A stretch of DNA of 64,000 nucleotides from Fragilariopsis cylindrus CCMP1102. Taxonomy: Eukaryota > Bacillariophyta > Bacillariophyceae > Bacillariales > Bacillariaceae. Below are positions 1 through 64,000 of the stretch, one piece after another. Under the pieces are notes generated by a model. That model ran no database searches. It was given only the letters and a program-made list of their open reading frames with translations, and was not told where the DNA came from. Both the position numbers and the translations under genes were made by a program. Position 1 is the stretch's first letter; each line of letters opens with the position of its first letter. The DNA lies in contig FMBT01000332.1 in the NCBI GenBank assembly GCA_900095095.1, forward strand, positions 248,001 to 312,000, given 5' to 3'.

Positions 1-1052
1 TAGTAAAGTCACGTTATGGGAGCAAAGGTGTCCACATACACACCCTTCCTCAACAAGAAGGCCTCACGAGCATACTTTTTCAATAATCTCACCAGCTAGA
101 TTCTTACTCAATGAATGGAATAATAATAGTATAATATTGAATGATTCCATGAACAAGTAGCCCATCTCTATCCGCCTTAGTGGCAATAATGTTTGACGTC
201 TTACACATGTTATACATGCCAAAAGCAATTAAGCTTAGCTTTCTTTTGATATTTAACACTTAATGTACAACCTGATAGAAGTTCCATTACAGCAAGGAAT
301 GTCCTTGATATAGTCCCCCCAAGAACTCAACGCTCATCGCACACTATTAACACGACAAGGTAATTTAATACACATTGCTGTCATTACGAAGATTATCATC
401 ATAGCTCTATAACTACCAGGGACTAGAACACATTGAAGACATATGCAAATAGCTTATGAAAAGAGGACTACAACAGTATTGCCTTCTGAAATTTGAGGAA
501 ACTGAAATATGAGGAGGGGGGGGGGGGGGGGGGCACAGTCTTATATATATATATATATATTGTATAATAGTTTCTATTTTTATTTTTGGTGTAGAGGCAC
601 AGTATGTAGATGGATTTGATTCTTTGGAAGGGAACAAGGCACAGTAGATCTTATAACATTCGAAGCATAGGAAAGTCTCCTGGAAAGTTGTTATATTCTT
701 TGGTATTGTAATTGTAATTGTAATTGTTATTGCTGATGTTGATGTTGACGTTGATGTTGATGTTGATGTTATCATATAGTAGCTAATAATGGGAATGAAA
801 TGGTATGGTTATGGCGATGGTATATATCTCAGTAGTTTCTTGATTTGATTTGGTTTTCTCCAATTTGTACGCACTGGTAGCTAGCTAGGGAGAGTTCCCG
901 CGAAAATACAGTACAGTGTTTCTTGTGGGTGATGTAGATTTTTGTAGAAAAGTAGTAGCCGTCAAAGGGTAGGCTACAATAACAGTCTAAAGTTGGTAAG
1001 CATGGTACTACTATTTAGAAATGGAGTTGCTTCATGTGTTCTCAGAATATAA
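1..1052. other. Left-edge spacer with simple repeats
   Basis: I see no supportable gene here. It holds an 18-G run at 516-533, followed within a few bases by a TA dinucleotide run at 542-561, and a GATGTT-type hexamer run near 735-770. A Ser/Thr/Ile-rich open frame across 413-775 on the minus strand is a by-product of these repeats. Confidence 0.6.
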
Positions 1053-1307
1053 TTACAAATTGTTGACAGCCCAGATTCCGAAGGCAATGGTAAGGGCCAC
1101 ACCACCAAAACTAAAGATGAGAATGGGTGCATCGCCACCATCGTGCATTGTTCCTACGCAATTCCCAATTTTTTTTGCATATCGTTGACATGAACCAGAG
1201 CATTGTGGACAACAAAAACCGGCACTCTGTTCTTCAAAAAATAAACTAGCGCATTCACCCTGTTGTAAAGATGAAAATGAGGTACAAATATTTGTGCGAG
1301 TCACCAT
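1053..1307 (-). CDS. Small Cys-rich protein with C-terminal membrane segment, hypothetical
   Basis: I do not recognise the family. From the ATG at 1307 the frame gives 84 residues. The middle is rich in cysteine (a CCPQCSGSC cluster and two further Cys), and the C-terminus is one hydrophobic segment of about 20 residues that could be a membrane anchor. The frame stays open upstream of this ATG. A separate upstream minus-strand frame starting at 1647 begins with a convincing signal peptide (MLCLSVVRTFAFIVVIYC) and a Thr/Gln-rich stretch. The two may therefore be exons of one secreted or type I membrane protein, with an intron of roughly 120-160 nt. I could not fix a clean donor and acceptor, so only the downstream part is given. 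Confidence 0.35.
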   Translation of the reverse strand: MVTRTNICTSFSSLQQGECASLFFEEQSAGFCCPQCSGSCQRYAKKIGNCVGTMHDGGDAPILIFSFGGVALTIAFGIWAVNNL

Positions 1308-1765
1308 AGTGATTTTTTCCTTTCGTATTGTGTCATAAATTAGCAGTGTTTGGACCAACCAACTAGAGAATGTGACTCGACTTAGTTGTCATTTTTTTTT
1401 GGCCACATCTCAACCTAGACAGATATTACTTCAACATACAGTACTAACCCTATTATAACTGTAACCACAAACCTTGCACACCCATTCTCCCTCCTAAATA
1501 CATTAAAACTTGTGCTTGTGCTTGTGCTGTCGTTGTTATTGTTGTCACTGTTGAAGTGGTTGAGACTCCTGTGTGAGCAACCGCAGTATATGGACAGTAT
1601 ATGACAACAATAAATGCAAATGTTCTTACTACTGATAAACATAGCAAAGCGGATGGATATAACTGAAATGATGTAAATGTATGATTTTATGGTAATAAAG
1701 AGGATGTTAAAGACAAGAGGAGAGGGTGATCAGTTCTTTCTATTGGCGTATACTGAGGGATCTTT
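1308..1765. other. Spacer, possible 5' exon with signal peptide
   Basis: It contains a minus-strand frame (1647-1453) starting with a signal-peptide-like segment that may be the first exon of the Cys-rich gene to its left. Nothing else is seen. Confidence 0.3.
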
Positions 1766-2098
1766 ATGGGGACCAGGTTATTTTGCCCGTATCGATCTCC
1801 ACAAATTTTTCAAGAATATGTTTCAACGAGCGACATCGATGCATTGATTGAGCCTATTTTTGATAGTAATATGACAATAGCACGTCTTAATGGAACAACA
1901 ATAGACAATCCTTCATTCGGTGTACATGCCGTACAACAGGTTGAAATCCTATTATTGAATTTAAATGAAGATATCACAACGTTGGTTGTAGGGAAAGATA
2001 ACTTTAAAAAATATACCCAACCTCTTGCCGATATGACTAGACACATTGCGTCCAACCAAGAACTTGTTGAACAAGTACGCAATTTTGTTGCAAATTAG
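1766..2098 (+). CDS. Small hypothetical protein (110 aa)
   Basis: The frame is open from the ATG at 1766 to a TAG. The protein has mixed helix- and strand-forming composition without low complexity, unlike the many repeat-driven frames nearby: a hydrophobic stretch around residues 55-70 (VEILLLNLNEDITTLVV) and a helical C-terminus. No family is recognised and no signal peptide or membrane span is seen. It could be a short independent gene or the last exon of a gene starting further left. The balanced composition is the only support for it being real. Confidence 0.4.
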   Translation: MGTRLFCPYRSPQIFQEYVSTSDIDALIEPIFDSNMTIARLNGTTIDNPSFGVHAVQQVEILLLNLNEDITTLVVGKDNFKKYTQPLADMTRHIASNQELVEQVRNFVAN

Positions 2099-2279
2099 GA
2101 ACAGCAAGAAAGGTGAAGAGGAAAAAAAGTGATTTGGTCATAATATAGAGTATTATGTATAATATAGCAGTCTAAAATAGTAGGATGATAATAGTACATA
2201 ATCAAAATATTAAATTATTACGAAGCAATTTCATATATTTGTGACATTTTATTTTATATAAAATGGCTCTAACTACTAA

Positions 2280-3527
2280 CTAGACCCATAAAGCCAAAAA
2301 TGACATCATCAAATAGCCTACAAAAAAGGCCACCAACTTAAGAAGGTCCCAGGTATTACTTGAATCTTCCCTATGAGTCATTAGTTCTTTCATTGCAATT
2401 TCCACAATTGATACATACAGGAAGGTACCAGTTACCATACTAGAAATAATACCAATAGGTACATTATTATCTGGATCGACATTATCTTCAAGGATCATCC
2501 CTAGAAACACACCAATAATACCACAAAAACTAAATACAAAGCATAGAATCAGAAAGTGAAGATTTTTCATAGCAGATGCAACCATCGCACTTCCAAGAGC
2601 ATATCCCGCGAATGCTTTGTGTGCTAAAACTGCTGTCGTGATGGACGTTAGTTGCGTAGTATTACTGGCAACACCAATTGCAAGACCCTCAAAGATACTA
2701 TGGAGAGACAATGCGAGAAGTAAAAGAATAGAAGACAATAAGCTACCACGTGCATGTTCGGCAAGATGTTCCACATGATAATGTACAGGATGTTCATAGT
2801 TAACGGTTTCATCTCTCATCGATTCCAAGACACTTATTTGTCGTCGAGAAGATTTTTGCTGACCAAAATATAATTCAACCCCAGCATCATCCCCACTTCG
2901 CGTCGAGATAAGAACAGAACCTTGATTTTTCCTAGATAATGCGGCAGAATCATCCTCACCACTTCGCGATGAGAGAAACATAGAACCTTGACGGCTACCG
3001 ATATTCCTAGATGATATGGAGGAATCTCCCTTCATGTTTAGGAATGAATTTTCTGATTCATCGTCGTCTTCTTCTTCGTTGTGATCTTCTTTATGCACAA
3101 AAAGCTTAGTCCTTTCACTATGATGATTCTGATTATGATGATCATGGACTAAATTCTGATTTTTATTGTTGGGAGTTGTATTGTCCTTTCGAACCAAATC
3201 CTTATCGGTATTGTGTTCGTGATGTTGTTCAAAGGGACTTTCGAATTGAGTATGTAGATATTCTTCGATAGTTAAAAAGAAGCAAAATGTACACCCAGCA
3301 ATAAATGTAGCTAGGGGGAAATCGGATACGTCTTCCAACGCTTTCATTGAATCTGGAAGCTGATGTACTAAACCTGCAGCAAGCAGCACTCCTGAGGCGA
3401 GCATATTTCCTGCACTGAATAAATTGTCATCGGTATCGATTACTTTTAAGGGAGATGCAGAACTGATAAAACTTATAAGGAAAGTTCCTAATGCGATGAA
3501 GAGTTTCATGGTTGATAAATCATTCAT
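2280..3527 (-). CDS. ZIP-family (SLC39) divalent metal transporter
   Basis: A 415-residue membrane protein that probably moves zinc, iron or a similar divalent metal toward the cytosol. Several hydrophobic spans lie before a long His/Asp-rich loop (about residues 100-240), followed by more spans. Two hallmark ZIP motifs of the metal path are present: LSLHSIFEGLAIG in the span before HKAFAGYALGSAM. The loop has many HH and HxH groups, as in ZIP cytosolic loops that bind metal, and a duplicated Ser/Arg motif (SSRSGEDD and STRSGDDAG). The ATG at 3527 precedes a hydrophobic first span. Length is normal for the family. It converges on the small gene at 1766-2098. Which metal it carries and in which membrane it sits cannot be read from the sequence. 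Confidence 0.9.
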   Translation of the reverse strand: MNDLSTMKLFIALGTFLISFISSASPLKVIDTDDNLFSAGNMLASGVLLAAGLVHQLPDSMKALEDVSDFPLATFIAGCTFCFFLTIEEYLHTQFESPFEQHHEHNTDKDLVRKDNTTPNNKNQNLVHDHHNQNHHSERTKLFVHKEDHNEEEDDDESENSFLNMKGDSSISSRNIGSRQGSMFLSSRSGEDDSAALSRKNQGSVLISTRSGDDAGVELYFGQQKSSRRQISVLESMRDETVNYEHPVHYHVEHLAEHARGSLLSSILLLLALSLHSIFEGLAIGVASNTTQLTSITTAVLAHKAFAGYALGSAMVASAMKNLHFLILCFVFSFCGIIGVFLGMILEDNVDPDNNVPIGIISSMVTGTFLYVSIVEIAMKELMTHREDSSNTWDLLKLVAFFVGYLMMSFLALWV

Positions 3528-4246
3528 CTTATGGCGACGGCAACGGTGACGGTGACGATTTATAGTGTGAATCTCATTCGCTTATTATTCGCTTGTCGTT
3601 GTGCATCAAAGTTAGTATAGCATTACAATTACCTGATTGTTGAATGTATTGCTACTTTTACAATACGTTGTACTTGCTATTTACAAAACTGTAGTCATTA
3701 GCGCTAGCTACAAGTCATGGCGAAGCGTTGCTCCCGACTATTTTTTTACATTTGTTTCGTATGTTTCGTGTCGAGATACGGGTAAGAACAAGAGGAACAA
3801 TCGCACAATCACCAAATTATCTAAGATAAATTATGATATTTCTCTCCTAACTTTTTTGTTATTGAGCATGCATCTGTACACTAAACATGTAAGCAATTGT
3901 TCTTTTTCAAGAAAGATCTAATTATTTTGTTTATGATGTACTAAGTATCAACGGAAGATGATCCTGCTGCAGCAAAAAGCACTCCAAATTCGGGGGTACA
4001 AATCACACTTTGTACTTTACTTCTCCTCCCAGAATATCAGTCTCTCCCCTTTTTGATTTTTTCTTCTTTCGTATTGACTTTTTCACTTTTTTAATCTTTT
4101 TCTTTCCTTCTCTTGCATTGCATTTATTTAATGACGACTAAATCAACTTGCAGTTGTTGTAATTCAGCATAGAGCCAGCACCAATACTGAAACGCGACTG
4201 TTGATATTTCATTCCAGCGTAGTAGTGAAGCAATTTTATCATTATT
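3528..4246. other. Divergent spacer between ZIP transporter and DHODH
   Basis: About 720 bases that should hold both promoters. There is a CGACGG/CGGTGA-type short repeat just upstream of the ZIP start (3533-3556) and a pyrimidine-rich stretch at 4020-4110 ahead of DHODH. I see no gene; a 94-codon frame at 3637-3921 has no gene-like features. Confidence 0.5.
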
Positions 4247-5656
4247 ATGTTTGGCGAGGCTTTCCAAAAAACTCTGAGATCCTTGCGGCGCAGGACCGTT
4301 CGAACAATCTTCGGTGGTGCTATCGTCGTTGGAACAATAGAAGTGGCTACACATTTGCCATCTCAAGGCAGATCTTCCTATTTTTACCATACACTTGCAG
4401 ATGATTGGATTGTCCCAACAATGCGTCGTGTATTAGGACCAGAAGATGCTCACAAAATGGCTCTAAATCTAGCGATATTAGCACCTACGCATCGTCCCTC
4501 TGCTAAGGAACAACAGTTAAACGTTGTTGTTCGATTGTGGAAAAATACGATTTTCTTAAATCCAGTAGGTTTGGCTGCAGGATACGATAAAGATGCGACA
4601 GCAATTACACCATTAATGGGGATGGGATTTGGTTTTGTTGAGGTGGGGAGCGTTTGTCTCAAAGCTCAACCTGGAAATCCATCCCCTCGAATGTTTCGAC
4701 TCAGTGAAGACGAAGCTATTATCAATCGATACGGTTTCAATAGTAAGGGAGCAGATGTTGTTGAAGAATCATTGAAGGAATATCGTCGATCTTTGAATCT
4801 ACTTGAAAGCAAGAAAGATACGACAGAATGGTGGGAGCAAATATATAATTTCTTGTGGCCCGGTCAACAACAAATAGGCTTGTTGGGAATAAATTTAGGT
4901 AAAAATAAAACTAGTACAACTCCCCTCGAAGACTATCAAAAACTTATCCACCAACTCGGACCGTACGCTGATTACTTAGTAATTAATGCATCTTCTCCTA
5001 ATACACCAGGACTTCGTGATTTGCAAAATACTACATCATTAGAAGGGTTGTTACGAGGATGTCAAGAGGCCTGCCAAGAACTGGCAGAAAAGCAGGGTGG
5101 AAAGCAACAACCAGCACCACCACTTCTTGTAAAACTATCACCTGACCTGACCGATTCTGAATTGAAGGATATTGCGGGTGTATTAATAAAGCTTGATATT
5201 GATGGTATAATATTAACAAACACAACAACGGCTCGACCAACAAGTTTGATTTCCTTGAACAAAGGCGAAACGGGTGGGTTGTCAGGTCAACCACTCAAGG
5301 ATCGATCAACAGAATGTATCCGTTTATTGTACCGATACACGGAAGGGAAGATCCCGATTATTGGGGTAGGTGGTATAAGTAGTGGGAAGGATGCTTACGA
5401 AAAATTACGAGCGGGAGCGAGTTTAGTACAAGTCTATAGTGGAATGATATACAAAGGCCCGGGAATGGTATCTAAGATCCGAGATGAGGTAGCGGAACTT
5501 ATGTTGCAAAATGGACAACGAGATTTACAAAAAGATGTGATCGGTAGAGACCACGATGATCTTTTCTGGAAAAAACAGCAGCAACAGCAGCAGCAACAGC
5601 ATCAGCATCAGCATCAGCAACAGCAACAGCAACAATATAACATTACCGAACGATGA
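4247..5656 (+). CDS. DHODH: Dihydroorotate dehydrogenase, class 2 (mitochondrial)
   Basis: It oxidises dihydroorotate to orotate, the fourth step of pyrimidine synthesis, passing electrons from FMN to quinone on the mitochondrial inner membrane. The 469-residue protein has an N-terminal basic stretch and one hydrophobic segment (about residues 22-40), the class 2 membrane-associating helices, then the FMN barrel. Motifs in order: NPVGLAAGYDKDA, NRYGFNSKGAD, GINLGKNK, the catalytic-serine loop VINASSPNTPGLRDLQ, KLSPDLTD, LTNTTTARP, GGLSGQPLKDRS and GVGGISSGKDAYEKLRAGAS. The class 2 serine is present at the catalytic position. The C-terminus ends in a Gln/His run of about 30 residues not found in the family and probably disordered. 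No frame break is seen. Confidence 0.96.
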   Translation: MFGEAFQKTLRSLRRRTVRTIFGGAIVVGTIEVATHLPSQGRSSYFYHTLADDWIVPTMRRVLGPEDAHKMALNLAILAPTHRPSAKEQQLNVVVRLWKNTIFLNPVGLAAGYDKDATAITPLMGMGFGFVEVGSVCLKAQPGNPSPRMFRLSEDEAIINRYGFNSKGADVVEESLKEYRRSLNLLESKKDTTEWWEQIYNFLWPGQQQIGLLGINLGKNKTSTTPLEDYQKLIHQLGPYADYLVINASSPNTPGLRDLQNTTSLEGLLRGCQEACQELAEKQGGKQQPAPPLLVKLSPDLTDSELKDIAGVLIKLDIDGIILTNTTTARPTSLISLNKGETGGLSGQPLKDRSTECIRLLYRYTEGKIPIIGVGGISSGKDAYEKLRAGASLVQVYSGMIYKGPGMVSKIRDEVAELMLQNGQRDLQKDVIGRDHDDLFWKKQQQQQQQQHQHQHQQQQQQQYNITER

Positions 5657-6019
5657 CTACTGCATGTCGAAACATGATACCTGACTAGGTTTATATAATT
5701 GAGTAATGTGCGAACCAGCTCTATCCTTATATCGGCGTCTAATTCAATAGTCCTACGATAAAACGAGAATGACTGAGTCAAAGAACAAATCTAAGTAGTA
5801 CACTATGAGCATATTATACTGCTACTAAAATCTACTAATGAAAGGTGCAATGACTTAATAGAGCTTAGTTTAAAAATTAAATAGAAGTCAAACTTCGATT
5901 CATGCGATCTTCCAGTATTACTGGTATTCATTTAAGAGATGAGTAATCATAGACTATGCAATGCATTGTGGGTGAGATTTTTCACTCAGCGAGAGAAGAA
6001 GGTGAAGAGATTTGACACA
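5657..6019. other. Convergent spacer
   Basis: 3' flanks of two convergent genes. AT-rich; nothing recognised. Confidence 0.5.
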
Positions 6020-7108
6020 TCAATGATCGAGTTGTGTCAAGACGATTGCTCTCCGTTTCGTGCCTAGTCGGCCGTCTTCAGTCTTCTTTTCGGCATTGTC
6101 TAAGTCATTATCTTCTTTCCAGCTCAATCGATATTTTCTAAATTCACAATTGTCAAATCTTGATTCGACACTTTTGTTGTTGTCACTACTTGTATTCTTC
6201 GTTCGTTCGTCAGAGAGATGTACCAATGGATGTATAGTCATAACGTAACGTAAAATTCCACCGTGACAAGCTAGTAAGATATTATTATAATTTTCGTTGG
6301 AGGAGGTTATTTGAGATTTAGATTCATTGTCGTCGTCATCATCCTCATTATTATTGTATCGTCCTGTTAATAATGCCACAAGACCAAGGTACCCACGTTC
6401 TGCAACATCTTCATACTTTTCTATATCGGGTGTCCATGATTCATCTTCTTCGGTCGTTAATGAATCAAAATTCCAGTGTGGAAATTTAGAATTAAGTTCC
6501 TTTTTGTTCCGTCGTTTCCCATTCAAAAAATGTCCATTCACTTCACGAAAATATTCAAGACTTATTCGAGGAATTTGTTTGTCTTTTCTATTGTTATTAT
6601 TGTTTTGTGGTGGAAAGACTAAGTCAGCTGTATCCATTGTCCGTGAGAGGGAAGAACCTATTACCAGGTCGACTCCAAGAGGATTGCTATTGTTATTCAC
6701 AATATTATTGTTGTCGTCTCTTACCGAGAAATGATCATCGCGACACTTTTTTGCTTGTCGTCGTCCTAGATCGGTCAAATCAGCGTCCCAAGCATCGTCT
6801 TGTCGCATTAGATCGAAAAATTCTTCCATTGAACAACCGTTAGACTGGGCTGCTTCAGCTCGTGGATTATGCAATGCCTGGCCATGTCTGACAATGAATA
6901 AGATTTTTGACGACGAGCTTTCAGTTGCCGTTCCCGTTGTCGTCATTGTTGTTCTCGCTCTCGTTGCGACGACTGAAGACGATGATGAGGCTATTATTCG
7001 TCGAGCTCCAACCAACAATAATGACATACAACCTGTTGTATGCTTGTCACCACCAGAATGAAAATAAGAAAGAATGTACAGCAGTTTGATCAATGACAAT
7101 AACAACAT
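6020..7108 (-). CDS. Histidine phosphatase superfamily (phosphoglycerate mutase-like) protein
   Basis: A 362-residue protein of the histidine phosphatase superfamily, probably a phosphatase acting on a small phosphorylated compound or a protein. The phospho-accepting motif FIVRHGQALHN is at about residues 71-81. DLTDLGRRQAKK follows, then GSSLSRTMDTA with the conserved arginine, and the second histidine in LACHGGILRYVM near the end. This order matches the small-phosphatase branch seen in fungi and plants rather than glycolytic mutase. Asn and Asp runs interrupt loops. The first 20 residues are hydrophobic and could be a signal or transit sequence. A second in-frame ATG at residue 28 is an alternative start. 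Substrate unknown. Confidence 0.87.
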   Translation of the reverse strand: MLLLSLIKLLYILSYFHSGGDKHTTGCMSLLLVGARRIIASSSSSVVATRARTTMTTTGTATESSSSKILFIVRHGQALHNPRAEAAQSNGCSMEEFFDLMRQDDAWDADLTDLGRRQAKKCRDDHFSVRDDNNNIVNNNSNPLGVDLVIGSSLSRTMDTADLVFPPQNNNNNRKDKQIPRISLEYFREVNGHFLNGKRRNKKELNSKFPHWNFDSLTTEEDESWTPDIEKYEDVAERGYLGLVALLTGRYNNNEDDDDDNESKSQITSSNENYNNILLACHGGILRYVMTIHPLVHLSDERTKNTSSDNNKSVESRFDNCEFRKYRLSWKEDNDLDNAEKKTEDGRLGTKRRAIVLTQLDH

Positions 7109-7554
7109 TATGATTATTGATTTTGTGTCATTCCATCATTTCAGATCATATTTGAATAAAAACTTAAAATGAGAATATGAGTCAGACCGTCATTATTACT
7201 CTTAATAAGGGCTGATTTTCTTGTCATACATATTATACCGTATAAACATAGTCTCAATTAATATACTATCATACCGTATGAATATATGTTTGGAGTATGT
7301 TTATACGATATATTAGTATATCGGTGGGTATGTTCATAATATTTTTAGATGAAAAGATTATTTTATTATTATTCAAACAGAAACAACAACAAAACAACAA
7401 CATGAATCAATACGGTACAGTACAACAAATAATAATTCATTCATTAGCAATAGAATACAATACTGTATCTTCGTTGATTATATATATCCGCTACCAAGCA
7501 ACATCAACATCGCCATTTTCTTTATTTAACAATCGGTAATCCGAATTGAAGAGA
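7109..7554. other. Divergent spacer
   Basis: Probable shared promoter region of the phosphatase and the FHA gene. AT-rich, with repeated ATACCGTAT-like words around 7235-7320. No gene seen. Confidence 0.45.
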
Positions 7555-8586
7555 ATGAGTCGCAGAACGAGTCGTTGGGGAGGTCGAGACAATGAGCAAC
7601 AGCAACGGCAACAGCAACAAGCTGTTTCAGACGATGACGCATTGAAGGCCTTGCTTTTTTCAGCCGAAAGTCGAACCAGAGAACGAGAAGGGAAAACAGC
7701 TAATTCTTCTTCTACACAAGGAGGGCGGGATGGTGGTGGTGGAGACAAAGGTATAGTTAATGACAATGGCAATGGCAATAACAATCGTGGTAATAGAGGT
7801 GGTAGCGGAAGAGGAGGTAACAATCACCATAACAGTAATAACCGTGACAAAAAGGACGAGGTTTCCTACTACGGTCCCGGTGGAAATAGCAACAACGGTA
7901 ACGATAACGACCGTAAACGTAAACGTCCGCTTGTACAAGATCAAAACGGTCCGCGTCGAGTGGAAGACGATGATGATAAAGGTAAAGAAAAGGGAACAAG
8001 AACATCTGCAGATAGAGAAGGTGACGACGAAGAATCTCGTCCACCACCGGAATATAAACCCAATTTCGGTCTATCTGGGGCCCTTGCAAAGGACACTGAC
8101 TCTGGTAATGTATACAAGGGTATTGTACTTAAATTTAAGGAACCACCTGAGGCTCGTGCTCCAAATACTCTATGGAGGTTGTACGTCTTCAAACCCCAAC
8201 AAAATAAAAAAGACGATGCTGATCTTATTGAAACTCTCCATATAAGCAAACAATCTGCGTATTTATTCGGTCGTAATACAGATATTGCAGATATTCCGTT
8301 ACTACATCCAAGTTTGTCAAGCCAGCATGCTGTATTGCAATATCGAGCGATGTCAGTATCGTCGACGTCATCATCATCGTTATACAACGGAGGTAGTAGT
8401 GGTGGACCAAGACTTTCTTGTCAACCATATATTATGGATTTAGAATCAACGAATGGAACTTTTTTAAACGGTGTCCGTATCGATGCTGCTCGTTACTATC
8501 AATTGAAAAAGGGGGACGTATTAACATTTGGAGCGTCAACCAGAGAATACATATTGTTGACAGAAAATACAACCTCGGCAAAGTGA
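7555..8586 (+). CDS. FHA-domain protein, SNIP1/DAWDLE-like
   Basis: A 343-residue protein with a long charged, Gln/Asn/Gly/Arg-rich N-terminus (residues 1-180) and a C-terminal forkhead-associated domain that binds phosphothreonine. The FHA hallmarks are all visible: SAYLFGRNTDIADIPLLH (the G-R pair), HPSLSSQHAVLQYR (S-x-x-H) and DLESTNGTFLNG. The arrangement of a disordered RS/KR-rich arm followed by an FHA starting WRLYVFK, and the sequence before it, resemble SNIP1 and plant DAWDLE, nuclear proteins linked to small-RNA processing and splicing. The start is the ATG at 7555; an in-frame TTG lies just upstream. A Ser run interrupts the domain between two strands. Confidence 0.85.
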   Translation: MSRRTSRWGGRDNEQQQRQQQQAVSDDDALKALLFSAESRTREREGKTANSSSTQGGRDGGGGDKGIVNDNGNGNNNRGNRGGSGRGGNNHHNSNNRDKKDEVSYYGPGGNSNNGNDNDRKRKRPLVQDQNGPRRVEDDDDKGKEKGTRTSADREGDDEESRPPPEYKPNFGLSGALAKDTDSGNVYKGIVLKFKEPPEARAPNTLWRLYVFKPQQNKKDDADLIETLHISKQSAYLFGRNTDIADIPLLHPSLSSQHAVLQYRAMSVSSTSSSSLYNGGSSGGPRLSCQPYIMDLESTNGTFLNGVRIDAARYYQLKKGDVLTFGASTREYILLTENTTSAK

Positions 8587-8796
8587 AATGAATTGAAGGA
8601 AAGTAAAAACGCAACAACATAACACGCAAAATTTCCGTGGTTAATAAGATACTAATACCAGAATAGGGAGAATTGGGAGAATAGATTTCCTGCACATTCT
8701 ATTCAGATATAGTAACATATAGATTAACTAGATTTCAAAAGTAGTATCTAATTTAGGAAAAAGGGAAGAACTTTACAATACAATTTATAATGAAGC

Positions 8797-11574
8797 TTAG
8801 GATTGTTTAGATTCGTTGCCGGCTTCCAAAAAATGGTCAACAACATTTTTCATTAAATGCGAAATGTTGTTCTCAAAATTATTATAGGGGAGACATCCAC
8901 AGAAAGTAATGCTGCCTACAGAAAAAATTTGTGCCCCACTCTTGGGTACGCGGAAGTAAATCATATCGGCACGTTTAGCTTCCTCGTTTGTAGTTCCGGC
9001 CAAGTTGGTCCAGGGAGTTAAAACTTCTTCAGGAACGAGTGCGTACCGTTTGTCAGCCTTCACATGTGCTTGTGCCAAAATCACAATGTTACCATCTCGA
9101 AAGAACTCATCAGTAGGAACGATAGCGTCCAATTCGTAACCCGCGGCACCATCTCCTGAGAAACCAAAATTTCCCAACACTTTTGTTTCTTTATCAGAAA
9201 TTCCTTTAAAGACCCAGTCGGTGATATCCGGCCTGTCATAACATGTCCGTTGGTATGGCTTACCGATAAAACTACCCTGTGCAGCAAAACTAATCCCAAC
9301 TAATTTCGATGGTGACCGGTCAGAGTTACGAAGAAGACCTCCGTACATACCACCATCTAAGAAGTTGTAATATTCACTGGTGAGTTAGTTAGAGAGAAAA
9401 AAGAGAGATATGTGTAAGTACAAAGCGAGGAAAATGTGTGTCGACTTGGCCGATACTGTAGAGTAAAAGACAAGGAATAGGAGAGGTATGGTATTATTGT
9501 AAACTAGTACTACTTACCCTGGTTCGGTGGCATACGTTCGGACTCCACCCTCGCATCTTCGGATCTCCAATAGCTTACAGTCGTCGTTGTTATTGTTGTT
9601 GTTGAATTCTTCTTCCTGGGGTATATTACTACTGCTGCTGCTGCTGCTGCTAGTAGGAGTAGGAGTGATAGAAGAAGACGCACCAATCTTCCAGTAAAAG
9701 CCATTACCACCCAAATAAACTAAATTTCCACCTTGGACGTCTCGAAACTTTTGAAGTGTGTCCAAACTTTGTAATGTATGATATTCGGGATGAGTTGATG
9801 TTAACAATGTCGAATATTGAGAAAGTGCCGCTGGACCTTCACGGTGTAACTCATGATCGGTAATAACATCAAATTCAAATCCAAAATGATGTAACCAACA
9901 AATAATGTGACTATCTGCAGGAAAATGCCTCAAACCGGAACAAAATGATGTTGACGATACAGTACTATTGGAGTTTTCTTGTGTAGTAGTGTTGTTATTA
10001 TTGTTACTGTTGTCGTCGTTATCGTCCTTCGATCCACCACCAGGTCCACCAAACCTACTAAAGGTGATATATCCTGGTCGTAAATTAAACAGTGGACGTA
10101 AATGAGATGCGAAATTTATCCCAGTTTGGTCAGAATGAAAGTCATAACTTGAATGGCCATACGCAGGAAAAAGGGCTGGATTGTACGGATACGAACCAGG
10201 AGAATTTCTATTTCTTGCCAACCACGGATCTATTTCTGAATAAAAATTTAAAATACAAATAGAAAAAGTAAATTTGTTTAGTTCAGAGACAAAAATAATA
10301 CAGAGTGCAGTGACAGTTTGATAGTACGTACCAAAGTCCGGACGATTATGGTTTCCATACATGACGTAAGTGAAGGTAGGAATCAATACGACGAGCTTGT
10401 TCTTTTTTATTTCACTACACGTAGTAGTACTAGGCTTCGATTCTCCGTTGGTCTTCATTAATTTCACTGGGGGTTGTTGTATATCAGATGATGAAGAATC
10501 AAAATCATCATCACCCTTCTTCTTCTTCGGTGCACAAATAAAAAGCGGCAAAGCTTCTTCGTGTTGTTGTGCTGGACAATCATCATCATCATCATCATCA
10601 TTTGTCGTAACAAATCTCATAATATAAATTCCCGATGGAATACCCGTTGGAACTCTCCATTCCATATTAGATATCCATTTAAAATCATATACATCATCGT
10701 CATGAAAATGAATCGCTCCGTAATGTTTAGGACAATGTTTCCAACAGAATTCTGTCCCATCCCATCGACGGCCTTTCACTCCACGAGTTGGATGATTGAA
10801 CAAAATCAAGCTCGCCACATTTTTATTTTTGTTTTCAATAAACTCCATTATTATAGCACCATCATTACATGGAATCGTCCAAGGATCTTCCTTAGAAGAG
10901 TAAAAGGATGTATCCCATGATGCCAAGATAAATTCCTTCTTATCGGCGTCCTTCTCCGTAATACGTATAACTGGATCTTCGATTCGTCCATTCAATCTAC
11001 CACCCATTGCTATGGTAAAGGGAGCATCAATATCCAAGGTATAGGAAGCTTTCGCCGTTGCTACAACTGCATTCGAAGTGAATAGAGTATCTTCGTCATC
11101 TTTATTCTTTACAGATAAGTGGCATTTTACAATGCATCTATTGTCATCATCGTCATCATCATCATCACCTACAATCAAAGCACAACGTATATGATACCAT
11201 CGTCGCTGTTTTAATACTTTGGATGCGGTACAAACTATTTTCGTTGTCTGTTCTTGTTCTTGTTCTTGTTTTTGATCAATGTTATTGGTATTAATATCGT
11301 ATGTAACTAACAAATAGCCCGAAGATAGTAAATCCAAACGAAATCCTTCACCCCAAGACCATATATTTTGAACTGATGGCGACGACGATGATGGTGGTGA
11401 TAACGACGCACCTCGTGCTGTTGCTGTTGCTGCTGCTGCTGCTGCTGCTGTTGATATTAAGGTTGGAAAGAACCAAATATCAATTGCGATTTTTTTTACG
11501 GTGCTGCTATCGCGGAAAATAATCGCACATCTCGAATAGTTTTTGTCTCTTCTCTCGCACGCGAACGCCGTCAT
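8797..11574 (-). CDS. N,N-dimethylformamidase beta-subunit-like protein (main part)
   Basis: Three exons: 11574-10332, 10235-9518 and 9376-8797, joined through introns of 96 nt (GTACGT...TTCAG, a multiple of three and stop-free) and 141 nt (GTAAGT...CCAG). They encode 846 residues. Parts in order: a concanavalin/LamG-like domain (about residues 60-230; RWYHIRC, FTIAMGGRLNGRIEDPV); a Rossmann-like domain with NHNRPDF, DPWLARN, SSYDFHSDQ, GFEFDVITDHELH, LTSTHPEY and YLGGNGFYW; then GEYYNFLDGGMYGGL, FSGDGAAGYELD and VFFRDGNIV-type elements. These match the bacterial DMFase large subunit, which hydrolyses N,N-dimethylformamide and related amides. The usual N-terminal Ig-like domain is missing here but found at 15782-16087. 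Its substrate in this organism is unknown. Confidence 0.82.
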
Positions 11575-11759
11575 TTGTCATTTCACGCAAAATTAGCAAT
11601 CGCAGCATTGCCGATTCTTGCTTCTTGCTTCTTGCTACTTGTATTCATTCCATTCAAAAGACGACGACAAAAGACACTCGCTCTCGTCGATCCTATTTAC
11701 TTCTACTCTACAACCTTTTGGATATCAGAACCGGTAACAGTAATAACAACAGATCGATC

Positions 11760-11891
11760 ATGGTACAGCCTGCAACGATGGTGACGAAGAAGAAGAAGGC
11801 TACGACGACACGAGTCAGTGGTGGTGGTGGAAAAAAGAGACCAGGTGTGTTGAAGATGGTGGCGAACTACGGTAGTAGTAGCAACAACAAT

Positions 11892-11923
<32 letters not shown>

Positions 11924-14218
11924 GAAAGAACATGACGACTACAAGAATTCTTCTATCTCATCTTCTGGTAATAACAATATATGTTCTTCGTCGTCAAAGA
12001 CTAATGTCAATGCCAATGCCAATGCTAATTTAAATACCGATTCAAAACATCCTCCTGTTGTCAAACCACCGGTAGCTCGTCGTCGTCATGGTAATAGTGA
12101 TGAGGTCGCGATGATGGACGAAGATGGTGACGATTATGGTGATACTACTACTTCCACAGATAATAATAACGAATCAAATAATGCAAGATTGATGGACTTG
12201 ACTGATACTGGGGTCGACAATGAAAATAATAGTGACGATGATAATAACGAAGACGATAGAAAGCTACCAGCACGGGAAACCAACAATACCAATACCAATA
12301 CCAATACCAATACCAATACCAATAGCACTAATAGTAACATCGATAATAATACTTCTACTACTGGACGCCATACTAGTAGACGATTATCACAGATGAAAGC
12401 TGCATCATCCTCGGGTCGCAAACGCAAAAAGGTACGTAAGGAGGTAGAGATATATACATGAAAAGAGATAAGACCCAGTGAATGAACATTTATGTCACTG
12501 CACATATTCGTTTCCATCTAACGAATTATTTTCTGTTTTACACCTCCTCATTGTTCTGTTTTACACCTCCTCATTGTTCTGTTTTACACCTGATCATTTT
12601 TGTATTCCATGACATCACTCAGACATCAAATGAAACTACTACTACCATCAACAAGAACAAGAAACGATCATCATCGATAGCAGGCCCCAAGACTACTCGA
12701 CTCGATAAGGATGAGATTAGATCTAGCGCGAACTTTTTCGAAGATGATCCTACACAGCTTCAAGACTTGAACAAATTTAGATCAACAATGGTTGATAACT
12801 GGAAGTCCATCAAAAACGAGGTTATTGAAATTGGTGGAGAAGATATGGGAATTATTGGCAATCGTCTAAATGACCATCAAGACTTCAAGTGGTTTGGGGA
12901 ACCAATGGTAGATATGGTTGCGGGTCGACCAGTATCGAAAAATGGTTCGAAGAAAGCTCTGATTGTCGGTAACTACCCAAAACCGACTCTAAGCTAGAGA
13001 GACAATGATCGGACCGGATTGAAGAGTATGTTCGAAAAAGTAAAAGAAGATGCAATCGATTCAGAATTTAGATTCAGGAATCCGAGCATTGATCAACTTC
13101 GATCTAATTTTGGTGAATTAGTTCAATCCGAATCCGTTGCTTGTGAAGTCATTGAAGAACTATTCATTGCTGTTGATATTTTTCCAATCCAATGTTTCTA
13201 CAAGGCTAATATTCCAAAACTTCTTGATTTGTTGAGGGACAAATTTCCTGTATTCTATAAATCATACATCGCCTATACCAAGTATGAGTTTGAGTCAGTT
13301 TCAAAGGCTTTGTTGAGAGCTGGCCAAGAACCGTCTGAAACTCCCCTCTTCACCTTAGGAACCGTACCGTATGAAGAATTGACCAAAGAAAGAGGACATT
13401 TCCACTTTTTGCTTAAGAAATTCAAGTATCCAGTTCGAACTTGTCACCCCTGCTCCCTTCTTGACCCAAACAGTACCTGTGGTTTGCCAAGATTTCAGGA
13501 AAGTGACGAGGCACTGACCCAGGTTTCTCGTTTCATTACCGGAAACGAGAATATGGTTATTACATACCATCAACGTTTCTATGATAAACATGAACCAACA
13601 ATCCAAGCCGTATTGAAACGTAGATTGAGAACATCTTTTGGAGGTATCAATGAAAGTGAAAATCAACAAAATCATAGTTTTGGAGGTATACATGAAAATG
13701 ATAATCAACGAAATTCACGAAAAAGGACTCATTATACTCCTGATGACAAGTTGTGGTCTAAGAACTTGATTCTTGCCTTACAATATAAAAAGGACCATGA
13801 GGAAGTCCCCAAGTGTATTCCACGACGTCTTACGGTACATCTTCGGCATACACCTTTAAACGCAAAAGAAAAGTCTGACCAATATATTATCCGGTGGGTT
13901 ATGAACCAACGTAGATTTGTGGATGATCGTGGCTGTAAGACTATGGCCCAGTGGAGAAAAGATGAATTTAGAACTTCCGGATTATACTCACCTCAGAGAC
14001 ATTATGATTCTCATGAAAATGTGGACGCCAAGACAAGAAACACTCACAGGGCCAAGTTGGAACGAGAACGTTACCAACGCTTGGATCCAGAATTGCTCGA
14101 ACAGAAGAACCGCAAAAGACGCGAGCGTGCTGCTTCTGCACGTGCAAAGAAGGCAATAGAGCGGAACAATGAGGGGAATCCTATTCCCACTGCCGTAGTC
14201 CAGATCGCTCCTACCTAA
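11760..14218 (+). CDS. Unknown protein, possible helicase-associated-like domain, with internal TAG
   Basis: I do not recognise the family. Exon 1 (11760-12431) is Asn/Thr/Ser-rich with AATACC and AAC repeats and basic patches. After a 191-nt intron (GTACGT...ACTCAG), exon 2 starts at 12623 in the same frame. It runs to a TAG at 12995-12997, then stays open in that same frame to 14218. Sequence on both sides looks coding. In-frame introns that would remove the TAG are possible (GTAGAT at 12908, 90 nt; GTATCG at 12932, 66 nt), but both would discard good-looking coding sequence. Near the end, LWSKNLILALQYKKDHEEVP followed by a WVMNQRR segment resembles a helicase-associated repeat (W, YKK-H, VP, WV-QR pattern). 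It starts about 190 bases from the divergent DMFase-like gene. Confidence 0.55.
12531..12592. repeat. 23-bp intronic minisatellite, 2.7 copies
   Basis: The unit starts TTCTGTTTTACACCTCC and repeats at 12531, 12554 and 12577 (the last copy partial). It lies inside the intron of the gene at 11760-14218, near the acceptor, and adds pyrimidine-rich sequence there. Confidence 0.85.
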
Positions 14219-14654
14219 AAAATCACCATAAAATAGAGGCATGGCATAAGTCCTTCAAAATCTACATACATATTAAAAAAAAACTACGAAAGTAACGAAA
14301 AAAGACACACATTCATAACATTACATTACACATTCATAACATTACATTACGATTTTATTACAAATCTTATTAAACTATTCTACTAAGAGACAGATGTTGA
14401 TTTAATTTTCGTTTTCATTTTGATTCACTGTGTTGCACGAGATTCACCTGCTAAGGAGTCGCTAGCGTCAGCTAACTGAACCGTTACTTGTACCTGAAAT
14501 AGAACTCCTGGTTGCATAATCATGACAATAGGATCGTCTCGTCGTGTTGCAATGATCTTGATTGTGGTAGTAATAATACTATTGACGATAGTATTGAATC
14601 ACTCGTATATTCGACCATTGTCGTATCATACCATACGTTTTTGATACCATAACA
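14219..14654. other. Convergent spacer
   Basis: Holds a 21-bp word (ACATTCATAACATTACATT core) repeated twice around 14309-14350. No gene seen. Confidence 0.5.
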
Positions 14655-14945
14655 CTAGAGAGTTGCTCTGTTTACTCGATATGCCAATTTATATAGCAAT
14701 ATCACCTTCCCACCATTACAAGTACCAGTATCAATTCCAACGGCATGGGTAATTTGATTAGTATTATTAATAAAACAAATAATAAACGGTGGTGGTTCTG
14801 GTAGGGGTGGTGGTCTTGGAGGTGTATTTGCTACCGGAATATCTACACCGTCATCGACATGTGTCATACCACATAGTCCAAAAGTAGAGATAGTAAGATT
14901 GTTATCTTTGCCGTCTTCTTTTGCTTGTTCTTTATCGTTCGTCAT
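14655..14945 (-). CDS. Small hypothetical protein (96 aa)
   Basis: From the ATG at 14945 the frame encodes a charged N-terminus, a Pro-rich centre (PPRPPPLPEPPP) and a C-terminal half of mixed composition (NNTNQITHAVGIDTGTCNGG). No family recognised. It lies between the displaced N-terminal piece of the DMFase-like gene and the main part of that gene, on the same strand. It could be an exon or relic of whatever separates the two rather than a gene of its own. Confidence 0.25.
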   Translation of the reverse strand: MTNDKEQAKEDGKDNNLTISTFGLCGMTHVDDGVDIPVANTPPRPPPLPEPPPFIICFINNTNQITHAVGIDTGTCNGGKVILLYKLAYRVNRATL

Positions 14946-14946
14946 T

Positions 14947-15232
14947 TTCTTCTTCTTGTGGAGAGACTTCTTCTTCTTGTGGAGAGACGTTTATCCGTCT
15001 TCTTCTTCCTTATTAATCGATTTATTATTCGATATCTTCTTCTCTTTCTGGAAATAGGATTAACGTTGTTTTCTTCTTCTTAATCGAATTACTTCGATTC
15101 TTCGTTACTAGATCTTATTCGATCAGCTTCGATCTTCTTGGTCTGTGAATCCGATAGGATTAACGATCGAATTCTTCTTCCTAATCGAATTACTATTCGA
15201 TACTTCGCTACTGGATCTTATTCGATCAGCCT
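14947..15232. repeat. Degenerate tandem repeats rich in TTCTTC and ATCGAAT words
   Basis: Two exact 21-bp units ending TTGTGGAGAGAC at 14947-14967 and 14968-14988. Then two ~78-bp diverged units at about 15054-15130 and 15154-15232, spaced 100 bases apart. Each contains ATAGGATTAACG, CTAATCGAATTAC or TTAATCGAATTAC, and GATCTTATTCGATCAGC. A shorter partial relative lies at about 15000-15035. The stretch is non-coding. Confidence 0.75.
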
Positions 15233-15549
15233 CGGTAGCCACAGCTGTTGCTGGAATACAACTCTCCACTCACTTGCTCGAGTGTATCAACAAATTGAGT
15301 GTTGACAAACTTGGATTTATCTTTTATCATTACTGGTAGAACAAGATTAATACATTCAATGCAGATAAACTGATTGCATTTGGTGCATGTCAAACCATGA
15401 TTAGTATCTTGAAAAGTTCTTGTGTTTAAGATTCCATCCTTAGTCTTTCCATATTGCTTCCATTCTGCAAGTAGATGCACCTGACTTTTCTGATTTTCGT
15501 CTAAAGAGTGCACTTGGACGATATGATGGAAATGGTGCAATGCAATCAT
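15226..15549 (-). CDS. Cys-rich fragment with a CxxC...CxxC pair, hypothetical
   Basis: This 107-residue frame has balanced composition and a probable zinc-binding pattern, GLTCTKCNQFICIECINLVL, near its centre. No family recognised. The 5' end overlaps, in another frame, the tail of the open frame carrying the DMFase N-terminal piece, so the true start is uncertain. It may be one exon or a relic. Its 3' end runs into the degenerate repeat at 14947-15232. Confidence 0.3.
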   Translation of the reverse strand: MIALHHFHHIVQVHSLDENQKSQVHLLAEWKQYGKTKDGILNTRTFQDTNHGLTCTKCNQFICIECINLVLPVMIKDKSKFVNTQFVDTLEQVSGELYSSNSCGYRG

Positions 15550-15781
15550 GTACCAATTCTAATGACAGTACTGCTAGCCTCAGTACACACAGTAACAACA
15601 TAATGCTGAACGGAGATGACAGCGATCGGAAAAACACGATGAGAAGTGTTATTAAGCTTGCTACGATAATTATTATCTCTGGATTCATCGCAGGTTGTCT
15701 ATTCGCTACGATCGGTTGGAAGGCTGAACAACGTTCTGTACCATTAGTATGAATGCAAGACGATATAATATTCGAAGAAGT

Positions 15782-16087
15782 TTGAGCGAAGGAACCACGG
15801 GGAATCGATTGATGACGAACTTCTATAGTACGTTTCCTAAAATAAACAGATGCATCCTTTTCAATAATCCCAGGTCCTAATGGATTTGGATCAGCAGAAA
15901 TACTTTCGGTTAACCTTGCCCGCACTGTGATTGTCGACGACGTATCCTCGTCATCATCTTTTTCTCTCCCTTTTGAAAGGTAGAATTTCACGGTATCGCT
16001 AGGTCTTGCCGATAGCCGATCTGTATAGCCAGTGAGGGGTACTTCTGCAAGCAGATTCTTGTTGTTCCGGCGATTGTTACTGTTCAT
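15782..16087 (-). pseudogene. Displaced N-terminal domain of an N,N-dimethylformamidase-like protein
   Basis: From the ATG at 16087, about 102 residues match the N-terminal Ig-like domain of DMFase large subunits: GYTDRLSARPSDTVKFYLS, then ADPNPLGPGIIEKD and EVRHQSIPRGSF. The frame stays open to 15440 but the homology ends near 15782. The main DMFase-like gene (8797-11574, same strand) starts just after the point where this domain should end (KKIAIDIWFFPT), so the two pieces are complementary. Either a ~4.2-kb intron joins them, with another gene nested on the opposite strand, or an insertion or rearrangement has split the gene. If spliced, this is the first exon rather than a pseudogene. Confidence 0.65.
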
Positions 16088-16476
16088 CTTGCATTATCTA
16101 TACTATTGAGTACTGCATGGCATGAAATAAACACTTTCACTCTATTAAATATTGCTACAGCACTGTCTACTTGATACTGTGCATTCCATTAAAAACATCA
16201 TACAAGTACATTCGAACATACTTCCTCGTCCGTGTTCAGTGTGCAACGAAATTTGTCCACAGGGATTGAGGATTTCAGATTAGCGCAAAAACTTCCAGAC
16301 CATAAAAATACGCCAATTCGCCAATTGCATTACGGTAATTAGGCCAAATCTAATAATAGCTGCTACTGTATAGTGTAAACACGTAACCACAAAAATAAGA
16401 TCGTTTTCCGTCATCATAAATATCATGTACGCCAGCCATCATTATCATTGTTTGTAATATCAAGCCACGAATTAGC
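16088..16476. other. Divergent spacer
   Basis: Probable promoter region of the LigB-like gene and of the DMFase N-terminal piece. No gene seen. Confidence 0.4.
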
Positions 16477-16794
16477 TTGGCGCTCCGCACCAGCGGTGGT
16501 AGTAACGGCAGCATAATAACAACACGTTTCTTCGTCGCGTTATTATCACTACTTTTGCTTGTGTCATGCTGGTTTGATTTCGATTTGTCATCGTCTCCTC
16601 CTTCTTCTTCTTCTTCTTCAGATTACAACAACCGCGGCGTCTTTACTATTGTCGATGCTACTTTTGTTGGTTGTATTCTTCTACCACATGGCGATTTCGC
16701 ATTAGATCCGACATTCTTTCGAAATGGTACAATGGAACGTAACTCAGCCGATAAGGTTGCACGTGGGGCTCGTATGGCTAGTCGTTGGCTCTTA

Positions 16795-16825
<31 letters not shown>

Positions 16826-18231
16826 GTGCTCGAACGTCATCGTCAAAAATAAATTCAAGAAAGAATAAGAAGAATCACTCCAATGAAGACGAAGAAGATG
16901 AAGAAGATGAAGAAGTTGAACCGATGATCATATTGTTGACGACACCCCATGGATTAAAACTTGATTACAACTATGGTATTTATATTAACTCAAAGGGGGG
17001 TGGAACTGCAACGATCGGTGATGATTGTATTACAAATAATGTTATTAATAACGACTACAGTAGTGGCAATGATGACAAGGACAATATTGCGACGAATCAT
17101 AAAAGTATCCAGGGGAGTTATAATAATAAAAATAATCGTAATAATATAAGTGGTTATGGTAAAGATAATAGTTTTAGTAATGGCGGAGGAGGAAACGGAA
17201 TGTCGCTAGAATCGATCGATAATAACAACGACCAGAGAAAAAATCGAACGTATGATCCTCGCTACAACAGTAACAACAATCGTCATTCCCGACGTCGACG
17301 TCGTCGTCGTCGTCGTCATGATTGTCAACATAGACCGTACAACGTGACTCTTGCTAATGTTGACTTGGCTCCGATTGAATTGGGTAAAGATTTGTTATAT
17401 ACTTTGCAGAATAATCGAAAGGGTAGCGGAGGAGGATATCCCGTATCGGGTATTTACGGTTTCAACGATGATACATCTATTCCTTTAGGGTGGGGGGAGA
17501 TGATTCCATTACTGTTGTTACTACAAAAAACTACGGCATTATCGTCGTCTTCTTCTTCGTCAAAAATATTACCTTTAATTTGGACATTTCCACATCGTCG
17601 ATACGACCATAGTGGAACGGATATGACTGATGAACTATTGCAGATTGGAGCAGAGATTATAGAATGGGCTGAAAATCGACCTGAAAGGATTGGGATGGTC
17701 GTTTCTGGAGATTTGTCACATACACATCTATCAAGTGGCCCATATGGTTATTCAAACGCAAGTGCTCCGTTTGATAAAGCTATTGGACGATGGGCTGCTG
17801 GGTCTGGTGGCTACAAAGACGACGATAATGATCCCTGTCATCCAGAGGCAATGTCTGCCCTGCTAAAACGTGCCAAGGAGTTGCAACCGAACGCAATGTC
17901 ATGCGGCTTCACCGGTTACGTCTTATGGCATGGAATGATGTGCTCGAAACGATGTTACGGTAGAAAAAGTACTACCAGCAATGTCATTAATAGCACTAAC
18001 AACAGTAGCAACAGAAAGGACTATAAAAATAAAAGAGCAGCAAAATTTCGTTCCAAGGTTTTCGTGAATCGAAACGTCACATATTATGGAATGATAGCCG
18101 CTAGTTTTGAGCCATACAATGACGATCACAGCGGTGGCGGTAGTGGCAGTGAGGAACATTATAAGCGTATCGATAATATTGACGAATCATCAGAAAATCA
18201 AGGTACATCATTCATAAGTCTACATGCATAA
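16477..18231 (+). CDS. LigB-like (class III extradiol dioxygenase fold) membrane-anchored protein
   Basis: 584 residues. A hydrophobic segment at about 16-33 (FFVALLSLLLLVSCWF) looks like a signal anchor, so the protein probably enters the secretory route. The rest resembles the LigB catalytic-subunit superfamily (extradiol dioxygenases, Memo and relatives): GCILLPHGDFALDP, LTTPHGLKLDYNY, GWGEMIPLLLLL, and VVSGDLSHTHLSSGPYG near 410-425, followed by PFDKAIG. His residues in the HGD, PHG and LSH motifs are those that bind iron in this fold. Long Asn/Gly/Arg loops and a run of 10 Arg are inserted. No ATG precedes the hydrophobic segment. The frame begins at a TTG in good context (A at -3, G at +4) and is open to a stop at 16417, so the start is a near-cognate codon, an unseen upstream exon or a base error. 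Confidence 0.68.
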
Positions 18232-18834
18232 TGAAAATGATAGAATAAGAGTAATAAGCATGGTCTCTTCCTTGTTTCGCTAAATCAAGTGTTTGAATAA
18301 TAGATAATGATCCCAAATGCGAAATTTTCAGGTAACAATTCTACAGTTTGAGGTTGTAGACAAATATATATTACTAAAGGTGCGCTCTGGCAACATCGAT
18401 GATGGTATCACCCCAACCTTTAGTACAGTACACTCAACAAAATTTAGTGTCCTAAACGATAATCAAACACTATATCTAAATGAAACGATTAGGAAAAGAT
18501 AAAACGATACACCAAGCTGTGTTTCTTTTGTGTAGTAGTCGTAGTACAGTACGTATAGTCATATTATATTGTTGCAAAATAATCCTTAGTAACTCATAAG
18601 AAATTCACGTCAATTTATGTATGTGTAGTAGTAGCATTTTCACAAGCACTGTTAATGATTGTATATCGATATTGTACGGTTTTGTAAGAATTCTATCCGC
18701 CGCAAACAAGGAGAAGGAATGCTCTGGAACAACCACAGTAATACTATATTGACGTAGGAGAGTGAATTTGGAAAAATAGTTAGAAACCTCGCGTCGCGTA
18801 ATAATTGTCCTTCATCTGATTTCATTTTTTTATA
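18232..18834. other. Convergent spacer
   Basis: 3' flanks of the LigB-like and STI1-like genes. A 61-codon plus frame at 18317-18502 lacks supporting features. Nothing else seen. Confidence 0.45.
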
Positions 18835-19677
18835 CTAGTTGAGTCCGAGGGATAGCTTAGGTATGTCCGGCATATCATCTTCTTCAGTTTGTGCTGCTTC
18901 TTCTTCTTTCTTGTCTTCGACAGCCTCCTTTTCGTCTTCCTTCTTCTTTCCATCTTCGACAGTAGCTTCCTTCTTATTATTATCATCTTCGTCGGCAGCT
19001 CCGTCCTCTTTCTTGGCCTCGAATTTGTCTTTGTTTTCATCTAACAATTGATTCCCTTCTTCTAATTTTTTTTGCATTGTTTCCTCCATTTCTTTCATTT
19101 TCTTGGGATCCTTCATTGCTTCCTGTTGTTCCTTCATATGAGTTTTGAATCCCTGTGATCCCGTTACTTTTTCCATTTGTTTCTTAAAGGCTGGATCATT
19201 CATCATTTTTTGTGCTTCTGCCATAATCTCAGGATCCTATTTATCATTTGTTCATTTATTTTGTATTAGTATTAATATTAGTATTATATTAATATTAGTA
19301 TCAGTAATAATGTATCGGACGACGACGACGACGACGACGACGTAAATTTGTGATGACGTGCAGTCGTATCATATGTGTGGTATCAAATTAATGGAAATTT
19401 AATTGGGCAGAGAAAAAATAGGCAAATGATAGTATGGTGAGTTTTTTTGAAGTTTTATATTGTCTATTATAGGCAACACAGATGTTCATGATGGAACTGT
19501 TCGACGATACAATAAAGTCATTGCTTATTATATGACATGATGCTTTCTTCGACAGTGTTCCGACGGTCGTCGACGACAAAGTCATATGTCGCTGTCGTGT
19601 GTGTGCGTCCCCTTGAGCGTCAAACCTACCTGCATATCCTTCATGAGTTGGGCTAACATCATAGAATTCATCGCCAT
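18835..19677 (-). CDS. STI1-like domain small protein
   Basis: Two exons, 19677-19630 and 19236-18835, with a 393-nt intron (GTAGGT...AAATAG). Together they encode 149 residues. The first exon gives MAMNSMMLAQLMKDMQ, and the second continues DPEIMAEAQKMMNDPAF. This short helical Met/Gln-rich pattern with DPE and NDP turns is typical of STI1 (heat-shock chaperonin-binding) repeats in Sti1, Hip and Tic40. The rest is a charged helical arm rich in Lys, Glu and Met (about residues 45-135) ending in DIPKLSLGLN. It may be a chaperone co-factor; no TPR or J domain is present. The ATG at 19224 is not needed once the first exon is included. The intron contains a GAC trinucleotide run at about 19318-19342. 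Confidence 0.6.
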
Positions 19678-20342
19678 GATTGCAAATTTGTTTTGGTTAT
19701 CGAAGCAACGCTCGTAAATCTGCTATAATTCTGTGAAAGGGGAGGAAAGAAAGGACTGCTTCTAAATTATGATGACTTGTATAAGTATCGAGTGAGTGTA
19801 AACCTCAGTAAAGTAGGTGTCGTCAACGGTATTTCTAATTTCAAATCTCAGATTAAATTTTAGCTGTACTATTGTTACCGCTTACGCCTACACGTTGTGA
19901 TACATTTTTCAACTTCAACTTGGACTCAAAAAAAGTAAATGAGTCCCTAGTCGATAGAGAGTAAAAGAATTCTACACGAATGAGCTGCTAGTACTACATT
20001 GAGCTACCTACCTATCAGACTATATTTAATTGTACATTGTAACAGTAGTTGTACGTAGATAAACACAAAAATATAAATGTTATGATTCTTTGATTCCTAC
20101 AAGGGACAATATAATTCAGTGTCGATACAATAGGCTTGCACTTAAAATGACGATGACATGTTATATTAAATAGAAGGGGAGATTTTTTGAGGATCTCAAC
20201 GGAAAAATTGATCGATTGACTATTGATTGTTTCGAGCCTTATGCTTATCGTGCTACAGTATACTGCTATATTTCGTCAATCTTTTTTGTGTTTCGTTGTC
20301 GTGTCGTATAAACATAAATTAACGTTACTCTGTTATTATGAA
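19678..20342. other. Spacer
   Basis: 5' flank of the STI1-like gene and 3' flank of the MAPEG-like gene. AT-rich, no gene seen. Confidence 0.5.
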
Positions 20343-20978
20343 TTAAAGGTATTCGGAGAGAATTTTTGAAGCCTTGAGGAATACGATTAACGATAGACCT
20401 TCGATGGTAAGAACGGAAAGAGTCGATAGAAGGAATCCAATAGCATGTTTGCCGTATCCTTTCGAGTAACCCTTTTGGTGTAAAATTCTTCCCAAGCTAA
20501 AGACACAAACAGTACCAAAAGTTTGTTTCGGAAATACGTATCCAACAGGACCGATTGATGCCAACAATACACCAATATTTTCAACCATATGTTGAATTGA
20601 TCGATTGGATCGATTGTACATCCCCATGCTGCCATCATTTTTGAACACAACCAATGTTTTGTTCTCGTCTTCAGTATTGTAGAAGAATGGATTGCTACGA
20701 ATATTCCCCTTCAAATTGTTCTTGTATCCCATTGGAACGAAATTAACAATTGCAATCATCCTTCCCAAAACAACAAGTGCAAGGTACAGCCATTGAAGAT
20801 CAGCTTGTTGTAGTCCTTCAATCTTTGTGTCGTAGGTCGACTTGTTCGAGTCGAAGCGAACTGATGCCACCGCCATCCCCGTTCCAATGGCGAGCATCAT
20901 CATTACCATGCCGATCAGTTTTACGTAATTCGGTTCGTCAATAACATCCTCGTCTTTCTTATTGTTGTCACTGCCCAT
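20343..20978 (-). CDS. MAPEG-like four-helix membrane protein
   Basis: 211 residues with about four hydrophobic spans: near 20-38, 58-78, 130-150 and 185-205. The third part, NRSNRSIQHMVENIGVLLAS followed by GRILHQKGYSKGYGKHAIGF, resembles MAPEG enzymes (microsomal glutathione transferase and leukotriene C4 synthase relatives), where an N-x-x-E helix is followed by an R-x-x-GY motif. Family members conjugate glutathione or reduce lipid peroxides in internal membranes. The similarity is modest, so the enzymatic role is inference. The ATG at 20978 is preceded by a stop and followed by a charged cytosolic head. Confidence 0.6.
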   Translation of the reverse strand: MGSDNNKKDEDVIDEPNYVKLIGMVMMMLAIGTGMAVASVRFDSNKSTYDTKIEGLQQADLQWLYLALVVLGRMIAIVNFVPMGYKNNLKGNIRSNPFFYNTEDENKTLVVFKNDGSMGMYNRSNRSIQHMVENIGVLLASIGPVGYVFPKQTFGTVCVFSLGRILHQKGYSKGYGKHAIGFLLSTLSVLTIEGLSLIVFLKASKILSEYL

Positions 20979-21559
20979 GATGATTTTGTTGGTGAGTTAA
21001 TTTTGTTCAAAAAAGTAGATAATGATAATCAGTTATGCTTTGTGAATAATGGTGTTTGATTTTTGTGTCAATACCATAATCGATGCTCTGATTGATATAC
21101 CAATAACAACAAATTAAAGCGATACAGACAGTAGTATCGTGTCGGCGAAAAACGGTGAATTGTACATCGTGACAATATATTATGTGCTGTGGATATCATC
21201 AAGTTTGAGTCTTGGTACCGAAGAATCTTCAACTACTACTAACTTAGTACTACTAGTAAAAGGAGAAATATTTCTTAGATTTAGGGGAGTCTGTTATTCG
21301 CACGCTACCCCCCATTTTCAATTGCATACTATCCTGTCAATTTAACAATTGACTTCAACTCAAGTTTTTTATTATATTTTTAAATACGTACAGAATATCA
21401 AAACTTGAAACAGCTCTATCGGTCTACACTGTGTACTTGTGTAGAACCGATACAATCGAAGATTGTAATTAAGACAAACACCACTATTTCGATAGACTAG
21501 ATAGGCTAGCGCATTCTCGTCATTAAAATTGTTGTACTTGTAGTATCTATATATAAATC
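20979..21559. other. Divergent spacer
   Basis: Probable promoters of the MAPEG-like and XRN1 genes. No gene seen; a short plus frame at 21139-21345 is unsupported. Confidence 0.45.
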
Positions 21560-24500
21560 ATGGGTGTGCCAAAATTCTTTCGTTGGCTAAGTGAACGGTA
21601 TCCTAAAATAATTCAACGGTATGGAAGTCTTCCCGATCCTGAAACCGCTGAAAAGCATTTCCCGGAACGTGGTGGATCGCCACCTCCCACAGCGTTTGAA
21701 GAACCCGATCCGATGGCAACGTGTGGATTAGCACCACCCATTGATCGTCTGTATCTCGATATGAATGGGATCATACATGGATGTTCACACAACAACGACG
21801 ACGACGATAGAAATAATAATAATAATGATGATACGGATGCGTCGGTCGAAGGTGGTGGGAGTCGTCGAAAGGGTGTCAGTAGAGAGCAAATCTTTCGAAA
21901 TGTTTGTTATTACCTGGATAGAATCATCGGTGATATGGTCCAACCAGAAAAATTGGTTTATATGGCTATTGATGGAGTAGCCCGAGGGCGAAAATGAATC
22001 AACAACGCAGTCGTCGTTTTAGAACCGGTGGTGATGGAGAGATAGAAACCACCATATACGAGGCCCATATTGCTGCAAATGAAGAAAAAGAACGATTACG
22101 ACGTTTGGAGGAAGACGACGATGATGATAACAACGATGGTGATAGTAATGACAATAATTTTAGGCAGCGGGATGGATCCTATTCGTTCGTATTAGATTTC
22201 GAAGAAGGAAACAAGATACCTTCTTCGAATGGTGACGACAAGGATATAGAAGAAAAAATCAGTGACATGGACAAAATTAATAAAGGAATAAATCCAAACC
22301 AAGAGAAGAACGCAACAAAAATTCGCACTAACAGTGATTTGCAAGAGGTGTCGAACGGTCGATTCAAAGGAAAATTCGAGGCATCTTCATCATCGAATGC
22401 AGCATCGACGGGAAGAAACTCGGATTTCCATTCGAATGTGATCACTCCGGGAACTCCCTTCTTCGCGGAATTTACTAAGTACTTAGAACATTTTGTTAAA
22501 TATAAACTTTCGACGGATCCTAAATGGAAAAATCTAACAATAATCTTCAGCGGTCCAAATGTACCAGGAGAGGGTGAACATAAAATTATGCAATTCCTTC
22601 GTGAGCAACGTGAACGGCCCGACTATGATCCCAATCTGCGTCATTGTATCATGGGACAAGATGGTGATTTGATTATGTTGGGATTACTAACGCATGAACC
22701 AAACATGGTCTTGCTTAGAGAAAAGGTCCTTTTCAATATGACGACCGTTCGATTAGAAAAGGCTAATGCTGCTGAAAAGGCTGCTAAAGAGTCATCATCA
22801 TCACTATCATCGTTGGCATCGACATCATCATCATCACTGGACACGTATATATACAATCCACATTTCGAGTTTTTGCATTTACAAGTCTTACGGGATTATC
22901 TTGCCTACGAATTTGAAACCTCCAACGTGTTAAGTACTTCGTCGTGGGATTTAGAACGACCATTGATGACTTCGTTTTCCTTACGTTTTTGATCGGTAAT
23001 GACTTTTTGCCGCATCTGCCTGCATTGGATATTGCGGATCAGGCATTTGATCTATTATTTCATACGTATAAAAATTGTAGAAAAGAATGGCTGGAGGAAT
23101 ACCATGATGGCGTGGGAGGAAAAGATGGTCCGTATTTGACCCATGCGGGTAATATTTTATCCGGTCGTCGATTGGAAAATTTCTTTGCAGCAGTGGGAAG
23201 TCACGAGGTTGCATATTATGACAAGAAAAAACAGACAGTGGATGCCGAGAATCGGCGTCTTCGAAAGCAATATAAAAGATTACAAATGAAAGATACGCTT
23301 CCCGATGATTCAATCGTTGCGTCTAAGGAAAAATCCGATCGAGCTGCATATCGTGAGATGTTAAAAAGTATGGAAGATTCCGCAATCGTCACCAGTTCTC
23401 TCTCTCCCGAGGATAACATTGATAGTGACAACAATGACGACGACGAGGATATGTTGGATAATAACGATGTAATAGTTTTGTTCCAGTAACAACGAGAAAA
23501 GTTGAATTCCAACCTGTAGAGGAGCAATTGGAGGAAGGATTGATAAGGAGAATGGGCACATTGCTTCAAAACTCGCTAAGTGGTAGCAGCACCAGCAGTA
23601 CGGATAGAGATGAAACGAAGTATCAGCTAGCCGATATTGACGATCAAGACCTTAAGGGTCGTTACTATTACGACAAGTTCGAGTTCACACCTTTCGATGC
23701 AGATAAACACCGTGCTCTTCGCAAGGCATACATGGAAGGCTTGGTGTGGAATCTTAAATATTATTACCAAGGTGTTGTGTCTTGGGACTATTTCTATCCC
23801 TTTCATTACGGTCCAATGCTGAGTGATCTGGTTAATTTAGATGAATTACTGGATGAAATCACCTTTAAAGATAAACTTGGTGCACCATTGGATCCTTTCG
23901 ATCAATTGATGGGTTGTATGCCTCCAAGTCAAGCTCATCATTTACCTGCACCGTACAGAGGGTTGATGACAGATCCTGACTCTCCAATCATCGATTTTTA
24001 TCCACAGTCCTTCGTTGTTGATATGAACGGAAAGCGGTGGCCATGGGAAGCGGTAACATTATTGCCTTTCATAGATTCGCAACGACTAGTCGAGACTACC
24101 TCTAGGATTGACCAAAGTCAGTTGACACAGGAAGAGCTCGAAAGAAACGCTACGGGGACTGCTGTCGTCATAACGCACGATCCTATGCATAGTGAAACTG
24201 TTCCGGGCGTCGGCAAGAGCGAAATATTTCAAGATATTGAATCTTGCACCGCAGTTACAGTCCCCTTCGAGCAGACCGCTTTAAACTACGCGCATGACAT
24301 AACACCAGTTTTTAAGCCAGAAATTAAGACCGGAACCAAATTCCCACAGCCAGGCTTTTCTACTCTGCGAGACGCTCCAGTCGAAACTCTTTTTCGCAGA
24401 AAGCTAGGCATCAATGTACATGGCGGTAAAAGTAGATACAAAACAGCTTGTCTAGAAATTTCTAGTCTTATGCCGCCTTTACCACCAGTTGAGATGTTAG

Positions 24501-25303
24501 CTCCCAAGCTAATCGGAACTAGTGTTTTTGTTAACTATCCCTACTTTGTAGAAGCTCTTGTAACTGCTGTATCAGATGAAAGATTTACTGTTCGGGGTGA
24601 GAACGAACCTAGAAAACGGACTGAATCAGAGACGAATCAATGGAAACTCCAACGAGACGGTATGATTCGACGAGCGGAAGTTGGAGAAGGATATACTGGT
24701 ACAGGTGGATTAATAGTACCCGAAGATCAACCCATTACTTTATCTGTACGGCCATTTCAAGACTTTGTTACAACGAAGAGCGGCCAAGTTGTCAAGTCCT
24801 TTGCATTGTTTGAACTTGAAATCCCGTTGATTTCAACCTTCTGGACTCCTTCACAACCCGACCCGAGACTTAGAGGTATACCTTCCCGGTTGGAAAAGGA
24901 TGCATATGAAATCGCTATGTCGAAAAAGGGAAATGATACTCTATTAAGTAAAAGGTCAAAATCAGGAAAAGGAAGCACCAAGCGGCGTAAACTATTCCCT
25001 GAGAAATCAAAATCTCAAAAAATCTCTTCATTAAATGGGGAAAAACTTGGTATCAATGGGGGGTCGACATTGTCGACAGCCAGCTATTCCAGTCTTCATT
25101 CCGGACCTAGGAAAGGCGAAAAGAATCGAAGGTTCTTCTCAACTATGCCTTCTAGTTTAACTCACCAATTGATGACTGATATTGTTCCAGGTCATGTTTC
25201 GCATTTACTGCCACTGCATTCATCGTTACCGCACGATTGGCTCCTCTTGGGCAATTTAGCCTCTATCGCTCCCTCTTCTAAACGATCCATATCCCCGCTA
25301 CAG
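21560..25303 (+). CDS. XRN1: XRN1-type 5'-3' exoribonuclease (three apparent single-base gaps)
   Basis: A processive exonuclease that degrades decapped mRNA, expected in the cytoplasm. N-terminus MGVPKFFRWLSERYPK; then LYLDMNGIIHGCSH, the KMNQQRSRRFR motif, GPNVPGEGEHKIM, GQDGDLIMLGLLTHEPN, TIDDFVFLTFLIGNDFLPHL, and the XRN1-style linker with WNLKYYYQGVVSWDYFYPFH and DSPIIDFYP. Later D1-type sequence also follows XRN1 rather than XRN2/RAT1. The frame breaks near 21981 (CCC where the conserved GVAPRAKMNQQ needs CCCC), near 22958 and near 23476 (TTTT for TTTTT). Each is explained by one missing base, so I read the host gene as intact with consensus errors. An acidic Asn/Asp insert at about residues 170-270 is lineage-specific. 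There is no stop before the proteasome subunit that follows. Confidence 0.92.
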
Positions 25304-26328
25304 ATGATCGAAAGACCAATGAAAATTGATACGAAGAAGCCAACGTATTCAAGAAGTGCATACTCGAAGCTTTGTCCAAAAAGCATTGGATCTCGAGGGC
25401 GTTTGTTTGCTACAGGCTTAGCCTTGGCTACGTTCTTTTGGAATCCAATCAATGCCGCCCAAGAAGTGAATCCGAAATGTATGCCATTCGTCAGGAATCA
25501 CCGTGTCGCATCTTGTCTCCACAAAGACACAAACTTTCCAGACGACTCAAAACCATGGACTATTCTTCGTGGGGGTGACTATGAAAACACTGCTGATTCT
25601 TTTATGCCATCGCAAAGATCTCCACCGCCGTTGGAGTTTGCTCATGGAACTACCACTCTTTCGTTTGCATTTCAGGGCGGTATTATTGCCGCTGTTGATT
25701 CTCGGGCTAGTTTGGGATCATTTGTCGGGTCCAAGACAACACAAAAAGTCCTACCTGTTAGTTCTCATATTTTAGGTACGATGGCTGGTGGTGCAGCTGA
25801 TTGTCAGCATTGGATTCGTGCACTCAAGAAGAGGCCCTTCTGCACGAATTGACCGAAGATGGACGTAGGATGAGCGTAGCGCGTGCCTCTCGTATACTGG
25901 CTAATCACCTATATGCGCTTCGTGGATACGATCTGTCTGTTGGAACCATGATAATGGGATACGATGACCATGGCATCAACAGTAAAGACGATCACGATAC
26001 CAGATCATCAACGCCATACATATACTATGCTGATAATACAGGATTGCGTATTCAGGGCGACATATTTGCCGTTGGTTCCGGTAGTACCTTTGCTTTGGGG
26101 ATTCTTGATACAGAAGAGAATAGATATAATTTGAGTGTTGACGAAGCCGTTGCCCTCGGTATCAAGGCAATTCGGCATGCTACTTTTCGGGATGCATATT
26201 CGGGGGGTTACATTAATGTCTTTCTAATTACACCCAAGGATGGCTGGAGGAAGGTCTATACTGAAGATATAGCTCGAAATCCAGAGATTTGGAAGGCGCT
26301 GCAAACAGAAATAAACGAAAATTCCTAA
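25304..26328 (+). CDS. PSMB5: 20S proteasome subunit beta type-5 (chymotrypsin-like), in frame with XRN1
   Basis: Catalytic beta5 subunit. The mature chain starts at Thr1 (codon at 25649) after Gly: HG then TTTLSFAFQGG. Asp17 in AVDSRAS and Lys33 in KTTQKVLPV follow, then LGTMAGGAADCQ, VGTMIMGYD, FAVGSGSTFALG and RDAYSGGYINVF. One missing base near 25826 (AAGAAG for AAGGAAG) splits the frame inside the conserved RALKEEALLHEL stretch. The propeptide start is unclear: the ATG at 25481 would give a 56-residue propeptide, the normal size, while the ATG at 25304 is the first after recognisable XRN1 sequence. No stop separates it from XRN1, so either the two are fused or a stop is hidden by another missing base. 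The coordinates given are a compromise. Confidence 0.88.
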
Positions 26329-26585
26329 GTAAGCGTACCATTTCAGTCCGAAATCGATTACAATTTACATTTTTTTACAATGGACAAGATTAAACATTAG
26401 TACAATTATTAAGTAGTGGTATATTTTCCTCCCTCTCTTGCTCCTTCCTTCTCGAAACTCATGACAGGTAGAGAAATTTTCCTGGAACTCCTTCAAAATG
26501 TTTATACTTCATCTTCGCCGAGTCGAAGCAGCTCCTTGTTTGTTGAGACTGAATAATAATGCTTGATGGCATTCTAACGGCTCTC

Positions 26586-27665
26586 TTACATAGAAATAAG
26601 TAGCATAACTTCTCGATGCCTAATCTCATTTGTTTTGGTTAGATTTAGAAAAGCTGGAAGCGTGCTCATCAAAAAGAGGATAGATTTTGCTTCGCGAGAA
26701 ATACCATCATAAGCTACAGTACTAAAGTCAACATCATAGCAAAGTGTTCCTCCACAAAAATGACAGCGATCCGCCTCGTAATCGCAATCGCAATCGAAAA
26801 GAAACGTTTCAGTAGACTTTTGATTGACTTCTAAAGATCCCATACATTCGTCGATGAACTCATGGATGAATGAAATTAGAGTTCGGCGATCAGAGTCTCC
26901 ATCTTCACCAACAAACAGAAATGAGAGATTAATATTTTTTAGGTGACAAAGGGCGTGGAATGAGTTCATTTCTTTGAGGCTGGAAGCGAAGACTGGAGAA
27001 CTTCTGTGGTAACGAAGAAGAGCTTCTTTCACTTGACTGCTTATGAATTTTGTTGACCTCTTGACAATTTCTTTTAGTCTTGAACGGAGCACCAGAAAGC
27101 GAACGCAAGGAAATCTTGTTCCAGGTGTTTCAGCGGAAGTGAAGATATCATCGAATATATCCTTTAAAGCTTCCTTCTGATACTGACATACTAGTAGATT
27201 GACGTCGCACAGTAGTATATACAACAAGGTCTCATTCAATCGAAGGTGCTCTTCGTGGCGTCGTCGTCGTAGTCTTTTTTTCTTATCCATCAATATTTTG
27301 GATCGTTGCCTCCTTCTCTTTTTCTGCTGGCGACTTCTTAATCGCTCTTGACGAGTATCGTGACCACGCCAATGCTTTTCCTCCTCCTTCTTCCAATCTA
27401 TTTGGTCGAAATGTACATGTTTCTGAGCAGTGATATCTTTCTGTTTTCCATCATCGTAGTCGTCGTCGTCGTCGTCGTCATCAAATTTGGTGGGACTTCT
27501 TCTCGTCTTATCTATATTCGATTCCTTATTTGACTTTTGGTTCGTGCATATATCGAGCATATTCGGTTTTACACCATATTTGGAATCTTTGCAACTCAAT
27601 CCTCCTTTCATAACCACGTTAACCATTATACTGGCGGCATCATTTGTCTCGGTAGTGATGTTCAT
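26586..27665 (-). CDS. Hypothetical charged protein (about 359 aa)
   Basis: No family recognised. Start taken at the ATG at 27665. An Asp run (about residues 62-72) is followed by a strongly basic helical stretch (about 95-145) with many RRR and KK groups, likely nuclear. Next is an ordered C-terminal half with alternating hydrophobic and charged residues, including LNETLLYILLCDVNLLVCQY and a Cys/His group (CDCDYEADRCHFCGGTLCYD) that could bind zinc. It converges on the proteasome gene. The ordered half has no internal stop and no low complexity, which supports a real gene. Confidence 0.6.
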   Translation of the reverse strand: MNITTETNDAASIMVNVVMKGGLSCKDSKYGVKPNMLDICTNQKSNKESNIDKTRRSPTKFDDDDDDDDYDDGKQKDITAQKHVHFDQIDWKKEEEKHWRGHDTRQERLRSRQQKKRRRQRSKILMDKKKRLRRRRHEEHLRLNETLLYILLCDVNLLVCQYQKEALKDIFDDIFTSAETPGTRFPCVRFLVLRSRLKEIVKRSTKFISSQVKEALLRYHRSSPVFASSLKEMNSFHALCHLKNINLSFLFVGEDGDSDRRTLISFIHEFIDECMGSLEVNQKSTETFLFDCDCDYEADRCHFCGGTLCYDVDFSTVAYDGISREAKSILFLMSTLPAFLNLTKTNEIRHREVMLLISM

Positions 27666-29849
27666 TATTATCGCTCGTTGCAATGCTTACGACGATAATT
27701 TTTCTTCTTCTTACAGATATTTTAAACGGGATGACACTTTCCGGCATTTATCTCCTTTGACGACTTGACCACCCAAATGTGTGTCGAAAACGAAAATAAA
27801 ACGGGTAGCTACGCCTCTATTCGTCTCATCTTGACGATCGTGATGGTTTGGAAACCAAGAAATAAAACGAAATTATTTTCAGGTTTTTTGGTATCTTCCG
27901 TTCATACGTGGATAAAAATTTGAACGAAGTCGCATCCCCCTGGGCATTCGGTTACTCCATTTAGAGCCGGCCCTGATGAAAATCCAGTGAAAATCCAGTC
28001 CAATACGGTTTGGATACCACTGATAGTAATGTCTGGGAGTACCTTTCCCAGTAATGATATCATTTAGAGTGCCGTCTCAGATGGTTTTGATGAGACACCA
28101 TTTGGATCTGAATCCACAGCTAATGAGCGAGCTTATGTGTCACATTATTTACCCATGATGGCGGAAAAAAAGAATTAAAAAAAATTGCGTCCCCCAACCA
28201 CACGATTTTGTTTATTTTCTTAGGTGAATTTTGTCTTGTTAGACTTGTTAGACTTTTTAGTAGTAATGCCTGGTCCAGTGTTAAACAGATGGGTATCATA
28301 TCCATGGAGGTTCAACTTGTTACATTCCCATCGTAGGTATCGATGGAAATAATTTCCATTCAATTCTTAATAATTCTCCTTCTGCAAGGTATCCTATTGC
28401 ACGGAGTAACTAATTGCCCCTAGTGTGACTTCAAACTAGCCAGTGGTGACAAAAGAGACTATTAAGAATAACATGATTGGATGCGCGATTCAGAACAATA
28501 TGTTAGGTCAATTCAGAACAATATGTTGTGCCATTCTGTAGGCACTGCACAGAATTTTAAAAAGGCTTTGTCTATTGTTGAAAAAACGAGTATTAAGCTA
28601 AATTTTTGATATTACTTCTGAGTATGGTCATACCACAGTTGAAAAGAACAAACACAGTAGAATCAATACTACTATAAAGTATTATAGTAGATAGCTCAAC
28701 AATAATGATATTTATATTGTTGAAACTACAGAACATCATTTACCAATATTATATGAAAAACTGCTACATTTTATGAACACCAGCATGAAGAAAATGGAAC
28801 ACTATTTGGTACTGTATATTTTGAACTATTCCAATAGTGGTACAATGACAACAACAGATTAACTATCACAACAACTTGTATGTTGTCTACTGGGTGGATA
28901 AATAAGGCTGGCTATGTGATAATTGTAGTACAAGATGTATCAAATAAAAAAGCCCTTTTTTCTGTAGGCACATATCTTTGAATAATTGAAGAAAATGAAT
29001 GCTTTCAGTGTGTATGTGTTGTTGCAAATAGTCTGATACTTATCAAATGAACAGTCATTGGATTTTCTTTGATACAGTTGCAACAGGTTTAATCCTGCGT
29101 TGCGTGTTTTTGTTGGCTATTAACTACGGTGTTTTTGTTGAGTAAAATAAACAAAATAACTGTTGGATAACTCACACTGCACACACATATTTTCATTGGA
29201 CTCAAGTTTAAACTCTGACTGCTCGAATCACGCTTTTTAGTCATACTAGTTGTTGTTCTACAATTATTACAACATAGCCAGCCATAAATATTCAGTCAAA
29301 TAATGTTTGCACCTACAAACACCATTCACAATCAAATAAATTAACACCTACTTAAATGTGTATATATCAACAACGTCAGTAATGTTGATAATTTGTTGGT
29401 TGTTGACTGTGTCCTCTCTTATGCACCTCTTGTGACGTTTCCAAATTTGCCTGCCACCCATATACTACGACCTCATATAATTTTCCCCAAATGACCAAAT
29501 TTAACCGAAACTTTTTGTCCTTATTAACTGTACAAATATCTATATTTCGTCTTATAACTTTACAGAATTAAACAAATTGATATCCATGGAGGTTTGATTC
29601 AATACATTTCCATTGTCATGATCATTGGATAATTTTCCATTCAATTCTTAGTAATCTCCAAAGGAATTTTCCATGTTGCGAGGTATCGCGCATTATTTTT
29701 GAATCAAAAAATTGAGTCCCGTTGTCCCATGAAGAACCGCGTTGAGCCGGAACACGCCACACCTACATTCTGTTAACAGCATTAATTCTCTGCAAACGTC
29801 TCATTTTCTGATGATGATGGAGGCTAGGCGTAAGGCAGGTGTAGCTAAG
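27666..29849. other. Gene-free stretch before the LINE
   Basis: About 2.2 kb without a supportable coding frame on either strand. It contains the diverged direct repeats listed separately. It also has a small perfect inverted repeat (CTACTATAA...TTATAGTAG) at about 28672-28693 and a local duplication of ATTCAGAACAATATGTT at 28491-28529. It looks like decayed repeat DNA next to the retrotransposon. Confidence 0.55.
28299..29690. repeat. Diverged direct repeats (~100 bp) 1.28 kb apart
   Basis: Copy 1 at about 28299-28395 and copy 2 at about 29579-29690 share ATATCCATGGAGGTT, ACATT(T/C)CCAT, TTTCCATTCAATTCTTA, TAAT..CTCC and GCAAGGTATC or GCGAGGTATC blocks in the same order and orientation. The interval between them is AT-rich and non-coding. 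This fits a short non-autonomous element or an old remnant with end repeats, but no coding part or clear target duplication identifies the family. Confidence 0.5.
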
Positions 29850-29910
29850 GAATGGCTGACCAAGGACAGACCATACGAGTATATATAGCCAATCATAGAG
29901 AGCAATTAAT

Positions 29911-30179
29911 CTCACACTTATAATAACACACTATTTACATACGTTAATAATAGCATTTAAGTCTTCAGTCTAGTGAACTTAGGTAGCTAGATAGATTTAC
30001 AGCGCACACTTTTTAATAAACACTATTTACATATGTTAATAGCGTATAAGTCTTCAGTCTAGTGAACTTAGGTAGCTAGACATATTTACAGCTCACACTT
30101 CTAATACACACTATTTACATACATTAACAGGATAGAAGTCTTCAGTCTAGTGAACTTAGGTAGCTAGACACATCTACAG
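29911..30179 (+). repeat. Three tandem ~90-bp monomers in the LINE 5' region
   Basis: Units at about 29911-30002, 30003-30091 and 30092-30179. Each contains ACTATTTACATA, GTCTTCAGTCTAGTGAACTT and AGGTAGCTAGA and ends in (T/C)ACAG. A single unit recurs at 48911-48998. Tandem 5' monomers carry the promoter in several LINE families, so a promoter role is likely but inferred. Confidence 0.85.
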
Positions 30180-30360
30180 ATGACACTGAAAATCTATACT
30201 TCATTCCAATTGGTAATGAATCACAATTAATATCACAATTCCAGCTGGAATTAATTGAAAACGCGCACCTCAAGTTATATCACTTAAATACCTCAGTACT
30301 GAAACTACGTAGAATCCTACGTGAATCTCTGAACCAACCCTCTAAAAGAGACTGTTGACG

Positions 30361-30862
30361 ATGATAACAAAGCCAGTATTAATTCATCATGGATGGAGCC
30401 ACACCAATGGAGAAGACATGTATGACAACATATCAATAGGGTCCACCAAGGAAGCACGAAGCGGGGACAAATTGGACCAAAAATCGTTGAAATTGAAGGA
30501 AAACAGTGAAAATGGAATTATAGGCATTAGCGACAATAACAAAGTGGCTGACACCGACGATGAACAAGGATGGACTACAATAGAGGCCAATGGAAGACGC
30601 AAACCCAAAACAACAACCATGGAAATGCCAATTATCGACTCGATCATAACAACCATAAATGTGGAAACAACAACAGTACATGGAGCAATGGAAGTACGAA
30701 TTGAATCACCGGTACGAAGAAACAGATGTATCATACCAGATAAAACAGAAAGCGACGACGACGACAAATCAGCAGTTGATATTGTAACCAAACAACTAAT
30801 GAATCAAATACCAACAACAGAAGAAGAAGAAGAAGATGAAGATGAAGATGAAGATGAAGACA

Positions 30863-30893
<31 letters not shown>

Positions 30894-33323
30894 AGTGAAG
30901 AAAATCGAACCACCAACACGAACAACCAGAGGCATGATCACTGATGGAATTGATTTTGAACCTATCAGTAGAAATCAAAATGAACAACGGCTAACATCAC
31001 CGCGAATTGAAGATAAAGAAGAGGAGAAGAAGCAAGAAGAAGACAAAGAAGATAAAGAAGAAGATAAAGAGGAGAGATATACGAAAGAAAAACATAATAA
31101 TAAAACGAATAAAAATATTCCAAACAAGTCAACAAGTGAAGAAAAAGAACTAGGAAAAGAAAGAATAACAATGGCAAATGAACAAGCAGGAGATACAGAA
31201 AACAGAAGATTAGCAACGGAACGTGCGACAGATGATCAAATGCAGGAAGATGGAAATGATACAGAAAATACCGGAAGCGAAAGAAATAATGGAAATAATC
31301 CAAGTGAAAATAGTGGAAATAATGGAAACAACGACAATAGCAGCAACAACGGAGACAACAGCAATAATAATAACAACAACAACAGAAAGAGAGGAGGACG
31401 ACCAAAAGTATCCATAGTAGAACCAACAGACATGGCAACATATACTTTTACAATTGCATGGAGACCAGAAAACAAAGCAGGTAAAGATGGAAAAATTATT
31501 ATAAAGAATGTAATGAGAGAAATGCAGCACAGAGAACCAACAATTATATTCCACCCAACAAATTCAGCTACATCACCAGTACCAAGAGACATCCGCAACA
31601 TAAACAATGATTTTCCCAAAACACCAGCAACATTTGATGATTTCTTTGATCAAAATAGAAACAGAGACAATACAAATCAACAAACATTCATGAAGGTATC
31701 AATGCCACTCAATGAAAAAGAGCTACAAAACAAAATTCATAACTATTTATACCATAATCAACTGTACATGAACAGTCCGTTCATTAATGATAACACACTG
31801 GAACATGTTGGATTTGTTGAAAAAGGACATAGCAGATTAGTATTCAGACCAGCAATGGAAAAGAAAATACAAAATGGAATTAAAGACATTATGAATGGAG
31901 ATCAACTTACACCTCAACAAATAGCACAAATAAAGAACCTGTCAAGTGATGTTAGAGTGGAATGCCACCGAGGAACAGTAAGAGGAGGAGCATATACCAA
32001 CCAATCTGTATGTGAAGGAATAGTACTAAAGACGACAAAATCACAAGCAAAACTGGTGATGGAACTACTGGCAATGCTACCGGATAACCTCCTTGGAGAG
32101 CACTATAGAATCTGCCCCAAAAGTGTAAATCAACACCTTGGATTCGAATTATATGGACAAATAGTAGCTGATACAGCCAACTTCCAACACAAACTCCAAC
32201 CGATCACCATACTAAACTGCCACCCCAGTGTCTTCGACGATATGTATGGCAATGTAAAGGTAGTGAATTCCACACAGGTGAAAGTAAAACAATTTATACT
32301 AGGAAACTGTGGAGCTATATCAATTGAAGAGACAAATGAAACTGCAACAAAAGGGAAATATATAGTAATAGTACCAGCAAATAAAGTAGATTCAGCAAGA
32401 AAAGCAATTGGGAAAATGTTTCAAGAGTTCCAAGAAAGTAGTGACAGACCAGCAGCATTGGAATGCATCAAAGCATATGAAAATTATCCATTAGTGAATG
32501 ACACAGTAACAATCAGCGGACATGCAGAAAACCTAGCCCAAAAGATCAGAGAAAGATACAAAAATAAACCCAAAACACCAATTCGAACTATGCAAAGCTC
32601 ACAGTACTCGTACCATGGAAGCGTCTCAATGGAAGAACAAAATGCATTGCAAGCAGCAGCAGCAGTACCTAGGAGTATCATTAAGAAAGGAAGGCATAAC
32701 ATCAATCTAGCACTACCATTACAACAATGGGCTTCTCCACCAGCAGTACAACAAGCAGCAACAACAACAACAAATCAAGCAGAAATAGGAACAGTTATGT
32801 CAAATCTTTCACCGGATGATTCGGCAAAAACAATGATGACAAATGTATCAAAGATGGTAGAATCATTAGGAACTGTAGTAACTACAATGGCAAAAGAAAC
32901 AGCAAACACAAATGAAACGATGAAACAAATGATGATACAACAAGCAACAACAATGAACAACCTTATGATGATAATGACAAGGAATGAAGACAGAAGACAG
33001 GGAACACCAATAAGTATAAGTGAAATACAACCAGTAATAGATTTACAACAAGGATCTACTCCAGCGAGCACATTAACAAACAGCCAATACAGTCTATCAC
33101 AAGAACAATCACCAAGCTCCAACAAACGACCAAAACATGGACTAGACGATGACGAAACAACAGCATTATCAACAATAGAAAATGGTACAACAGAAGACAT
33201 GATAGAAGAACAAATGGAAGCGACTACAAATGAACAACCAAATGATGTAACAATGGAAGATAAAGAACAAACAACAGTTGAAACAACAAACACAGCAAAC
33301 GTCCCAGGAGATTTTAGCCAATT

Positions 33324-33354
<31 letters not shown>

Positions 33355-33408
33355 CAAGCAACAACAAATACATCTACAAAGACAGGTTTAAATCCATTAA
33401 ATGAATAG
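30361..33408 (+). CDS. LINE ORF1 protein (1015 aa), no known domain
   Basis: First protein of the retrotransposon, expected to bind element RNA. Start taken at the ATG at 30361. The first 380 residues are very acidic and Asn-rich (long Glu/Asp/Lys and Asn runs). The ordered core at about 385-740 (MATYTFTIAWRPENKAG to ARKAIGKMFQEFQE) alternates strands and helices and matches no family I know. The tail has a heptad-like Met/Thr helix and a Gln/Thr/Asn-rich end. I see no CCHC knuckle and no RRM motif, the usual RNA-binding modules of LINE ORF1 proteins. The stop overlaps the ORF2 start by 8 nt (ATGAATAG). Confidence 0.8.
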
Positions 33409-34179
33409 AGGCAACGATGATGATGATACCAATGAGGAGAACAAAATATTAGCATCAAGAAAACAATTTAAAGAACACAATAATAATGAATCAAATATAC
33501 CAGAGTTAATTAGTAGATATGGTGCTGTTGAATCATCGGATGATGATAGCAGTGAAGAAGACACCCCACGACGACGACCACCGATTGAAAAGAGACTGGA
33601 ACAATTGAAAGAGGCGATGGAAAGAATAAGTAGTGCAAAGAGTAGAAATAGAAGGCCAGGACTGCAGAGGAGAAATAGTGAAGATAGTGATAGTGAGAGT
33701 GATAATGAGGAAGAAGATGATAACAATACAATGCCAGGATTACAGGAAAGAGACAGAGAGGACAGTGATAGTGAGGATGACGAGGAAATAAGGACTAAAG
33801 TATCGCGAAAGGAACGAAATAGTGAAGAAAAAACTAAGTCAGTACGAAATAGTGAACAATTAAGGACTAAATTATCGCGAAAGGAACGAAATAGTGAAGA
33901 AAACACTAAATCAGTACGAAATAATGAACCATTCAGGACTAAATTATCACGAATTGCAACCACTAGGACCACAACCAACACTAGAACCACAACCAACGAT
34001 GATGTTGCAACTACTGTATCAATGGAAACAACAACAACAAGAGCTATAGGAGAAAACAGTGACTACGGAAGTGGAATCAACAGTGAAGAAGATTTATTCT
34101 TTGAGCCAAGCGACGACGAAGGTGAAGAAGGAGATAGTGTGCAGAATAATAATAATTATACAAATGGAAATGAAGAAGC

Positions 34180-34211
<32 letters not shown>

Positions 34212-37200
34212 CCACAACAACACCAACATCAACACCACCGAAGACAATGACGATAACACAAGAAAACCTACCTTTTGGGCATATTTGTGATGATATAGCA
34301 ATAGGAAATGATACACCATACGTTAGAGTATACTGCCAAAATGTATGTGGAATATACGATAAAGACGGTATAGGACTAGACTCAGCATTCAATGAAATGA
34401 AACAGGCAGGAGCTGATATATTTACATTCAATGAGACTCATGGTGATGAATCAAATGCACTGGCGCGACGAGCTACAAAAATGTCAAAACAAAGAATGTG
34501 GAGAGATAACAATGAAGATTGCAAAATATTACATTCATCATCAACAGCACCTGTTCTAAGCTTTACAAAACCTGGAGGAAATATGGTCGGAATAACTGGA
34601 TCACTAGTAGGCAGAATAAGAGAAACAATAACAGATCCGTACGGAAGATGGTGTGGCTACACACTTATAGGAAAAGATAACAAAGAAATAATAATATTAA
34701 CAGCTTACAATGTATCACAACATAAAAATGCAAAAGTAGGAGATGATACACTGTACAACCAACAAACAGCATTATATAAATTAAAAGATATTAGAGATCC
34801 GGATCCAAAGAAATTATTTATAGAAGACTTAACAGCACTAGTAAAGAAGGCAAGGATGGAAGACAAAGATATCATATTAACAGGCGACTTCAATGAATTA
34901 GTAGGAGACGATCCAAACGGTATGGTGAAAGTTATATCTGCAGGAGGACTTACAGATGCCCACAGTCATCAACATGGTATAGTAGACATAACAACGTATA
35001 CAAGAGGAGTCAAAAGATTAGATTATGTATTTGTAACGCCAAGACTAGTAGACCACATACTTCGAAGTGGATACGAACCTTTCCATGCAAGAATAGCATC
35101 AGATCACAGAGGCTATTTTGTGGACTTTGCACTAGCTGGATTCCTAGACAGACAGTTACCATCGATATTCTCAGCATCATCAAGAGCAATCAGAGGAACC
35201 CATCCGAAGAACATCACAAAATATGTGGAACACCTCCATAAAGTTTTCAAGATGAGAGATATCTACAGGAGAGTAAAATTACAAAAGAACTGGTATGAAA
35301 AGAAGAAATTGGAGGCACTTGACAGAGAAATAACAGCAGTGATGCTAGAAGCAGAAGAACAGTGCAGAATACATCATAGAGAACCATGGTCAGAGGAAGT
35401 GAATGAAGTAATGACAACAGCGAACATACTGCGAATCCACTTGTCAAGCCTGAAAAACAATATCGATTGCAGCAACCAAATACAACAAAAGCAGCTCTTG
35501 TTGAAGAACCAAATACAACTCCCAGAAGACATTGCAGAGGCCTCCAAAGCGCTGAGTTTAGCGCAGAAGAAAAGAAGAAAATTAATAAGAGATAACAGAA
35601 CAAAGACGACTAGCATAGGAGAGGAACAAGAAGCAGCATATGTAGCAATGAACCCAGAAATGGATGCAAAGAGGGCAGCGCAGATCTTCCAGAGAGCAAG
35701 AGATACAAAACAGATGATGTCGGAGCTACCATCAAAAATGAACTGTCCAGGGGGCCTATCAGCCGTACTAGTTCCACTACCAAAAGAAGGAATTGAACTT
35801 GAGTATTTGGCAATAACAGATGGACCAACATTAGAAAGAATAATACTGGAGAAGAATATTAGACACTTCAGGCAAGCAGAATCCACTCCATTAGCATCAC
35901 CAGAAGTAATACGCAAGATAGGTTTTGGTGCAGATACGGAAACAGCGGAACATCTGCTTGATGGAACTGGCGATCCAACTGATATAACGGATGATGAATG
36001 GGCAAGATTCCTACTAACATCAATGAAAAGAAACTCAGAAGAACTAAAAATAGAGATAACAGCAGAGAAAATGATGGAGAAGTATACGAGGTGGAACGAA
36101 CGGACAAGTACATCACCATCAGGCAGGCACTTGGGACATTTTCATGCATTATTTAGACCACTAAAGGCAAAGAACAAGAAACACCGTGAACAACTGGATG
36201 ATATCAGAGATGATATAATTGATTTACATGCAACAATGCTGCAGACAGCGTATGACAATGAGCATGTCTACAAACGATGGGAGTACATCCTCACCTGTAT
36301 GCTGGCTAAGGAAACTGGAATACCAAGAATACACAGACTACGAGTGATACACCTATACGAATGTGACCTGAATCTACTATTTTCATTAGTCTTCAGAGAA
36401 CTGGACCAACACTGTGAAGATAACTTCCTACTCAACAAGGGAGTGTATGGATGTCGACCGAATAGACGAGCAATGGATCCAGTCTTTGTAGATGTAACCC
36501 AAAATGAAATGGCAATGGTAACACGAAAGGCTCTAGTGAAATTCAACAACGATGCAACAGCCTGCTTTGACAGAATATTAGTACACTTACTCAGTCTGTG
36601 CTTACAATCTTTTGGATGTCCCAAGAAACTAACAAAAATATTAGGAGAACTGCTAAGAGTAGCAAAATATGCAATAAAAACCGGAATAGGAATATCAAAA
36701 GAAACCTACCAACACTCAGATGAATCACCTGCATTTGGATCTGGACAAGGTAGTGCTGCATCAGCACAAGGATGGACAAAATTAGTATCAATGCTGTTTG
36801 ATATTCATGACAAGTATGGACACGGATGTAAATATGAAGACCCATGGAGACTATATAGTGAAATCATTGGCATGCTAGGATTTGTGGATGATAATAATAT
36901 TACAAACAATGGTGAAGACTGGGAAACAGTAAATGATATCATTATTAGAACACAACATGATGCACAACTATGGAATGATTTATTGAGAGCAACGGGAGGA
37001 GCTCTAAACCTTGACAAGTGCTTTGCACAAGTACTAGCTTTTCAATTTGGGCTGAATGGTGCACCAGTTATTGCACCAGCAGATCCAACCAACATAATAA
37101 TAATAAAAGATAGACAAAACAACAAAGACGTAATAATCAAACCAATATCACCATATACAACATACCGGTTCCTAGGTACGGAACAAGGAACAAGCAAGAA

Positions 37201-38647
37201 TCAAAAGTCACAACAAGGAAAATTAGTGAAAACATCATCAACACACAACAGAAAGCTAGCTTGCTCAGCAATGTCACCAAGATGCGCTTGGGTCCATTAT
37301 ACGGCAGTATTTCTCAGCAGTGTGGGCTACCCACTCAGCATGTGTCATCTCAGCCAACATCAATTGCATGATCTACAGAAGAAATATATACCAACACTTC
37401 TGAATAAAATCGGTATAGCCAGAACACATGCTCATGCATTAGTATTTGGACCAAGAGCGTATGGAGGAGTAGGTTGTAATGACCTAAGAATAGAACAAGG
37501 ATTAGATGCAGTACAAAACCTAATCAGGCAATTACGAACTCCAGGCTATGGCAAGCAACTAGCCACGATCTTCCTACGGACTTTTCAACATGCATCAGGA
37601 CTATCAAAACCACTACTCCAGTATCCCAGAATCAGAGCGCCCCATCTTGAAGGCCACTATTATGTACATATACGACTATTCCTCGCAAAGCACGGAGCCA
37701 GTCTTGAAATCGAATGCATACCACAATCAATCGATGAACGAATGGGTGATACGTACATCATGGATGTAGTATGTGTACCATCAGCAGCACTGACATTGGA
37801 TAGAACAAAATTGAAACACTACACAAATGCAGAAATTAACCAAATTCACTACTGTAAGAGCTATCTACAAGTAAAACGAATTTCTGACTTATGCACTGCT
37901 GATGGAGCATTCATACTACCATCCATAGCAAAAGGTGAAAGAAGCACAAGACAATGTACGTCCAAGCTGAATGAAATAACACAAGAAAAACCTGGTGATC
38001 AATCATGGACAGTGTGGAGAAAATTCCTGAAGACAATATGCAAACCTAGTTCGAACCAAGAACCACGATTTGAACCAAGAATTGATCCTATCACCGAACC
38101 AAGTACCAATCAACGAACCAACGAACCAAGTCTTGATCCGAGAACCAACGAACCAAGTCTAGATCCGAGAACTAAGCCAAGTACCTACTCAAGACTAAAC
38201 CTATTCACCGAACCAAGAACTGAACCAACAACGGAAATTAGTGATACCCTCACCAACCATGAGGGTCTACAGCAACGAAAAGAAGAAATGAATAAAGTTA
38301 GTACTGGAACGTTCATACTCAAATACTGGGTTGGTGTACCGTTCAGAGGTATAGTAATGAACAATACAGGCAAATACTACCAAATACTGTACGAAGATGG
38401 TGATGAAGAGGAACTTAATCATACAGAAGTAGTAAAATATGAGAAAAAGTATAGAGAAGAGGGAAGAATGACAGGTGAGATAGGACAACGGATGAGACTG
38501 ACGAAGCCACTAGGTGACTGGCTAGTACAAGCAATGATTCAGAACGGCTGTGGCCATTCTATTATTCAGAAGAAACCGACACTCTCTACAGGAGCTTTAG
38601 AAAGGAATGGCACACCAATGGAGAATACTACTATGACTGCCACATGA
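33401..38647 (+). CDS. LINE ORF2: APE endonuclease and reverse transcriptase
   Basis: 1748 residues in this frame. A charged N-terminal arm includes a 24-residue repeat (RTKLSRKERNSEE) at about 33789-33950. The endonuclease spans about residues 305-575 with YCQNVCG, FNETHGDE, LTGDFNELVGD, RLDYVF and ASDHRGYF, covering the Asn, Glu, Asp/Asn and Asp-His catalytic positions. The reverse transcriptase has motif A KFNNDATACFDRI (about 1047), motif B GSGQGSAASAQGW (about 1114) and motif C GFVDDNN (about 1160). The FVDD box differs from the common YADD. A 27-bp coding repeat (NEPSLDPRT) sits near 38111-38175. In the last ~40 codons of this frame, protein-like sequence continues in the next frame (FYYSEETDTLYRSFRKEW), pointing to one missing base near 38.53 kb. 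ORF2 and the RNase H part were therefore probably one protein of about 2460 residues. Confidence 0.88.
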
Positions 38648-40793
38648 TAGCAGACAATGATACATACAACTATGTACCAGAAGGCAATGTGGAAAGACTA
38701 CCGAATGATGCATCACCAACAGATGTAATGGACACTGAAGATGGATGGAGAATATCAAAACACCACTCATTACGACAACAAAAGGAAGAACACGAGGAGA
38801 GCAAAACAATAATGCAATATCTACAATCACAAGAAGAACATGTATCACAGTACTATGCAGAAATAAATTTCTTCACCACACCGTATGAAGTTTATGAACT
38901 AATAAAATCACCAAGGAAATACAACATAGCGACCGATGGGGGGCAATACCACTCAAAGGATCCTTAGGATTTGTTGTGGCAGATGAAGATGGAACCATAC
39001 TATTATCTTGCTATGGACAACCATCAGGAAATGATCCACTTTCATTCCGATCAGAAATATGTGCGTTACTAGCAGCAGCAAAGCTATTACAACTAATAAC
39101 AGAATACTATGATAATCAAATACAATGTGAAGAACCAGCAAGAGGTAAAGTACAGGTGTACACTGACAGTCTAAGTATGATAAAGAAATTAGAAGCATAT
39201 GATGAATATCCAACAGCGCATCTGAAGACAGTACTACATTCAGAGTGGGACGTACTTTCAGCACTGAGTAGGACCTTGAAGAAATTCAGAACATATCCAA
39301 AACTAAGCTGGGTAAAGAGTCACCAAGATGATTTGGTTTTTGATGAGAAAGCAATGCCACTGGAGGCTTATCTGAACTCAGAAGCAGATGAATTGGCAAC
39401 GATAGGCCTGAAGAGACTACAAGAAAAACCTACTGTACCAATGGATCCAAACACATGCATACAGTTCCACATCGAAGGAAGAACAATAACAAGAAACTTC
39501 AAAAACACAGTAAGAGGAATAATACTACTAAAACCACTACGAAAATTCTACTGTGAAAGATTCAAGTGGAGTGACAATATTTTTGACTTGATCGATTGGG
39601 ACGTATTTCGACCAGTCTACAAGAAACGCCTATCAACAAAAGGAATAGCATGGATGCATAAATTTTGCATAAAGAAACTTCCAACAGGAGAAAGAGTACA
39701 CAAAAGAGACCACTTCCATGACAAGAGATGCGCATCATGTTTGGATGATGAAGATGATGACCACATCCTCCAGTGTGATCACAGAAGAAGCGTAAGAAAG
39801 AAGGTTGTCAATCAAATAAATGTACTGCGCAAAACAGTGGACAAGAACTTGTGTGACATACTACAGGAAGGTTTAATGGCTTACTTCAAAGGGGACTGCA
39901 TGTCCAACACCATGTTCAGAATAAGAGGGGGGAAAGGCATGGAAAGGTACAGAAACTTAATAGATGAACAAACAGTAATAGGATGGGACAATCTGTTAAG
40001 AGGAAAATTTTCAAAGGAGTGGAGAATACAACAGAAAGCATATAAGACAAGACTACGCCTAGTAGATCCAATTGAGTATGATAGGATGAAAAGACAGAAG
40101 AAAAGACAACAAGAGCAACACAATGATGCAAACAACAACAACAAAACAACCAAAAGCAAAAATAAAACAGAAGAATTTCATGGTTTCTTTCAGTCAATAG
40201 TACCAATAATATTAGAAATGTGGACAGATAGGTGCATTGACAGAAATACACCAGTATTAGGGGGCAGAATAGTAGCAGAATATGAATCTCTATGCAAGAG
40301 AATAACTCATCTGTATACATTAAGAGAAATGGTATTGCCAGAAGATGAAATTAAAATATATGATGAAACACTACTATCAAAACTTGCAGACACAAACCAA
40401 CAATTGAAAAAGTGGATCAACAGATGGAGACCAGTAATAGATCATAGCATGAAAAGAGTGAAAGAACTAGCACAAGACAACAGTATACCGATATGGCAAC
40501 ACTTCACTGCAAACAAACCAACAAAGACCAAGGTATCAAGGAAAACAACAAAGCAATCGAAACCAAAGAAATATTCCAATAATCCATTGACAAATGTGTA
40601 CACCAGATTAAAGAAGAAGCGATCATCAAGTAGAGTACTTCCAGTAATAAAGGAAATCAAACATAAGGTTAATCATTTGATATCAACATTGTACAACAAA
40701 TTGGGAAAGAAGAGATCAACTAGCAGAGAGCAAACAGCATTGGAGGTGGGGAAGCAGATGATTGATGACAGATTTGGAGACGAACCTAAGTAA
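38644..40793 (+). CDS. LINE ORF2 continuation: RNase H and C-terminal zinc finger
   Basis: The frame from 38644 to 38967 and that from about 38946 to 40793 belong together. A G6 run at 38938-38943 lacks one G, after which IATDGG is followed by IPLKGSLGFVVADEDGT. RNase H catalytic positions are visible: Asp in IATDGG, Glu in FRSEICALLAA, Asp in VYTDSLSM and Asp in NSEADELA, with SHQDD just before. Further on, a Cys/His cluster (KRCASCLDDEDDDHILQCDH) matches the zinc finger that follows RNase H in many LINE proteins. A basic tail with RSSS and RSTS patches ends the protein. The ATGA overlap at 38644 probably arises from the frame break and is not a true start. Confidence 0.82.
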
Positions 40794-40892
40794 TAAATAA
40801 ATGTAGAATAAGTTTGGCGGGTAGATTGTTGACTTTCTGTCTTTCTAAGACCTTAAGGAGCAAAGCTGCAGCTATTAAATAATAAGTTATAT

Positions 40893-41539
40893 ACACAATT
40901 AATATCACTGATTCCATTATATCAGCCCGTCAAGGAACAACAATTGGATTTCTCATCTCCTAGAATTTGGGCTTTCATCTCAAGTTTGGCCTCTCATCAA
41001 ATCACATACTATTACACTCCTCCTGCAAAGGAAGCTTATGTTGTTGATGTGGAACATATGGCCAAAATCATTATCTGAATATACCTAGCTATACCAATGC
41101 AGTGACAACCACAAAAAAATGAATATAGTGAATTTCCTAATGCCCGCCCTAATAGCTGCTTGAGTAGGATGCGGCATAACCTAACATTGAAATTAGGCCC
41201 TACAGTAGTACTTGGTCATTGCTGTGTTGGCTTACGTTTCGAATTTTACATGCGCGGTGTTACAGGTAACAAGCAACAGGTTATGAATTTGTGAATCAAT
41301 CGAATCAACAAAAAGCATCAACCACACGATGTGCATGCATTTTTTATCTCTCTATCTTTTATTGTGTGGATGCAAGGAAAAATTCCACTCATTCTTTTTA
41401 CTTACTACTAGTACAGCGTACTGTCCGTACAGTATTAAATATTAAATAGCATCTTCCTCTTCCTCATTACATACTAGTACATAACATCAGCACGGTAGCA
41501 AGGTAAGCAGCAATAGCAGCAACCAATAAAACCAAGATT
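40893..41539. other. Spacer between LINE and eIF3c
   Basis: Promoter side of eIF3c, with pyrimidine-rich stretches near 41340-41400 and 41448-41465. No gene seen. Confidence 0.5.
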
Positions 41540-44500
41540 ATGAGTCGATTCTGGGCAGGAGATTCTTCGTCCGACGATGACGAGTCTGACGATTCCTCAT
41601 TTTACTCGTCCGACGACGACGATAACCGTGCCGGAGCCGGTGCTGGGAACAAATGGGTAGACTTTTCCGACAGTGATTCTGATGACGATGAAGCTAGGGT
41701 TGTTAAGTCTGGCAAGGACCGTGCACTTGAAACCTTCCAAAAACAGATCGTTGCAATCCGAAGTGCAATGAGAAAACGTGATTATTATATCATCCAAACC
41801 GAGTTCGATGAGCTCGCAAAAGCTATGGTGAAAAATAAGAAGGTTTTACAGGCTGGTGTGCCTCGTCCCTTAGTCAAAATCCTCGTGGATTTGGAAGATA
41901 CATACATCCCAGAACGTTTAACCGACAAGGCAGCCTTTAAAAAGCTGTCGGCCCGTCAGGGTAGATCCTTGAATCGGATGAAACTCACGTTGAAAAAACA
42001 CAACAAAGCCTACGCGGTTGTGATGGATCATTACCGTAAAAACCCTGACGACGACAACGATGATGATGATGATGTGGATTTAGCCGGTGACGGAGGCGGC
42101 AATGACTCGGATAGCAGCAGCGGAAGTTCGAGCTCAAGTAGTAGTTCCAGCTCCTCTTCGAGTTCTTCCGACGATGATAAGGTAAGACAATTCAAAGACA
42201 AGTGGGACATTTTCGATTGAGTTGAGTTGCGTGTGTTTTTCTTCTTTCTTCAAGGTTTTGTGTGACTTTGCTTGGTCAAGTTATTCATTTATTCATATTT
42301 AATAAATGTATAAAGATTGATTGTAAAAGTTAACGCAAAACGTATTATCATAATGATCGCCCTTTCAACCCAGTTACATTTTGTACGCTGGGTTCGAATT
42401 CCTCGTTTCCGATGTCTTCGCTCGGGTTCTATGCTCCACTGTATTGTCGCTGTCAAAGCGGCAAGGAGACGAGCTTGTTGCGATGGATGAGACTAACTTA
42501 TACCAAATTTTTGAGTGACGATACGATTAGAAAAAAATACCATGTGGTATGGCTTCTATTCATTCATAAATCAATCTTATTAACTAACCCACTTTTTCTA
42601 TAATTTTCTTTCTAATTACCTCTGTGTTTTTTCTCATACGACGTATAGAACTCGGATAGCGATTCCGACAATGATTCTGGCGGTTCGGATAGCGACGTCA
42701 ACTGGGACGTTGAGGATGCTGACTCGGATTCTTCCGACGATGAAGGTGATGGTTTGGGTGAACTTAAGGGTAGAGCAAAATGGCTCAAGAAGGCAGTTGT
42801 TATCAAGAAAAAGAAGAAAAAGGATATTACCGAAGACGAGGAGGGTGCCGCTGAAAGCAAAAAGAAAGAGATTAGCAGCAAGAAGGAGTCAATGGTTTCT
42901 TCCAAAGATCACGAGGCAATCCGTGCTCCGAAATCGGTGATACCGGTAGAAGGTTTAACGGCAGCTTTGTTAAACAGGAAGGTTCAGGAGATTGCATCTT
43001 CACGTGGACGTCGCGGAACCGATGCTCGACAACTTCTTCGTCAATTTGAGGGATTATCCCGCCTATCGATGCGATTCGGTCCCCGTGTGGAAGTTCCTAT
43101 TTTGATGTATGTTATTAGTGCTCAATTTTCTTTGCAACGAACGATGGATGATTACATGGATACCGCCACGTGGAGATCATGCTCGACGTACCTAGAACGT
43201 ATCTCTAACGTCATTGTCGATGGTGGGTTCAAGTTGGGTGTAGAAACCATTGATGAGGCTGATATGATCTTGGGTGCAGGAGGTGGCAACGCCAAACGTA
43301 TGAAAGGTATGAAAGCAGCGGCTATGGGCGTCGGTGGAGCCATGGCGGCAGTCGCAGCCGACGAAAAATTCATCAATCCACACACTAGTGAGGCAGAAAC
43401 CGAAGATGAACGAGACGAACGGTTGCGTGTTGAAAAGGAAGATGCGATGACCGACGATGAGAAAAGACTATCCCCGTAGTTGGATCTCTATCCATGCATA
43501 TGTCGCGCTCGAAGAGGAGTACACCAAGAGTCTACAAAAAATTTCGCACCACACGCAAGAGTATGTAACGCGACTACGGGATGAATCAAAACTAGTATCT
43601 CTTCTTGGCAAGACCCAATCTTACTTTGAACGCGAAGGTATGATCAATGAAGCCGCCCAAATGGCACAACTTCACATCGAGCACATCTATTATCGTCATG
43701 ATTCAATTGGACGACAGGTGGACAAAGCTGCTGAGTTTTATGATAAGTTCGGCGAGGTGGCTATTCTCCATCCTGTTTGTGTTACTAAGCATGCTGCGAC
43801 TGGTACTGCTATCGACACTGCCACAACGCATCCAGCTGCTAGCTTGGGCAAACCTGTCTTGGATGATGCAGCCTCGGTTGCTGAGAATACGGATTACAGT
43901 GCACTGGTGGGAAGACTGTGCACTTACATATACAAACACGGAACCGACGTAGCCAAAAAACGGTCCACTATTTGCCATGTTTATCACCATGCTCTTCATG
44001 ATCGATTCATCGAAGGACGTGACTTGTTGCTTATGTCCCACATTCAGGAAGTTATCTACGATGTGGAAGATATCACAACTATGATCATGTTTAATAGAAT
44101 GATGGTCCAATTGGGTATGTGCGCATTCCGTGAGGGTCGTATTTGGGAGGCCCATCAGTGTCTGACTGAAATCTGCAGCAGTAGAGTTCGTGAATTGTTG
44201 GCACAAGGAATGAGTATGGGTCGTTACAGCGACAAGACACCTGAACAAGAAAAGGCCGAAAAGCGTCGCCAGGTACCGTATTATCAGCATATCAATTTGG
44301 ATCTGCTAGAAGGTTGTCATTTGATCAGTGCTATGTTATTGGAAATTCCCAACATCGCTGCAGCGTCGGTGAGCGGTGGTGTTGATTCCCGTCGACTTCG
44401 TCCCATTTCTCGTTCGTTCCGCAAGTACCAAGACATTTACAGCCATCAAGTGTTTACAGGCCCGCCTGAACAGACTCGTGATCATGTAATGCGTGCTTCC

Positions 44501-45187
44501 ACTGCTCTATCGAAGGGTGACTGGAAGACATGTGTCGATTTGTGTACTTGTTTGGAAGTTTGGGACCTAGTTCCCGGAGAGGGATCAGCCGAAGGTATCA
44601 AAACCATGCTTGCATCGAAAATCAAATTGGAGGGACTACGTACCTACCTGTTTGCCTTTTCACCTCAATACGAATCACTCTCTCTAAGTCAGCTTTGTGC
44701 GATGTTTGAGATGAGCAAGAACGAAGTTCATAGCGTCGTTTCCAAGATGATCATTAACAGAGAATTGTTAGCGTCTTGGGACCAACCGACTGAAACCATT
44801 GTCTTGCGCAAAGCGGATCCTAGTCCAGTCCAATTGATGGCACTTCAATATTCCGAAAAGGCTGTTCATTTGGTAGAAGCCAACGAACGGTTGTTGGATG
44901 CCTTTACCGGTCGTAGAGACGAATGGAGAGGCGGACGAGGAGGCGGCCGTGGTGGTCGCGGTGATGGTGGTGGAGGCCGTGGTCGAGGCCGTGGTGGAGG
45001 ACGAGGCAGTTATAACAATCAAGGTGGATACAATAACAATAATGGTCGTGGTGGAGGTGGCGGTCGCGGAGGAAGAGGTGGACGTGGTCGAGGTGGTGGA
45101 CGCGGCGGTCGTGGAGGAAGAGGTCGGGGTGATTACAATAACCGATCCAATAACCAAGGGTATGGACAGCAGAGATACAGTAATTAG
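41540..45187 (+). CDS. EIF3C: Translation initiation factor 3 subunit C
   Basis: Core eIF3 subunit that joins the 40S ribosome to eIF1, eIF2 and eIF5 during initiation. Exon 1 (41540-42181) opens with MSRFWAGDSSSDDDE, the conserved acidic eIF3c start. A 467-nt intron (GTAAGA...ACGTATAG) falls in the Asp/Ser run, and exon 2 starts at 42649 (NSDSDSDND). Recognisable segments include FDELAKAMVKNKK, RGRRGTDARQLLRQFEGL, EEEYTKSLQKI and the PCI domain with SLSQLCAMFEMSKNEVHSVV. The C-terminus is an RGG-rich tail. Two one-base gaps, near 43463 (AAAA for AAAAA) and 43507 (CGCTC for CGCCTC), split the frame around KTIPVVGSLSMHMSRLEEEY. With them the protein is about 1060 residues. Read as an intact host gene with consensus errors. 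Confidence 0.94.
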
Positions 45188-45650
45188 TAGAATGAAGAGA
45201 AATGGATGACCTTTCACCCTATAGTAAACTAAGAGCAATAACAAAGATTTAGCAGTGAATATTAATGACCTAAGTATTTTTTTTCTATAGACGAGTCGAG
45301 TAGCATAGTGCTAGTATATATTATATTGTCTGAGTGTGTGTGGACCATAATATGTACTTTTTATTAAAGTATCATCATTCATGAACTTCAACAGTATACT
45401 AGCTAGCTATAGTAGAAGTTGAGACTATTTAAAAAAAAGACAAAGTTGATCGTAAAACTACTCAAGCGATGCCTCTAATAAGAAAGAAGTGGAACGATAA
45501 TATTGTATATCGGATAATTTATTTGTAATCGCTATCTCATCTCTAACATTATTATACTATAGGTATACTCTATATTGAATCATACGAAGAAAATTTATAA
45601 AATCACTGTCTAGAAAAGTGTAGGTATTCATAATATATGTTATATCCTTT
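45188..45650. other. Convergent spacer
   Basis: 3' flanks of eIF3c and the cyclophilin-like gene; AT-rich, nothing recognised. Confidence 0.5.
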
Positions 45651-47704
45651 CTATAAAATAACGGCACGTTTTAATCCGATCCGTTTTCGATACCAGATAC
45701 CATTCCTAGTCGGAGCTGCCTTCAATCGTTCGACCGTTTCAAATCCGGAGATAATCTTTGCAAAACAAGGTTCACCAATATGTTGTTCGGTATTGTCCTT
45801 TGTATTAATGTAAAAGGAGGGGCTACCATCAGCAGCGAATCCGACCGTATATTGTTTGTGTGGATATTCTGATGAATATTCCCGAAATGAAACAGTATCT
45901 AACCCTAATTTAGTGAATGCCTTCACCTTTTGTGATGCCGAACTACCATCGTACGGTAACGGTGCCGCCTTAATAACATGCATTGCATTCAGTATAAATG
46001 AACATCCATCAAATAAGTTCGAATTGATCATCTCTAAGAACGTAAACACAGAATGGGGCATCAATTCAAGGGATGCCATTTCTAATATCAAAATATTATT
46101 GTTGTTGTTGTTGTTACTTTTTGCTGATACTTCAGATTGTTCCCCTCCTCCAACTAGTGTCGTCTCATCCCCTGACGATGACGTGGTCGTTGTTGTACCC
46201 TTATTACTTTTATTTCGATTCTCCCGATCTTCGGGGAAATCGAGCTCTAACTGGACACGGATAACTCCCGTACCGTATTTCCTTGTAGCGTCTCGTAAAC
46301 TCGTCATCTGTACGTACTTTTGTAATGAACTCATTTCAGAGTTTGATACTCTTAATTTTTCTTGCATTGCCACCATTTCATTGAACATACCACTTTCATC
46401 GTCTTCGTCGTCAAAAGACGATGACGGCACTTTGTCATCTATATTTGTCTTGGTAAAAGTAGAACTAGCACCACTGTCAGTGTTACTGTTACTGTCACTG
46501 TTACTGATGAATACTGCTCCCGGATCGATTTCTAACAATTGCCCTTGTAGTATATGTATATCTCTTTCGATTGAATCGAAATGGACTGAAACTTTTTTAT
46601 TTCTTGCTTCTGTAATGACCGTTACTTGATCTATGGCAATAGATAACGTTGCGTATGATTGTGTGTATAGACCGACCCCTAATAATGACACACCTGTAAC
46701 GAGTAAAAGAAATAACGGATTCTTTACTTTTAAAAGCGATCGCCACAACAATTGTTGTTGCTGTGGCGTTGTTGTCTTGTCTGTAATAGTACACGTACTA
46801 CTACTTATCTCGTTGCTATTGCTATTGCCATTGCTTCTTTTATCATCGTAACTGTCATCATTTTCGAGATCAAAAAAAAGTGTACTACTACTTATATCGT
46901 TGCTATTGCTATTGCCATAGCTTCTTTTATCATCGTAATGTCATCATTTTCGATCTCGTAATGAGAGGGTAAGGAAGTTGTAGACGGAGTAGGGGGGAGG
47001 ACCGAAATAAAGTCACCCGATTGGCTCCGTCGATGACCTTCTCGTATTATTTGTATGTTGTTGTGTTGCTGTTGCTGTCGATGCTGCTGCTGATATTCAA
47101 TGTCACTTTTAAGTATTCCTGATATTGATTCCGATGATTCTGATTCGTGTAAAGCTTTTCTATGAATATTAGGAGAATATAAATATGTATCGCTGTTACT
47201 TCTTCCATTGCCTATTATTTTCGATTCTGGGATTGTTGGAGGAGGAGGAGGAGGAGGGGGTGGAAGAGGAAGAAAAGAGTCATTTTCGTCTATGGATTGA
47301 GAGGAAGAGGAATATGAATTTATTTCTTCAATGTCGTTATCGTTGTCGTTGTTGCATTCAGCAAAACTGCTCTGACTACTCTCATCTTCCCCATCGTCCG
47401 TTGATCGAAAATGGACTTTCAATGATTGGTAGTGCGTATCATTATGTCGTCTTATTCTTGAGTTGTAATTCGTGTGGTAATTATTGTTATTATTACTGCT
47501 GCCGTTGTTATTGTTATTGTTATTGATGTTGTTGATATTAGTATCGGTATCGGTATTGGTATTGGTATTCGTATTTGAAATCGCATCACTATTATTATTA
47601 TTATTATTATTATTATTGATCATACCACCATCCTTATCGACAGAACTACATCTTCTTCTTGACATTCTTGTAGTTGTTGCTCCCATAATTGTTGTCGATA
47701 CCAT
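45651..47704 (-). CDS. Membrane-anchored cyclophilin-like protein (one apparent base gap)
   Basis: About 684 residues if one missing base near 46950 is allowed; the gap is visible by comparing two tandem coding copies there (ACATTACG against ACAGTTACG). The N-terminal ~310 residues are disordered (Asn, Gln, Ser and Pro runs). One hydrophobic span follows (NPLFLLLVTGVSLLGVGLY), so the protein is likely a type II membrane protein. A helical stalk and then a cyclophilin-type fold come after it: GVIRVQLELDFPE, EMASLELMPHSVFTFLEMI, FDGCSFILNAMHVIKAAP, YTVGFAADGSPSFYIN and FAKIISGFETVERL. The usual active-site FHRVIPGFMIQ stretch is replaced by FDGCSFILNAMHV and lacks the catalytic Arg, so isomerase activity is doubtful. 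Probably acts in the secretory lumen. Confidence 0.75.
46787..46957. repeat. ~85-bp tandem duplication inside the cyclophilin-like gene
   Basis: Copies at about 46787-46871 and 46872-46957 share TTGCTATTGCTATTGCCAT, GCTTCTTTTATCATCGTAA and TCATCATTTTCGA. They encode repeated ENDD-YDDKRS-GNSNSN just ahead of the membrane span. One copy lacks a single base relative to the other. Confidence 0.85.
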
Positions 47705-48138
47705 ATGGACACGACGATAGTGTAGGGAAATAAATTGATAGATGTGATACCTTTTGTTAAGTTAGTCTAATGATTTACAATCCAATTTCATTGTCATAGG
47801 TTACCACTACATGTACTGGGAAACAAATAAGACAAACGACCAAAGCAGTATTGATTATATATACTGTATATTGATGTGCTATTATTAATTGAAGCGAACG
47901 ATGGTTCCTATTTGTTTCTTTTTTCGCCGCGTTGGTGACCGCTTTTGATTTATTTATGCTTTTTGTCTAACAAGCAAAAGTTACAATCATTGATCGTGAA
48001 AATTAAAAGTTTTTAGTCATTTAGAGACGGCGCCAGTCAAAATCTGTCCGCCCCACCCACCTGCGAACCGTTGAGTTTTTTAGGCGCGCGCAAAACACAA
48101 TTGCGAAGGTAATCGCGACTCAAGGTCTTCAACGTAAC
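47705..48138. other. Spacer before the truncated LINE copy
   Basis: 5' flank of the cyclophilin-like gene. No gene seen. Confidence 0.45.
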
Positions 48139-48612
48139 ATTGGAAATAAGACTGGAAGCAACCAATCAGCAACTTAAGAAATGGATACTACGGTGGAGAC
48201 CAGTCATAGATCATAGCATGAAGAAGGTCAAAGAGATGGCACAGACAAGAAGCATACCAATTTGGAGATATTCTACGGCTGATCAACCGGCAAAGACAAA
48301 AGTAACTAGGCATGTACCCACAAGGAAACATGTTCTGCCAAAACTAATATATTCTCTAGATCCAAACCAAGCAGGTCAACCAGTAAGGCACCGCCCACAA
48401 TACAGAGGAAAACTAAGGTGAACAACATACTCACCAAGATGTTTAAAACATTAGGGAAGAAGAGATCAACAAGTACATTGGCGATAGATTTGGTGACGTT
48501 CCTACTTAACAGTGTACTAATAGAGATTAAACATAGGCCGGCCGACGGTTGTCTTACTAGTCTTTCTAAGGCGGTAAGGAGCAAAGCGGCAGCTTTTAAA
48601 TAACAAGTTATA
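48139..48612 (+). mobile_element. 5'-truncated LINE copy, 3' end only
   Basis: Matches the last ~500 bases of the large LINE. The encoded NQQLKKWILRWRPVIDHSMK and SIPIW segments align with NQQLKKWINRWRPVIDHSMK and SIPIW of the full element. GKKRSTS and the 3' UTR block (CTTTCTAAG, TAAGGAGCAAAGC, AAGTTATA) follow. It is clearly diverged from the full copy and represents another subfamily member, typical of incomplete reverse transcription. Confidence 0.88.
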
Positions 48613-48886
48613 ATAATTTTGGCCCGTTGATTTTGCCTCTACGGCCTATTCCTGCAAGGCACTCATCGTATGCTTCACGGATATCAAATGCAACATGATC
48701 AGGATTCCATTCGTTAGTAAAAACTTCCAACGTTGCAACATGCCAACACCACATAGCAATGTGCCTGTGGTATTCCGCGTTGATAGCAGCAATATCCTTT
48801 TTCAAGGTAACAGAATTATTGCGGTGCTCAACAGAATATGAGGGAATGACTGACCAAGGACAGACCATATGAGTAGATATAGCCAA
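48613..48886 (-). CDS. Hypothetical fragment between two LINE remnants
   Basis: A minus-strand frame of about 92 residues with balanced composition (HIAMWCWHVATLEVFTNEWN, then HVAFDIREAYDECLAGIG). It starts inside the LINE 5'-like segment, so its true N-terminus is unknown. No family recognised. It may be a relic of another element or of a gene into which the LINE remnants inserted. Confidence 0.25.
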
Positions 48887-48998
48887 TCATAGAGAGCAAC
48901 TAGGCTCACACTTCTAATGAACACTATTTATATACGTTAATAGCATAGAAGTCTTCAGTCTAGCGAACTTAGGTAGCTGGAAACATTTACAGGTTATG
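48840..48998 (+). mobile_element. Lone LINE 5' segment with one monomer
   Basis: Matches the 5' region of the large LINE from about 29855: GACTGACCAAGGACAGACCAT, AGCCAATCATAGAGAGCAA, then a single monomer with GTCTTCAGTCTAG. After the monomer the similarity stops, with no ORF1. It lies just downstream of the truncated 3' copy in the same orientation. Confidence 0.8.
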
Positions 48999-49414
48999 AG
49001 AACATATATCTTTTATCACTGTTAAAAGATGATAATATAATAAAGTTTAAACAGGGTTGTGTTATGATCGTTAGAACACTAAAGTTGACTCTCAGTCCCG
49101 AATCCTCAGTCCCGATTCTATAACGCGCTCGCCGTTCCGCCTTTTGAGCCGACGCAAAATCGAATTCACTTCAATTTTACTTATATTCAACATTGAACAT
49201 TGCTTCACATGACATTCAACACGTGCTATCTAAAGTTACAGTACACCAATAGCAATATAGCAACTACGAGGATTTTTATTGTAGACATGAACTTGGACAC
49301 AGTTGTGAATCCGAACGAAGAAGAATTTGGTCGCTAGCTACATGAGGGGAGAATTGTTTATAAGGAGTCGGGAAAGAATCAAATCCGAGCACTGAATGCT
49401 GATATAAATTGCCG
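48999..49414. other. Spacer
   Basis: Promoter side of the PH-like gene. No gene seen. Confidence 0.45.
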
Positions 49415-50560
49415 ATGAGAAATGACAACCCAAACCGTTGGTTGTTGGTAGATCAATCCATGATTAGCGTTAGAACATCATTACGGGGTCGGGATACTTT
49501 GCCACTTCCACAACAACAACTATCGTTAAAAGGACTGAATCCATTTCCAGAATCTGTGTTCTCGTACACGTTATTCTTAGCGTCATGTCTCAGCATTTGG
49601 CTTCTATATCTACTTTTGCCGCGTGGGTTTCGAAAACAATACTGTAGGGCCAATCGGAAACGATATTCTCGCAGACTCGACAGTCAAATGCCTGCTGCTG
49701 GATACTGGGCTCCGGTTCGTTCGATACAAGCCCAATCGACGACCCCAAGTTTTGAAGGGGAAAATGACCACAATCGACATCAGTCGTCGGGATCAGCATA
49801 TGCGAAGAATAAAAGAAATTTTGATATCCCTACAACAATCAACACTCCCAGTAAAGTTAACAACGCCGAAACGTCCCCGCCCCGTTCACCGCCTCGCAAT
49901 CAATTTAGTCGTCAATATCCCGGTATTAAGAATCCTCCTTCACCCGAACATCCCGCTCTCAAAAAGATCCCTTCTAACAAAATTATCGCTAGTACGATGG
50001 AACGTTTACAAAATCGTGGCATCCGTCTTGTGGCACACGGTGTTCATTGCGATCCGAAACGCGTTTGGATTAGTCTGAAGGACGATGTGCAAGAGGGTGG
50101 CGGAGGAGGAGGGGGAAGAGGAGAGCCATGTGTGACATGGCAGACTGAATTCCCACGACGCGTCCCCGACCAAAGCGGGCAAGTATCGATTGTCTTGATG
50201 AGGGGGAGTCTCCATACGATTTCCCTGAAGAACATACTATACATTGACGTTGGAAAGAAGACACACGCACTTCAATTAGCGAATGATCTTCCAGATTCGA
50301 TGTGCTTGTCACTCCTGACTCAGAACGGTAGTTTGGATTTGCAAGCCAATAGCAAGCTGGAGCGAGATTCATTGGTTTCTTGTTTTAGTATGATTCTAGA
50401 CGATATCCACGAGGAGGATTGGAGGGCCTTATACGAGGCAAGTCCAGAACCCTCCCTAGTTAACAGCGCTGAAAGCAACCACTATAATAATAACAATAAT
50501 AACAATAACAATAACAATCGTGCAGCGGGGGGGAAAGATATGATGCTACAGTTGTTATAG
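49415..50560 (+). CDS. Membrane-anchored PH-like domain protein
   Basis: 381 residues from the ATG at 49415. One hydrophobic span at about residues 46-66 (YTLFLASCLSIWLLYLLLP) is followed by basic residues, then a Pro/Ser/Asn-rich linker. At about 215-345 comes a domain with the pleckstrin-homology pattern: KRVWISLKDD, WQTEF, LHTISLKNILYIDVGKKTHA, LSLLTQNGSLDLQANS and the closing helix RDSLVSCFSMILDDI. PH domains of this type bind phosphoinositides or proteins, so it may tether membranes or recruit partners. Gly and Asn runs interrupt loops. Ligand unknown. Confidence 0.7.
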   Translation: MRNDNPNRWLLVDQSMISVRTSLRGRDTLPLPQQQLSLKGLNPFPESVFSYTLFLASCLSIWLLYLLLPRGFRKQYCRANRKRYSRRLDSQMPAAGYWAPVRSIQAQSTTPSFEGENDHNRHQSSGSAYAKNKRNFDIPTTINTPSKVNNAETSPPRSPPRNQFSRQYPGIKNPPSPEHPALKKIPSNKIIASTMERLQNRGIRLVAHGVHCDPKRVWISLKDDVQEGGGGGGGRGEPCVTWQTEFPRRVPDQSGQVSIVLMRGSLHTISLKNILYIDVGKKTHALQLANDLPDSMCLSLLTQNGSLDLQANSKLERDSLVSCFSMILDDIHEEDWRALYEASPEPSLVNSAESNHYNNNNNNNNNNNRAAGGKDMMLQLL

Positions 50561-51190
50561 AACAAAGGTTAGAAAGTCGCGATTTAACAGGTTTGGCTCA
50601 ACAGCAAGTAATCTTTTGTTGAAGTATAGGGGACTACTACTATCGAAGTTTGAATCAAAGTTCAGATTGTTCGGGGATACATGCAGGATTTTTCACGCAT
50701 AATATTTGTAATAATAACTTCATTAAACTCAAATGTTTTACATTTGATAAATGCCCAGATGCATTACACTGTAGCGCGTTGTTCTTTTCGGCTATGTTAT
50801 GTTATACTGTACCTTTAATATTCAACATGGACTGTATCATCAAAAATAAATTACTGAAGAGTTATTATTTTTTCATTATAATTTTTTGTTGTTCTAAAAT
50901 GAGTGGGTGCTACGATTTTCTAGCAAATTTTTCTTTTTTAAGATTTCCGAAAGCGCGCAAAATCTGCGTACTTACGTTGACAAAATCGCATCATCAGCTC
51001 TGACGATATCTTGTGAATAATAATATCCATTACGGTATTCTGTTTGTTGCATGTGTATAATTTATTTGTTGTCGCTACTCGGCAAGACCCATTGCCATAT
51101 ACCGAATCAGACCACTTCTTATCTTTTTTTACTGAGGACTATTTAATTGGATAATATTCTTAGACCTTCAAAGCATCACCAAGCATTACC
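50561..51190. other. Spacer
   Basis: No supportable gene. A plus frame at 50650-51003 is rich in Phe, Cys and Tyr from AT-rich DNA and lacks gene-like features. Confidence 0.45.
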
Positions 51191-52404
51191 ATGGTCAATT
51201 ATAAATACCGAATACGAAGTTTAATATGTTTTCTACTTCCGTTGTCTCTCATTCTGTTGTACTATAACCAGTACTATTGCGAGGCATCTACTACTACAGC
51301 CACTGTTCATCCTGGATGGAACAAGCAAAGACAAGAATTTCAGCGAAAGTTGAAATCGATCACACATAATAAACGTAGTGGTAGAATGAATAAGGAAAGT
51401 AAGAACATTTTTGATGATGAAGTCACTGAAGATAAAATTGGTTTAGCCGGATATAGAAGCGAGTACGCTGATCACGACGGCGCACAACAAGAACAGATAA
51501 AAAAAGGCTATGGTCAAAGTTTTTCTTTTCTGAGATTTCAATCCCCCGTAGCCATCTGCAAAGCTTTCGATTCTGTTCGGTCGTCTTCGTCTTTTAAATG
51601 GTTCGAAGGGGTTGATCGAAAGGGGTACTTCTCAAGCACCAAGTTAGGCGGTGATTGGGTGATTGCTGAAAGCAAACAGGTCGCTGTGGACTGCACAACA
51701 GAAGAAGTTCTGCGTGTCTATCTTTCTGGGGAGTTGCAGGCGAAGTGGAATGAAAAGAATATACTGGAGTGTTGTTTCACTAAATTGCAGAAGAATAACA
51801 ACGACGGAAGCGGTAACAGTACACAGAATGTTAATAATAATAATAATAATAATAGTAATAATAATGGTCTATCACATAAGGCCAATTTTTGGACGAGATC
51901 GAAAGGGAATAGCTACAACAGTATAAGCCAATCACAGGATCGACTCGATTGCGCCGAAGCTATCGGAGACAGTTACTTTTACCGGCAAGATCTACTTCTA
52001 AAATCGCAACGGGTTATTCGTAGCCACACTGGGATTATGAAGTATCAACAAATCATTGAAATTGACAAAGTGGGACGTAACAATTATTCTATATTGGTTC
52101 GTCTCTTAAAAAATAAGAATGAGAATAATCGAAAAAATAATCAAGTGGAAGGAACGAACAGTAGTGCCATCACAACGACAGCCAAAAAACCATTTGAATC
52201 ATTACAGGTTATGTTAATCTTGAACAAGATGGAAAAGACGTTAACATTTATGCAGCTGGTGTGTTTGAAGTTGATAGACAGGTGGTTCCAAATTTGATAG
52301 TATTTGATACGAGTGGAATCGCTGGATCAATTGCTGGTAAAGGTACACTGTGGTTGGCTGCTTATTTCGAAAATGGAGAGAAAAATCAAGGAATGAATAA
52401 ATAA
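51191..52404 (+). CDS. START/polyketide-cyclase-like lipid-binding protein, secretory (one apparent base gap)
   Basis: An N-terminal signal or anchor (SLICFLLPLSLILLYYNQYY) is followed by a charged linker. A helix-grip-type domain runs from about residue 145 to the end: GGDWVIAESKQVAVDCTTEE, VLRVYLSGELQAKWNEKNIL, FYRQDLLLKSQRVI, then VFEVDRQVVPNLIVFDT. An Asn run sits in a loop. The frame given by the ATG ends at 52297, but from about 52205 the next frame reads YVNLEQDGKDVNIYAAG and continues to a TAA at 52402-52404. One missing base near 52205 explains this, and the protein would be about 404 residues. START-like domains carry lipids; the ligand is unknown. Confidence 0.72.
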
Positions 52405-53162
52405 AACTAATGAACTATTTAAATCTTCCCACGCCTTATTTTTCCTTTCGATTATTTTCTGTAGTCACAGTACATAAAATTCGTAAGGTCCCTTCTCTCC
52501 AGAGCTTCTCTTCAGAGCATATACAAGAAATAATGAGCGAAAATAGAGATAGGAAACAGTTTATACATTTGGTTTTTTAAGTTTTCTTTGTGAACCGTAG
52601 AGTGCTACAGTGTGCAGAAGGAACATAAGACTATACAACATCTAAACGCATTGTGGCCTAAAGCACACGCACACGCACACATCTTCATTGAATTTACCGC
52701 AGTGCTTAGATTTTGTTTGATGTATTAAAAAAATGCAGTCATTATATCACTTAAAACGTTATTATTCATAGGGATGATATTGTTCTGCAGTATTATTGAT
52801 CGTATGATAAAAAAATTATCTTCCTGGGAGTGTAAATTGCTGGCTAGTAAGTAGATGGAAGCTTAAGATCATATTTAAGATTTCCTTTTAGTTGGCGAGT
52901 AACGTGATGCATCGTAGGTTGCGCTTCGTGCTTTGTGTGTTCCTTGTGACCGTTCGTTCTTCGGACACTGCAACCGTAAGGTAATCAAAAGAGAAGGATG
53001 AGATTATTATATTCTAGCTAGAGAAAGATCGCCCCGTGATCCGAAATCTTTACCCTCTTCCCTACTTCCTCCAAGGCAAAAATAGATCCGATGGTATACA
53101 TCCAGACCATATCAGAAGAATGTACTGTATTTTTGTTTGATCAAGAAAGGGGATAATTGCAT
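52405..53162. other. Convergent spacer
   Basis: Includes a short CACACG repeat near 52663-52680. No gene seen. Confidence 0.5.
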
Positions 53163-53591
53163 TCAACAATATGCGGTTTCTTCGTCTATCACTTGCAACA
53201 TAACATCATAACTCATAGTTGAGATAGAAGATCGCGACCTTTCGTCGCAGCAAGAAACACTACTAGTCGCCGTGGTATCGTGATCTATGTATTCGCACGT
53301 ATTACGACGACGAGCCGATGGGGATGTGTTATCCCGATATGTAACCATGTTAACAGCAAAAGAACCCTTTGTATCAAATTTGCGCCTTCGTTCAAGAGCT
53401 CGTTTTAAAACCTTCAATCGTTTAACTTTATATTGTTTTGGCTCATTATTCTTGGGGTATGTATTCTTGTTGTTGTTATTATTTTCCCTTTCATCTTCTT
53501 GATATTGAAACTCGCATACCTTTTGAATATGATCGTGCCAATCCATATCAACGTCCATATCTATTCCCGTATCGCTACCCCCTTTGCTATT

Positions 53592-53622
<31 letters not shown>

Positions 53623-53783
53623 TTATTACTGCTAGTCGTTTCTTTGTGTACTGATATTGCCTTCAGAATTTCGCAGCTCCTTGATCGGAAGTCTTCGACT
53701 TCGTCTACTGGTATGGGAACATGCTGATCCTGCCGACGAGGGAAAATATTAATTTTCGAGAAAAGTTCAGCTAAATTTTTCAT
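53163..53783 (-). CDS. Hypothetical protein (206 aa), Ala run and basic helix
   Basis: No family recognised. The start MKNLAELFSKINIFPRRQD is followed by an acidic VDEVEDF stretch. Next are a run of about nine Ala (GCA/GCT repeat at 53597-53620), an MDVDMD patch with HIQKVCEFQYQEDE, and a basic helix (KVKRLKVLKRALERRRK). A Ser-rich tail closes with DVMLQVIDEETAYC. The ordered patches between repeats and the long uninterrupted frame favour a real gene, perhaps of a lineage-specific regulatory protein. Confidence 0.55.
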
Positions 53784-54721
53784 CGTTAAGTAATATAAAT
53801 AGAGAGTCGTCGTTTGTCATTCGACGTTTGTCGTTTTGCCTGTAGTCGTTACGTAATAGCAATACTTGTTGATCCACTCGATTGGTTTGCTCCTGTCTAA
53901 TGTGATTTTGTTTTTCTATTGATCATTATGGTTTTCACTCCTAATACTAGCTAGCTAGCTAGCTAGCTAGCTAGCTAGTACTTGCATGATCAGCCGCAAT
54001 CTACATTTTTTCACAATTATTCAATACTGATGTGAATGTTCTTTTCTCGATTTTTTCTAAATCGATTTAGGAAAAACAAAAATATTAAAGCTTAGTTGGA
54101 GCTAATTCGGCTTGTGAACGAAAACATTTAACTTTTGCTGGAAAACCGTTTGAATCCACTTGAAACGTACCAACCCAGAACACAACATCACTAAGTAACA
54201 TAGTAAGCCCATAAGTACTGACTTAATATTTTCCCAACTCCTAATTTATTAATTAAACCAATAATTCTCCGCGACTATCACGCCGTTCAAAACAAAACCT
54301 GAAATTTGCGATCGACAAAAATAATAATGACTAACGCTTTCTGTCCCATAGACGACTGAAATCTTGGTCGTAAATAATTTTCGTTGAAATGTCCGAGTCA
54401 TCATGTGTGATTGCAGTTCAAAAAATGGTTAAAAATGAACGAAGAATCGGACTTGCCGAAAAAGAAACAAAACTGACAGAACGTCGGTTTCTTTAAGCAA
54501 AGTATAGGTGTTCATTTCGTTGGAGACAGGTCCAGTGTCGTATCTATTGCCAGTAGAAAATTGTTCCTGCTTTCATATCAAGCTATCAGAATAACATCAT
54601 ATCATAACATCGCAATAGAGTACACCACATACAAGATTCTTCCGTCTCCTCCTATCCTGTCACAAGAAGATCACACATCGCATCTCCACAAGCAACAAGC
54701 AACAAACATCGTATCATCAAT
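53784..54721. other. Divergent spacer with (CTAG)8
   Basis: About 940 bases between two divergent hypothetical genes. Holds a perfect CTAG tetranucleotide run, eight units, at 53947-53978. No gene seen. Confidence 0.6.
53947..53978. repeat. (CTAG)8 self-complementary microsatellite
   Basis: Eight perfect CTAG units. Because CTAG is its own reverse complement, the whole 32-base run can fold on itself into a hairpin or cruciform. Confidence 0.95.
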
Positions 54722-55167
54722 ATGGAGTCTATATTAATTGGAGCTTTTTCATATTGTTCGGCGGTCTTATTCGCTACAAACGACAAATTGAAAGCAATAA
54801 AGGCGGCCAGGGCTGAAGCTGAAACGGACCCAGACACGGCATCGATAACACCAGTATGCGATCCCGACGACAGTAAAAGTTCACATCGGAGCGTCCGCTT
54901 TTCAAATATACCGATCGTCAATATCATACCCTTGTCACCATCTACTATCTCCACTACTACAACTGCTAATGAAGAAGATGACGAAATTACTAACCTTCAC
55001 GAAGTTACGTGCTCGTTAATATCATCGCCTTCCTCATCTGTCGAAGAATGTGTTGAGGTGAAAACAAGCCAACCACTGTCGCCACCCTCGCTACCGACAC
55101 AGTTACGATCCGCACCGCAACATCAACTGCAGCATCAACCGCAACATCAACAGCAGAAACGTCAGCA

Positions 55168-55198
<31 letters not shown>

Positions 55199-55318
55199 CA
55201 TAGATTTTTAGGATACAAAAATCGAAGACGAAGAGTGCGAAATTTGCTGAAAGAAGATATTGCTCGTCGACGAAGAAAAGAGGAAGAATATGATCGGGAG
55301 CGACGGGTAAAAGACTAG
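54722..55318 (+). CDS. Hypothetical protein (198 aa) with RVxF-like motif
   Basis: No family recognised. A short hydrophobic N-terminus (MESILIGAFSYCSAVLFATN) could be a membrane or targeting segment. HRSVRFSNI at about residues 57-65 fits the RVxF docking pattern for protein phosphatase 1, in an otherwise Ser/Thr-rich region. A His/Gln run (about 130-155) precedes a strongly basic C-terminal helix (KNRRRRVRNLLKEDIARRRR) that may bind nucleic acid or act as a nuclear signal. Function is inference only. Confidence 0.55.
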
Positions 55319-56108
55319 GGAAACCAATGCACTAATATTATAAAACCAGGTTTGTTCGGTTCCTTTAGTGCTGTTTCTTCGATCCTGTTTCTACGGCATT
55401 TAATGTCATTCAATTTATAATAAACCATGTTGTACGATGATCAGAGGAACATCCTATTGATTGATCGCTATTATTTTCATTAGAGCGATCGCATCTTTTT
55501 GTGTTGTTAGCTAGGCATATTTGTTTTGATCAAATAGAAGCTATAATTCATTCAAGGGCGGTACATAATATAAAATAGGTAAAAGTGCTCTATCGCTCAA
55601 GTATTTTTTATTTTAAAGAGACTATATTATATTATAGATTTAGAGTACAAACTCTCTTGAAAATTTATTTCAAATGATTAAAGTTGACTTGACATCAACG
55701 TTCAGTTATACTATATCATTTGCGTAGATAGACAATAAGCTTCTTTTCTCTTGTATCCAAGTAACTAGAAAAAAATAGATACATGCTATTGTATCGTTTT
55801 GTATCTATATCCTCCTTAGTATTGTTTTCGCATTTGAGGCTCGTAAATCATCCATCGTAAATCGTCTGCATCTTGGAGTTTTTCTTGCCACCGTGCATGT
55901 TTGATTGATCCGTTAAAAACGAAGCACCGAAAAAAGTGTTTGAAGGTTTTTCTTTCTGATCCATCGTTGGTCACAACACAATTTTCAAATAGAACAAGGG
56001 CGTAGAAAGAATTCGAATTAGAAAGATATAGTAGAAAATCCTTCATAAAATGTGACATGATCGTTTGATTTGTAACGTCTTATTGATACCATTACAATGA
56101 TCTTATCT
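55319..56108. other. Convergent spacer with one small frame
   Basis: Contains a minus frame of 80 residues at 55816-56058 with balanced composition (FYALVLFENCVVTNDGSERK, then ARWQEKLQDADDLRWMIYE). It could be a short gene or an exon, but I find no family or splice context for it. The remainder is AT-rich and featureless. Confidence 0.35.
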
Positions 56109-57646
56109 CTAAGCCGATAAATTACGGCGATATTCAAAGGCACGGTAGTTATGATTGGTCCCAGGTAAATGGTGAACACCGTGTTTCGATATACCTTGTC
56201 CCCATATGGCGTTGTCGTTCGACTCATCATGACTTGTTGGGACAAAATAAATCAATCGCCGCACTCGAGAATGCAAACATGCCATAGACTCTTATTGGCC
56301 ATTCGTGTAATGGAATAATGCACGTTCCAACCAAAAAAGAAAAAGCAATAGTCAGTCATCGTCAAACAAAAAAACAAGATGGAATGTCGGTAAGTCAATC
56401 ATCGCGTGAAAAAATAGTATGAAGGTAAAGTTCATTAATCTTCATTCGTTGCATAGCGATTTTACTAATGATCTGTTTTTTGTTCTCCAATTAATATAAA
56501 CTTACCGAATATATTTGGTTCGTAGAAGCAGTATACATCATATCCGGTGCAGAGATATTGTCGCCTCCTTCGATCTGGTTGTTGCCTCTCCTCGTTTGTG
56601 ACAAATCCAGGAACAATACCACTCACATTCGTGCCATCGATGGACGTCGAAGATGAATCCTCGACGGAAACACTAGCCTCACGCTCACGACGACTAACAT
56701 CTTGTATTGCAAGAAGAATGGGAGTAGCGAGGGGGTTATTGTCCAACAACGAAGATGAAGATTGATTGTGCTGTTGCTGTTTCCGTTCTTTCTGAGATAT
56801 ACTGACGATGTCAGGATGGTTATTGCTTTCTTTGCTATCAATTTTATTCTCAGGATCTTTGGGGTTATATTTTGGATTGACAATGATGACGGATTGCGTC
56901 GAGATGGAACGGTCCATGAATTCTATAATCTGATCTTGATCAGATTCCGACAAAGCTATCTGTTTTCGTTGGTATTCATCGAATTTGAGTGGATAGTAAT
57001 GGGTAGGCCAGATGGAATTATGTTCCTTCCATTCCTGTTCCGATCGAGGTTCGTATTTTGGCACAATCACAGAATACAATGGTCCAAATTCGCGAACAGT
57101 TGGATGATTATCAAATGTTACTTCCTTCGTCGCAGTTAACGACTGCACCGAGTCGTCACCTGAAGACGGGATCAGTCGTGAATTGTGTGTACTAATCAGG
57201 AGTTCCAGAACAAAACTCGATTTGAGCCGTTTGGTTGGTCTGGCAAGATTATTTGCGTCCTTCTCATCACTTTTATTTGACGTGACAGTATTCGACAACG
57301 GGAGGATATTTGTTGACGCTGTGCATCTCCTCACACGTTTCAAATGAGACAATCCATCTTCGAGGGGTAAACTCAATGACAATTCCTTCACAACTCGACT
57401 ACAAGCCTTCGGTTTAACTTGTATACAAAGTGCATTGACAAATCGTACGTCGTCGTTATCGTTATTATTATCTCTCGGCGAAAGGATTTCGACGATTGAA
57501 CAATTTTGATCGTTTCGAAAAACGATGGTATTATTGTTCTCGGTTCTGCTTTCAATACTGGGCGATGTAGCGTTAATATCACTCTTTACCGACACCAAAG
57601 ACTGGAACTGCTTGTGATCATTGAGATCGTGACATTTGTCGTCCAT
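56109..57646 (-). CDS. ADAT3: ADAT3/TAD3-like subunit of tRNA adenosine deaminase, zinc ligands lost
   Basis: Two exons, 57646-56506 and 56290-56109, with a 215-nt intron (GTAAGT...AATAAG); 440 residues. ADAT3 is the partner of ADAT2 in making inosine at the tRNA wobble position. Matching parts: YSVIVPKYEPRSEQEWKEHN followed by IWP, VIIVNPKYNP, YLCTGYDVYCFYEP, and across the splice junction SMACLHSRVRRLIYFVP, ending HHLPGTNHNYRAFEY. By eye, the zinc-binding H and the PCxxC pair of the deaminase fold are replaced: NPLATPILLAI stands where H-A-V is expected, and EPNIFESMA where EPCxxCxMA is expected. ADAT3 is already the non-catalytic subunit, but it normally keeps the zinc. The start is the ATG at 57646; an in-frame TTG lies 30 bases upstream. 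Confidence 0.83.
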
Positions 57647-57981
57647 AATGGTACAATACTGTAATGAACCTCTCAAAGCTCCAAGCTCCTTTTTTCCATT
57701 TTGTCTTGGTTATGAAGCAATTCTTATTTCATATGAATATTGTAGGCCGATAAATATTTTTTCAGTCCTGCTTAATTTTTACTAGCGAGAAAACACGTGG
57801 CTACAGCGCTTGAGTCATGAGTATTAAACTAAACTTTTAAACTTTCAAACTAATGTACTGCTGTTGAACACAAACGATAACTCTAGCTAAAGCATCGTCT
57901 AGTCCAGCTAGAGCTCAGAGCTCCAACTAATACGAAGAAGCAAATTGTTCATTATATTTGCCGTCTGTTAGAAGTGTTGAA
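57647..57981. other. Divergent promoter region
   Basis: 335 bases between ADAT3 and the DUF1365 gene, so both promoters must fit here. CTAGCT-like words recur near 57890-57915. No gene seen. Confidence 0.5.
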
Positions 57982-59292
57982 ATGATGGATCAGAAGAATT
58001 CAACCTTACTGGCCATTGCCTTCTTCCTATTATCGGTGGTCGTTCTACTTTTTCTTCTGTTTATTGCATTGCCGTTGATATCAGCATTTCTTGCTACATG
58101 CCTTGCCTACGCGTATCACATATCATTGACAAGGAATAAAAATGAAGGCGGACAATTTGGGCGTTCGATGATTAATTCTGCCTTATATACCGGTCGTGTC
58201 TGGCATACACGGCTACATCCAAAGAAACATGCTTTTACTTATCCAATTTTTATGTTTGCGTTGGACCTAGAAGAGCTAGCTGAATTCCGAAATACACTTT
58301 GGCCTCTTTCGACTTGGTTGGTCAAATTTCGAGAAACTGATCACCTAAAAAACGGAGAGGGAATAATGGGGAATAATAACCAGGACAGATCAAGATTATC
58401 ACCTCAATCGCACGAAAACAAAACCAACTACAGCAGTGACAATGCCAATGCTAATAACAATAACAATGACAATAACATAAATGGTACTGTTGCTGTCCTT
58501 GAACGGACATCCATCGGTGATAGAATAATGCGTCTAGTTGCAGAAAAAACGAACAGCAAATTCCAGCCTACACTTCAAACGCATCGTGTTATGATCTTGA
58601 CTCATCTTTGCTACTATGGTTACAACTTTAATCCAGTTTCCTTTTACTATATTATCGATAAGAAGTCTAAAAATAATAATGATATCGCGGCAATTGTTGG
58701 GGAAGTTTCGAACACGCCATGGTTGCAGCAATATTGCTATGTATTGCATCCTGATAGTATCGACAAAGTAAAGACAAATATTCAACATGATGACGACAAT
58801 GATGATGATGATGATGATGAGCAAATGAAAAAAAAAGTTGAATATTCATTTCCTAAAGCATTCCACGTATCCCCTTTCATGGAAATGGACTATTTTTATG
58901 ATTGGAGCTTCATCGGTATTCCTGGTGCTGTTACCACATCGGATTCATCGGATACGAATGCTACTAACATTAAGTCATCGAAATCTGTAACAGTTGTGAA
59001 TACATTAAGAAGACGCAACAACAACCGAATTGAATTCACAGCCAAACTAATTATGGAAAGTAATCCCATCACACCCTTCCGAGTTGCGAAGCAAATGATT
59101 ATTTTTCCAGTATATTGTATGATAATACAAATATGGATCCATTATCAAGCTATCTTACTCTTTTTAAAAGGTGTTGTGTATATTCCTCACCCCTTAGGAA
59201 GCGAAACGGCAGCTAGCGCTATCATTGCAAAAATAATGATCCCATTCTTTGTGATACAAGATTATTTCAAACCAAAGACGAAGTCAGCATAA
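57982..59292 (+). CDS. DUF1365 family protein, membrane-anchored
   Basis: 436 residues from the ATG at 57982. An N-terminal hydrophobic span (about 10-40) is followed by the DUF1365 core: YTGRVWHTRLHPKKHAFTYP, FMFALDLEEL, THLCYYGYNFNPVSFYYI, AIVGEVSNTPW, KAFHVSPFMEMDYFYDWSF and VAKQMIIFPVYCMIIQIWIH. Family biochemistry is not settled. In bacteria these genes often sit beside cyclopropane-fatty-acid synthase and flavin amine oxidase genes, which suggests lipid modification, but no such neighbour is here. Asn and Asp runs interrupt two loops. It shares a short divergent promoter region with ADAT3. Confidence 0.9.
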   Translation: MMDQKNSTLLAIAFFLLSVVVLLFLLFIALPLISAFLATCLAYAYHISLTRNKNEGGQFGRSMINSALYTGRVWHTRLHPKKHAFTYPIFMFALDLEELAEFRNTLWPLSTWLVKFRETDHLKNGEGIMGNNNQDRSRLSPQSHENKTNYSSDNANANNNNNDNNINGTVAVLERTSIGDRIMRLVAEKTNSKFQPTLQTHRVMILTHLCYYGYNFNPVSFYYIIDKKSKNNNDIAAIVGEVSNTPWLQQYCYVLHPDSIDKVKTNIQHDDDNDDDDDDEQMKKKVEYSFPKAFHVSPFMEMDYFYDWSFIGIPGAVTTSDSSDTNATNIKSSKSVTVVNTLRRRNNNRIEFTAKLIMESNPITPFRVAKQMIIFPVYCMIIQIWIHYQAILLFLKGVVYIPHPLGSETAASAIIAKIMIPFFVIQDYFKPKTKSA

Positions 59293-59571
59293 CTTTGAAA
59301 ACAACGTAGTATGAATGAATCAAGGCAATCTTTAGAAGAAAAAAATGAAGTCATCCTCATTTAAAAAAAAGAGTTTATGTTTGTCACTTTTAGAAACATG
59401 ATTACCGTAGGTCAGTAAAGACTAAGATGTTTTTAAGTACCCATTGAAATTCTAGTCGATGATGTCTATCTCTAATCGATTTATACAACCACAAAATTCA
59501 AAATCTAAAAAACATTAGGAAGCTTCGCGTACATTTTTTCTTTCTCCTCTAAATCCAATCAATCACTAACT

Positions 59572-60333
59572 TTACATTCCACGAATCGCGTTTCGAAGGT
59601 ACCTCCAAGCATCTCCCTTATCGTAATCTGTATCTAATACCATCTCCGGAGGAACTTCCACAGAAATCCAACCATCTCCATCTTCGTGAGTAATCTCGAG
59701 CATTTCTTCCAGCTCCTGCTCTAAGAATTCCATATAGTTGAAAAAAAATTTAACCTTAGAAGGATCAGATAATTTTTTTACGTCTCCACCTTGGTACAAA
59801 TTCGAAGTACCGATTTCCTCAAGCCCCAAATTATCAATAGAATGCAAACAAAATGCATCTTCTCCACCAGTATCTCCACCTCTGTAAATCAAATTATCGT
59901 ATACACCTCCATATATTTTACTTTCCATCATTTCTCCCATCGAGAACGGTGTTGGATTGTCAAGAATCACCCCCCGAACGACGTAGTCGTCATTATCATC
60001 GGTTCCCATGGCGTAAATAAATACTGCCGCTTGTCTCAGATAGTGATGATACTCTTCTGAGGGAGCTAATAAAACACAACCGGGCCGTACGATTGCGTTG
60101 GGTCCTCGACCTAGAAACCTAACATCTTTTTTGGATGACGTGGATGAAGAATATAACCGATATTCTGCTCTGGAATATTTACTTCTTCTACGAGTACTTC
60201 TACTACTACTACTGCTACTACTACTACTAGAATAACACTGCTGCCGCTGTTGCTGCCGTTCGACAAAGGATTGTGCATTCCACATTGCCGAAAAAAGCAT
60301 CAAATATAATAGAGGTTCTTGAAAATGCTTCAT
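59572..60333 (-). CDS. AlgH/YqgE (UPF0301, DUF179) protein, possibly plastid-targeted
   Basis: 253 residues. The N-terminus is a signal-peptide-like segment (LLYLMLFSAMWNAQSF) followed by a Ser run and RSTRRRSKYSR, a layout like the bipartite plastid-targeting signals of algae with secondary plastids. The NAQSF stretch only loosely resembles the diatom ASAF cleavage motif. The domain follows: PGCVLLAPSEEYHHYLRQAA, VVRGVILDNPTPFSMGEMM, LIYRGGDTGGEDAFCLHS, and FFFNYMEFLEQELEEML in place of the usual F-GY-GW-QLE-E motif. The molecular role of this family is unknown; plants have a chloroplast version. Confidence 0.85.
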   Translation of the reverse strand: MKHFQEPLLYLMLFSAMWNAQSFVERQQQRQQCYSSSSSSSSSSRSTRRRSKYSRAEYRLYSSSTSSKKDVRFLGRGPNAIVRPGCVLLAPSEEYHHYLRQAAVFIYAMGTDDNDDYVVRGVILDNPTPFSMGEMMESKIYGGVYDNLIYRGGDTGGEDAFCLHSIDNLGLEEIGTSNLYQGGDVKKLSDPSKVKFFFNYMEFLEQELEEMLEITHEDGDGWISVEVPPEMVLDTDYDKGDAWRYLRNAIRGM

Positions 60334-61276
60334 ATTTTGTCTTGATGTATGTATCTTAATAATATATGGCGATTGTTGTCTACACTTCTCAAGTTAGCTG
60401 GTCTCTGCGCTTAAATTTTCAAGTAAAGAATAATGAGTGATGCTATCTAGCTATGGTACTTCAATGCAACGGGTAATTTTGGAATGAAAAATGAAGCAAA
60501 AGAATTACTAAAAATACACGAATAGCAGGGTAATAAATTTATTGAGGTATGCGTCACGAACAAAAATTCTCGCGGCGCATGTTTGGTCAAAAAGTTTAAA
60601 AATTGTCCCAGCTGAATGTTTTTCAATCACAATTTACTACACATTACTAGTAAAACTATAGTACTTTCAAAGGCATGCAACTTACAAACTATTCATTTTA
60701 AATTAAGATTTAAACATATTTTCTAGACCCATTTTAAACCAGGAGTAGGAATGTACTATCCATTTCTGTTGAATAGAAGCGTAATATAATCATTTTTGAT
60801 TGAAAATTGCATGAATTATGAAGTTGTTTTTTACAGTGAATTTACTTTTTGAGTCCCACGAAATTAAGTCATGATTTGTTCTTAAAACTCGCTGTAAAAC
60901 AAGAAACCAGAAGAAAATTTAATAAATGTACCTACTATGTTACTTGAAGTAGTGGTACCGTACAACCGTACATTACCAAATCTAATTTTGATCACACACA
61001 AAAAGAATTCGGTCACGCCAAAAGAGAAGATAAAAAAAGCAAATCTCAAATCGTTTTAATCTAAAAATAATTAAAAAGAAGGTTTCATTACCAACTTTTG
61101 AAGACCATCAGTATTTCCGCCAGTATAGATGGGCAACCGACTCTGGTAGATTTTTTTACTAAAGCGCTGTCAGAGTAGTACAGTTAGTATTCGAAATTTG
61201 CCGACTACAAGTAGTGTGTTTTTTGCATTCAATCATAAAATATTTTCTAAAGCGAAATACACTGTACTAATTAATT
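60334..61276. other. Divergent spacer
   Basis: About 940 AT-rich bases upstream of the AlgH-like and the acidic repeat genes. No gene or repeat stands out. Confidence 0.5.
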
Positions 61277-63904
61277 ATGACTCTCCGAGGAAGTGTATCA
61301 CGTATCGCGAGGTACTTGGAGGGTGAAACTAAGGACGGAGAAGACAATGGTGCTGTAAATACCGAGAAAGAAGTTCAGGAAAACAATACTGCCTCAGCCG
61401 CCATGAAGACCAACAAAACCGACACTGTAGCAATCAACGCAAATGCAACCAAAACATCGACGGAGGGTGACATTACTCCAGAAGATAAGAAGGTCGATAA
61501 GACCAAAGAAATAGAACCAGCTGAAACGAATATTATCTCAGCCGCCGTGAAGACCAACAAAACCGACACTGCAGCAATCACCGCAGATACAACCAAAACA
61601 TCGACGGAGGGTGACGTCACTCAAGAGGAAAAGAATATCGACAAGACCAAAGCTACGGAACCAGCAGATGCGAATGCATCGACAAAAGGTGACGACAACG
61701 AGAAAGAAACTGATAGAGGAAAAGAACCCGTCTCAAAAGTTGATGATGGTGAGGAAGAAAAGAGCGAGAAACAAATAGACAACGACGATGAAGATGAAGT
61801 AACGAAAGAAGAAGAAGAAAAAGAAAAGAACGAACCAATGAATGAAGACGAGGAAGACGAACCAACGAAGGAAGCCGACAATGGCGACAAGGACGAAAAA
61901 GAAGACGAGGACAAACCAATAAAAGAAGTCGAGGACGCCGTCGTAAGCGAAGAAGTTGAAGAAAACAGTGAGAAAAACAAAGACACGGATGATGTAAATG
62001 AAGATGAAGAAGAAAGCGACAAAGTGGAAGAGGAAGACATGGATGTAGTCGAAGAAGACGAAAAAGAAGAAGAAAGCAACAAAGCGAAAGAGGAAGACAC
62101 GGATGCAGTAAAAGAAGATGAAGAAAAAAGCGACAAAGTGAAAGAGGAAGACACGAATGTAGTAGAAGAAGATGAAGAAGAAAGCAACAAAGTGGAAGAG
62201 GAAAACACGGATGTAGTAAAAGAAGATGAAGAAAAAAGCGACGAAGTGGAAGAGGAAGACATGGATGCAGTCGAAGTAGATGATGAAAAGAGCGACAAAG
62301 TGGAAGAGGAAGACACGGATGCAGTCGAAGTAGATGATGAAAGAAGCGACAAAGTGGAAGAGGAAGACACGAATGTAGTAGAAGAAGATGAAGAAGAAAG
62401 CAACAAAGTGGAAGAGGAAGACATGGATGTAGTGGAAGAAGATGATGAAAAGAGCGACGAAGTGGAAGAGGTAGACACGGATGTAGTAAAAGAAGATGAA
62501 GAAGAAAGCAACAAAGTGGAAGAGGAAAACACGGATGTAGTAAAAGAAGATGAAGAAAAGAGCGACAAAAATGGGTCTTCTGAAGAATCAACAGTTGACG
62601 ACGCTGATGAAGATGAGGAGAAGGAAACAGCATCAGAAGACGGAGAAGCACCAGATGACGGTACCAAGAATGATGATTCTGACACCAACGAAGATGGTAC
62701 AGATTTAACAGATTCTAACGTTAAAGAGGAGATTTCTGAAGAATCAACAGTTGACGACGCTGATGAAGATGAGGAGAAGGAAACAGCATCAGAAGACGGA
62801 GAAGCACCAGATGACGGTACCAAGAATGATGATTCTGACACCAACGAAGATGGTACAGATTTAACAGATTCTAACGTTAAAGAGGAGATTTCTGAAGAAT
62901 CAACACTTGATGACGCTGATGAAGATGAGGAGAAGGAAACATCATCATCGGAAAAAGAAGAAGTACCAGATGACGGTACCAAGAATGATGACTCTGACAC
63001 CAACGTAAATGGTACAGATTTAACAGATCTTAACGTTAAAGAGGAGTCTTCTGAAGAATCAACACTTGATGATACTGACGGCAAGATCGACGACATAGGA
63101 ACAAATATCTCTGATGATGAAACGGGAAATGACAGTGATCCTAATGATGAAATAGGTGGTGATTCTGGTGGCGACGAAGGTGATGATCCCGACGGTGGCG
63201 ACGAAGGTGAAGGTGAAGGAGAGGAAGAAAACGAATCTAACGATATTGACAGTGGTACTGATGGCAATGAAGGAGATGAGACAGCTTCCAATGAAGCAAC
63301 GTCGGAAGATCAAGAGGCAACGTCAAAAGATCAAGACGAGGAATCCGAGGACGAACTCGTAGATATGGGCGAGCCAATTACCGAAGCAGACGAAACGAAA
63401 GTAGAAGATGAGTGGACTGAAATCGGCGAAGATTGGGACCAAAATGGAGATGATCTGGAACTTGAGGAAGATGATTGGGAAGAAAACGATGAGTACAATG
63501 ATGACAACGAGGACGATGATGAGTTTTTGGAAGAAAAGGATGGCGAGGATGGAAATTGGGGTGGCTGGGACGAAGAAGCGGACGAAGAAGATTTCAACGA
63601 TGTCGAACAATGGCAGAAAGAGGAAAATATTTTCGGTAACAACCCAATTGAAACAAAAACTGTTGAAACCGAGGTCGAAGATTCTATATCAGAGACTACT
63701 GAACAGGCCATAATCTCTGATAATACTGAAAACTGGTGGGACAGTGAGGATGATGGCAGCCGCCTGATTTCCGTTCCTGTCCTTTTTGCATTTGCTGTTG
63801 TGATCGGATTAGTTTACTTTTGGAAAAAGCGCTCTACACCCGAACCTTCTATGAGAGTTGGGTATCAGCCTGTACCCAGAGCAGCTAAGTCTCATACGAG
63901 GTAG
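61277..63904 (+). CDS. Acidic tandem-repeat protein with C-terminal transmembrane anchor
   Basis: 875 residues, mostly Glu, Asp, Lys, Ser and Thr; no known domain. Layers of repeats appear in order: two ~48-residue units with SAA-KTNKTDT-AI and TKTSTEGD (about 40-135); about ten units of ~20 residues of the KVEEEDTDVVEEDEE type (about 240-430); three ~52-residue units with EESTVDDADEDEEKE and DDGTKNDDSDTN (about 434-590); then a Gly/Asp/Glu part and a Trp-rich acidic stretch (WTEIGEDWDQNGDDLELEED). Near the end comes one clear span, LISVPVLFAFAVVIGLVYFW, followed by KKRS and a 25-residue tail. There is no obvious N-terminal signal peptide, so it may be tail-anchored-like with the acidic part cytosolic, or have an atypical signal. 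It might bind calcium or metal or be structural; this is a guess. Confidence 0.72.
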   Translation: MTLRGSVSRIARYLEGETKDGEDNGAVNTEKEVQENNTASAAMKTNKTDTVAINANATKTSTEGDITPEDKKVDKTKEIEPAETNIISAAVKTNKTDTAAITADTTKTSTEGDVTQEEKNIDKTKATEPADANASTKGDDNEKETDRGKEPVSKVDDGEEEKSEKQIDNDDEDEVTKEEEEKEKNEPMNEDEEDEPTKEADNGDKDEKEDEDKPIKEVEDAVVSEEVEENSEKNKDTDDVNEDEEESDKVEEEDMDVVEEDEKEEESNKAKEEDTDAVKEDEEKSDKVKEEDTNVVEEDEEESNKVEEENTDVVKEDEEKSDEVEEEDMDAVEVDDEKSDKVEEEDTDAVEVDDERSDKVEEEDTNVVEEDEEESNKVEEEDMDVVEEDDEKSDEVEEVDTDVVKEDEEESNKVEEENTDVVKEDEEKSDKNGSSEESTVDDADEDEEKETASEDGEAPDDGTKNDDSDTNEDGTDLTDSNVKEEISEESTVDDADEDEEKETASEDGEAPDDGTKNDDSDTNEDGTDLTDSNVKEEISEESTLDDADEDEEKETSSSEKEEVPDDGTKNDDSDTNVNGTDLTDLNVKEESSEESTLDDTDGKIDDIGTNISDDETGNDSDPNDEIGGDSGGDEGDDPDGGDEGEGEGEEENESNDIDSGTDGNEGDETASNEATSEDQEATSKDQDEESEDELVDMGEPITEADETKVEDEWTEIGEDWDQNGDDLELEEDDWEENDEYNDDNEDDDEFLEEKDGEDGNWGGWDEEADEEDFNDVEQWQKEENIFGNNPIETKTVETEVEDSISETTEQAIISDNTENWWDSEDDGSRLISVPVLFAFAVVIGLVYFWKKRSTPEPSMRVGYQPVPRAAKSHTR
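62576..63046 (+). repeat. 156-bp coding tandem repeat, three copies
   Basis: Copies at 62576-62731, 62732-62887 and 62888-63046. The first two differ only in their first two bases across 156. The third has several changes and a 3-base insertion, and a partial fourth begins at 63047. Confidence 0.95.
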
Positions 63905-64000
63905 TTGAAGCAAAAAAAAATAGATCTCGAACTCAAAAATAATAATATATTATATATAATAATATATATGTAGTTTCAAGAAAATGCTTGTTTTTCACTA

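Follow-up and report, generated by a model that had tools for sequence, protein, structure and literature searches.

Frame breaks in conserved genes of a Fragilariopsis cylindrus contig are best explained by deletion-biased consensus error in the draft assembly

Ten reading-frame breaks in a contig of the diatom Fragilariopsis cylindrus CCMP1102 are best explained by deletion-biased consensus error of the draft assembly, a reading to which, on comparisons of assembled sequence, we give a probability of about 0.93. The window analysed is a stretch of 64,000 nucleotides (bases 248001-312000 of contig C439) in a draft of 67.9 Mb and 818 contigs, and the positions given below are those of the window. 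Four observations support this reading: the breaks are biased in sign; at several conserved positions they measure exactly one base; other contigs and genes show the pattern too; and paired contigs contain open and broken versions of the same genes. The first-pass annotation had described the breaks as an assembly-error signature, and it was most likely right on this main point; they are most likely an ordinary artefact of a known kind and not biology. The features concerned are as follows.

21560..23489, plus strand: first part of an XRN1-type 5'-3' exonuclease gene, with breaks near 21981, 22958 and 23476
23465..26328, plus strand: remainder of XRN1, continuous in frame with proteasome beta5, and a break near 25826
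30346..40793, plus strand: LINE-type element, with breaks near 38530 and 38940
41507..45187, plus strand: eIF3c gene, with breaks near 43463 and 43507
45651..47761, minus strand: cyclophilin-like gene with a Pfam Pro_isomerase match in its 3' part and a break near 46950
51164..52404, plus strand: gene called START-like in the first-pass annotation, with a break near 52205
57931..59292, plus strand: gene that is open in the window and broken in a second contig, C772, by two one-base losses private to C772, at 58395 and 58446

The ten breaks were checked by frame translation, Pfam, alignments to solved homologues and a codon-usage frame model, and also by comparison with sequence elsewhere in the assembly. 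The sites were withheld from the frame model, whose training set was 18 hand-picked stretches of the window, the affected genes included; an order-4 Markov frame model had missed known genes and reported zero shifts, and the codon-level model was used instead. All ten breaks are present in the sequence and all are recovered by the model, with missing-base steps at 21987, 22964, 23469, 25801, 38533, 38913, 46900 (on the minus strand) and 52203, and a single two-base step at 43460 that merges the breaks at 43463 and 43507. Under a stricter penalty seven of the missing-base steps are kept together with 43460 and a step at 33404, and 52203 is lost, such that the break at 52205 is recovered only at the laxer setting. 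The sign at each of the ten is that of one missing base, as had been claimed, and the loss of a single base is supported at eight of them; the other two (23476 and 52205) could instead be introns of length 3n+2. The remaining model steps in the window are a pair at 12984/12998, one at 30355 in repeat-rich DNA before the LINE ORF1, and the one at 33404, where ORF2 starts in overlap with ORF1. The pair has a net shift of zero and lies around an in-frame TAG (12995-12997), which sits in an otherwise unbroken coding frame. No coding insertion was read among the model steps in the window, and the claim that none of the breaks is an insertion holds within it; it does not strictly hold elsewhere in the assembly, where steps of the other sign, which may each be two losses, occur in C59 and, once more, near the end of C451.

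In the XRN1/beta5 locus the first segment has XRN_N and XRN_M pieces in successive frames, and the second has XRN_M, XRN1_D1 and Proteasome matches (Pfam). At 21981 the XRN_N profile passes into the following frame, offset by -1, and the PRAKMNQQRSRRFR motif, a weak match on its own, stands directly after the break. At both 22958 and 25826 the alignment to a solved homologue runs ungapped through the break once a single placeholder residue is supplied. The break at 23476 is within an unconserved acidic linker, where no conserved residue was shown to span it. The three XRN1 sites (21981, 22958 and 23476) are outside the coverage of C772, and the break at 25826 is common to C439 and C772. The assembly has additional loci of the proteasome and XRN families, which may include spare copies of beta5 and XRN1. 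We note that XRN1 and beta5 share one open frame at 23465-25852, in which no stop separates the two and the codon signal shows no clear drop from one to the other, and that C772 is also open across the junction. This may be a true fusion, from which beta5 would release itself by cleaving at the HGTTTL site; a literature search for an XRN1-beta5 fusion found nothing.

The eIF3c gene has eIF-3c_N pieces in separate frames (Pfam). At 43507 the alignment to a solved homologue is again ungapped through the break with one placeholder residue. It starts just 3' of the 43463 break and does not cross it, and the loss of a single base at 43463 is supported because C772 carries one base more than the window there. 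The break at 43507 is present in both C439 and C772, and no eIF-3c_N locus other than these two was found in the assembly. eIF3c is essential in eukaryotes, so that having both of the loci found broken at 43507 would hardly be bearable for a living cell. In the cyclophilin-like gene, a second tandem unit of the same gene has one base more at the 46950 break; C772 shares this break and lacks a further base at 46950/46951. The first-pass annotation had placed several losses in short homopolymers, and these are fewer than claimed: the extra C772 base at 43463 does not lengthen the A run, and the loss at 46950 is not within a homopolymer. The region 51164-52294 gave no Pfam match at 0.001, and the break at 52205 is common to C439 and C772 with no conserved residue shown to span it. 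At 52373 C772 has one base more, which alters the final residues encoded by 51164-52404.

The LINE-type element adjoins an 88-base tandem repeat at 29913-30179, and C772 is without it (30243-40896), such that the insertion seemingly lies on only one of two copies. Nineteen relatives were aligned, out of 48 matches listed (the window itself included). At 38530 eighteen of the nineteen have one base more, the exception being L025. At 38940 there is a net gain in seventeen (one base in sixteen, four bases in L029) and none in L024, which is the second-closest relative of the window by score, or in L025. Because these two lack a net gain, it is possible, as far as the aligned copies tell, that the 38940 break is true decay of the LINE. 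Three copies are themselves rich in one-base losses relative to the window, with losses to gains of 19:1 in L025, 15:6 in L028 and 20:2 in L040; they are on contigs C458, C585 and C54, which are perhaps of poor quality, and C54 also has myosin frame breaks.

Paired contigs give what appears to be the strongest evidence that the losses are in the consensus and not in the organism's genes. C772 (29,088 bases) repeats the window from 23902 to 63411, with the LINE missing, in three long blocks of 99.3 to 99.8% identity, and a second pair, C262 and C679, of 20 kb each, shows similar behaviour. The contigs were compared with stricter gap costs, after an earlier run with loose ones, and each one-base difference in the two pairs was scored from the longest open frame found in the 400 bases to either side. 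Of these differences, seventeen fall within open frames. In 12 it is the copy without the base that is broken, in one it is the copy with the base, and four are unclear, which gives 12 of 13 decidable differences. The reverse case, at 45227, is beyond the eIF3c stop, and it is still counted against the loss reading. The base is missing from C439 in one of the 12, from C772 in two, from C262 in two and from C679 in seven, and each of the four contigs is thus the broken copy somewhere. By sequence context, five of these losses fall in runs of at least three, three in runs of two, and four outside any run. Among the five sites of the first-pass annotation that are testable in C772, only 43463 is mended there, and 25826, 43507, 46950 and 52205 are shared. 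The frame model reports 8 missing-base steps in C262, 8 in C679 and 3 in C772, against 0, 3 and 2 steps, respectively, of the other class; in our reading those five each coincide with two nearby losses, and closely spaced steps (59949/60088, 69276/69388 and their partners) may be introns. One locus pair, L003/L004, has no difference over 3681 bases, and the other locus pairs compared yielded no reported site.

The bias towards missing bases is seen again in other contigs and genes, which supports the assembly-error signature proposed at the outset. Profile matches were examined for the kinesin, CCT chaperonin, HSP70, AMP-binding, myosin, eIF3c, proteasome and XRN families, and 68 neighbouring piece pairs were taken, at least two rows being left out (C384:392406-392585 and C70:210781-211077). 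Fourteen pairs have an offset of six bases or fewer, 11 with the missing-base sign and three with the other; without C439 and C772 the numbers are eight and three (n = 11). Each of the three other-sign offsets may be one gain or two losses. Offsets of 7-39 could reflect an insertion loop or an intron, and pairs of that kind, which include the myosin loop region, were left uncounted. A further 49 pairs have gaps of 40-700 bases, the length modulo 3 being 0 in 20, 1 in 10 and 2 in 19, a split to which we attach no weight. Five of the small-offset places were translated, and at these the protein continues in another frame, as judged by eye.

Other explanations differ in where they could apply. 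Some of the breaks might be short introns of length 3n+2 with no base lost, which we consider unlikely, though possible at 23476 and 52205, where no conserved residue crosses the break and where there are 24 and 16 GT..AG candidates, respectively, of 40-150 bases and fitting length. An intron could also account for the 52205 break being in C772. However, none of the candidates listed for these two sites starts with GTAAG, the donor of two likely introns in the window (near 9500 and 42182), and at 22958, 25826 and 43507 an intron is ruled out by continuous protein alignment. True gene decay, in which the deletions are real mutations and some are heterozygous, would fit paired contigs that differ as alleles might, and LINE copies do decay; two relatives, too, show no net gain at 38940. 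As a general account it is very improbable, since the changes are losses only, over conserved genes with an unbroken residual codon signal, and in-frame stops and gains would be expected too; nor does decay sit well with both eIF3c copies being broken at 43507 with no other locus found.

Programmed -1 frameshifting or insertional RNA editing could in principle put the genes back in frame, at any rate where both contigs carry the break; in its favour are the four breaks common to C439 and C772 and the conserved coding that resumes exactly one base out of register at 25826 and 43507. We consider it extremely improbable. An in-frame slippery heptamer (X_XXY_YYZ) is found at none of the eight sites scanned (43507 and 38940 being left out), which, in agreement with the first-pass annotation, speaks against programmed frameshifting; similar breaks are private to one contig while the partner is open; the genes hit are unrelated; and a literature search on programmed ribosomal frameshifting in diatoms gave no title on diatom nuclear genes among the matches listed. 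It is barely credible that the genomic DNA itself carries the shared breaks in beta5 (25826) and eIF3c (43507) and that an undescribed step restores the frame or inserts a base during expression.

Under consensus error, the draft would have lost single bases at scattered positions, and each base lost from coding sequence would shift the frame, such that intact housekeeping genes appear broken. The probable cause is noisy long reads without full polishing, and breaks common to near-identical contigs could come from systematic miscalls or from a consensus called from pooled reads. Several observations count against consensus error. Four of the five testable breaks are shared by C439 and C772, which is unexpected under independent random errors, and seven of the 12 paired-contig losses are outside runs of three or more, whereas published deletions are mostly homopolymeric. 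The other-sign offsets, the identical L003 and L004, and the LINE relatives L024 and L025 at 38940 are also counted against it. If deletion-biased consensus error is the correct reading, gene models, pseudogene counts and recoding claims drawn from the assembly would be wrong at many genes. Paired contigs offer an internal, read-free check on which copy of a gene is sound, although errors common to both copies escape it.

Indel errors that break reading frames are well documented for long-read drafts, and two reports are close to the present case. The Kastor paper (PMC12007338), which cites Watson and Warr 2019, describes, in its account of a test assembly, false deletions as predominant among the indel errors and mostly linked to homopolymers. 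The likeness is in the short indels, mainly false deletions, that break reading frames. The differences are that the Kastor deletions, as that account presents them, are strongly tied to homopolymers whereas only five of 12 losses here are in runs of at least three, and that its case is bacterial and was corrected with references and reads, whereas ours is a eukaryote compared through contig sequences alone. In the Trypanosoma brucei assembly (PMC8445201), long-read indels and collapsed alleles are described as giving falsely truncated genes. The resemblance here is that of a diploid eukaryote with apparent frameshifts from long reads, which in our case are presumed. There the reads were used to correct and phase the sequence, whereas we compared contigs alone, and its account of the false truncations stresses no single error direction, in contrast to the one-sided losses seen here. 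Set beside what these two sources describe, the F. cylindrus breaks are most likely the same kind of artefact.
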